Part shown: piece by piece, positions 1 to 44,509 of the stretch | Numbering within the stretch: position 1 is the first letter of the stretch | How the letters are laid out: the number at the start of each line of letters is the position of its first letter | IMG/VR virus record: IMGVR_UViG_3300031857_015149 | Location: 1-44,509 of that record | Reading direction: 5' to 3' (one strand) | DNA length: 44,509 bases | DNA from: a virus | Program-made: the position numbers and the translations under genes | The notes under the pieces: model-generated | Seen by the model: the letters and a program-made list of their open reading frames with translations, nothing else | Database searches by the model: none | Told to the model about the DNA's origin: nothing

Positions 1-23
1 TGCACCCATAGTGAAGTTCCCAT
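1..23 (-). CDS. Start of a gene running off the window (partial)
   Basis: The minus strand shows an ATG at 23 preceded, seven bases upstream, by a clear Shine-Dalgarno AGGAG. Only seven codons lie inside the window (MGTSLWV), so the product cannot be named. It follows the 526-residue virion protein in the same direction, with a GC-rich hairpin in the gap, and so is probably the next structural (head-tail or tail) gene. Confidence 0.6.
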
Positions 24-45
24 GTATATCTCCTAGATATGAATC

Positions 46-88
46 AGGCGGCGTACTGGCATGTCTTGCACACCAAGGCACGCCGCCT
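46..88 (-). other. Intergenic hairpin before the gene starting at 23
   Basis: AGGCGGCGT (46-54) is the exact reverse complement of ACGCCGCCT (80-88), giving a 9-bp GC-rich stem with a 25-base loop that has some further pairing potential. It lies between the stop at 106 and the Shine-Dalgarno of the next gene. No T-run follows it on the minus strand, so it is not a standard intrinsic terminator. An mRNA-processing, stabilising or attenuating role is inferred. Confidence 0.6.
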
Positions 89-105
89 TCATCAGTTAGT
101 TGCTA

Positions 106-1686
106 TTAAGAGGTTGGATCCTCGTTTGACTTAATTACGCGGTCAAGTGGAACATCAGGGTTGTAGTTGATGTTACCAGGAACGTTGTAGCCAGTTGTAG
201 CTGATGTACCAGCAACTGCAGACGATACGCTAGCACCAGAAGTGGTAGGAACGGCCAGAGTTGTAATTGCAGTTCCACGAGTTACCTGAGCAGTAGCAGC
301 TGCTGATTCAGTAGCATTCAGTGTTGTTGTAGATAGGGTCGCAGTAAAGGTGTTTGGACCAGTAACTGTGATTGCCTGAGTAGTAACGTTGAATGTTGTT
401 GTAACCGCAAAACCAGTAATAGTTACAATTTGACCTGTAACTAGACCGTGGTTTGCTGCAGTGAATGTGCCTAGAGTAGTTGTTGTAGCAATAGCTGACT
501 GAACTGAAGCACGACGAGCAACTGAAATACCAGTTCCTGAAGTACCTGCAAGAGCAGTGAATGTACCGTTGAAGATGTTACGAGTAACAATCGCTGATGG
601 ACTGTTAACTGCGACGCTAGTTACAGCAGCAGCGTTGGTCTTAGCGTAGGTGATGTCGTTAGTTGACACTGTAGCTACACCGTAAGTACCATCAAATGCA
701 CTGTCACCAATAGAAACAATAATTCTGTCACCAACAACTACACCGTGGCCAGCTGCAAGAGTTAGCGTTACGGTACTAGTGGTAGCAGCTTTATTAGTTA
801 CTAAAGCAAAAGTATCAACGTTTGCTACGTCTAGTCTATCGCCAACGCTGAAAGAGTGGTTTGCAAGAGCACCACCTGCACTAACTCCAGTATTTAGAGT
901 TATTGCACCAGCAGTTGTAATTGCATAGTCTCTAACATAAGAATTAAGACCATCTAGAGAGTTGACTGCAGCATAGTTTGGAGTACCAAGTTCAGCAAGA
1001 CCTTCACCAACATAGTTCCAAGTGAAGAAACCATTTAGACCAACTGGTGCCCAAGTTGTACGTGCATATGAGTATGGACGCTCTGCAGCAGTTGGGAACT
1101 CCCAACGACCATCAACACCAGATGCAAAGCTAGCATTTCCTAGACCGTAGCCCTGGAATGTGTTAGCAAGCATACCGTTTTCAATAACACGGTCACCAGA
1201 TTGACGTAGCTTAACAAATGGGAATACCCAGTGGAAGTATGGACGAGTGCTTGCGCGCTTTCCATCCTTAACTGCCCATGACCAAGCTTCAATGGCAACA
1301 CCGTTACCTGCTGGGTCATCTCCAACGCCTGGAGAAGCCCAACCAACTGATAGGTTGTTAGCAGAAGCAAATGTACCGACGTTCTTGCGAAGTAGTAGAC
1401 CACCAGATAGTAGAGCAGAAAGTTCTGGATCTGGCTCACAAATTGCAAGTTCCATAGTGATACGCTTTAGAGTGTCTGGAGACTTGAACGTTACGCAAAC
1501 AGCACCATTGGCACCCTTTTCGGTGATCTCATCGCCTTCTTCGTATTCAGGGGTAAATGACAGACGCATAAAAGCTGAGGTAGTATAACTGTCACCTGGC
1601 CCAGTTTGTAGATTGCCAGCTGCGTCCAAGCGGGTGACACGGATTGACACACCTTGGATGCTGGCTGCATATTCTTGAGTAGGCAT
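106..1686 (-). CDS. Putative major virion protein (tail-tube candidate) with C-terminal beta-domains
   Basis: 526 residues. The ATG at 1686 has a good Shine-Dalgarno (AAGGAG, about nine bases upstream). Residues 1-240 form a globular domain with a run of aromatic and polar motifs (PYFHWVFPFVKL, YARTTWAP) resembling proteins encoded just after the capsid gene in actinophages, some annotated as major tail proteins; this is from memory and not firm. Residues about 260-370 and 395-475 are Thr/Ala/Val-rich beta repeats with H-x-(3-4)-GD/GQ-x(1-3)-V cores, typical of small beta-sandwich insertions in surface-exposed virion proteins. It is the third gene of the capsid block, after the MCP and the 364-residue protein. 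It could instead be a head decoration protein. Confidence 0.6.
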   Translation of the reverse strand: MPTQEYAASIQGVSIRVTRLDAAGNLQTGPGDSYTTSAFMRLSFTPEYEEGDEITEKGANGAVCVTFKSPDTLKRITMELAICEPDPELSALLSGGLLLRKNVGTFASANNLSVGWASPGVGDDPAGNGVAIEAWSWAVKDGKRASTRPYFHWVFPFVKLRQSGDRVIENGMLANTFQGYGLGNASFASGVDGRWEFPTAAERPYSYARTTWAPVGLNGFFTWNYVGEGLAELGTPNYAAVNSLDGLNSYVRDYAITTAGAITLNTGVSAGGALANHSFSVGDRLDVANVDTFALVTNKAATTSTVTLTLAAGHGVVVGDRIIVSIGDSAFDGTYGVATVSTNDITYAKTNAAAVTSVAVNSPSAIVTRNIFNGTFTALAGTSGTGISVARRASVQSAIATTTTLGTFTAANHGLVTGQIVTITGFAVTTTFNVTTQAITVTGPNTFTATLSTTTLNATESAAATAQVTRGTAITTLAVPTTSGASVSSAVAGTSATTGYNVPGNINYNPDVPLDRVIKSNEDPTS

Positions 1687-1720
1687 TGCCTTTTCTCCTT
1701 CTTTTAGATTATTGAGTTGG

Positions 1721-2815
1721 TTATGCTGCGGTCAAGTCGACGCGAACAGCAAGGTGTATCGAGGTATCAAAGTAAACCGCTGCAGGGCGGATCGCTTTTA
1801 ACCTCATGTCATTTTGGTATCCTGAGACATCAAGAGCTTGCGCTAAGTTGTCGTTTACGACATCGATGTTGCCCACATAGGTGCGGACAGTTCCGGTGGC
1901 ATAAATCCATTTGGCAGAAGTTGTTCCTAACTGCTGAATGTAGCCAGTAACAGCTTCTGAAGAAGCGTTGGTCGAGCTGGCAATAGTAATTGTTACAGAA
2001 TCAGCATCTACTTTGCTAACAACAGCAGTAGACGTAGAAGACTGATCAATGTTTGCCCCAACAACTGAGTAGCGAACAGTGTCGCCAGCAAGTAGGTAGT
2101 GAGGAGTAGATGTATTAATAGTTAAAGTAGTGTTACCCGAAATAGCAGCAGTAGCAGCAGCAATGCGAGGACCATTACCCGAGTAACCGCCACCAACAAC
2201 TACCGGTGTTCCGCCCATAGTCTGTAGGTGGTCTTTTGCTTCTTCATGGAAAAGCATATTTGAGTTGCTCGACAGAAGAGCAACAACGTCGCGAGTAGCG
2301 TGGATAATTCCCTGCTCACCGGCATCCGATGTTTGACCAATACCATTTTCCAGCACTGCTAAAGCACGCTTTGACGAAAGACCCGCGCCATCAAGAACGG
2401 TGACAGCCGCAGATGTTAGACAGCGATTAGAATGACCTTGTCCAATTCTAATATCTCCATCCCAAAGCTCCTGCTCCATAGCATGCTGAGTTACAGCTTC
2501 AAGTTGACGCTTTAATCTTTCAATACGGTCTAACCCTAAGAATCCCAACGCGGAACGAAGTTCTTCTGCCTCAATAAAAAATGGGTCAATTTTAGTAAAA
2601 TAATTAGGGACAGCTGCGGTTACAACTACAGAACTAGTAGTGTCAGTATCATCCCAGTTTTTTGCTGCATAAAGTTCAGTCTCATACTCTTGCGAAAAGC
2701 CGCGGATCCATTGATCTTCATCGGCTGAGTTTTCAGGCTTTACTACAGCGAGTAGGCCAAAAGCGGAGGGCACAATCTTTGGTGCCTCTACAACGCCATT
2801 CTTAGGAAAAGCCAT
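1721..2815 (-). CDS. Putative capsid-associated virion protein with beta-domain insertion
   Basis: 364 residues. The ATG at 2815 follows a Shine-Dalgarno AAGGA. It is encoded directly after the MCP, separated by a strong hairpin. The N-terminal 200 residues are mostly helical, with an EQELWDGDI stretch. Residues about 215-290 are a Thr/Ser-rich beta-domain with the same H-x-LLAGD-x-V core as the repeats of the next gene. The C-terminal end (KAIRPAAVYFDTSIHLAVRV) resembles the ends of proteins found after the MCP in actinophages. I do not recognise a named family. A minor capsid, head-completion or decoration role is inferred from position. Confidence 0.6.
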   Translation of the reverse strand: MAFPKNGVVEAPKIVPSAFGLLAVVKPENSADEDQWIRGFSQEYETELYAAKNWDDTDTTSSVVVTAAVPNYFTKIDPFFIEAEELRSALGFLGLDRIERLKRQLEAVTQHAMEQELWDGDIRIGQGHSNRCLTSAAVTVLDGAGLSSKRALAVLENGIGQTSDAGEQGIIHATRDVVALLSSNSNMLFHEEAKDHLQTMGGTPVVVGGGYSGNGPRIAAATAAISGNTTLTINTSTPHYLLAGDTVRYSVVGANIDQSSTSTAVVSKVDADSVTITIASSTNASSEAVTGYIQQLGTTSAKWIYATGTVRTYVGNIDVVNDNLAQALDVSGYQNDMRLKAIRPAAVYFDTSIHLAVRVDLTAA

Positions 2816-2850
2816 TTCAAATCCTTAATGTAAAGTTTGGTCCTGTTACT

Positions 2851-2876
2851 GGGGTGGCCTTTTGACGGGCCACCCC
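2851..2876 (-). other. Strong GC hairpin between MCP and the 364-residue gene
   Basis: GGGGTGGCC (2851-2859) pairs with GGCCACCCC (2868-2876), a perfect 9-bp stem with an 8-base loop, starting 20 bases downstream of the MCP stop. No T-run follows on the minus strand. It may partly terminate transcription or protect the MCP message 3' end, lowering expression of downstream genes relative to MCP. Confidence 0.7.
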
Positions 2877-2896
2877 AACAACTAGGGGTTTATCGA

Positions 2897-4900
2897 TTAA
2901 AGCTCGATAGTAGCTGCGGCAGTGTTGCCTGTGGTGTCGCGTAGAGCTGCTGCAACACCGTTGACCGAGATGGTCGAGGTGATCTTTAGAGATTCAATAC
3001 CGACCTTAGCCACGTTCTCAAAGGTTTCAAGGAACATGATGTAGTCGTTAGTGCCAACAAGGGTGCTGTCACGAACGATACCTAGGTCTAGAGTTCCACC
3101 ATCTAGGAAGATGAAGGTACCCTCTGCGAACAAATACCATACCAAGTTGTCTGGGAACTCGTTAAGAGCAGCAGAACCGGACTGGGCACCTAGCAAGTTG
3201 TTGCTAGAGGTGTTTGAATCTAGATAAGGGGTTACGGTTACGTTAAGAGCTGACAAGTAACCATCAATTTCTGACTTAGAAACTGATAGAGTGCCGTCTC
3301 CTGGCATAGCTAGAGTTAGGTCAGCTGCCATTGCATCGTAGAACCATACTGGAATTACGCAATTTAGCTGAGTCTCTGGAGCCAAGCGGTGACGCTGACG
3401 GAAAGCAACAGCTGCACGACGAACCTGTACCAAGAAGTCACGACCAAAACCGATTAGGTTAGTGGTGGTAACAGCAGTAGAAGCGGTGTCGATTGCTGAA
3501 ACTAGTGCCTGCTCTGCTTCACGTGCGTGCTGCACAAGAGCTAGCTCATTGTGACGAGCGATCAACTCTGGGTAAGCACGAGTCATCAAGTTACCAAACT
3601 TGACCTGTAGGGTCATAGCATATGTAGAAACAGTGTTCTCATAAGCTGCAGTAACCTGCAAGCTGGTCTTGGTTGCGCCGCTAGGAGCTAAGTCCGTAGA
3701 TGCAGTCCACTGACCAACAGCGTTAGCATAGGTAGTGTAATCGCTTCCATTTGCAGTAAATCCAAGAGCCAAGCTAGGTGGAGTTACGAAACGAATACCG
3801 CCGCGGTCAGCCTGGAAGCGTGGCAAAGAGTCACGAACTGGGCGAACGTTGGTTGAACCAATGCTGTAAATGTCATACTTGACCTCGAATGGAGCTGCGT
3901 GACCACCGGAAGCAACAAGTGCCTCTGGGCCAGCGACTGCCTGGATCTTTGCCATGTTTGACTCTGCATCGGTGCTTAGAGTGCGTTCCTCTGGATACTG
4001 AGTAGTTAGAGACGCAACGATGTGCTGCTCTCCATCTCCTCCGTTAACACGACGAAGCGAGTGGATACGCTTTTCCATAGCCTGAGCTACTTCGTACATG
4101 TCGTTGATTGGACTACCAGCGGTGTATCCAGGAATGTCAGCACCAGCGGTAATTGCTACCGGTGCTGGCTCTGAAACCTGAACTACAGGCTGACGGTCAG
4201 CTGGAGCCTCAAAAGGCTGTTCTGCTGTGGCGGTCACTGGGGCCTGCCCTTCCTGCTCTTCTTGAGCAATAGTACTTGAGTTTGGTTCTTCAGTAGAAAA
4301 CTCGGTGTCTTCTGCTGGGACCTCAGCTGGAGTGTCTTCGACAACTTCGGCTGGAGTCTCTTCTGGTGCTGGAGTCTCTTCTACAACTTCAGCGGTTGGA
4401 TTTTCTTCGGATGAAAGTTCAGAACCTTCTACCGCAGTAGCAGACGCATCGACAGATTCGGTGGAGTATTCAGATTCAGCTTTCTTCTTCTTGTACTCGT
4501 CATCCTCTTCCTCAGGAGTCTCGACAACCTCTTCAACAGGAGCTTCCTCTACAGGCTCTCCTTCAACAGGCATATCTTCTGGAGTTGCTGGCATTTCCTC
4601 TACAGGCATGTCTTCGCTTGGCATATCGCCCTCCATAGTCTCCTCGTCACTTCCCTTAACGCGCATAGCAGCTTCTGCAGCTTGCGAAGCAAGCTCTTGG
4701 GCGGCCATCTCACGCTGCTTGGTTTCGCCGCGAACGGCGTCAAGCATGTCGGCAAGTGACGTCATAGCGTCAACTGATTCAGCGGTAGGCTCCTGGGATT
4801 CATACGATTCAAATTCACTAATGATCTGACCTTGAAGAGCTGAGATTTGTTCATCTGTAAGCTCTGACAAGCGATCAACCTGTGATCTAATCTGGTCCAC
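2897..4900 (-). CDS. Major capsid protein with fused N-terminal scaffold-like region
   Basis: 667 residues. The start is GTG at 4900, chosen for the near-perfect Shine-Dalgarno AAGGAGG eight bases upstream. Residues 1-95 are helical and Gln/Glu-rich. Residues about 95-250 are a low-complexity Glu/Pro/Val stretch (EEMPATPEDMPVEGEP type). Residues about 270-667 look like an HK97-fold major capsid protein of the actinophage type: the AERTLSTDA-like start region, MTLQVKFGNLMTRAYPELIARH, RQRHRLAPETQL, and the ending MFLETFENVAKVGIESLKI. The N-terminal part likely acts as an internal scaffold (delta domain) removed by the maturation protease encoded just upstream. The cleavage site is not visible to me. 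Confidence 0.85.
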   Translation of the reverse strand: MDQIRSQVDRLSELTDEQISALQGQIISEFESYESQEPTAESVDAMTSLADMLDAVRGETKQREMAAQELASQAAEAAMRVKGSDEETMEGDMPSEDMPVEEMPATPEDMPVEGEPVEEAPVEEVVETPEEEDDEYKKKKAESEYSTESVDASATAVEGSELSSEENPTAEVVEETPAPEETPAEVVEDTPAEVPAEDTEFSTEEPNSSTIAQEEQEGQAPVTATAEQPFEAPADRQPVVQVSEPAPVAITAGADIPGYTAGSPINDMYEVAQAMEKRIHSLRRVNGGDGEQHIVASLTTQYPEERTLSTDAESNMAKIQAVAGPEALVASGGHAAPFEVKYDIYSIGSTNVRPVRDSLPRFQADRGGIRFVTPPSLALGFTANGSDYTTYANAVGQWTASTDLAPSGATKTSLQVTAAYENTVSTYAMTLQVKFGNLMTRAYPELIARHNELALVQHAREAEQALVSAIDTASTAVTTTNLIGFGRDFLVQVRRAAVAFRQRHRLAPETQLNCVIPVWFYDAMAADLTLAMPGDGTLSVSKSEIDGYLSALNVTVTPYLDSNTSSNNLLGAQSGSAALNEFPDNLVWYLFAEGTFIFLDGGTLDLGIVRDSTLVGTNDYIMFLETFENVAKVGIESLKITSTISVNGVAAALRDTTGNTAAATIEL

Positions 4901-4927
4901 TACTGGGCCTCCTTAATAGGACAGTTG

Positions 4928-4951
4928 ATAATGCTCATGGGTGAGCATTAT
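4928..4951 (-). other. Perfect 10-bp hairpin in the MCP leader
   Basis: ATAATGCTCA (4928-4937) and TGAGCATTAT (4942-4951) form a perfect 10-bp stem with a 4-base loop, in the gap between the protease stop (5046) and the MCP start. It ends about ten bases before the MCP Shine-Dalgarno. No T-run follows, so a 5' mRNA stability or processing role is more likely than termination. The rest of the 145-bp gap is A+T-rich on the protease side; I could not support a clear promoter there. Confidence 0.7.
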
Positions 4952-5045
4952 GCTAATCGGTTCAAGGTAAAGGGACTTTGACGCATGTAAGCGAAAGGCA
5001 CTCCACCTAGCTAATATTTTACATTAGTTTTTACTTGTTTATTAT

Positions 5046-8000
5046 TTAAGTTAGTAGTCTGAGCATTCTAGACATAACAGACGATATGTCTGCCTGGCTA
5101 AATAGGTCGCCACCACGCATAAATTCCCTTATGTCGGCTGTGGCGTCCCTGCTCTCCTTCTCACCTAATTCTTTTCCTACCCTGTCAACCATATTTGTCA
5201 TAAGGTTTTTTAAGGCAGGAGGTAGGTCGCTAAACCTAAGTTTGGTATTCTCGTCTCCAAAAGGAAGAGGTAGATTACCTAAAACTTCTCCCAATTCACG
5301 AGATGCTGCACGGACATTCTCTAAAGAAGGACCAGTCAAAGAGTTTGAATCTATACGATCTAGAAGACCAATCAGGCCTTGGGCAGCATCTGCTGCTTCA
5401 GCGTAGCTTCCAGTTTTATAGATTTTCTCAACATTGCTTATTTCATCAACTACATTTTGTAATCCAGAAGTGCCAAGATCAAGTTTTAGTCTACCTAAAA
5501 CATCTTGAAATCTTCCTGCGTAGTCGCGCGGCTGATTGATTCCAGGTGTGAATTTGAAACCCTCTTCTTCAGGATTTCCGATAATCTCCTTGTCTCCTTC
5601 TGAAGGAATAGGGACATTATCTTCCATTACTGGGGCCGGAGCTTCCTCCGGCACAGATCCATCAGCCGCCAATGCTTTTCCCAGGCGTTCCTTTATAGCC
5701 AAAACTTTTTGACTAAGATCGTCAGCACTAGCAACTACTGGCTCTTCTAAATTAGAATCTGCTGTTTTTGCAGCAATTCTTGCTCTAAGATCATCTGCGC
5801 TAGCAGTTACTGAATTAGTTTTCCAGTTTTCTGGAACTAAATGGCGTACATTTAATTTTCCAGCCATCTTGATAATGTGCTTTTTAACATCAGCTTTGTG
5901 ACTTTCTTTTGCACGTCCATAAGCATGAATTGCAGCTCTAAGATCTTCTACGTTACGAATAGGGAATGATCCGTCTGGAAGGGCTTTACCTTCTTTAGCT
6001 AGACCTTCTCTAACTTCACGAGAAATGTATGTAAGCTCTCCATCACGAACTCTAGCTGATAACTCCGCTATTTGAGCCGAATAATCCTCAAGTTTTGATT
6101 CTGAGCTATTTGCAGATAGTTCAACAAATCTTAGATTTTCTAGTCTTTCAATTCGAGCAGCTAGTTCAGCAGTCGGATCAAGTTTCATCTTTGCTAGTGG
6201 TAAGGCACCTGCAGCAACCAGGGCCATTACCGCACCGGATGCAACGCGAGCACGGGCAATCGGAAAGCCAGGAACGTTAACCTGACAAACAGCAACAAGC
6301 TCAAGTGAGCCACGAATTGGACGCCAGTCACCTGAAGGAGCAGATGCACGAAGTGCGCGAATCTGTTCAGGGCTTGCAGATGGGCGCAAGGCTCCAGCTA
6401 CCCAGATGCCATAAGCATCTTCACCAGCGTGCACATCCGCGATTGCAGATGCAGTGTCGTCGTAGTGCTTTACTGCCTCAGCAGCACTTGCTTCCAAAGA
6501 AGCGTGGCCGCCAGCAAGAGTTAGCTGACCAACAGGAACATCCTTGCCTGATTCGGTGCGCACTACTCCGGTGTGGAAATAAGCGTAGTTACTCTTACTA
6601 CGCGGTGGTTTTGTTCCATATGCCAGTCCAATGTGATCGACGTTCCAAGCTGCAATGTGGCCAAAAACTCTACCATTGTCGTCGACAGTGATAGGAGTAG
6701 CTTTATCTAGTCCTGGATTGTTAAACCACTCGGTAGGCGGAACGACTGGGATTGCGCCTGCAATAATACCGCAAGCAATTAATGCTTGGGTATTAGCATA
6801 ATCCGAGTCATCTTGATAGACGCCGTCGGCAATCATACTATCCTCCTGAGGGGTGTTTGTGGTTTTTTCTATGATAATTTTGCATTCTTGAAATGCTGGC
6901 TTAGGTACAATTGTAACAGCCATTACACGTGCTTTATTTATAGAAAGTTTGCTCTTTCCTAGATCATCGTCACCTTCAGCGGCTTCATTTTTGATCTCTT
7001 TTGCTTCAAACTGATCTAAATCAGCTGATACACCTTTTATAAATCCATTCTCAATGAGTCTTTGAACTTCTCTTCCATGAGGACTTGTATCAAAAACTCC
7101 ATAAGCATTTCCGATTCCCATTGGAGTTCTTTCCATACGGTCAATACGTCCAACAACCACGGATCCCATATGACCTTCAGCTGTTTTAATCTGCCACATA
7201 AGAGGGAGTGGAAGTTCTCTAATACTTAGAGCACCTTTTTTAAACTTACGTCCATCGCCAGATTCTAGATCTTCTGGAATAACCAATGGAATCTTAAACT
7301 TTAGACCTTCAGTAATAATTCCAGAAGCAGCAGTTAAAGACACTCTTCTTCTAGCTTCTTCAGCTTTTGCCAAAACTTGCGCTTTTACAAGAATGTTGTC
7401 AGTAGACTCTAAAATTTCTGTGCTGAAGACGTTCTTACCGCCTCGTTTTCTTCCGTAAAGTTGACGATGTTTTTTATCTCCAGTCCACATACCTGTCATT
7501 TCCTTGTGGCGTAGAGCACAGTACCCCTTGGCACGCGGGCCTAGGTACTTCTCAAGCTGTCTTACACAGCGAGTCCAGTCTCCGCCAGTACCCCAGCGGA
7601 TTTTTAATCCACCTTTACCAACAGTCCAGTAACGTCTAAGCTCTTCCGCTTTACCTCTATTACGATCCAATCCTCCGGCTGAAGTTACAGCAGATGGACC
7701 CCACAGAACTGTCAAAACGTGGTCCAAATCAAATGAAGCAGAAGCGGCTACCGGCTCGGAAGACTCGTCAACTTGCAAAAGAACATCGTTCAATGTTGCT
7801 TTGTCAAGAGGTACTACTGGAGGCGGGGTTGCAGATTTAAAGTCATTCAAAACTCTAGGGTCTCTAACCCACTTACCTTCTTTACGAACATAAGTCATTG
7901 GCTTTGGAGATACAGAGCTTTCCGGAACAATTGCAACAAGATTTAATACAGCTCTTGGATCATCTTGAGCAACTACAGCCAAATAGATTGGTTTTACGTC

Positions 8001-9575
8001 CGAAGTTTTTGGGGTCATCTGATAACCCTTATCAGGCTCAGTTGCAGCTACTACAGGCTTTGCCCAAGAATCGCTTTCGTTTTCTGATTGAGTTTTCTTA
8101 GGCTCATTTACAGACTTAATCCATTTTCTAAGGAGAGGATGGTCATAAACTGCTTCGGAAGAAGTTTCTTCTTTCTCTTCTCCAGAACTTTGAATACCTC
8201 TTAGAGAAGGTTCTCCTGCTACAGCACGCTGAGAGTCCACCCAGCCAGCCCAGTCGTAAAGCAGATTGTGCAGGTCATTTCCTGTCATAGACGGAAGATC
8301 TCCTCTAATCAAAGCTCTAGGTCTATCAATTGGAGATCTAGGTCTTCCAAGAATTCCAGCTGTGTCCAACGGATGAGAGAAATCTCCTAGTGGAGGAGCT
8401 TCTTTTTTCATCCTTTCGGCTACCGGATTAGTAGCATCTTTTGATGCACCCTGAGGAGCAAATTTTCCGCCTCTATCTCTAACCTGCCTCTGAGCATTTT
8501 CAGCTCGTTCTTCTGGAGTGTAGACGTTAGATCCAATAGGATCTTCACCGGCTGCGGTGATAGTTTTGTCAAGAAGTTCAATATCAATTTCTTGGTAAGC
8601 TTCTGCTGCAAGCATTGCTTCATCTGCATCAATATCAGCAATAGACACACATTGATAAGGGTTTTGTTGAAGTCGAGCAGAAATAATAATTGCAGAATCT
8701 GGATCAACCGCTATGTGAGTTTTTTCAGTGTAGTCTTCATCATCATCTAATTGCTTGTCGTAGTCCCAGATAGTGCCATTTATGTTTCCAAGATTGTCCC
8801 ATTGTCCGTCATCCCAGACGTATACATCTCCAGTCTCGACAATTTTATATAGTCGATCTATACCAGAGCCGTCCATACGAACTCTAGCTATAAAGTCTGG
8901 AGCAGAAATAGGATCTAGATATGATGATTTAGTAAAATCTTCTACATCCGCATCGTACTTGTTTTTTGGTAAATAAGAGTACAAATCTGGCTCGATGTAG
9001 CCATCTGCCTTCATTGCTTTATTTTCACGTTCAACGATAGCCTGGGCCCAACGCCAAGCGGTGTCCCCGCCCCACAGCGCCCACGCGATTCGTCCGTTGC
9101 TCGGGAAGTTGTCTTGGCCTGGAGACCAGCCTTTACCCTGTTTGTCTACCTCGTGACGAGGGAAGTACTTCGCGATATGACGAACTTTTTGTAAGCCTAT
9201 CTGCCCACCGCGAGCTAGGGTTCGAGCAGTATTTAGACCTACCGGGGTACCGCCACGTTTATGCTCTTTGCGCCATTCAAGTGCTTTTTTAGCTTCGGCT
9301 TGAGCGCCTTTTGGAATTGTGTAAAGTCTATTAGCAGCGGCTGTAATTTTAAGATCTAGGTCAATCAATGCACCGTTTGCAAGCTCTAAAAGACTTATTG
9401 AAAAAGAATCGTCTTGGTTGGTCCACTCTCTAGATGATAGCAAGTCTTCAGATTGGCCGGTTTCAACAACAAGATTTACTTCGGTGTCAATAACCACGCC
9501 TCTATTCTCATAGGTAAAGAGGGCTAGAGATCCGTCTTTACCAGAGAACGTTGGGGTATTTTCCGAATCTGACAT
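5046..9575 (-). CDS. Multidomain capsid maturation protease polyprotein
   Basis: 1509 residues, ATG at 9575, GGAGG upstream. Domains in order: residues about 90-185, a phage domain with KYFPRHEVDKQGKGW and RIAWALWGGDTAWRWA (WGGD at 168-171); RDRGGKF at 366-372; residues about 650-730, the LRRYW-x-IRWGTGGDW-x-CVRQLEKY-x-GYCALRH domain known from actinophage proteases; about 760-900, the protease, with His802 (EGHMGSVVVG) and Ser850 (KGVSADLD) as likely catalytic residues; about 955-1120, the accessory domain starting near VFGHIAAWN and including GIWVAGALRP; about 1197-1250, a DUF6582-like segment (ALPDGSFPIR); a second RDYAGRF at 1350-1356; and a helical C-terminus that may act as scaffold. 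It is far longer than ordinary prohead proteases. Assignment of the protease is firm; the scaffold role is inference. Confidence 0.85.
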   Translation of the reverse strand: MSDSENTPTFSGKDGSLALFTYENRGVVIDTEVNLVVETGQSEDLLSSREWTNQDDSFSISLLELANGALIDLDLKITAAANRLYTIPKGAQAEAKKALEWRKEHKRGGTPVGLNTARTLARGGQIGLQKVRHIAKYFPRHEVDKQGKGWSPGQDNFPSNGRIAWALWGGDTAWRWAQAIVERENKAMKADGYIEPDLYSYLPKNKYDADVEDFTKSSYLDPISAPDFIARVRMDGSGIDRLYKIVETGDVYVWDDGQWDNLGNINGTIWDYDKQLDDDEDYTEKTHIAVDPDSAIIISARLQQNPYQCVSIADIDADEAMLAAEAYQEIDIELLDKTITAAGEDPIGSNVYTPEERAENAQRQVRDRGGKFAPQGASKDATNPVAERMKKEAPPLGDFSHPLDTAGILGRPRSPIDRPRALIRGDLPSMTGNDLHNLLYDWAGWVDSQRAVAGEPSLRGIQSSGEEKEETSSEAVYDHPLLRKWIKSVNEPKKTQSENESDSWAKPVVAATEPDKGYQMTPKTSDVKPIYLAVVAQDDPRAVLNLVAIVPESSVSPKPMTYVRKEGKWVRDPRVLNDFKSATPPPVVPLDKATLNDVLLQVDESSEPVAASASFDLDHVLTVLWGPSAVTSAGGLDRNRGKAEELRRYWTVGKGGLKIRWGTGGDWTRCVRQLEKYLGPRAKGYCALRHKEMTGMWTGDKKHRQLYGRKRGGKNVFSTEILESTDNILVKAQVLAKAEEARRRVSLTAASGIITEGLKFKIPLVIPEDLESGDGRKFKKGALSIRELPLPLMWQIKTAEGHMGSVVVGRIDRMERTPMGIGNAYGVFDTSPHGREVQRLIENGFIKGVSADLDQFEAKEIKNEAAEGDDDLGKSKLSINKARVMAVTIVPKPAFQECKIIIEKTTNTPQEDSMIADGVYQDDSDYANTQALIACGIIAGAIPVVPPTEWFNNPGLDKATPITVDDNGRVFGHIAAWNVDHIGLAYGTKPPRSKSNYAYFHTGVVRTESGKDVPVGQLTLAGGHASLEASAAEAVKHYDDTASAIADVHAGEDAYGIWVAGALRPSASPEQIRALRASAPSGDWRPIRGSLELVAVCQVNVPGFPIARARVASGAVMALVAAGALPLAKMKLDPTAELAARIERLENLRFVELSANSSESKLEDYSAQIAELSARVRDGELTYISREVREGLAKEGKALPDGSFPIRNVEDLRAAIHAYGRAKESHKADVKKHIIKMAGKLNVRHLVPENWKTNSVTASADDLRARIAAKTADSNLEEPVVASADDLSQKVLAIKERLGKALAADGSVPEEAPAPVMEDNVPIPSEGDKEIIGNPEEEGFKFTPGINQPRDYAGRFQDVLGRLKLDLGTSGLQNVVDEISNVEKIYKTGSYAEAADAAQGLIGLLDRIDSNSLTGPSLENVRAASRELGEVLGNLPLPFGDENTKLRFSDLPPALKNLMTNMVDRVGKELGEKESRDATADIREFMRGGDLFSQADISSVMSRMLRLLT

Positions 9576-9643
9576 CTAAATGTAATCCTCCGTACGGAAC
9601 GACAATATTTACATAGGCTAATATAATGCACTAATGCCCTTCT

Positions 9644-9652
9644 ATTGTAGCA
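9644..9652 (-). promoter_or_regulatory. Extended -10 promoter for the protease-capsid operon
   Basis: On the minus strand this reads TGCTACAAT, an extended -10 element (TGn plus TACAAT). No convincing -35 is seen at 16-18 bases, as is common for extended -10 promoters. Initiation would fall near 9637, leaving a leader of about 60 bases before the protease ATG at 9575. The leader contains the palindrome CCGTACGG next to the GGAGG ribosome site. Confidence 0.5.
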
Positions 9653-9667
9653 GTAGTATTATTTAGT

Positions 9668-9853
9668 CTATTTTTTATATAAACTATCTAAAAACTTTCT
9701 TCCATAAGCTTCTTTAATTCTGAGATCCGCATCTATGTATGGTTCAAGTTCTTTCATAGTAGCCGTTTTTAAATTTAAAGAGATCTTTTTTGGACCTAAC
9801 TTAGGGTCAAAAGTATCTACTACTATTTCTATAATATCTTTATTGTCTTCCAT
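9668..9853 (-). CDS. Small hypothetical protein (61 residues)
   Basis: The reading frame is open back to 9982, but the start is placed at the ATG at 9853 because it has a good Shine-Dalgarno (AGGAG six bases upstream) and because the longer version would overlap the preceding gene by more than 100 bases. The product starts MEDNKDIIEI and is rich in Lys, Asp and Glu, with a predicted beta-then-helix outline (VVDTFDPKLGPKKISLNL, then MKELEPYIDADLRIKEAYGRKF). No family recognised. It is the last gene of the unit containing the 6144-residue giant, seven bases after the stop of the 125-residue gene. Confidence 0.75.
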   Translation of the reverse strand: MEDNKDIIEIVVDTFDPKLGPKKISLNLKTATMKELEPYIDADLRIKEAYGRKFLDSLYKK

Positions 9854-9860
9854 GGCACTC

Positions 9861-10238
9861 CTAATTATATATGTCTTCATCTTCGGACCCAGGCTCGACC
9901 GGATCAATATCAGTCCATTTTGGCGCATTTTCTGAAAAAGATATAAGCTCTGGAGTATCTCCATAAATAGCCATAATTGCAAATAAAACTGAGTAGGGGG
10001 ATGCAGTTGAATTTAAAAGATCCGGGCCAGTGGGAGGAACTACTATTCTTTCTTCTTTCAAATCATCCTCCTCATCCATATCTAGAAAATTATTTATATT
10101 TTGTATTATAGTATTTCCAACATCGGATTCATCAGAGGATATGTAGGGGTATTCTGGACTCCAAGAACATTGAACTCCTTCAATGGAAAAAGTCCAGGGA
10201 TCTATGGGAGCATCGTAATCTATATCTAATTCTTCCAC
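9861..10238 (-). CDS. Acidic hypothetical protein (125 residues)
   Basis: The GTG start at 10238 shares its G with the TAG stop of the 6144-residue gene (TAGTG), with GGAG nine bases upstream inside that gene, so the two are translationally coupled. The protein is very acidic (MEELDIDYDAPID, MDEEDDLKEE, GSEDEDIYN) and has one more hydrophobic stretch (SPYSVLFAIMAIYGDTP). No family recognised. Coupling to a giant packaged protein suggests a partner, chaperone or inhibitor of one of its domains; that is inference only. Confidence 0.75.
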   Translation of the reverse strand: MEELDIDYDAPIDPWTFSIEGVQCSWSPEYPYISSDESDVGNTIIQNINNFLDMDEEDDLKEERIVVPPTGPDLLNSTASPYSVLFAIMAIYGDTPELISFSENAPKWTDIDPVEPGSEDEDIYN

Positions 10239-13200
10239 TAGTTATTCTCCAAATCTACCAAAGCTAATAGCATTCCTATGCTTAGTGCCTTAAAGTCCCA
10301 GTCAATAGGTTTAGTACTATCTAATCCAAAAATTCCAGTTATTTTTTTAGGATCAATCATATTAGTCATAGTATCGTCAGTATACCAAATGCCAGTAGCA
10401 ATATCCATATGAGGATCTTTATAGTATTCTCTGCTTCCACCCTTACCCGTGACTACAGTAATTCCATCGGGGGTAGTATATTTACCAATGTCTTCACCAC
10501 CAAATAAATCATCCATTCCATTAGTAAACACTTCAGTTGCATCTTCTCCCATGGAGAAAAGCCTGATATTTTTTTCATTTCTGCGTGGCCTATACTGCTT
10601 TAAAATATAAGGATTTACTATATTTGCATCAGAAAAACTACTAGATCCATCATCTGATTTAGTGTCACTAACGTAAGGTATTTCAAGTACAGGTTTTACA
10701 GTACCGTCATCATTTTTAATTCGATCATACGTAAAAGCATGCTCAATTGCTCTAATATCTTCGTTTACTTCTTGAACTAGATGCCATATTTCATGTAAAA
10801 AGTCTGAATGACTGCTTCCTCTGATAATTTTACTTCCGGTTTCCCTAGCCGTATATATGTGAGCTCTGGCTTCAGAAGGTTTAATTCCAATTTTTACTGG
10901 CCATGTAGAACCGGAAACCTTACCTCTAGAATCTATATACTCTTTAATAGAAGTAAGAACGGATTTAGGTATAGAGTCTAATGCTTTTTCAAATTCTTCT
11001 CTAATTTTGTCAGTAAGATCGTAATAGTCTTCTACTACACCATCCGTGCGGTTTCCGTAACGATTGTATGAGACTACAGGCTTTGTTTTACCGACAGTCT
11101 TAGTCATGTCAACTGAATCAAATTCTACTCCTAAATCTTGTAAAGATTTTTTAACTTCTTCAGCCACATATTCATGAACTTTTTTAGCAAACTTTTTTGG
11201 ATTTTGAATTGCAAAAGCTTCTTCCCTTAGAGATTTCAATTCTGCAGCCATTTTCTCTAATTCAGATGTATCTAGATAGCCCTTGTTAGTAGCTATAACG
11301 GTTAAAGCTTCGTACACTGTAGGGCCGCCATAATAATAAAAATTCTTCGAACCTATAAGTTCAGGATCATCTACAAGTACCCATTTACCTTTGACCCTTC
11401 TGATTCCAGATCTAGAACGTCTAGCTTCATCTTTTGCATCCGGAATCCATTCACTCTTTTTTGCACCAGTATCTAAAGCCTTAATATCTCCGTATTTTTC
11501 TTTAAAACCTTCTGAATTGAAACCGTCATTCTCCCAAGATTCTGCTTGGAAGACTTTCATTACCTCGTCAAAACGTTTTTCTTTTATTAAATCATTAAAT
11601 CTGGAAATAGCTGGATCATCTTGCACTTCTTCAAAAAATTTTTCTAGATCTTCTGGAGAAAGATTTTTAAATGCATTTTCTACTAAATCGTTTTTTGCTG
11701 CTTTAAATTTTTCTTTTTTAGATTGTATAACTTTAGACTTTTCACGGATTAAAAGAATTAGTTCAGCTCTATGCTGATCTACATCTATACCTTCTGGAAG
11801 TAGTCCTTCGCTTCTCAATCTATCTTCAACTACTTTTTTAACCTTATCTAATACCATATTACCAAGTGCGGTAATTTTATTTTTTAAGTCCGTTGCTTTT
11901 TGGGTAGGTATGTAAACTCTTTTATCATTTATATGTTTTGCACGGGCAGAATTTTGAATAGGAGCCGTTCTTTTAGCAGCTTGTATCGACATAATATTGT
12001 CAATAGGAAGTTTATGCTTATTAAATGATTTAGACGAATCATATTCGTCATACCGTTTTGTACCGTATGGATGGTACTTTTTGCCCATACGAATATCGTG
12101 GATAGCAATAATTTCATTAACTGCAGCTACAATAGCTTCTTTGTCCGGAGCGTCAGACGATCTTTCTTGCTTAGGAGAAGGTCCAGAGGACTCCTGAGCA
12201 GCTTTTTTGCGATTGTACATTTCAATTCGTGAATTTATAAACTCTGCAACTTCAGGGTATTTACCAATGCCGTCTTCAGAAATCATCATTCCAGCAAAAG
12301 CTTCAGCAATATATTCAGAGACGTCTGTTCCGGCATATTCTGTTAGAGGATACGCCATCATAAAGTACTCTATTTGTGAAACTTCTTCAATACTTTTAAA
12401 ATTAATTATTCCCCGTTGATGTAGGTAGTGACCTATTTCGTGAGCAATTGTTGATTCTACGTGGTCTATTCCAGGAATAACATTGTCAGATAGCTCATTT
12501 TTTATTTGCGCAAGATCCGGTCTAGATCCGTCTAGCATAGCCGAAAGAATCGAAGCATTAATAGTTATACGCGGATAAGAAGCATAAGCTCTTTTTAATA
12601 TAGCCCAACCTTGATCATCTTGATCCTCAGGCGTTAGCATTGGATCCATTTTTTGAGCCGTCAGTATAAATCTAGTGTTGTCTATAGAGAAAGGAAGTCT
12701 ATCAACAATTGCATCTAATCTAGTTGCAAAAGTTTTAATCATTTCATCTGATACAGGCCTAAATGAACTGCCAACGTTAGTTCTGCCTGCATAGAAATTA
12801 GGGTTGTTTATGTGACGTGTAATTTCTATTTCAATACCATTTTTTGAATTTTTATATCTGTGGCCAAAAGAAAGTCTAATATCTTTTTGATCGGCTTTCT
12901 TTAACAAAGGAATGATATGCAGAACTAAGAATGTCTCAATTTTTGGACTAGGGTACGGAGGAGTTTTTCCCTTAAGTAAGTATGCTAGCCAGGTTATAAT
13001 TTCTTTATATTGCTCATCGTCTATAGATGCATACTCTTTTGGAATAACATTTTCGGCTTTCCAATCAGATGCATCATCAAAAATTTCTGGAGCATTTACA
13101 TCTTTATTTGCAACAATTACTGCTCCGGCAAGATTTTTTAGTTCTTCATTAATCTTAAAGGAAGAAAGAGATGACTCTTCTTTTGGAGAAGGCCCCTTGA

Positions 13201-16200
13201 TCCAGTCATAGTTTTCCTTAGTGTCATCAATATTCAGCGGTTCTGGCTCAATGCCCGGAGCTAGAACGTCTTCTCTATTAAATACGTAAATAGGGTGCGC
13301 AGTTGCTATTTTATTTGGGTAAGCAGAAACTTTAGACTTATCTGCATTTTGTAGTTTTTTAGGACTATATCCATTTTCGTATTCTTTTGGATCTGTAGGT
13401 ATACCAGATTGAACTACAACAAATACAGGTACATACTTTCTTCCAACATCCAAAGCAGCTTTAACTCTGTGGTTTCCTTCTACAACTACAGCTAGATCAT
13501 TTTCTGGATCATAAGCAACTCTAATAGGTTCAAGAATGCCATCTTCAACACCTATTCTATAGTTAGGTTTTGCTTCAGTGTTGTTCCCCTTCATAGCTCT
13601 AAGAATCTTAGGTTTAACGTATCCAATTACCTTGTTTTCCGGTCCAATACCAATTCTTGGGAATGTGGTCTCGGAGTTTTCGTCAAGTTCTAATTCTGGA
13701 TCATTTTCTTCCATATATGCTTGCTGTAGAGAGTCAAGATCACGTTCAAAAGATCCTCTTTCTTGCTTTGGAGACGGGCCTTTACGATCTACACCAGAGT
13801 TGTGGTTAAGCAAGTCTATCGATGAAGATTCATTTTGTTTTAGATCATTTAGATATTTATCAATTTCTGGAAGAGCTTTTCTTAAGAAAAAGTCTCTTTG
13901 ACTAACAGGATCTCGCGAAACTACTTCATCGGCGAGCCAGCTACCAGTTTCTTTAGATTCAGAATCAGTACTATTCTTCATAGTTGCTGCCATAACTTTT
14001 CTTGGGTAGCCTCCTAAAAGAACAACTTCTCCCTCCCTAACAGATCCGAATCCTGTACCGGGCACAGAAAGTATTTGGCTTGCTGGAACTAAAGTAGCTA
14101 TAAGCAAAGGATTTCTAAACTCATTTTCTTCAGTAGCTGCCGCAAATCCTAGGGCAGTATTTGAATCAAATGACCAGGAAGACAGAGGTCTTTGTACAAC
14201 GTTTATCATTCCTACGCCAGAAGAATTAAAGTTTTCATCTCCTACAACGCTATCAATTTCATCTACTCCGGTGCCTCTATAAATTCTAACGTACTCAATT
14301 CCAAGATCTTCTATAAATTCTTGAGTGACCTTGTACATACTTCTAATAAAGTCTCGATATACCTGGAAATTAGAATCGTAGAGAGATTCTAGATCTTCAT
14401 CTCTTGCTTTTATACGAGCTCTTTGCTTTTGCTCGGGCTCTTTTTTAGAAAGTTTATACTTCCAATCAGTCCATAGCCCGTCTTCCATATCAAATTCTTC
14501 AGCAGCCGCTTTTTGTAAAGCTTGCGAAATCATTTCATCATTGGAAGAAAGAGCCCATTGCTTAATAAAAATTGCAGCTCCTGCGTTTCTCATAATTTCG
14601 TTAACATTAGGGTCTTGCTCGGATATAAGCTGCATGTCGTCAGACAGTTTATTAGTGTACCGCTTTAAAATTTTTGAAAGTTCTTCAGGCGAATATATTT
14701 TTCTATTGTCTTCATCTTTCTCATCATTGTACTTACTATCTTCAACTTTAAGAATGTCTCTCATGGAATAGAGGTACAAAGAGCTCTCTTCATTAGACAT
14801 AAATAGAAGCAAAGAGTCTTCATTTAAATTACCTAAATTAGTTGAGAAAGCTCTCATAACTAAGTCATAGTCACTAGACTCGTCTTCATTTTCCGCCATA
14901 ATATCTGTAACTCCATCAAGAATCCAGATATTCTCATCTTCTTCTGTCCAAGCAATAGACCTAAGTATGTTTTTTGCAGAAGATCTCATTTCCGATCCAA
15001 TTAGTGAAGCTGAAGCAATTTTTAGGTCAACTTCTCCGTTCGGAACTAACTCATAATTCCAAATTTCCCAGGCCAAATTCCAGTTATCGGTTGGGATATT
15101 CTTCCACTCTTTAAGCGGGTTGTTCTTTATAAATTTTTTCTTTACGGCACGCGAAAGAGCAGCTTTTTGAATTCTAAGAATATTACCTACAGTTGGATTT
15201 ACAGTCTCATCGTCTCCGCCCGTGTCTTGGAATGAAAGTTCTTTCTTAGGTGAAGGGCCCTTCTGCTTCAAGATTTCTTTAGAATCCGGGTTAATGTGAT
15301 CATCTGGATTAGAATCTACACTCAAAGAAAATGCTGAGCCCATTTCCGATAGTACGGAACTGTGGGATATTTTACCGGGAATGTACTGTCTAGCTGCGTA
15401 TAAAGCTGCTGTGGCAAGCCCTCTTCTTTGGTACGGCAGATTTGTGTACATAATTGAAATAGTAAGCCTATTGTTTTCTTTTTGTTCTTCTTCCTCTTTT
15501 TGAAAACGAACATACGAGACCATTGTATTACCGTAAGGAGTGTAATTATAATCTAGTTCAAGAAGGTTTTCTATTTCTTTTTCAGTTTTATTGTTTATAT
15601 CAATTACGGCAGAAAAAGATCTTTCAAGCATATCATTGACGTCAGTTATAATTAAATATTTTCTACCATACTTATCGGTGTATCTATTTGCATATCTTTG
15701 AATTCTATCATCTTCACCCGGAACAAAATTTACTACTTCGTTACTTGGTTCAAATTCACCGTTGTCAAATCTTTTAGATATGGTGTCAGTGTTTGTTTTT
15801 GAATTTAGATTAGGTTTAGAAGCAATACCAAGAAACCTTCTAATCTTCATCTCGACATTGGTTTTTAAAAGTTTTTTTGCAGATAAATAGTTTGAAGAAT
15901 CTTCTTCCCAGATTGTTAAAGCCTTTTTAAGTTCTTTTTCTCTTTCTTCGTAGTATTCAAGCTGTGTAATTTGATCTTTGCTCATCGGGGTACCGTCAGG
16001 CAGAGTAGTTGGGCTATAGTTAAAAACTTTTACAAGATCTACATTTGGATCAGATGGATCGAATGGCTCGGGTAAGTATCCTTTTTCTTGTTTTGGAGAT
16101 GGACCTTTATTAAGGTTTCTTGCTATAGCGGTGGTTTCTTGCATTTCTATAGATTTTGAATGAGTGTGTAATTTAGGATCAGCTTGATCTACAGAATTTG

Positions 16201-19200
16201 AGAAAGCAAAACCTCGTTTAGTAAGGGTACTCGAGTGCTGAATAGATAGATTAGATCTCTGTCTTGCAGTGTATAGGGCAGCTGTAGCTAGTCCACGTCT
16301 TGCATAGTTTTCTAAAGTAAGGACCATTGATATTTGATTATTTTTTACAGTTAATTCTGAAATCCAGTAATACTTTTTTGAATCTTGTTCTATGTCAGAT
16401 AAACTAACTTTTGATTTATCATATATTCTAACATCTACGTCAGAACCTACTAGCGTGCTGGTAACAATCCAATACTCTCTTCCATATTTGTCTGTGAATT
16501 CATCAATATATTGTTTATATGGAGTTTTATCTGCGAATAGTGAGAATGGAGCTTCACCCGCAGAACTAAACTTATTAGCAGGGGTTTGATCAATTAAATT
16601 GACTTGATTTTTAATTGTCTCGACGTTGGTTCTAGAATTTACGTCTGGCTTTGCAATAATACCTTGATATACGCTTCTTCTATTTGATATAGCTCCATCT
16701 CTTAAAACACCGCTGCCAGCGCTCTTAATTTTATCTTCAGCAACGTCCATAAGTTGCTGGTCCTTCCAATCAAACGGAGTACCGTCAGGCATTTTGGTGT
16801 AGTCATAGTTATAGAACTGCTCGAGATCGAAAAATGGGTCAGTTGGGTCGAATGGTTCTGGGAGATACTTAGGCTTTTTCCCGCCTTCTTCCTTTGGAGA
16901 CGGGCCTTTATTTTCAAAGTAAGAATCAGAATCTTGCCAGATTCGTCTTGACATTTCATTAGGCATACCTTCAGCAGCTGGCCTAGACATAAACCTAGAC
17001 AAATCTTGTCTTGATTCAAACATAGATAAAAATTCTGAGCTATTTGTTGGGAGATCCCAGCTGATAGTCTTTATCCAGTCAGAAGACTCTTCACTTGTGT
17101 CAAGATCTACAGATGGAATTGAAGCTTGTCTTTCTTGCTTAGGAGAAGGACCAATTTTTACTCCGCCAAGAATGTCAAAAATTAACTCATCTTGGTCAGA
17201 CGTAGAAATAAGTCCAGTCTTACCATCTGCAATCTGAGTAGATTCTTTTCCTGCTACTTGCATCACAAAATCCATGTCTTCTTCAGTTGTAAATCCTTTA
17301 TCTAGAATTTCAGGAAGCTTGAACAATGTTTCTCTTAATCTTCCACCAAGAACGACTACTTCTTTTTCTTGATCTGATCCAAAGCCTGTTCCAGGGAAAG
17401 CAATAACATCTTCTACAGGAATTTTCATACCTAAAAGAACAGGCATTTTAGTTGCATTTTTAGCTATAAAATCTTGAGCAACAACAGTACTTGTTGACCA
17501 AGAAGACATCGGTCTTAATCTTGAAAAAGCTTTAAATATTTTATTACTACGTTTGCTAGTTTCATCTTTTTTAACCGGAGACTTTCCTTCGTTTTGGAAC
17601 TCTATTTCTAAATCTCTATTTTTTGATGGATCTATGGCCTGAAGCTCAGAGAAGTTTGTACCTCTATAAACAACAATAGAATCGACACCGGATTCTTTAA
17701 ATGCATCCTGAGTAGAGTTATACATAGCATTTAAGAATCGAATGTAGATATCTCCGTTTTCTCTAATTTCGGCATCAATGGCATCCTGTACAGCAGCTAA
17801 AAACTCTTCATTGCTGTTGTAAGGACTTTTTTGTCCAGAACCTTCGGGTAAAAAGTCCCAATTTGAGTACGTTCCCTTACTCATTTTAAATATTCTAAAA
17901 ACAAGGTCTTGCATAGCGTGAGATTTTATGCTCATGTCGTTCGACGTTACTGCCCATAATTTTACTAAATGTCCAATTGCAACTAGTTTAATATCATTTA
18001 GATCTTCTTCTTTAGATCCAGAAAGTGGAGTATAAGTGTGAAGTTTTCTTTGACCCTCTGACATTTTCATAGTTGACATTCCCAGGTCATTTTTTATAAA
18101 ATCTAAAATTTCTTCAGACGAAAGGGCAGCTTCAGATACAATTCCTTTAGAATCTAAAACTGCATTAATAAGATTTCCATCTATTTTCAGTACTTCTATT
18201 TGAGGAATGCTGAATAGATATCCTTCAGTTGCTTTTTTAAGAACTATAGAATCACCTTTTTTTAGATTGGTTAAATCAGTATTTAACGCTTTTTCAAATT
18301 CTTCCATAGCTAATTCAGACATAGAAAAGTCTTCTTTTGTAATGTAGCCATTTCTACTAGTCCAATCAACTCTAGTAACAAATATCTCTAATCTAGACCC
18401 TTCAGTCATATATTTGTAAATAGGCTCTTTATCTAAATCTATTTTTCCAACATTTTTTTGGGATGCCGCAGCTTTAAGTAGTTTCTTTAAATCAACGTTA
18501 GGCATGTATCTTAATAGTCTTGTAGCTGTAATTCTCTTCATAGATGAAGGTCTTGTATCTGAATCCATAGCTATAGCATCTACGTCAGATTGTTGAATAG
18601 AGCCTTCAAACAATTCTCTTTCAGCAACATCGTTTTGAATCTTCGAAGTACTAGTTTCAGTTTTACCAGATCTCTCTTGTTTAGGAGAAGGACCAAACTG
18701 TTCATTCTTTGCAGCTTGAATGTCTCCAAGAACGTTGATGTTAGCATCATAAATTTCTCTTAGAATCTCGAGTTCATCGTCATTATCTTTAAACTTTTGA
18801 TTGATGTTTTTAAGCTCGTCGTACATTTTTCTAGCAGCAGCTTTAAATGAAGCTTTGCTAGATCCGCTTTCAAGTCTAAACTCTTCAACAATATTTTCAA
18901 GTTTTTCTCTAAACTGCTCTTTATTTTCTAAACTATCTTCAGATTTAATTTCTTCTTCAGTAAGTTTTTTAGCTTCGGCCTCAGAAACTTTAGCTGAGTG
19001 CTCCCTCATCTTCTTTTCTTGAACTTCTGCAGTGGCATCCTGATCCATTAAAGGATCTTCGCTGTCTGGTTTGAACAGATCGTAAATCATTTTAGGAACG
19101 TCTATAAAAGTACTACCATCTTCACTAGTAATTAAGTAGTATTTTACTGGTCCCCAGCTGTAAACGGTTTTGCCATTTATAGTTTGAACGTCTTTTAATC

Positions 19201-22200
19201 CTTGCGACTTTCTTCTTCCAAGAGCAACCCTTTGGTACAACTCTTGGTTAGTCATGATCTCGCCATTCCATCTAGTTAACTTTTCTAGGTGAGACCTAAG
19301 TTTTCCTCTATTAACTAGACTGAGACTACTTAAATCAATTGCGCCACCCTTTGTTTTCAAAACTAAGTTCGATGAATTTACAGGAGATGATTCAACTGCT
19401 TCATCAATTTTTTCTTCAGAAATTCCATCTTTTTCTGTAACTTCTGCAAATAAATTGTCAAAATTAAACTTTAAAGGGTCCTCCGGGGAGTATTCTCCAC
19501 TTTGTAAACCGTACCTAACATATCTATTTACTTGGCTAGAGGCATCTTTTAGTTTATTTATTCTATTTTTAGTTGCTTCCCTCATTTCATCAGAAAGATC
19601 GGGAGATCCTGCATACAAAGGTTCCTGTAATACTTCTCTAAAATCTTTGAGTTTTTCAAAAAGAGCAAATGAAGGGTACTTGGCTGCTAGTTCATCTTTT
19701 CTACGTTTAGTTTCTCGTTTAGTACTCTTTTGTTTTCTAATACGTTCGTACTCTTTATATTCCTCTGCAAACTGCTTCCAAGCTTCAATGTTGGCTAGAG
19801 CAGTTTTGTCGGTAATTTCTTTCTCTTCTTCTTCAGATTCTTCAGATTCTTCAGGTTCTTCAGGTTCTTCAGATTCTTCAGGTTCAAATGCGTCCGGACC
19901 TAAAACTAAAATACTATCAGACCTACGGCTAGAGTTCGTAACCCAGCCGTCTTCAAATATTGGTCTAAAATTATCTCTAAGCGGATTAAACTCTACTTCT
20001 ACTACTTTTCTAAACTCCCGCTCCGATTGCTCAGGGTTATTTAAATGTTCATCTTTGTGAGATTCTGGATAAAACAAAGATCTTTTAGCTAATACGTAAT
20101 CTCCAGGAGCAACGTCAAGTATATTTTTAAATAGAATTAAACCTTTTTCCTTTAAAGATTCTTTTAGTTCCTTGTGTTCTTCTGAAGCAAGGTTAGATTT
20201 GTTACTAAAAGCACTATTAATTTCTTTTTTTACAATTTTAGTTTTTTTAGAATCTTCTTCTTCAGATTCTTCTAGAATTTGTTTAGCTAATTTATCTGCA
20301 GCTTGACGTGCTTCGTCAGCTTCTACACTCTTCCCCTGTTTTTCAAGGAAATCGGCTAGATCATAAAGAGCATTCTGATTTTCATAGTCTCCTCTTAGAT
20401 TCGTTAATTTATAAGCTTCTTCTCTCAACCTAACTTCTTCATCGGTTGGATCAAACTTCTCAGATGGAATTCCTCTAGGATAGTTTCTTAGTATTTCTGC
20501 AGATTTATTTTCTGCTTCAGTATTTTCTGGAGTTGGCTCATGGTTATTCCATTTCCAACCAAAAGTTTTTGCTAATCTGTTAAATCGCTCAAATAAATCT
20601 GCTCTATCGTTTAGAGACATAAAGTTTGCACCTGTGGTACCCATTCCAGGTCGACCATGTGTCCCCATAAAATAATTGTGGAATTCTATATAATTTTGTA
20701 CTATTTGCTTCTGATTATCGTCAAGTTTGTCCCAAAGATCTGAATCAATCAGGGGTGGCACATCTGAACGTTCTGAAGAGGCTGGCTCTTTTTTAACAAG
20801 TACATTTATTCTGTCTGTTTGATCCAGATCAACATTCATACCCTTACCAACTGTAAACAGAATGCTCATCTTGGCGTCGTCGTGAAGACTAATGTATCTA
20901 ACGGTTTTATTACCGGTAGGTGTAACTACAACGTCCCCGACTTTTAAGTCAGATATTTTTATAGATTTTACTTCAAATTCTTCTTTTTCTTCTTCTTCTT
21001 CTTCTTCCCTAACAAGTATAACTATTCTGTCCATTTGATCCAGATCGATATCCACACTCTTAGTATCTGGAGAGATTGCATTATGGGGAAGTTCAGCAAG
21101 TAGGATATTAACTTTGCCGTCATTAGTAAAATTAATTTCCTCAACGAGTCTACTATCGTTATATGTTATTATAATGTCTCCAACTTTTAAGTCAGATATT
21201 TTTATAGATTTTATTCCAAAATCTTTTGGTGTAACACGTGCTTTATACCGCTTAATAAGCCACTCAGCCTCGTTAATTTCAGCCATGAGACGATCGTAAG
21301 TTTTCTGTTCTTCACCAGACAAGTCACGCTTCTCAGCGGCAGCCTGGTCAAGAAGAGCCTTAGCTTCTTCGTAAGCCTTCTTACGAGCTTCTTGCTGAAT
21401 CAAAATGTAGTCAGGCCAACTGTCTGAATCAAATTTAAGACCATATTTTTCTTTTAACTCTTTTTTGTTATTAACTCTTTTTTGTAATTCTTCTTTAGCT
21501 AAATTCTCGTCTTTATATGCATCTATTAAATTCCCGTATCCTAATAAAAGAAGTCCTTTATAATCTTTTGCTGTAATATCAAAATTCCGATAAGTATCAT
21601 CATAAGAAATATAAATTTCTCCGGGTTTAATCTCTTCACCAGATTCTACTAAACCTTTATCTAAAGTTACTTTTATAATTCGTCCATTTACATCATCCGA
21701 TTTATAATCAACCACATAGAGGGTATCCCCAGCCTTTGGCTTGTGCCCGTCAGCAGTAGTACCTTCGGTAGCCTCTCTACGGGCAGGATCCTTCCAGATC
21801 TCATATTGCTGAGCTAACCATTGCTTAGCTTTAGCGATAAGTTCGGGATCTTTATAGTAGCCATAGAGCTTTGTTTCTCTGTAATAACCATCTTTGTCTT
21901 CAAAATAGACACTAATTCCGTCAAGAGCATAGCCTTCGCCGGCGTACGTGTAGTAAACTTTACCCCAGAATTCCGCACCTTCTATTGGAACATCTCCAAA
22001 ACTCTTTTTTCCAGGAGGTTTTATATTCCAACCAAGTTTAAAATCGTCTCCCTCGCTGTTTTTTGGAGTTATGTCCTTTAGATCTACAAAACTGTCGTCA
22101 ATTTTTGTTTCGACTTGATTTAGAGCAATTGTAGGGTCATCGTCAGAGAATCTAACGGCACCTCCTATATGATCTAATTGTTTATCCGTGTAAGTTTTTT

Positions 22201-25200
22201 GTTTTCCATCTTTATTTAGAACTTTAAAGATTCTATTTCCATCTTTATTTTTACCAATGGAAATTACTTTTCCACTAATACCGGATAAAGACTTTTCTTC
22301 ATGCTCCGTGCCTTTGTGATTAATAAAAAGAGGATACGAAGTTATAAAAACTAGATAGTCGTCTACTCTAATATCATCGAGAGAGTTTATTGGTCGATCG
22401 ACGTAAGTGTATGGAGTATTGCTGCCACCATTTTTAGCTACGGCATTGTCGATGAGTTTCCTTGCTTCTTCAATAGCTTTTTTAAAAACTTCAGGGTCAT
22501 TAATATCCCCCTTAACTGTGGTGTAAGCATCATTTGTCGGTATATTATTTCCTCTAGCAACTGCCTCCCCAAAGTTTTTATCAATAAGACCTACATACCA
22601 GTGGTTGTGATTTTCCCCCTTTATATAAAGAATTTTAGCACCAAAGCGTTTGCCATCAACTACCTTTACAATTGCCTCTCTAAATATGTCTGCACCCAGT
22701 TGGCCGTTTATAGCATATTCAGGATACTGATTAGGTTCTCCTCCAACAGTAAACTCTTCAACGTCATCTGGAAGAGGGAATCCGTTACTTCCTACCCTAA
22801 AACCACTTTGATCAGTTAGTGTAGGTTTAGCTCCTGCTTTAGGAGCTCTCAATTCTCTGTACTTCTTGGCAAGCTCGACGTTGGCCAAGTTTACAATTTT
22901 TTCTAGTGCCGAGCTGTCATCAAGTGCCCCTGGAACTTCGGTGGTTGAGGCAACGTTGCCTTTAGGATCGTATAGAGTAGCAACCCATTTTTCCCCGTCG
23001 TGCTGAATAGTTGCACCAAAAGGAGGTTTTCTTTCAAGATCTATCTTTTGATCTCTCTTGGCTTCCCACTTACCGGTCTTAGCATTTTTTACAACCCTAA
23101 AAATGTAAGTATCTTTCTCTTTTTTATCTTTTCTAAAGAAGTGCGGAAACTGCCCAGGGAGCTCATTGTTGTTGTATTCTTCATTTCTTTTTACTAAAAA
23201 TTTGCTATAAAATTCAAAAGTTTTTCTAAAATACTCTTTTTCAGAAGTACCTCCATAAAGTTCTAAATTTAAAACATCTGATGGACCATAAATATCTCCA
23301 GAAATAGTTCCGTCCCAGTGCTTCCATTGAATTTCTTCTATCTTTTTGTCAAGAGTTCCATCAGCTTTTCTGGTAAACGTAATCTTTAAACGAGCTCCAG
23401 GTTTAGAGAAGTCTTTGTTGTACCAAAGAATTGTGACTTTTGAACCCTTACCAAAGTTAGCAATATCTTCGTCTGTCACTGGGACTGCGGCATCATCTTC
23501 GCCCTCTCCCTCTTCATCTTCGCCTCCCTTTTCTTTTTTAGGAGACGGGCCGAGTGGAGGTTCTTCTCCAAGGTCTTCAATCTCAAAGCCTTCGTCAATG
23601 ATTTTGTCTTGATCGGTCTCGGCTGGAGTTTTAGGCTTTGGATGATCTACCTGAAGAAACTCTTCTCCTCGGACAGTTTCTGGTTTTACGGTACCGTTTC
23701 CTAAGGCTGAATCTTCGGTAGTAGTTGGAGCCGTCGATTCCGGAGTAGAAACTTCTTCCCTAACATATTCCTTTGCTCTGTTTATAGCATCTTCTACAGT
23801 TCTGTATTTTATAGGAGGTCCGTATTTTCCATCCTTTGTTCTGTTATAGTACATGTGCCAAGTAAAATCTTCAAACTCTCCATTAAAAAGACCGTAGTCA
23901 AAAAAGCCAAGTTTTTTAAGTTCATCTATAACTGTATAAACGTCTCTTTCAGCAAGTTTTTTAATAACCTCTTCGGCCATATTTGGATTTTCTTCCCTAT
24001 GACGTTTAATAAAAGCGTTGAAGAGCTTATTTTTTACACCTTTAAATTGCTCATTCCTAATTGCTTCCCTAGCTTTTATGTCATCTGGAGATCCATTTTT
24101 AGGACTTCTTACTACTTTACTAATTTCATAGATTTCTTCTATTTTATTTTTGTCAAACGCAGAAACCTGAACAACATAAATCTTTCCATCTTTTTCTACC
24201 AGCTTGTGGCCTTCAAAGTGGCCATAGTACTCTTTTAGTTTGTAATCATACCCGTCTTCAACGTAACGAACGTAGAGTCTTATATCTGTTCCATCTATTT
24301 GTACAAGGTCTCCAGCTTTAATAATGTTTCCATTTGCATCTTTAACTTCTCTATTTGGATCTACATCTTGATATTTGCCTGCAGGAGAAGTTCCAGAACG
24401 GCCGCTCTGATCGTCTGTACCAGATCCATCAGCTTCGGATCCTTTTTTAGCAAACTCTTCAAGTAGATCATAAAGTTCATCCAACCCTGATGTATACCAT
24501 CTGTCAACACCCAGAGGTTCCATATTTTGCTCTAAAAAGTCATAAAGTTTTTTATAATCTTTTATCCCCAGCTCTGCTATTTTTTGCATAATTTCATCTG
24601 CAATACGATCCATACCTTCTTCAAACTCATCAGGGTTAGGACTAATAAAGGCTGCAAACATTTTGCCTCTAATAAGATCTCGTACAGCTTTTACCAGTGG
24701 ATCTTCTTCATCGCCATCTTCATCTTGATCGTCTTGGCCGCTTGTCCCTCCTCGGCCTCCTCGGCCTCCTCGGCCACCGCGGCCTCCTTCATCTCCATCT
24801 CCTTGACCATCCTGGTCGCTTGCTCCTCCTCGACCTTCGCCACCCTCTCCATCTCCATCTCCAGAAGGACCGGTAGGTTTTAGAACTTTTTTAAATGAGT
24901 TATATGGCACAACTTCGTGTTTAATCTCGCCAGTCTTAGGGTCGATATGCACAATTATTACTTCTTCTGGCTGATTCTTAGAATCAATTCCATTTAAGAA
25001 TACGTTTATAACTTCGGCCGGACCGTTTGGACTTTGATAAACATCGCCAGGTTTTATATTTTGAGCTTTTTTACCACTAGAGTTTTTAGAATCTAATTTT
25101 TTGGGGAGGGGATATGCAACTTCTGGTAAATCATCAGCAGCAATATTAGCTCCGTCTTTAGTAGTAAATACAACTCCATCTTTATGAACTTTGTACTCAA

Positions 25201-28200
25201 TAACGCCTTGGTGCTGATCCTTGTTGTGAATTTCTGGATCGTAGTCAGGAGCTAAAACTTCATAGCTGTAGTTACCGTTTCTATCTTTCCAAACGTTTAC
25301 AACCTTACCGTGAAGATTTCCATCCTTATCGTATAGAACATCGCCAACTTTAATATCTTCAGGTTTTTTAAATCCTACCGGAGCGCGAGCCGGTCTTTTA
25401 GACTTGCCGGTTTCTTTTGGCTTAGTTTTAGATCCAGAGAAATCTCTAATTATGTCTTCGATACCTCTTTTAAAAGTGATAGCTCTAGATTTATCTCCAT
25501 TGAGAAGACCGTTCTTACCTTTTTTACGTTCAGTATCATAGAAATCTTGGATCTTAGTCATAAGACCCTCGAAGTCAGTTATCTTTAATTTTTTAGCAAG
25601 TTTAACTAATCTAGTAGCCTCAGAATGGTTATAAGCACCATAAGCTGGATCGTTCGGGTCATTTGGATTCCAAAGTTTTGCAAAAGACTCTAGTAGATTG
25701 TAGAGCATTTCTTCTGGCTCTAGCTTCCATACTGAAGGTTCAACGTCAATAAATGGAATTATTGCATTTTTTATAAAGAACTCTACTGCTTCTGGAATTC
25801 CTTCGCCTCTAAATAAACCTAGAGCTGCAGCACCAAAAAGTTCTCCCATTCTTTCATCAAAGTTTTCATCAGAATGTCCCGGAACTATATTAAAACGTTT
25901 AAACGGAGCTTCGTCACTACCCCAAAACATTCTCTTTAAATTAGCCCAAACCGGGCCGTCAATCTCTCTTTGATGCTTTTCTCTATTAAATAAGTGCCCC
26001 ATTTCGTGGAAAAGAACGGACATTAAAAGAGGAATTCTTTCTAGTACAGGATTTCCTTCTTTATCTAGTACTACGTTACCTTTTTTATCGCGCAAAAACC
26101 TGAAAGGTGAGTAATTATTTCCGCCTAAATATATTTCTCTCTCATCATCTGCTTCTAGATTCCCTAGCTGATCCCAGAGATTAATCATTAAGCCAGCATT
26201 TTCATCTATGTCGGCTTCACCTGTAAATAGTACCTTTTTTGGATTACCGTTTTCATCCAGCTTCTCACTAACTCCAATAATGTTTCTAGTACCGTCTGGA
26301 TATAAAAATGATGGAGTACCATTTTTTAGAAAACTGACAGTTACTGGAAGCTTGAATCCCATTTGGTCTAGGAAATTAAAATACTCTTTTATCTCATCTA
26401 GAAGTTTTCCATCTATAGCTTCTTTATTGTCAAAGACAACTCTATAGTGGCCATAGACTAAAACTACTCTTCCGTTTTGAATAGCTTTCATATCTTCATA
26501 GATACGAGCAGCTAAAGCTTTTCTTACTCTTGTTACTTTTGGATTGTCTGGATCAATTTCTGCCCACATAAGTTCGGCGAACTCGTCAAGATCTTTAGCA
26601 TTTTTAAAAATCTGTATACGTCTAGCATCATACTTGTCCCAAGTAACTCTTTCAAATCCGTTTGGAATATAGTTTTTACGCTTCTTTGGCTTTTTACCGT
26701 TTTTTAATCCAATTCTTCTTCCCATTGCTGTAATTTTAGCTACGTCTTGAAGAATTTTTTTAGATAGGGAGCCATCTTCCCTTTCTTCTTTTGGAGAAGG
26801 GCCTAAACCTCCGCCTTCTTTTTTTGGAGAGGGACCTAAATTATTTGGCCTATCCGCCATGTCATGCAAGGTTGCTAGAGCCTCTGCAGCTTTTCCTCTT
26901 GTACTTGCTTCAGCTAGTGCGGTCTTTGCAAGAGATGACATCTCCGGCTTATCTGATTCTGCAAAACCATTTAGAGCATTTATCTGAGCCTCAGTTATTG
27001 GAGTTGAAGGAGAAATAATGTTTTTAAAAGCTTCCATTCTTTCTCTGTACAGCTGATCTTGTTTGTCAAAATCAAGCAAACTAAGATCTTGATTATCTTC
27101 TTTAGCTGCTCTTGCAAGAATCATTCTTACTAGATTGTAAGAATCTTCAGCATCTCCATCCGCACTGTGCCATTTGATAGGACTAAATCCTAGAAACTCG
27201 GCAACGTGACCAAGACTTGAGCTCGGTACGAGATTACCATCTTTATCCTTCTTTTTAGGACCGTCAATTCCTTTTTCTGGATTGTATCTAGGTAGAAGCG
27301 ATGCAAGATCCTTAGAGTCGATGGTTCCAGCAATATCAAGCTGCACGCCCGCATCATCAGCCATGCGTCTTAGAATTTCTAGATCGAATGGAACGTTCTG
27401 TCCACCAAGCAGCGCGTTTGGTCCAATAAAATCAATGAACATCTTTAGAGCTTCTTCAGGGCTCATTTGCTGAGCAAGCCACTCTGGTGTTACAAGGGTA
27501 GATAGTGGATTACCTTTTTCATCTAGAACTCTATTGCCATTTTCATCTACAACATCTCTGAATAGATTTTCTGCAGAGAATTTAGAAAGTTTGCTGCCTG
27601 GATTGATGTAGACGTTGAATCTTCCAACAATCTTTCCATTTTTAACTTTTACTGCACCAAGTTGAATTGGATCATTCTTTATATTTTGACCGTCATAGTC
27701 AGATATACCGGTTGTTTCAAAGTCAAAGTATGTAATTTCTTGGCTGGCAACTCTGTCATCTACTTCAGACCACTTTTTGTTTTTACCTAGTAGGTTTCTA
27801 AAGAATCCAGTAAATGCTCCAGGAGTTGGAAGTCGAGTGTTATTAGCATCCATGGTAGCTGATTGCAGATCGATTCCAAGATGGGACATCGAGTTGCCTT
27901 CTTGCTTTGGGGATGGGCCCGGGCGAGCAGCTTCTGTTTCTCTAGGCTTGTTAGGGTTTGTCCAAGCCTTAAGTTCATGGTCAGCAGCAACATCAAGAAT
28001 TGCTCTTCTACCGTTTTGGAATCTAACAAAAACTCTTTTGTTACCATTTTTTAATGGCTCTACGTTTAATATCTTTCCGTACTGACCGGAGCCTTCATCA
28101 TAAACAATGTCTCCAGAATTTAGGTCAGAACCTTTTAGAGTCTGCTCTGATCTTTCAGAAGCTTGCTCTTTGTAATTTTCTGGGTCATCTACTTCTGCTT

Positions 28201-28672
28201 TAGCGTCTTCTAGATCTTGTTCGGTAGGATCTTCTACTATTAAGTCGGTGTCTTCGTTTTGAGCATCTGGATCACCAACGGTAACTCCTTCTGCATTTTG
28301 ACCTAAAACAATTCCGCGTTTTTTCAGATATTCAGGGTCAAGTCGAGCAAGAATTTCTTGACCGTTTCCGTTTTTAATATAGATAATTTTTCCAGCAAAA
28401 TATGGATCTCCCTGATCAACAAGCATTCTTGCATACTTGCCGTCAGGAGTTGCCCCAAGCATTTTTCCAACAACGCTTACAGTTTTGCCAGCATTGACCC
28501 CCCACTTACGGCCAAGAGTAACTGCAGCTTTTAGACCTCTACCCATCTCAACCCAGCGGCCGAAGCGGTCACGCCACTGAGTCATAACTGCTAGGCGACG
28601 TTCGGCAGCAGTAAACTCGCCGTCATCTGAAAAGATTCCGGCTACTAATGGGTTAATGTCTTTAAAATCCAC
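10238..28672 (-). CDS. Giant 6144-residue polyvalent protein
   Basis: GTG start at 28672, chosen for AAGGA nine bases upstream and a TAGTG overlap with the preceding stop. Domains in order: RDRFGRW at 34-40; SH3-like module (about 183-232); DEDDh exonuclease 312-530 (Asp317, Glu319, His502, Asp507); zincin HEMGH 889-893; Gly/Arg-rich linker near 1295-1308; repeated VGD-type beta modules from about 1100 to 2620; acidic coil near 2930; ADP-ribosyltransferase-like domain (Arg3670, STS 3726-3728, Glu3769-x-Glu3771); two GNAT-like domains (RRGLATAALY near 4125 and 4417); second ADP-ribosyltransferase-like domain (Arg4799, Ser4834, Glu4880-x-Glu4882); ParB-like EGNHR (His5068); zincin HEIGH 5411-5415; zincin-like HEIWH 5960-5964. 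Twelve GPSPK motifs separate these units. Placement between portal and protease genes fits a protein packaged in the head and ejected with DNA (polyvalent protein concept). Activity of each domain is inferred from motifs. Confidence 0.85.
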   Translation of the reverse strand: MDFKDINPLVAGIFSDDGEFTAAERRLAVMTQWRDRFGRWVEMGRGLKAAVTLGRKWGVNAGKTVSVVGKMLGATPDGKYARMLVDQGDPYFAGKIIYIKNGNGQEILARLDPEYLKKRGIVLGQNAEGVTVGDPDAQNEDTDLIVEDPTEQDLEDAKAEVDDPENYKEQASERSEQTLKGSDLNSGDIVYDEGSGQYGKILNVEPLKNGNKRVFVRFQNGRRAILDVAADHELKAWTNPNKPRETEAARPGPSPKQEGNSMSHLGIDLQSATMDANNTRLPTPGAFTGFFRNLLGKNKKWSEVDDRVASQEITYFDFETTGISDYDGQNIKNDPIQLGAVKVKNGKIVGRFNVYINPGSKLSKFSAENLFRDVVDENGNRVLDEKGNPLSTLVTPEWLAQQMSPEEALKMFIDFIGPNALLGGQNVPFDLEILRRMADDAGVQLDIAGTIDSKDLASLLPRYNPEKGIDGPKKKDKDGNLVPSSSLGHVAEFLGFSPIKWHSADGDAEDSYNLVRMILARAAKEDNQDLSLLDFDKQDQLYRERMEAFKNIISPSTPITEAQINALNGFAESDKPEMSSLAKTALAEASTRGKAAEALATLHDMADRPNNLGPSPKKEGGGLGPSPKEEREDGSLSKKILQDVAKITAMGRRIGLKNGKKPKKRKNYIPNGFERVTWDKYDARRIQIFKNAKDLDEFAELMWAEIDPDNPKVTRVRKALAARIYEDMKAIQNGRVVLVYGHYRVVFDNKEAIDGKLLDEIKEYFNFLDQMGFKLPVTVSFLKNGTPSFLYPDGTRNIIGVSEKLDENGNPKKVLFTGEADIDENAGLMINLWDQLGNLEADDEREIYLGGNNYSPFRFLRDKKGNVVLDKEGNPVLERIPLLMSVLFHEMGHLFNREKHQREIDGPVWANLKRMFWGSDEAPFKRFNIVPGHSDENFDERMGELFGAAALGLFRGEGIPEAVEFFIKNAIIPFIDVEPSVWKLEPEEMLYNLLESFAKLWNPNDPNDPAYGAYNHSEATRLVKLAKKLKITDFEGLMTKIQDFYDTERKKGKNGLLNGDKSRAITFKRGIEDIIRDFSGSKTKPKETGKSKRPARAPVGFKKPEDIKVGDVLYDKDGNLHGKVVNVWKDRNGNYSYEVLAPDYDPEIHNKDQHQGVIEYKVHKDGVVFTTKDGANIAADDLPEVAYPLPKKLDSKNSSGKKAQNIKPGDVYQSPNGPAEVINVFLNGIDSKNQPEEVIIVHIDPKTGEIKHEVVPYNSFKKVLKPTGPSGDGDGEGGEGRGGASDQDGQGDGDEGGRGGRGGRGGRGGTSGQDDQDEDGDEEDPLVKAVRDLIRGKMFAAFISPNPDEFEEGMDRIADEIMQKIAELGIKDYKKLYDFLEQNMEPLGVDRWYTSGLDELYDLLEEFAKKGSEADGSGTDDQSGRSGTSPAGKYQDVDPNREVKDANGNIIKAGDLVQIDGTDIRLYVRYVEDGYDYKLKEYYGHFEGHKLVEKDGKIYVVQVSAFDKNKIEEIYEISKVVRSPKNGSPDDIKAREAIRNEQFKGVKNKLFNAFIKRHREENPNMAEEVIKKLAERDVYTVIDELKKLGFFDYGLFNGEFEDFTWHMYYNRTKDGKYGPPIKYRTVEDAINRAKEYVREEVSTPESTAPTTTEDSALGNGTVKPETVRGEEFLQVDHPKPKTPAETDQDKIIDEGFEIEDLGEEPPLGPSPKKEKGGEDEEGEGEDDAAVPVTDEDIANFGKGSKVTILWYNKDFSKPGARLKITFTRKADGTLDKKIEEIQWKHWDGTISGDIYGPSDVLNLELYGGTSEKEYFRKTFEFYSKFLVKRNEEYNNNELPGQFPHFFRKDKKEKDTYIFRVVKNAKTGKWEAKRDQKIDLERKPPFGATIQHDGEKWVATLYDPKGNVASTTEVPGALDDSSALEKIVNLANVELAKKYRELRAPKAGAKPTLTDQSGFRVGSNGFPLPDDVEEFTVGGEPNQYPEYAINGQLGADIFREAIVKVVDGKRFGAKILYIKGENHNHWYVGLIDKNFGEAVARGNNIPTNDAYTTVKGDINDPEVFKKAIEEARKLIDNAVAKNGGSNTPYTYVDRPINSLDDIRVDDYLVFITSYPLFINHKGTEHEEKSLSGISGKVISIGKNKDGNRIFKVLNKDGKQKTYTDKQLDHIGGAVRFSDDDPTIALNQVETKIDDSFVDLKDITPKNSEGDDFKLGWNIKPPGKKSFGDVPIEGAEFWGKVYYTYAGEGYALDGISVYFEDKDGYYRETKLYGYYKDPELIAKAKQWLAQQYEIWKDPARREATEGTTADGHKPKAGDTLYVVDYKSDDVNGRIIKVTLDKGLVESGEEIKPGEIYISYDDTYRNFDITAKDYKGLLLLGYGNLIDAYKDENLAKEELQKRVNNKKELKEKYGLKFDSDSWPDYILIQQEARKKAYEEAKALLDQAAAEKRDLSGEEQKTYDRLMAEINEAEWLIKRYKARVTPKDFGIKSIKISDLKVGDIIITYNDSRLVEEINFTNDGKVNILLAELPHNAISPDTKSVDIDLDQMDRIVILVREEEEEEEKEEFEVKSIKISDLKVGDVVVTPTGNKTVRYISLHDDAKMSILFTVGKGMNVDLDQTDRINVLVKKEPASSERSDVPPLIDSDLWDKLDDNQKQIVQNYIEFHNYFMGTHGRPGMGTTGANFMSLNDRADLFERFNRLAKTFGWKWNNHEPTPENTEAENKSAEILRNYPRGIPSEKFDPTDEEVRLREEAYKLTNLRGDYENQNALYDLADFLEKQGKSVEADEARQAADKLAKQILEESEEEDSKKTKIVKKEINSAFSNKSNLASEEHKELKESLKEKGLILFKNILDVAPGDYVLAKRSLFYPESHKDEHLNNPEQSEREFRKVVEVEFNPLRDNFRPIFEDGWVTNSSRRSDSILVLGPDAFEPEESEEPEEPEESEESEEEEKEITDKTALANIEAWKQFAEEYKEYERIRKQKSTKRETKRRKDELAAKYPSFALFEKLKDFREVLQEPLYAGSPDLSDEMREATKNRINKLKDASSQVNRYVRYGLQSGEYSPEDPLKFNFDNLFAEVTEKDGISEEKIDEAVESSPVNSSNLVLKTKGGAIDLSSLSLVNRGKLRSHLEKLTRWNGEIMTNQELYQRVALGRRKSQGLKDVQTINGKTVYSWGPVKYYLITSEDGSTFIDVPKMIYDLFKPDSEDPLMDQDATAEVQEKKMREHSAKVSEAEAKKLTEEEIKSEDSLENKEQFREKLENIVEEFRLESGSSKASFKAAARKMYDELKNINQKFKDNDDELEILREIYDANINVLGDIQAAKNEQFGPSPKQERSGKTETSTSKIQNDVAERELFEGSIQQSDVDAIAMDSDTRPSSMKRITATRLLRYMPNVDLKKLLKAAASQKNVGKIDLDKEPIYKYMTEGSRLEIFVTRVDWTSRNGYITKEDFSMSELAMEEFEKALNTDLTNLKKGDSIVLKKATEGYLFSIPQIEVLKIDGNLINAVLDSKGIVSEAALSSEEILDFIKNDLGMSTMKMSEGQRKLHTYTPLSGSKEEDLNDIKLVAIGHLVKLWAVTSNDMSIKSHAMQDLVFRIFKMSKGTYSNWDFLPEGSGQKSPYNSNEEFLAAVQDAIDAEIRENGDIYIRFLNAMYNSTQDAFKESGVDSIVVYRGTNFSELQAIDPSKNRDLEIEFQNEGKSPVKKDETSKRSNKIFKAFSRLRPMSSWSTSTVVAQDFIAKNATKMPVLLGMKIPVEDVIAFPGTGFGSDQEKEVVVLGGRLRETLFKLPEILDKGFTTEEDMDFVMQVAGKESTQIADGKTGLISTSDQDELIFDILGGVKIGPSPKQERQASIPSVDLDTSEESSDWIKTISWDLPTNSSEFLSMFESRQDLSRFMSRPAAEGMPNEMSRRIWQDSDSYFENKGPSPKEEGGKKPKYLPEPFDPTDPFFDLEQFYNYDYTKMPDGTPFDWKDQQLMDVAEDKIKSAGSGVLRDGAISNRRSVYQGIIAKPDVNSRTNVETIKNQVNLIDQTPANKFSSAGEAPFSLFADKTPYKQYIDEFTDKYGREYWIVTSTLVGSDVDVRIYDKSKVSLSDIEQDSKKYYWISELTVKNNQISMVLTLENYARRGLATAALYTARQRSNLSIQHSSTLTKRGFAFSNSVDQADPKLHTHSKSIEMQETTAIARNLNKGPSPKQEKGYLPEPFDPSDPNVDLVKVFNYSPTTLPDGTPMSKDQITQLEYYEEREKELKKALTIWEEDSSNYLSAKKLLKTNVEMKIRRFLGIASKPNLNSKTNTDTISKRFDNGEFEPSNEVVNFVPGEDDRIQRYANRYTDKYGRKYLIITDVNDMLERSFSAVIDINNKTEKEIENLLELDYNYTPYGNTMVSYVRFQKEEEEQKENNRLTISIMYTNLPYQRRGLATAALYAARQYIPGKISHSSVLSEMGSAFSLSVDSNPDDHINPDSKEILKQKGPSPKKELSFQDTGGDDETVNPTVGNILRIQKAALSRAVKKKFIKNNPLKEWKNIPTDNWNLAWEIWNYELVPNGEVDLKIASASLIGSEMRSSAKNILRSIAWTEEDENIWILDGVTDIMAENEDESSDYDLVMRAFSTNLGNLNEDSLLLFMSNEESSLYLYSMRDILKVEDSKYNDEKDEDNRKIYSPEELSKILKRYTNKLSDDMQLISEQDPNVNEIMRNAGAAIFIKQWALSSNDEMISQALQKAAAEEFDMEDGLWTDWKYKLSKKEPEQKQRARIKARDEDLESLYDSNFQVYRDFIRSMYKVTQEFIEDLGIEYVRIYRGTGVDEIDSVVGDENFNSSGVGMINVVQRPLSSWSFDSNTALGFAAATEENEFRNPLLIATLVPASQILSVPGTGFGSVREGEVVLLGGYPRKVMAATMKNSTDSESKETGSWLADEVVSRDPVSQRDFFLRKALPEIDKYLNDLKQNESSSIDLLNHNSGVDRKGPSPKQERGSFERDLDSLQQAYMEENDPELELDENSETTFPRIGIGPENKVIGYVKPKILRAMKGNNTEAKPNYRIGVEDGILEPIRVAYDPENDLAVVVEGNHRVKAALDVGRKYVPVFVVVQSGIPTDPKEYENGYSPKKLQNADKSKVSAYPNKIATAHPIYVFNREDVLAPGIEPEPLNIDDTKENYDWIKGPSPKEESSLSSFKINEELKNLAGAVIVANKDVNAPEIFDDASDWKAENVIPKEYASIDDEQYKEIITWLAYLLKGKTPPYPSPKIETFLVLHIIPLLKKADQKDIRLSFGHRYKNSKNGIEIEITRHINNPNFYAGRTNVGSSFRPVSDEMIKTFATRLDAIVDRLPFSIDNTRFILTAQKMDPMLTPEDQDDQGWAILKRAYASYPRITINASILSAMLDGSRPDLAQIKNELSDNVIPGIDHVESTIAHEIGHYLHQRGIINFKSIEEVSQIEYFMMAYPLTEYAGTDVSEYIAEAFAGMMISEDGIGKYPEVAEFINSRIEMYNRKKAAQESSGPSPKQERSSDAPDKEAIVAAVNEIIAIHDIRMGKKYHPYGTKRYDEYDSSKSFNKHKLPIDNIMSIQAAKRTAPIQNSARAKHINDKRVYIPTQKATDLKNKITALGNMVLDKVKKVVEDRLRSEGLLPEGIDVDQHRAELILLIREKSKVIQSKKEKFKAAKNDLVENAFKNLSPEDLEKFFEEVQDDPAISRFNDLIKEKRFDEVMKVFQAESWENDGFNSEGFKEKYGDIKALDTGAKKSEWIPDAKDEARRSRSGIRRVKGKWVLVDDPELIGSKNFYYYGGPTVYEALTVIATNKGYLDTSELEKMAAELKSLREEAFAIQNPKKFAKKVHEYVAEEVKKSLQDLGVEFDSVDMTKTVGKTKPVVSYNRYGNRTDGVVEDYYDLTDKIREEFEKALDSIPKSVLTSIKEYIDSRGKVSGSTWPVKIGIKPSEARAHIYTARETGSKIIRGSSHSDFLHEIWHLVQEVNEDIRAIEHAFTYDRIKNDDGTVKPVLEIPYVSDTKSDDGSSSFSDANIVNPYILKQYRPRRNEKNIRLFSMGEDATEVFTNGMDDLFGGEDIGKYTTPDGITVVTGKGGSREYYKDPHMDIATGIWYTDDTMTNMIDPKKITGIFGLDSTKPIDWDFKALSIGMLLALVDLENN
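19823..19888 (-). repeat. Acidic coding microsatellite
   Basis: Imperfect 9- and 15-base repeats of the type TTCAGATTC/TTCAGGTTC on the plus strand encode a Glu/Ser/Pro run (EEPEESEEPEEPEESEESEEE) near residue 2930-2950 of the giant protein. It probably forms a flexible acidic spacer and may vary in length between related phages. Confidence 0.8.
20811..21215 (-). repeat. Tandem duplication of a beta-barrel-like module
   Basis: The stretch ACTTTTAAGTCAGATATTTT and its flank, about 31 bases in all, is present near 20939-20970 and again near 21183-21214. A second shared stretch (TTTGATCCAGATC) lies near 20819 and 21036. Each copy encodes a module that starts KSIKISDLKVGD and ends with VD-x-DQ-x-DRI-x-VLV, joined by a poly-Glu linker (residues about 2486-2621). 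Near-identity at DNA level in parts indicates a fairly recent duplication. Confidence 0.85.
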
Positions 28673-28869
28673 TATCCAAGATCCTTAAAAAAATCAGCTC
28701 CGCAAAGTTTTTCCAGTACTTTTCTAGCCTCTACCGAGCCGTTAAGTGCCAAGTCAGCTAGTCTCTCTATCGGTAGGGAAGAGTACGGAATCTCTTTAAG
28801 GGTATGACGACCGTTCTCGTCATAAGTACTTGTGGTGAGCATTGGCTCTTTTTCAGGCTTTTCGTCCAT
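28672..28869 (-). CDS. Small hypothetical protein (65 residues) coupled to the giant gene
   Basis: ATG at 28869 with AGGA eight bases upstream; its TAG stop overlaps the GTG of the 6144-residue gene by one base. The N-terminal half is charged and disordered-looking (MDEKPEKEP), the C-terminal half helical (LPIERLADLALNGSVEARKVLEKL). The helical part resembles in outline that of the 47-residue protein at 29122-29265 (LA-x-x-G-x-x-EA). No named family. Translational coupling suggests it works with the giant protein or simply sets its translation. Confidence 0.75.
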   Translation of the reverse strand: MDEKPEKEPMLTTSTYDENGRHTLKEIPYSSLPIERLADLALNGSVEARKVLEKLCGADFFKDLG

Positions 28870-28886
28870 GTATATATCCTATGTCT

Positions 28887-29024
28887 TTATTCTTGAGATG
28901 AGTCTTCTAGGCTTTCTTCACTTTCATTATATAGAAAGTCTGGATCCGGGTTTGGAACCGAAATTGCAGTCCAGTACTCTTCATCTTCAGGAGTGTATTT
29001 GTCAGGGTTTAAGTAATTTTCCAT
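28887..29024 (-). CDS. Small acidic hypothetical protein (45 residues)
   Basis: Short reading frame from ATG 29024 to TAA at 28887, with GAGGAG upstream as a strong ribosome site. The product begins MENYLNPDKYTPEDEEYW and ends in an acidic Ser/Glu tail (NESEESLEDSSQE). No family recognised. It is the first gene after the promoter at 29063-29071, 17 bases before the 65-residue gene. Confidence 0.7.
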   Translation of the reverse strand: MENYLNPDKYTPEDEEYWTAISVPNPDPDFLYNESEESLEDSSQE

Positions 29025-29062
29025 AGGGTTAGCTCCTCAAAGATGGCATTAAATCTAGATAT

Positions 29063-29071
29063 AGTATAGCA
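29063..29071 (-). promoter_or_regulatory. Extended -10 promoter for the 6144-residue protein unit
   Basis: The minus strand reads TGCTATACT, an extended -10 element, immediately after the T-run of the preceding terminator. No good -35 is visible. Initiation would fall near 29056, about 30 bases before the ATG of the 45-residue gene. Adjacent terminator and promoter make the two giant genes separate transcription units. Confidence 0.55.
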
Positions 29072-29095
29072 AAAAATCTAAGTAAAGACTTAGAT
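29071..29095 (-). terminator. Intrinsic terminator after the 3522-residue protein unit
   Basis: On the minus strand ATCTAAGT, a CTTT loop and ACTTAGAT form a perfect 8-bp stem followed directly by a T-run (TTTTTGC). The stem is A+T-rich, so strength may be modest. It lies 26 bases after the stop of the 47-residue gene. Confidence 0.7.
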
Positions 29096-29121
29096 ATTTG
29101 CCGTCATATAGGGGATTATAG

Positions 29122-29265
29122 CTATTTCTCTTGGACGTCAATATTCGGGTAACGTCTAACTAGCTCTTTTATAGCTTCCTCGTCACCATCTTCAGCTAAA
29201 ACGGCTAGGGTCATGTCATCTAGCATGCTATAGTCTACTGAATCATGTCCATCAATAATAATCAT
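29122..29265 (-). CDS. Small hypothetical protein (47 residues)
   Basis: The ATG at 29265 overlaps the TGA stop of the 3522-residue gene (ATGA), with GGAGG eight bases upstream inside that gene, so it is translationally coupled. The product begins MIIIDGHDSVDYSMLDD and has a helical segment (LAVLAEDGDEEAIKELVRRY) like the one in the 65-residue protein encoded before the other giant. No family recognised. It is the last gene before the terminator. Confidence 0.75.
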   Translation of the reverse strand: MIIIDGHDSVDYSMLDDMTLAVLAEDGDEEAIKELVRRYPNIDVQEK

Positions 29266-32200
29266 TGAGGCATCCTCCATCCCTGATCCTTAGCAAAGTT
29301 ATTCATATAAATCTTATCTGAATCACTTAGTCCTGTTGAATCAAAACTTCCTCCGCCATCTACCCAGAAAGTAAAGGCTTCGGCATACCACTCGTCGGCA
29401 TTGTTTTTAGAGTATTCGCTTAAGTGAACTCTAGGTCTTCTCTTTTCAGCACCCATCAAAGAATCTCCTGCCCCATTCTTTTTATAGTAAGGTACTGTAA
29501 TTTGTCTTCTTGAAATACGTTCAATTATTTCTGTGACATTAGCAAAACGAAGTAGGTGGCCATATTCGTGAACAAGAATCATTTTAGTTATTGTAGCTAT
29601 TACAATCATTTTAGTTTTATTTGTGGATACAGCCATATGTTCACTGTTTCTATTCCCGAAAGGCTTAGCTCCAGTGTGTCTGTAGTCAGCCGCCCACGCT
29701 TCACGACGTCGGTTTTTTCCTACTTCTGAATTAACTCGAATAATCACATCCCCGTCGACATTTTCTTTATTAGGTTTGTGTAGCTCTGCTGCATTCTGTA
29801 AGAATCTATTTTTTATATTATCGGATAGTTTAGCTAATCCACCTTCAAAAGTAACAATTAAACCAGACGAATGCTCGTAAAACTCTAACTCATTTTTATT
29901 CGCTAAAGATTTATAGTACTTATGAGCCACATGATGTTTGTAGCTAAATTTTCCACTTGGAAGTTTTCCAAAAGATTTCTCCGCTAAAATGTCAGGTGCT
30001 TTAGATGCAGGTCGATATTTCCAGCCTGTAGGTAGATCTTTTGTACCAACTTTTGTAAGATTAATTGGAGAGTCTGGCCAACCTGTCATTTCTTTTCCCC
30101 AGCTAGAGACCGGTATACTATTTGCTGGAGAAGGTTTTCCACGTTTTCTTCTTGCTTTTTCTTGTCTAATTTGCTTCAAAAGTTCAAGAGCCGGTTTTCT
30201 TACCATAAGAGCATTAGCAAGAGTTCGGTCCCATTCTTTAGTAAGAAGCTCAAATTCTTCAAGTTCAAAGTCACTTAACTCCCCACGATCAACATCCCAG
30301 GCTAGCCACCGACTTGCCAGGGCTTCTGGATCTAAATAGCCGTATCGGAATCTCATATCTAGCTCAGCATACCTTGCGGTTTTAATCTCTTCTCTCTCAT
30401 AACTGCTCAAAGATCGGTTAGCTACTTCAGATACTTTCTTAATTCTACGCTCAAACTCATGAATTTGGGGGGACTTGCTAGTCCCCTCCTGTTTTGGGGA
30501 TGGACCACCGCCTCCACCGTTTAAAGCAGCCTTAAGATCTTCAAGAATCTTTACTCTATCAGCTGGATCAGCGAGGCTGATGCTCCAGTTTCCAGCTTTT
30601 CTGTCCCAGAAAAACGAGAATGGAATCTTCTTTCCGTTAGGAATAATTGATAGAGCTGTAATGATATCTTTAACAGAGTAAGTGTCTCCCATCAAGAAGA
30701 TTCGGTTGCCTTCGATTCGGTAGTTTACTCCACCTCCAAGACCTCCGGAAGTTCCGTCTTCTCCGGTAATAGGAGTTTCAGGCATAGACTCTACTTCAGT
30801 TTTCTTAGTAGGATCGTACTCTTCATCTGGATTATCTTCATACCAGCCAGCAAGAATGTGATCCACTCCCTTGCTTGCCAGAGAGGCAGCTTCCATCAAA
30901 ACGCTAGGGTCATCTTGCAAGAATCTCTTCCAAGACTGTACATAAGCAGCAACATTTTCGATGCTGGTTTTGACTCCAAACATAGAGGCTAGAATAGCAG
31001 AACCAATCTCTGCAATAAGTTCTTCGCGAGCTCTAACATCTTTATGTTGACCATAGTTCTCTAAAAGATCTTTTCTATCTAATCTAGATGGGTGACCGGT
31101 GCTGTGAATTAGCTCATGGAACAGGGTGTCTAGATGCTCCTCTGTACTCTTAAATTGGTGTCTAAGCGGAAGTCTAATTGTGTCCTTCTGAGGTGACCAG
31201 TAAGCCTCCTCTTGTGGCCAGTATATTATTCGTGGTTTATCTTTATAAGAATTTAAAATAATATCTTCAACTTCATGCTGAGGCGGTGGATCTTTTATAA
31301 TCATTGGAGGTATAGTTATACCCTTTACAACGTCTTCGTTATATACAAAGTCAATTTCTAGTCCAGTTCTAACACGAGTACCGTCATCTGGTTTTTCTTC
31401 TCCAGTAACGGGATCAATAACGGTTGAGCCTGGCTTAGGATTTACTTTTGATTTATACTTAACAACTTTAATGATGTCAACAGCATCATTCGAATCTACG
31501 TAACCACCCATTTTTGCAATTGCATTCTTGGTGTACCAACGAGTTCCTTGGTAATCTCTTTCCTGAGATATAAACAGAAGTTTAATTAAGTTAATACCCT
31601 TATAGTTTTTACCAGTTGCACCAGAAGTAGGCCACACCCAAGCAACATCATCAGTCCAAGGTTTCTTCCAAGGAATAATTCCCTTGTCCATAGCTTCGAT
31701 AATTCCCTTTAGAACTTCATCTACAGCTTCCTTGTTCTTTTTGACGTTCTTTGGACCTTCTTCTTTTGGAGATGGACCTAAGTCTTCAAGATCCTTGTTA
31801 GCAAAGATGCTAGTAGAAATATCAAAGATATCAGCTCTGTTTACAACCTCAGAGATTCTAACAAACTGATCACCGTTATCTTCGGTAACAAGTTCAACTC
31901 TCTTATTAGGTAGGGCTGACTTAAGCTGAGCCACATATTCTTCTGGGTCTAATCCGTTTGGAATAGGATCTAGCAATCCATCTTCTACTTCAGCAGCGTA
32001 CCTCTCAGTTGCATTTATTGCAGCTTCAAGTTCTTTAAGGCCGCGCTCTCCTCCAGGGTACCTAGGATCGCGAGAGATTGGCTCTAGAGACATCTGGTAG
32101 TTGTACTCGGCTTCCATTGCTTCTGTGTAGGCCTTATCTGCCTCTTCAGGAGAGACAATTTCTTGAGTCTCTACTCTTCTAGAAACCGGTCTTTGAGCAG

Positions 32201-35200
32201 AGTCAGATCTAATTACATCAGCAATCATGCTCACAGCCGAGTCTTTAATGTTCTCTGGATTTTGATCATCGTTGTTAGAAGCTCTAAATATCTCTGAGCC
32301 ATTTCTATTTACAGTGATTGCATCGTTAGTTATTTCAGCAGAATAGATTTCATCTGGAGAGTTCCAAGTGTGTTTGTATTCATCACCTGAAGGACCGCCA
32401 AGATATTCGGTGTTCCAGCCAGAATTGTAGTTGTAATCTGAAGATTTTTCCTGCTTAGGGGAAGGACCCTTATCAGATTCGGCTTTTTGATCGGCCAAAG
32501 TTTGTAGATATTCTTTACGCTTTTGCTTGTATTCTTCGGCATTCTCAATAAAGGTGTCAACTGCTCCGGGATCTAACTCGCTCATAGTTCTAGTTACTCC
32601 AACGTAAAGAGCATTTAGAGTTTCTGTAGAGAAAGGTCTAGGCATCTCGCCTTTTTCTATAGACAAAGTGTCTTTCTTAGAGTGTGGTTTTGGAATATCT
32701 GAACCTAGTCTGACTCTTTCTGACTCAAGACCCTTAGCTCTGTGAATAGTGAGAATTACAACATCAACGTCTTTACCGCTCAAGGCATCAACTAGTTCAT
32801 TAAGCTGCTGCTTTCCATCGCCTCTTACAGGAAGAGTGAAGTCCCAGGTCTTTCCAGTATCCCAGTTATAGCCTAGAGACTTAAGAACATCCGAGTGGTT
32901 TCTAGTTCCGTTGTTAGGATTCTTTAGCTCTGGTGCCCAAGGTCCTAGTCTTCCAGTAGTAAATAGTCGAATAAGACCGTCTTTGATCTCGTAGCTGATG
33001 TAGTTTCCGATATCACCACTGGTTCCCCAGTTATCGTCCTCTGGCTTAAAGAATCCTTCAATACCAAAGATTCTTGCTCTGTCGATAATTTTTTGAATTT
33101 CTGTAAAAACATCAGACATTTTTGAAGGTCTTTTTTCAGCTTCAAGTCTAGACTTAGTGTCATCTAGAATTTTTAATAGCTTACCTACAGGAACATCTTT
33201 GGTTTCTTCGTAGATTTCAAGCATTTGCTTCCAGTCATCGTAACCGTCTAGATCTTCGTGAGGTTTTGAAGGACGCTTCTTAGGATCCGATCCAAACCAG
33301 AGCCACTTAGCTGTAGACATAAATGAGTTCATGTCATACTTAAACTCTCTAGTTACTCCAATAGTCTGGCCTCTAGAAATGGCTGGAACTATTTCAGAAA
33401 GTGCTCCAGCATTTGTCATAGTAAGAATCATGGTTGCATCAATCATTGATCCTGGAGTCAAGACTTCGCTATCCTTGTCAGGATTTCCAACTAGACGTTC
33501 ATCATCTTCATCTTTAATATCAAGAAGAATGTTTGCATAGTCAGCCACTTTTTGACCAGCTCTGAACATCTTGGTTAGAGGCAAAGTTGCATCTCTTAGG
33601 AACTTTGAAAGGCTGTTTATTGCTCCACGGAACTGATAGATAGACTGGTGAGGATCTCCAACAACAACCAATTGAATTCCGTTGTTGTGAAGTTCTTGTT
33701 GCTCAGCAATCATTCTATAGAATACGCCGTTAACATCCTGAGCCTCGTCAATCATAATTGTTTGAGGAATTGCTCCTAGTCCGTGGAGGCTTTCTCCCTT
33801 TGAATTAGTAGCAGTTAAGTCAGGGTGAGTCAAAGCAAAGTTCTTCATCATATCGTTAAAGTTAACTGCAATTTGTCTTCTACCTGGATCGTGAGGCTCT
33901 AGCTTGTCGTCCCACATTTCTTTAGCAACTCTTAGCATTTCTGGAGTATAGCCTTCGTCTCCACCTTTTTTTCTAGGTATAGTACCGCTGAAATGCTTTT
34001 CAGACATTTCGTCATCTCCACTTACAACCCAGTTGTGTAGACCTGCAAGAGCTATTTTTATAAACAAGAATTTAGAAATTTTAATACCGTTAGCTAGCTC
34101 AACTTCGTCTTTAATCTTGTAGTAATCAGCCAAATCTGAGAATCCATAGATAGGTCTGTTTCTAGATTCAGTTTGCTTCTGCATAGCACTAAATTTTCTA
34201 TACAACTTAGCATTAGCCGAAGCAGTTACCGAAATAGAGTCCATAGTTCTTACTTCAGCATTTGCAGGGAATTTTCCTCTAAGTTCAGTTGCAATCGCCT
34301 TGTTAAACGCTAGTACAAGGATTCTTCTGCCTTTATCGTAGTGGAATATAGCCTTTGCTCCACCAATTAGAGTCGAGCTCTTTCCAGTTCCAGCTAAAGC
34401 CTTAATAACAATAGACCAACCACGGATCATTGCTTCAATAGCGTTTCTTTGCTGTTTAGTGTAGTTTTTTTCTAGGAAAGAGATGTCATGCTGAGTTTCC
34501 TCAAGTTCGCCGGCATTCTTTCTATCAGCAGGGCGCTCTTCTTTTGGAGACGGGCCTTTATCATCTCTCTTGCGGCGGTCAGGGAATCTTTTATCTTGAT
34601 ATTCATTGACTTTGTCTAAAAGTTCTGTAGGAATTCTAAGTCCAGCTATATCTAGATCATTTGCCATATAAAACTCTACTTGAGCGATATCCATCTCTTT
34701 GATGATATCGCCAATTTCGTTTCTATTAAGATTTGGAAGTAGGTCCCAGATCTCGTCGGCTCTTTGTTTAGGAATTATCCCTCTAGGATCAAGCAAACGT
34801 CTTTCAACGCTCTTCAACTGTTTTGGAGTTGGAGGTCTTATGCCATTTTGTATATCTTCCATAACATTGCTAATAGTTATTGGCTGATCGTCATTATCAT
34901 CGTTGTTAGGCGGTGGAGTAGAGCTTGGCTCTGATGGAGTGCCTTCAACATCTTTAGCCCCAGCTAAGTTGGTTGCTGCATCTATAAGATCTTGCTCACT
35001 AACAGGGTTACCGTTAGCAGCTCTTTGAACAGCCATCTTAGCCATAAAATCTATAGCTCTAGTTAAGAAAGCTTCAAATCCAACTTTGTATTTTGCTAAC
35101 TTTTCATCATAGTCGTTATCGGAGGCATTAAGATCAAAAACATCATCTGCAATTTTTTCGCCGCCATTTATAGCTCTATTAAAGATAAGATCTAGTAGCT

Positions 35201-38200
35201 GTACGTTTACGTCCAAGTCGTTTTCAGAATTGTGAAGATCCTTGAATGGAATACCTTCATACAATGCCAATGCTTCAATGCTTGTAGATTTTGTTGGACC
35301 AAAGGCAAACGTTTTCCACGGGCCTCTTGGATCTTTTTTACTCCACTCATTGTAGATGTGGTCGGCTAAACCAAGAGTGTCAACCATTCCAGCTGGAACA
35401 TATTCTTCCAGTCCGGCTTCTCTAAGAGTTCTGTTAAGCACCTCAAGGTCGAAATCAGCAACGTTGTGGCCAGCTAGTACTGCATCTTTTCCTAGGAACT
35501 CAACGGCTTTGGCAATAACTTCAGCTTTATTTGGCAAACTTGCTAGCCATTGTGCGCTAATTCGATTGCCTTTATCATCTTTAAGATTTGCTTTTGACCA
35601 TTTGCTTAGAGGAGAGTCAGGGTTCATGTATGAAACAAATTTATCAATTACAACGCCATCTTTGACCTTGTAAATTGCTATTTGAATTGGATCATTTTTA
35701 ATATGAGGCGCTAGTGGACTTGGCACACCGGTAGTTTCAACATCAAAAAAGAAAAGAGTTTTACCTGAAAAAGCTTCCTTGGCTTCAGACCAGGTCTTGG
35801 CTCCAGAAACCCAGTCTCTAACTATTCCCCAAAAAGCCTTAGGCTTTACACGTTTTGGCGGCTGAGGCCTGTTTGGGTGGTCAGAATAGTCTGGATCATC
35901 ATTCGAGGTTTCAGGTTCTGGATCAGAGCTAGGAACAAACTCGGTGTTGGAAGAAACAGCATTTTCATTTGGAGCATACTCTCCATTTGGATCGTACTCG
36001 TAAGGACCGTTGTGATACCCGTCCCTACCAATCAGATCTCCCATTAGAGAAGCTGCGTCTTCAAGGATTCCCATAGTCTTAGACTTTGGATTACGAATTC
36101 GTCCGTAAGTGTGGGCTTTGTCCGAATCGGTAAGACCCTTTCTAATGGTCTCCAGTCTGTCCATAACTTTCTTAGGACTGATTACATATTTGATACGTAG
36201 ATCAATCATTCTCTTAAGATCGTTGGCATCTGCAATTGCACCATCAAGAATTCTTCTACCATCAGCATTTACAGAATCTCTCTGCCTTGCTAGGTGAGCA
36301 ATCATTCTGTTAAGTGCGTATCTAGTTCTACGTGCAGCATTTCTTCTTGCAGCTCTTGAAGCAAACTGCTTCACTTCTTGCTCATCTTGCCAGTCAGCAA
36401 GAATCTCTGCTCTAGCAGCATCGTTAGGCTCGTAGCCTTCCCAGCCTTCAGGAGGGGTGGCTCTACCGATTAATGAAACAAAATCTATGTCATTAATATC
36501 TTGACCATCTTCAATTGCTTTTTTAATAAGAATACTGTCGTGGGCATCTTCTCTAGCTTTGAGCTCGCCCATGATGTACTTACTCACTTCCCATCTATTC
36601 AGCTTAGGAAGAGCTTTTTGAATCTTTGCAATTTCTGCATTAGTTGCTAGACCTTTGTCAAAAATACGTTCCATGCTGGCGATCATTCTGTCGCTTGCGC
36701 CATCAATTTCGTTTGGAACTAGGCCATACTTACCCTTAGGGCTATACTCTGGTTTGAATGGGTAGGCTTTAAATGTGTAGTACCACTCACGAATCTCTTT
36801 AGAGTCCATCCACTCATAGTTATCTAGAAACTCTTGTCTCTCGGACTCAGGGATTTGTCGGTCTTCTAAGAATCTTTCAATTCCAGCAAGCTGGCCATCG
36901 CTAGGACCGTAGTTTTCTGGAGAAAGTTTAGAAACTAAATACTTAGGCTTTTCTGAAGGTAGATCTCTCCACTCATCGCCAGGACGGAACGGTTCGTCAC
37001 CGGTTTTTTCTTTCTTGCCTCTTCTAGCTTCATCTTCAGCTCTGGCTTGTTCTAGCTCATCAATTTCTTTTTGAGTCATTGCAGGGGCTGGCTTAGGCTT
37101 ATAAGGAAGACTGTTTATCTTTTCTAAGATTTCACCAAATTCGGACTTATTAATTTCATTTTTAAGAAGACGCTTAGTGAGCTCTGCAGCTTCGTCTCTT
37201 CTCCAAATTCTGGTTTTAAGAGCCCATTCAAGGGTTTCTTTTTGCATCCAAGTAAGCTTCTTTTGATCTTCCTCACTAAGAGCTTTAAAATTTTGTTCAA
37301 TATAAACGCCTAGATCATTAACTTCTCTAACTGTATATTTTCCAGGATTCTTTTTAATGTCTCTAACTTTTGCAATTAGATCTGTTTCACCCTGAACAAA
37401 GTGACTATTTAAAATAGCTACTAAACGCCAAACTTGAGCTTCATTTGGCTCCAAGTGATCATTTGCTCTATATTTCTTATTTTCTTCTTTAGGAGATGGA
37501 CCTAGGCTTACTCTTCTTCTGTTCTGGTTCCTGATGAAATCGTCTACAGCAGTTGCAAGTTTTCCAACAGTGTAAAGCTCGTCGGTAATCTTATTCTTAT
37601 CTACATTCTGTATTAAGTACATCTGATACAGAGCTTCTTCAAGGGCATCTGCTGTTTTTTGAGCACTTCTTCCGTTTGTAATATCAAAATCTTTGAATGA
37701 ATCTAGCAAGCTAAAGTTGGACAAAATCTCTGGCCTAGGAAATAGTTTTTGCAAAGCTAGAGTCAGAACTTTATTTCTATCTTGACCTTTTTGAACAGGT
37801 ATGTTGTCTAGAATATTGCCTCTTGAATCTGCTATACGAATCTGATCAATGCCGTTTTCTTGAACAAGAGTTGCAGTTATATCTCTAAATTTATTTAGAT
37901 AGACGCCGTTACTGTTAAACTTTTCTTCTTTGCCGGTGCCAGGGAAAAATCTTTCTAGAAACTCAGCAATAATTGCATCTGATTTTGTAATCTTGTTTGA
38001 ATCCGGACCAAAGTAGTCATACTCAAATCTTTCCGATGGATCAAACTGAGCATACATTTTTCTGTGGTTGTATGGAACCTTAGCAATATTTGGGTTAAAT
38101 AGTGGATCTAAAGCTTCCAGTTCTTCAATAGCTTTAACTTGCTCGGAAACCATCTCCCATGTGAAGAACGGTAGATCAAACTTTTTAGTAAAGTCACCAT

Positions 38201-39830
38201 TATCGTCTCTCTCATATAGAGAGTAAACGTTGTTGGCGTAAATAGGAGTAAATCTAATTTCTCCAGTTAGCTCGTCTAGAGAAGATTCTAGGCCGGCTTC
38301 ACCAAAACCATAGTCAACCTTAAATCTTCTATTCTTTGACAGATAGCTGCTAGGTCCAATCTTTGTCCAACCCTGAGGCAAGTTCTTATCTGGGTCATCG
38401 CCAGTGTAAGGAAGAACGTTTTCATCTTCTGGAGTAAATCCTCTCTCTTCCTTTGGAGAAGGTCCCTTAGCTGCCACTGGACGTTCATCTTGAACAATGA
38501 TCTGGTTCTCTTTATCACCAAATCTTTCGTCTTCCTCACCGGCTATTTTTTGTACTCTAGCCCAGTCTTGGGTAAATGCAATTGGAGTACTGCCCTTACC
38601 ACGCTTTGATGCCCACAAAATGTATAGTGGATCTGACCAGTCAATATTTTCGGTTCCGTCTGTACCAACTACATCTAGCTTGTCGCCATACAGATCTTTA
38701 ACCATTTCAAGAAACTTTTGATTAGTGTCTTTTGTCTTTTCATTTTTACTAGGGTTAGCAATATAAGAAACTTCATATCCGTCAGCAGATACGTAGTACT
38801 TTGCGTCAGAAGGTTCTTTGCCAGCAAGTGCTTTATTGGTTGGAGCGTAAGGAGATTTGACCCAGCCCTCTGGAGATTCAACGGCTACTAAGTCGCTAAT
38901 GTCAATAAAGTTTCCATCTGTAACATCTGCGATAGCTTTGTCAATCGGAAGATTTTTTACAGCTTCTGCTGGAAGAATTGCCATAACTGCTTCAAAGAGA
39001 TTGGCTGGAATTCTATAAATTCCATCCTTTAGTCCAGGAACTCCCTTAATTTCAAAATCTATGAAACCCTGTTCTGTAGAGTAGCCAGCTACACGTCCAG
39101 GTACGCTTTGAATTTTTCCGGTAGGGAATTTAACATTTACTGTTCCCCCACCGCCCATTTCAATCCAGCGACCCTTAGAGTCACGAAGCTGACGCTTTGC
39201 ACGAAGCGAACGCCAGTAGCTCGAGTTCTTACCAGCAAATACTGAAGACTTAAATAGTCCTTTTAGTTTCCCCCATAAACCAGCTGTGATCGGGCTAAGA
39301 AGTAGATCCCTTGGAACTGACCCCGCAGGGAGAGCCGAGAGTCTTGCATAGGCGTGCTGAAATTGAACTTCAAAAGGATTTGAACTGTAAACAGATGCAA
39401 CCAGTGATCTAACTTCATCGTCTTCAATTCTAGGATCTGCGGCATACCATTCTCCGCGCTTTTCTCTAAACTCAGAAACGCTTAGAGTGATTTCTGCGCT
39501 CGAGCTTGGGTGATATTCAGGAAGCAGATCGGTGTTTCTGTCAGAACCATTTGGACGTGGACCTTCTGTAGAAAGAGTAACAAAGTGAGCAAGTTCTCTA
39601 AAAACGTTAAAATATCTAACCTCGGTAGTAAGGCCATCAGAAGCAGAGGCAGCCAGTGCTCTTATAGCAACTTCTTCTAGCTGATCTTCTGTAACTCTAC
39701 GTATCTCGTCAACTCTTGCGTTTTGCTCAAGAGTTAAGTTGAAGATCAGTTCGGATACAGAAACTTCATCTGGGTTACTTACAGAAAGTAGATCATCAAA
39801 CTGATCGATTGGGTTGAATTCGTTGCTCAC
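29262..39830 (-). CDS. Giant 3522-residue polyvalent protein with exonuclease, helicase, ArdC and zincin
   Basis: GTG start at 39830, 14 bases after the previous stop; only a weak ribosome site (AGAAAG). Domains: RDSKGRW 216-222 followed by a small beta module; unrecognised region to about 1350; DEDDh exonuclease 1355-1545 (Asp1363, Glu1365, GHNVADFDLEVL, His1533); UvrD-like SF1 helicase 1780-2430 with Walker A LAGTGKS (Lys1817), IDEAQD (Asp2028, Glu2029), GDPHQSIYQFRG, TIHRAKGLE and YVGVTRT (Arg2414); ArdC, made of a DUF1738-type ssDNA-binding part from about 2700 and a metallopeptidase with HELIH 2905-2909 and REELIAEIGS; C-terminal zincin HEYGH 3421-3425 with EWYAEAF. Six GPSPK motifs bound these units. 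All helicase and ArdC motifs are intact. Genes for portal and maturation protease on either side support packaging in the head; protection of incoming DNA from restriction is the likely ArdC role. Confidence 0.88.
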   Translation of the reverse strand: MSNEFNPIDQFDDLLSVSNPDEVSVSELIFNLTLEQNARVDEIRRVTEDQLEEVAIRALAASASDGLTTEVRYFNVFRELAHFVTLSTEGPRPNGSDRNTDLLPEYHPSSSAEITLSVSEFREKRGEWYAADPRIEDDEVRSLVASVYSSNPFEVQFQHAYARLSALPAGSVPRDLLLSPITAGLWGKLKGLFKSSVFAGKNSSYWRSLRAKRQLRDSKGRWIEMGGGGTVNVKFPTGKIQSVPGRVAGYSTEQGFIDFEIKGVPGLKDGIYRIPANLFEAVMAILPAEAVKNLPIDKAIADVTDGNFIDISDLVAVESPEGWVKSPYAPTNKALAGKEPSDAKYYVSADGYEVSYIANPSKNEKTKDTNQKFLEMVKDLYGDKLDVVGTDGTENIDWSDPLYILWASKRGKGSTPIAFTQDWARVQKIAGEEDERFGDKENQIIVQDERPVAAKGPSPKEERGFTPEDENVLPYTGDDPDKNLPQGWTKIGPSSYLSKNRRFKVDYGFGEAGLESSLDELTGEIRFTPIYANNVYSLYERDDNGDFTKKFDLPFFTWEMVSEQVKAIEELEALDPLFNPNIAKVPYNHRKMYAQFDPSERFEYDYFGPDSNKITKSDAIIAEFLERFFPGTGKEEKFNSNGVYLNKFRDITATLVQENGIDQIRIADSRGNILDNIPVQKGQDRNKVLTLALQKLFPRPEILSNFSLLDSFKDFDITNGRSAQKTADALEEALYQMYLIQNVDKNKITDELYTVGKLATAVDDFIRNQNRRRVSLGPSPKEENKKYRANDHLEPNEAQVWRLVAILNSHFVQGETDLIAKVRDIKKNPGKYTVREVNDLGVYIEQNFKALSEEDQKKLTWMQKETLEWALKTRIWRRDEAAELTKRLLKNEINKSEFGEILEKINSLPYKPKPAPAMTQKEIDELEQARAEDEARRGKKEKTGDEPFRPGDEWRDLPSEKPKYLVSKLSPENYGPSDGQLAGIERFLEDRQIPESERQEFLDNYEWMDSKEIREWYYTFKAYPFKPEYSPKGKYGLVPNEIDGASDRMIASMERIFDKGLATNAEIAKIQKALPKLNRWEVSKYIMGELKAREDAHDSILIKKAIEDGQDINDIDFVSLIGRATPPEGWEGYEPNDAARAEILADWQDEQEVKQFASRAARRNAARRTRYALNRMIAHLARQRDSVNADGRRILDGAIADANDLKRMIDLRIKYVISPKKVMDRLETIRKGLTDSDKAHTYGRIRNPKSKTMGILEDAASLMGDLIGRDGYHNGPYEYDPNGEYAPNENAVSSNTEFVPSSDPEPETSNDDPDYSDHPNRPQPPKRVKPKAFWGIVRDWVSGAKTWSEAKEAFSGKTLFFFDVETTGVPSPLAPHIKNDPIQIAIYKVKDGVVIDKFVSYMNPDSPLSKWSKANLKDDKGNRISAQWLASLPNKAEVIAKAVEFLGKDAVLAGHNVADFDLEVLNRTLREAGLEEYVPAGMVDTLGLADHIYNEWSKKDPRGPWKTFAFGPTKSTSIEALALYEGIPFKDLHNSENDLDVNVQLLDLIFNRAINGGEKIADDVFDLNASDNDYDEKLAKYKVGFEAFLTRAIDFMAKMAVQRAANGNPVSEQDLIDAATNLAGAKDVEGTPSEPSSTPPPNNDDNDDQPITISNVMEDIQNGIRPPTPKQLKSVERRLLDPRGIIPKQRADEIWDLLPNLNRNEIGDIIKEMDIAQVEFYMANDLDIAGLRIPTELLDKVNEYQDKRFPDRRKRDDKGPSPKEERPADRKNAGELEETQHDISFLEKNYTKQQRNAIEAMIRGWSIVIKALAGTGKSSTLIGGAKAIFHYDKGRRILVLAFNKAIATELRGKFPANAEVRTMDSISVTASANAKLYRKFSAMQKQTESRNRPIYGFSDLADYYKIKDEVELANGIKISKFLFIKIALAGLHNWVVSGDDEMSEKHFSGTIPRKKGGDEGYTPEMLRVAKEMWDDKLEPHDPGRRQIAVNFNDMMKNFALTHPDLTATNSKGESLHGLGAIPQTIMIDEAQDVNGVFYRMIAEQQELHNNGIQLVVVGDPHQSIYQFRGAINSLSKFLRDATLPLTKMFRAGQKVADYANILLDIKDEDDERLVGNPDKDSEVLTPGSMIDATMILTMTNAGALSEIVPAISRGQTIGVTREFKYDMNSFMSTAKWLWFGSDPKKRPSKPHEDLDGYDDWKQMLEIYEETKDVPVGKLLKILDDTKSRLEAEKRPSKMSDVFTEIQKIIDRARIFGIEGFFKPEDDNWGTSGDIGNYISYEIKDGLIRLFTTGRLGPWAPELKNPNNGTRNHSDVLKSLGYNWDTGKTWDFTLPVRGDGKQQLNELVDALSGKDVDVVILTIHRAKGLESERVRLGSDIPKPHSKKDTLSIEKGEMPRPFSTETLNALYVGVTRTMSELDPGAVDTFIENAEEYKQKRKEYLQTLADQKAESDKGPSPKQEKSSDYNYNSGWNTEYLGGPSGDEYKHTWNSPDEIYSAEITNDAITVNRNGSEIFRASNNDDQNPENIKDSAVSMIADVIRSDSAQRPVSRRVETQEIVSPEEADKAYTEAMEAEYNYQMSLEPISRDPRYPGGERGLKELEAAINATERYAAEVEDGLLDPIPNGLDPEEYVAQLKSALPNKRVELVTEDNGDQFVRISEVVNRADIFDISTSIFANKDLEDLGPSPKEEGPKNVKKNKEAVDEVLKGIIEAMDKGIIPWKKPWTDDVAWVWPTSGATGKNYKGINLIKLLFISQERDYQGTRWYTKNAIAKMGGYVDSNDAVDIIKVVKYKSKVNPKPGSTVIDPVTGEEKPDDGTRVRTGLEIDFVYNEDVVKGITIPPMIIKDPPPQHEVEDIILNSYKDKPRIIYWPQEEAYWSPQKDTIRLPLRHQFKSTEEHLDTLFHELIHSTGHPSRLDRKDLLENYGQHKDVRAREELIAEIGSAILASMFGVKTSIENVAAYVQSWKRFLQDDPSVLMEAASLASKGVDHILAGWYEDNPDEEYDPTKKTEVESMPETPITGEDGTSGGLGGGVNYRIEGNRIFLMGDTYSVKDIITALSIIPNGKKIPFSFFWDRKAGNWSISLADPADRVKILEDLKAALNGGGGGPSPKQEGTSKSPQIHEFERRIKKVSEVANRSLSSYEREEIKTARYAELDMRFRYGYLDPEALASRWLAWDVDRGELSDFELEEFELLTKEWDRTLANALMVRKPALELLKQIRQEKARRKRGKPSPANSIPVSSWGKEMTGWPDSPINLTKVGTKDLPTGWKYRPASKAPDILAEKSFGKLPSGKFSYKHHVAHKYYKSLANKNELEFYEHSSGLIVTFEGGLAKLSDNIKNRFLQNAAELHKPNKENVDGDVIIRVNSEVGKNRRREAWAADYRHTGAKPFGNRNSEHMAVSTNKTKMIVIATITKMILVHEYGHLLRFANVTEIIERISRRQITVPYYKKNGAGDSLMGAEKRRPRVHLSEYSKNNADEWYAEAFTFWVDGGGSFDSTGLSDSDKIYMNNFAKDQGWRMPQ
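30483..38465 (-). repeat. Six GPSPK[QE]E motifs in the 3522-residue protein
   Basis: Copies begin at residues 456, 777, 1759, 2455, 2685 and 3109 (nucleotide starts 38465, 37502, 34556, 32468, 31778 and 30506, reading leftward). They fall at domain borders: just before the helicase (1759), just after it (2455), just before ArdC (2685) and just before the last zincin segment (3109). Codon choice differs between copies. Confidence 0.95.
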
Positions 39831-39843
39831 TTTAGAATCTTTC

Positions 39844-41007
39844 TTATTTAGTTGGCAAAAGGTCTGAATCTTTACTGTTGTAAAGTTTTGTTACTAGCTC
39901 TACAGCTCTGTCAAATGGTGGCTCATAGTTTTCGATTCCTCGTTTCCAGACAGCTCTTAATGCAGGAACAACTTCGTAGCCTAGCCCTGAGTATTCGGCC
40001 AGAGAATAGATAGCATCCTCTGCCCCGTTATATTCATGCTCTTTCTTGATAGAGATTGAAAGATCTCTGCTAGCAAGAACTGAGGCAGTCAGAGCTTGAT
40101 CAAGGTCGGTCGATCTGCACGGGTGGTCTGGCGGAAGTAAATCGTTGTCCTGAGTGTATTTAGGGTTTGAAGGCTTCTTGTCTTTTAGCAAAGTTAGGAA
40201 TGCTTCAACTCTAGCCTGAGCCCACGAGTCTCTTTCAGACTCTGGCTTGCCGCTGGCAACAAATGCTCGAACTCCGCGGCGATAAACTGCACGCAAAGTT
40301 TGAATTGAAGCCATATCGGATAGTCCAACTTCTCTGTTGTATTCTCTAAGAGTATTAGAAAGCTCTCTTTCTGTTTGGTTAGAAAATACGATTCTCTTTG
40401 CTGGGTACGAGCTGTTGTCTGAGAATGAAACGTAAACAGGAATCTCTTCGGCAGGCTGCTCTATCACATCTTGCGATGCTTCTACAGATAGATCAGCCTT
40501 AAATTTTCCCAAGTCACCGGCATCGGTAGCGTCTGCTCCGATGATTGTTCCTAACTGCCATGCCCACTTATTGTGAACATCGTCGCGCTCTGCAAGGAAG
40601 TTTGCAATGCCCTGCTCGTTAAGTGCATTGGCAATTACAAAAGTGTCGCGTACGCAAGCAATGATCTGAGCATTTGCTTTATATAGAGCTGCTGACATAT
40701 CAATTGGATCTGCTGAAACAGGAATTGGCTCAATGCTGGTAAGCATAGCAAAATCGGTTAGCAGGAATGGTGCATCAAATCCAAGCTTGCGAATGTTTTC
40801 GGCTAGCGGGTCAAGTGCGCCATCGGCTTCTTCGTAGATCTCAGCAAACTTATCGTGAAACTGAGGAAAATCCTTGCCTCGGACGTTCCAATGGTAGCCG
40901 TGAGCCAAGAATTTAAACGTTACTGTGTCTGATAACAACACAGCCAGAGCTTGAGCAAGCTGTTGCTTACTTGGAGCTCCTTCCATTGTGTCTAAATGCA
41001 TTTGCAT
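39844..41007 (-). CDS. Dps/ferritin-like protein fused to a repeated AVYRRG domain
   Basis: 387 residues. Residues about 15-165 are a Dps domain: HWNVRGKDF-x-x-FH and YEEADGALDPLAENIRKLG. The four ferroxidase ligands of Dps are present at the proper spacing: His39, His51, Asp66 and Glu70. Residues about 190-387 hold two related units (LRAVYRRGVRAFVASG with WAQARVEAFLTLL, and LRAVWKRGIENYEP with AVELVTKLY), a type seen in phage head-associated proteins. A second ATG at 41001 lies seven bases after the Shine-Dalgarno GGAG and is better spaced than the ATG at 41007. Genes for the portal and a giant packaged protein flank it, so a virion location is inferred. It may bind iron or protect DNA from oxidation in the head or on entry. 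Confidence 0.82.
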   Translation of the reverse strand: MQMHLDTMEGAPSKQQLAQALAVLLSDTVTFKFLAHGYHWNVRGKDFPQFHDKFAEIYEEADGALDPLAENIRKLGFDAPFLLTDFAMLTSIEPIPVSADPIDMSAALYKANAQIIACVRDTFVIANALNEQGIANFLAERDDVHNKWAWQLGTIIGADATDAGDLGKFKADLSVEASQDVIEQPAEEIPVYVSFSDNSSYPAKRIVFSNQTERELSNTLREYNREVGLSDMASIQTLRAVYRRGVRAFVASGKPESERDSWAQARVEAFLTLLKDKKPSNPKYTQDNDLLPPDHPCRSTDLDQALTASVLASRDLSISIKKEHEYNGAEDAIYSLAEYSGLGYEVVPALRAVWKRGIENYEPPFDRAVELVTKLYNSKDSDLLPTK

Positions 41008-41023
41008 TTCTCCTTAATTATTC

Positions 41024-42823
41024 TTATGGGGTTGTTGTAGGTTCTGCTAGCTGAATTGGGGCTACCTCTTCAACTGGAGCGGGGGCTTCTCCTTGCGGAG
41101 CTTCTGCAGCTTCTGGAACTGCGAGAGCTTCTGTAGGCGGAGGTCCACCCTGAAGCATTTGATCTAAGCCTGGAGGCATAGGTGCAACGCTGCTAGACTG
41201 CTGAGCTTCTCTAGCTGCCTGCATAACCTCTGGAGCAACGGCAGCAAGCATAGCTTCTGTAAGCTCTGGAGTAATTACACCCTTTTCAATCAGAAGACGT
41301 AGACCAAGCTCTGTCGGACCAGGAGCATCCTGATCGGTAAAGCCGTGAGCACGTCTCCAAGTCTCAAAAGACACTGCCATTTTCTCAAATCCAGCATCTG
41401 CATCCATTGCACGGTCGTTACGAGTAGCAACTTGGCTTGGGTCAAACCAAATTACGAGTTTTTCAACGTCTGCAGGGTTATATCCGTTGGCAACTAGGTA
41501 AGGACGCAAGTAAACAACGGTCAAAGCGTCTGCAATGAGCAACATTAGAGGTTCAATGTGTGCTTTGTAGAGAGATTCGTCGATTTGCATCGCATTTGAG
41601 TACTTTACGTTGGCAAGACCGGTAACAACGTCCTTAGGAACGTCGATTCCTTGCAAAATTCGCTCCAAAACGCGGTCTGAGCGCTCTGCTAGGGCTGGAT
41701 CGAAGCTACGTTCGAACTTGAACTGCTTAATCTTGTCTCCAAGGTCTGCAGGGCCTCTAATAATCAGCGGAACAACAGCGGATGCGGAATCTTCATCGCG
41801 AATTGGTGTAGTCATTGCGTCAATGAGCTGATCTTCGAACTCATCTTGCAATTCTTCAGGCGTTGGGTCAGAATATAGACCGTCAGCGTCTTCATATGGG
41901 TAGTTAGGGTCCGGAGTTGCGGCTACGGACAGGCCATCAGGCAGATAGAGCGCACCAGCGTTCAGTCTGGAACGCGCAGTTGCACGGAATGTGCGGTTTA
42001 ACAACAGCAATTCTGCACAAAGATCAAGAAGACCCTTTAAACTCGAGTCAGCTTCATCAGAAAAACGTGGGTGAGCTCGCCAAATACGTCCAACAAAGGC
42101 GTTTGGCGGAAGTTTTATGATGTTTCTGTTAGTTGATCCCATTGCGGACTGGCCTTGATTATACTCTCGACGTCCAGCAATTAAGTAGTTGCCCTTTGAG
42201 TCAACGCTAAGTTCGTCAACGGATCGAATATCCCACGATTCTGCAATTTTGCTACCGGCTTTTGCTGGAGATTGTACCAAATAGCATTCTCCGGTCACTG
42301 CAAGGTTTAGGGCGGCGTCTCTCAGAAGACCGGCTTGACCTCCGTATGCCGAGTCAAGACGCTGTAGAGCCCGTTCTGCGGCCGTTGCGAGGTCTGCAGG
42401 AACGTTTCCAGCAATTCTTACTGGCATAGGAGTCTCTGCTGGGTTCTCAACGATGGCTGCGTATAGGCGAATACGTGAAACAACGCTGGCAACTAGGTTA
42501 AAAGCGTACTTGATCTCGCCAATAGCGTCATAATACTCCCAAGCATCTGTCTGCCAGGAAGAAGAAGTAGACGTTCTGCGGCTACGAAAGCGTTCTGCTT
42601 CGCCTCGGTCATTAAGTTGGACCTGAACTGCAGCTGCAGTAAGTGGACGTAGGGCGGAATATGGTAGAGATTCTGCAGGAGAATAGTTTGGGTTTAGAAA
42701 AACTGAATTTGACGGGAGTCCGGATGGGGTAATGATTGATCTGTCGTTTGCTGAAGTAGCTCGAAGTCTCCGCTGACCCGGCTGTGAAGGTTTCTTGTCC
42801 TGATTACGACTAAATAGTCCCAA
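41024..42823 (-). CDS. Portal protein
   Basis: 599 residues. The start is TTG at 42823, supported by AGGAG seven bases upstream. It forms the dodecameric DNA channel at one head vertex. Supporting stretches: YYDAIGEIKYAFNLVASVVSRIRLY near 97, TGECYLVQ at 177-184, the wing/stem region with VLERILQGIDVPKDVVTGLANVKYSNA (the last part matches the LDVPPEV-x-GL motif of actinophage portals) and a helical region VYLRPYL. The C-terminal 70 residues are Pro/Glu/Ala-rich and probably disordered. Length is in the normal range for actinophage portals. The stop is 17 bases before the Dps-fusion gene. Confidence 0.85.
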   Translation of the reverse strand: MGLFSRNQDKKPSQPGQRRLRATSANDRSIITPSGLPSNSVFLNPNYSPAESLPYSALRPLTAAAVQVQLNDRGEAERFRSRRTSTSSSWQTDAWEYYDAIGEIKYAFNLVASVVSRIRLYAAIVENPAETPMPVRIAGNVPADLATAAERALQRLDSAYGGQAGLLRDAALNLAVTGECYLVQSPAKAGSKIAESWDIRSVDELSVDSKGNYLIAGRREYNQGQSAMGSTNRNIIKLPPNAFVGRIWRAHPRFSDEADSSLKGLLDLCAELLLLNRTFRATARSRLNAGALYLPDGLSVAATPDPNYPYEDADGLYSDPTPEELQDEFEDQLIDAMTTPIRDEDSASAVVPLIIRGPADLGDKIKQFKFERSFDPALAERSDRVLERILQGIDVPKDVVTGLANVKYSNAMQIDESLYKAHIEPLMLLIADALTVVYLRPYLVANGYNPADVEKLVIWFDPSQVATRNDRAMDADAGFEKMAVSFETWRRAHGFTDQDAPGPTELGLRLLIEKGVITPELTEAMLAAVAPEVMQAAREAQQSSSVAPMPPGLDQMLQGGPPPTEALAVPEAAEAPQGEAPAPVEEVAPIQLAEPTTTP

Positions 42824-42861
42824 AATTTGCTCCTGTCATTAGTAGCGGAACGTTGCCATGG

Positions 42862-43209
42862 CTAGACACGTGCGGCCAGAATCCCGGCAACCGCAGACAA
42901 GGCAAGTGGGAGTGCACAAATCAAAGTTACCGTTGGTATTATTGTATATGAAATTACAATAAGTGATCCGAACCAAATAGACATGCACCAGTCGCATGTA
43001 AAGAAGTACCCTAGCGTGGTTGAAGGTGGAAAACGCTTCCAAACTCGTTGACGTAATGCGTCAAAAATAACGTCGGTAGTGAACAAACGTGAAAGTCTAA
43101 ACGTTGATAAAGCTAGGATAATGAACGTTATGTATGGGTTGTCAAGCAATTGGGTCTCGATTCGATTGTAGAGTTCGGTATGGGTTCCAAGAACGTAGAC
43201 GTGAGCCAC
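42862..43209 (-). CDS. Small DUF1360-like membrane protein
   Basis: 115 residues from a GTG at 43209, overlapping the previous gene by 68 bases. A TTG at residue 21, overlapping the previous stop by ten bases, is an alternative start. It has the DUF1360 pattern: a hydrophobic start with LSTFRLSRLFTTD, then TCDWCMSIWFG (Cys72, Cys75), then a long hydrophobic C-terminus with one or two membrane segments (about 80-112). DUF1360 proteins are common in actinophages and Firmicutes; their function is unknown. Confidence 0.75.
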   Translation of the reverse strand: MAHVYVLGTHTELYNRIETQLLDNPYITFIILALSTFRLSRLFTTDVIFDALRQRVWKRFPPSTTLGYFFTCDWCMSIWFGSLIVISYTIIPTVTLICALPLALSAVAGILAARV

Positions 43210-43516
43210 ATCCGCAGTTAACGTCCTTCTTGTAAACTATCATCTTTCCGGACTCTGTAACAACGTAAGAGTCGGTTTCTCCGGTTGGAGAGGTAGACTT
43301 CTCAAAGAGTGTGTAACGTTCGTTAAAGATGATCTGAGGACCTTCTGGGGAATCGGCTGCAATCGTAATGTTTGTTGTGGTAACGATTACTCTGGCTGTC
43401 TGAACGTAGTAGGTTCCTTGAGGATTTGGGTAAGACGTAATTTGGTGGACGTCGGGGAACATGTTTGGAGCTGCGAGAGCAACGTGAGCGGGGAATACAT
43501 CGTGAATTATTTTCAT
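43142..43516 (-). CDS. Conserved-looking phage hypothetical with CGCGSRLRSW motif
   Basis: 124 residues. The ATG at 43516 overlaps the upstream stop (ATGA), so it is translationally coupled. The middle is beta-rich (ARVIVTTTNITIAADSPEGPQIIF, then YTLFEK). The C-terminal part carries CGCGSRLRSW at 101-110 with two cysteines, a motif I associate with small proteins near the start of actinophage structural operons. No function can be given. Confidence 0.7.
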   Translation of the reverse strand: MKIIHDVFPAHVALAAPNMFPDVHQITSYPNPQGTYYVQTARVIVTTTNITIAADSPEGPQIIFNERYTLFEKSTSPTGETDSYVVTESGKMIVYKKDVNCGCGSRLRSWNPYRTLQSNRDPIA

Positions 43517-44019
43517 AGTCCTAGTCTACCTAAACGTTTGGCAATTGCTCTATGGGTAACTCCAGCTGCTCGAGCAATATCAGCGATGGAGACGTTATTG
43601 GCCCGAAGATCTTTGACGATTTGATCCATAAGGGCGTTTGCAATAGCAGGTCGAGAACTGCTTGGAGTTCGAGATCGATACTGTTTGGCTATGGGGGCTA
43701 GACGTCGGAGTTCTTCAGCGGTGATCGGAGGAACACCGGGGGATTTGGGGGTTAGACGTTGGTAGCCGTTTTTGGGAGTTTTGTGAGTAGGGCTAGGAAT
43801 AGGGACGTCGACAGGAGAAGATGTGTGATTTTGATCAACCCAGGCCTTGACTGTTGAACGTCCTTTTGGTGGGGTGAACGCTGACCCAATGGCTGAAAGA
43901 GTCCAGCCTTCATTATATAATGCATGAACCCTAGTCAGGAGTTGACGTCGATCTAAGGTTTGAAGCAGGAGTACTTCTGATTGAGGGAGAGGAAGCTCTC
44001 TAGCTAGACGTCTGGACAT
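43513..44019 (-). CDS. Two-HTH DNA-binding protein (regulator or small-terminase candidate)
   Basis: 168 residues, ATG at 44019. Residues about 27-64 (LLTRVHALYNEGWTLSAIG, then STVKAWVDQ) and 130-165 (VSIADIARAAGVTHRAIAKRLGRL) look like helix-turn-helix units joined by a Pro/Ser-rich linker. It is the first gene of the minus-strand block. No large terminase gene lies between it and the portal, which weakens a terminase small-subunit call; a transcription regulator is equally possible. The -10 element ends six bases before the ATG, so its mRNA is probably leaderless. Confidence 0.65.
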   Translation of the reverse strand: MSRRLARELPLPQSEVLLLQTLDRRQLLTRVHALYNEGWTLSAIGSAFTPPKGRSTVKAWVDQNHTSSPVDVPIPSPTHKTPKNGYQRLTPKSPGVPPITAEELRRLAPIAKQYRSRTPSSSRPAIANALMDQIVKDLRANNVSIADIARAAGVTHRAIAKRLGRLGL

Positions 44020-44025
44020 GAGTCT

Positions 44026-44034
44026 ATTGTATCA
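44026..44034 (-). promoter_or_regulatory. Extended -10 promoter for the HTH gene, probably leaderless
   Basis: The minus strand reads TGATACAAT, then six bases, then the ATG at 44019. Normal initiation distance puts the first transcribed base at or next to the start codon. No Shine-Dalgarno is seen. No consensus -35 at 16-17 bases. Confidence 0.55.
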
Positions 44035-44152
44035 TCTTTTCGTGCTAAGTTTATGTACTTTATTTAAAAATGATACCTTAATGAATTTTGACTTTGGCCT
44101 GCGATCGGGCAGTGCTTGCTTTTTGGCACTTTCAAAATTGTTTCCAAAAACC

Positions 44153-44274
44153 GAACAAATGTTCAAAAAACGGATCTAATTTTGTTATCAAAAAGTTATC
44201 AAAACAGGGGTGTCTAAACTTGCTAAAACCTAAATAATTTGGTTGAATTATCTTAGTTAGGTAAATTGCCTAAC
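44153..44274. promoter_or_regulatory. Palindromes and repeats in the divergent intergenic region
   Basis: The 44020-44297 gap holds several operator-like elements: GAACAAATGTTC (44153-44164, 5-bp arms); a direct repeat GTTATCAAAA at 44184-44193 and 44195-44204 (11-base period, about one helical turn); and the near-palindrome GTTAGGTAAATTGCCTAAC (44256-44274, one mismatch), 23 bases before the plus-strand start. They could bind a regulator controlling the divergent genes, perhaps the neighbouring HTH protein. A weaker inverted repeat (AGTGC/GCACT) lies at 44111-44130. Confidence 0.5.
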
Positions 44275-44297
44275 CTAAAAAAATGAAAGGCTACAAA

Positions 44298-44509
44298 ATG
44301 GAAAACCAAGAACTAAGAACTCAACTAGTAAAGTCAGTTAGAGAGAGTTTGAAACTAGACGCTAGCACTCACCTAGATATAAAGGTTGAAAACCTAATAA
44401 ACGAGGTAATCAACGACACTATGGCAACAACTTACGCCTTGCCACTTATGACTGAGTTAGTAGTTATGTCCTATAAGATTTACAAAACTAACTTAGAGAG
44501 AGTTGAACA
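44298..44509 (+). CDS. Plus-strand hypothetical gene (partial, continues beyond the window)
   Basis: Seventy codons are visible from the ATG at 44298, with AAAGG eight bases upstream; an in-frame ATG at 44283 is a poorer start. The sequence is helical and polar at first (MENQELRTQLVKSVRESLKL), with NLINEVINDTMATTYALPLM later. No family recognised. Opposite direction to all other genes, so it marks the edge of the structural block, possibly the beginning of an early region. Confidence 0.6.
   Translation, partial: MENQELRTQLVKSVRESLKLDASTHLDIKVENLINEVINDTMATTYALPLMTELVVMSYKIYKTNLERVE

Follow-up and report, generated by a model that had tools for sequence, protein, structure and literature searches.

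The closest described counterparts of the locus reported here are the polyvalent proteins of phages and conjugative elements, for which Iyer et al. (2017; PMC5512222) proposed that MPTase zincins act in processing. According to the parts of that account considered here, the virion RNA polymerase of phage N4, a giant ejected protein with an MPTase domain, is packaged unprocessed, and DdrB of phage P1 is cut. On the same account, it is an open question whether the giant polyvalent proteins of phages are divided into working parts, and how.

The DNA analysed here, hereafter the window, is a 44.5-kb IMG/VR fragment (44,509 nucleotides) that carries a tailed-phage head module. All window features given below lie on the minus strand, where the gene order is an HTH protein, the portal protein (41024-42823), a protein in which a ferritin/Dps-like domain is fused to DUF5824 (39844-41007), a 3522-aa giant (29262-39830) and a 6144-aa giant (10238-28672). 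Downstream head genes follow, namely a 1509-aa capsid maturation protease, an S78/MuF-type fusion (5046-9575), the major capsid protein (MCP; 2897-4900; phrog_777, 1.1e-80), a 364-aa protein (1721-2815) and a tail protein. This order is shared with the isolated actinobacteriophages DSL-LC01, Microbacterium phages Cece and Pumpernickel, Arthrobacter phage Atuin and Gordonia phage Forza, in which smaller multidomain or large proteins occupy the position of the giants. About 20 enzyme-like modules are chained in the two giants, with one short peptide recurring between them. By their predicted domains and neighbourhood, both giants are phage polyvalent proteins, a known class. Indeed, disparate activities are combined in one polypeptide (exonuclease, helicase, ArdC-N and MPTase by Pfam/PHROGs, ART and GNAT by motif), a zincin-like MPTase-PolyVal domain, characteristic of this class, is found in the 3522-aa protein (PF18818, 1.5e-29, residues 2685-3108), and the genes lie between the portal and the capsid protease/MCP, as in DSL-LC01, Cece, Atuin and Forza. 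This gene context suggests that the giants are located in the virion. Their N-terminal segments (38466-39830 in the 3522-aa giant, with RDSKGRWIEMG, common to giants of the phage group; 27920-28672 in the 6144-aa giant, with RDRFGRWVEMG) carry an RDxxGRW[IV]EMG domain that starts most giants of the group, including those of Cece and Atuin, and that is a candidate head-targeting part, which the first motif copy would split from the cargo.

The recurring peptide is GPSPK[QEK]E. The first-pass annotation of the window had counted 18 copies, 12 in the 6144-aa and six in the 3522-aa ORF, and this count proved exact; all are on the minus strand, and a six-frame translation of the window gave none outside the two giants. 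In the 6144-aa protein, GPSPKQE occurs at residues 252 (27899-27919), 3327 (18674-18694), 3841 (17132-17152), 4190 (16085-16105), 4965 (13760-13780) and 5497 (12164-12184), GPSPKEE at residues 624 (26783-26803), 3923 (16886-16906) and 5160 (13175-13195), and GPSPKKE at residues 613 (26816-26836), 1708 (23531-23551) and 4472 (15239-15259). The 3522-aa protein has GPSPKEE at residues 456 (38445-38465), 777 (37482-37502), 1759 (34536-34556) and 2685 (31758-31778), and GPSPKQE at residues 2455 (32448-32468) and 3109 (30486-30506). A 19th near copy, YPSPKIE, was present inside the 5160-5496 segment of the 6144-aa protein. For PSPK alone, a Poisson estimate of reaching this count by chance was about 10^-28; the reversed-pattern control gave zero matches, and EM motif finding reached a log-likelihood ratio (LLR) of 299-317, whereas locally shuffled sequence did not exceed 80. 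Each of the four Gly codons and each of the four first-Pro codons is in use, as had been claimed, and the 18 DNA copies all differ, with a codon choice near genome usage and a slight excess of identical codons (p 0.004 in the relative G004). The motif forms a conserved island in variable linkers, which, together with this codon choice, bears out the earlier view of a border marker under selection at the peptide level.

Every database-supported domain match (Pfam/PHROGs) falls between motif copies, and GPSPK[QEK]E was confirmed as a border motif between modules. The better-defined modules that had been called from the sequence were recovered with database support: an RNase_T-like exonuclease in residues 252-612 of the 6144-aa giant (26837-27919; PF00929, 9.1e-12) and another in residues 777-1758 of the 3522-aa giant (34557-37502; PF00929, 7e-13), followed in the latter by a UvrD-like helicase in residues 1759-2454 (32469-34556; PF00580, 6.9e-17; phrog_1967 covers 1755-2453) and by ArdC-N (PF08401, 3.6e-15) plus MPTase-PolyVal in residues 2685-3108 (30507-31778). 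Other calls were weaker. A pair of GNAT-like segments linked through a motif copy (15260-16906), with an RRGLAT motif, gave Pfam matches at threshold and a low-confidence fold match; two ART-like segments (17153-18694, with invariant R, SSWS and ExE; 13781-15259, with invariant R, S-x-W and ExE) showed the invariant R / S-x-W-S / ExE pattern but had no database match; and the ParB-like call stood at an E-value of 0.1. The other putative zincins were recognised by HExxH, with one M78 match at 0.027: HEYGH in 29265-30506, HEIGH in 12185-13195, HEMGH at 25994-26008 within residues 624-1707, and HEIWH in the C-terminal segment of the 6144-aa giant (10241-12184), a candidate reader of the motif. 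The 1084-aa segment 23552-26803, which holds HEMGH plus further modules, was matchless in 50,697 phage records. The annotation had also described the segments as holding one domain each. Domains do lie between copies, but the segments 1708-3326 (1619 aa), 624-1707 and 777-1758 hold more; two copies are 11 residues apart, and the segment 3841-3922 has 82 aa only. An AF2 model of the two GNAT-like segments, poor overall (pLDDT 54), shows two similar folds, and the middle copy falls between them, in the longest run of low confidence (224-278). Where relatives differ by large indels, some of these match motif-bounded units, with edges within 20 residues of a motif, and many others lie far away.

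Relatives were sought as 64 loci encoding relatives of the protease, with head modules completed for the longest. Compared at the sequence level, they showed GPSPK[QEK]E to be one dialect of a lineage-specific border code, a specificity that a reader of one window could not see. Dialect A, GPSPK[EQK]E, is used by the window (18 copies), G004 (about 20) and G005 (eight, including three GPSQKEE); dialect B, PSQNRE, by G001, G002, G003 and G008 (7-16 copies each); dialect C, GFxQx[PA]G, by G011 and L129 (about 20 copies each); dialect D, Px[LF]MxF, by G007, with a few copies in G006; dialect E, NIAPDAEG, by L197 (six copies); and dialect F, V[NS]YAP, by G024 (L089/L062; six copies). Dialects are never mixed, each genome being homogeneous for one motif at the linkers of its giants. 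The final Glu is invariant in dialects A and E, nearly so in B, and not invariant in C, D and F. The methods used gave no such motif in about nineteen other lineages, several of which have Pro/Glu/Thr-rich linkers instead; since the EM finder missed V[NS]YAP in G024, which a gapped-pattern list caught, these motif-less calls may include misses. GPSPK and any comparable repeat were absent from the isolated relatives DSL-LC01, Cece, Atuin and Forza, and a scan of 2.9 million viral contigs found GPSPKEE in multiple copies in G004 and G005 only, and otherwise as single matches. Among head-module proteins besides the giants (MCP, portal, protease), none carries the dialect A or B motif. Two further features of the relatives' head genes were observed. 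The capsid-protease ORF of the NIAPDAEG phage (L197:12574-15849) has about eight GAWxT repeats around two LysM-like stretches (YVVQKGDSLWSIA), and the portal matches of G010, G019, G020, G021 and G029 span one in-frame TAA, which may reflect read-through, recoding or alignment over a gene end.

The change between dialects A and B was concerted. At 16 orthologous border positions of the aligned giants, GPSPK is found in the window, G004 and G005, and PSQNRE in G001, G002, G003 and G008, never mixed; the GPSQKEE copies of G005 are intermediates between the two. The protease tree separates, with good support, the window and G005 from a group formed by G004 and the dialect B genomes (98% SH-aLRT), and G004 is also closer to the latter by portal, protease and MCP identity, yet it uses dialect A, so the motif is not drifting with overall divergence. 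Between the window and G004, identity is 90% in the motif, 34-37% in the flanks and about 50% in the modules; between G004 and G002, it is 44% in the motif and about 70% in the modules. A motif kept amid diverged flanks within a dialect, and a change that peaks at the motif between dialects, strongly imply a trans-acting reader. On these alignments, the motif behaves as a recognition site does when its reader has changed, and unlike a linker with a passive role or a DNA element spread by copying. A lineage-specific reader of the motif is thus very probable.

From a mechanistic point of view, GPSPK[QEK]E would be a linear recognition site at the module borders of two virion-directed polyvalent polyproteins, all copies of which, in both giants, would be recognised by a phage-encoded reader; reader and sites would co-evolve, giving each phage lineage its own site sequence. 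The likeliest act would be to cut the modules apart by proteolysis, whether while the head assembles, inside the head or once the proteins are ejected, and we regard such cutting at the motif as fairly probable. The likeliest cutters would be the HExxH zincin-like domains that these polyproteins themselves contain, to which we give a chance just short of even. For the lineages with GPSPK, PSQNRE or NIAPDAEG, the leading candidate would be the C-terminal zincin-like domain of the second giant.

Zincin-like domains are indeed associated with the motif. HExxH occurs in the giants of every motif lineage and in two of the 20 others (Fisher p 0.0014); one of these two, G024, was later found to carry its own motif, and its reassignment gives p 1.4e-4, a post hoc figure. 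The C-terminal segment (10241-12184) is the only compared giant segment whose divergence follows dialect, with 44-54% identity within A, 34-36% from A to B and 29-34% to E. Between G004 and the B genomes, it is 34% identical, versus 69-72% for the neighbouring segment and up to 87% for other shared segments. In the scan of 2.9 million viral contigs, this segment was seen in A, B and E genomes only, and these sole carriers are the dialects that end in Glu. H464, E465 and H468 of its alignment are invariant in seven homologues, L197 having HEFWH. A fold search with the segment (residues 5497-6144; AF2 model, pLDDT 63) gave no PDB match with an E-value below 0.001 and a weak M61 match at rank 9, and the PDB sequence search returned Enkurin and other unrelated matches only, the best to the N-terminal helical part. 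With hhalign, HExxH fell on HExxH, weakly, for G024 alone among the other zincins; the V[NS]YAP giant of G024 (L089/L062) ends in this HExxH domain. Several points count against the zincins as readers. The C-terminal segment is missing from the C and D genomes, where reading of the motif would fall to a different zincin or to something else; the A/B switch is a single branch, on which the 364-aa capsid-like gene (1721-2815) changed too; several other giant segments also evolve fast; and longer giants hold both zincins and a detectable motif more readily.

Other readers have to be weighed against this. The motif could be where the capsid maturation protease (5046-9575) cuts, on the model of T4/phiKZ-like heads, in which a prohead protease cleaves head and ejection proteins after x-x-E. 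Here, the protease gene adjoins the giants, and a Glu ends dialects A, B and E; the SPN3US protease gp245 cleaves after A-X-E, with several sites in certain proteins (PMC10052503), and DarA of P1 is a substrate of the P1 head protease (PMC12810830). We nevertheless consider this unlikely. No more than 14 of the 1499 columns of the protease follow the A/B switch, mostly as conservative changes, including those in the S78-like region; the N-terminal region of the MCP, the presumed main substrate of the protease, hardly differs between A and B and is free of motif copies; and motif-less relatives have the same protease and giants. The annotation had named this protease as a possible cutter, a role that it fits less well since it barely changes across the GPSPK/PSQNRE switch, and had suggested cleavage after the invariant Glu, which is not supported as a rule for all dialects, an invariant Glu being absent from C (GFxQxPG), D (PxLMxF) and F (VNYAP). 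Docking was another of its suggestions: a partner in the capsid, scaffold or portal would hold each linker and so pack the chain in the head, with no cutting. This would account for one site per module and for co-evolution with a single partner, and the 364-aa capsid-like protein is 43-50% identical between A and B genomes, versus 75-86% within A. However, A, C and D genomes, despite their unrelated motifs, share this protein at 71-84% identity, which disfavours it as a general reader, and portal and MCP do not track dialect. Docking also leaves the link with zincin-like domains unexplained, and we judge it improbable. As regards the 364-aa gene itself, the divergent version occurs in all PSQNRE genomes, and G006 and G007, distant in core genes, keep an 83-84% identical copy, a distribution suggestive of horizontal exchange of one head protein.

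Two readings that dispense with a phage reader appear far less probable. The motif might be a by-product of module shuffling, as linker DNA that is copied or seeds recombination; module number and order do vary between relatives, some indel edges lie near motifs as noted above, and identical codons are slightly above expectation. However, existing orthologous sites changed in concert, almost every copy has its own DNA sequence, serine is encoded by TCN as well as AGY codons in relatives, and many large indels lie far from motifs, so this reading was already disfavoured; gene conversion or shared DNA as the source of the motif was set aside, the codon test being near null. A host factor such as a host protease, with dialects mirroring different hosts, would also give concerted switching, and the nearest isolates infect Actinobacteria, but the association with phage-encoded zincin-like domains speaks against it, and we hold it to be very unlikely. 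As for the roles first proposed for the motif (protease site, docking, or hinge for unfolding through the portal), the processing site is best supported, and the hinge leaves the concerted sequence change unexplained. The preferred reading, cutting by embedded zincins, could extend to self-processing polyproteins, in which an embedded metallopeptidase would cut its own giant and, in trans, the second one at up to about 20 lineage-private sites, site and protease switching together as mutually orthogonal protease-site pairs in related phages; this extension is possible, and we advance it tentatively.

Polyvalent giants are known, and the switching border code appears to be unreported, no report of it having been found in the limited literature searched. 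A border code whose copies are all rewritten together identifies the sites, allows the fragments to be predicted and provides natural dialect swaps as controls, and its visibility and joint switching make the cutting question directly testable. If the cutter is an embedded zincin, a family of orthogonal proteases with short sites would be available ready-made in related phages. In addition, the motifs offer a ruler for delimiting modules in unannotated giant proteins.

Compared with the polyvalent proteins as Iyer et al. (2017; PMC5512222) describe them, the giants of the window are alike in being large multidomain proteins adjoining virion genes, with ArdC-N, MPTase zincin, ART, GNAT, ParB-like and helicase domains; within the parts of that description considered here, what sets the present proteins apart is a border motif that recurs, is homogeneous across each genome and has lineage dialects. 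T4/phiKZ-type prohead proteolysis, exemplified by SPN3US gp245 and its A-X-E sites, likewise uses one short motif at many sites of head and ejection proteins, and the A, B and E dialects share its Glu end. There, however, the same protease cuts the MCP and propeptides, whereas here the motif lies between enzyme modules, is absent from MCP and protease, and varies by lineage without a matching change in the head protease. The N4 virion RNA polymerase is also a giant protein with an MPTase domain, but differs in that it is reported to be packaged uncut, and we know of no border motif in it. In polyproteins of the picornavirus and retrovirus type, the protease is embedded in its own substrate and the sites co-evolve with it; those are RNA or reverse-transcribing viruses of eukaryotes, unlike the dsDNA phage and the putative injected effectors considered here.
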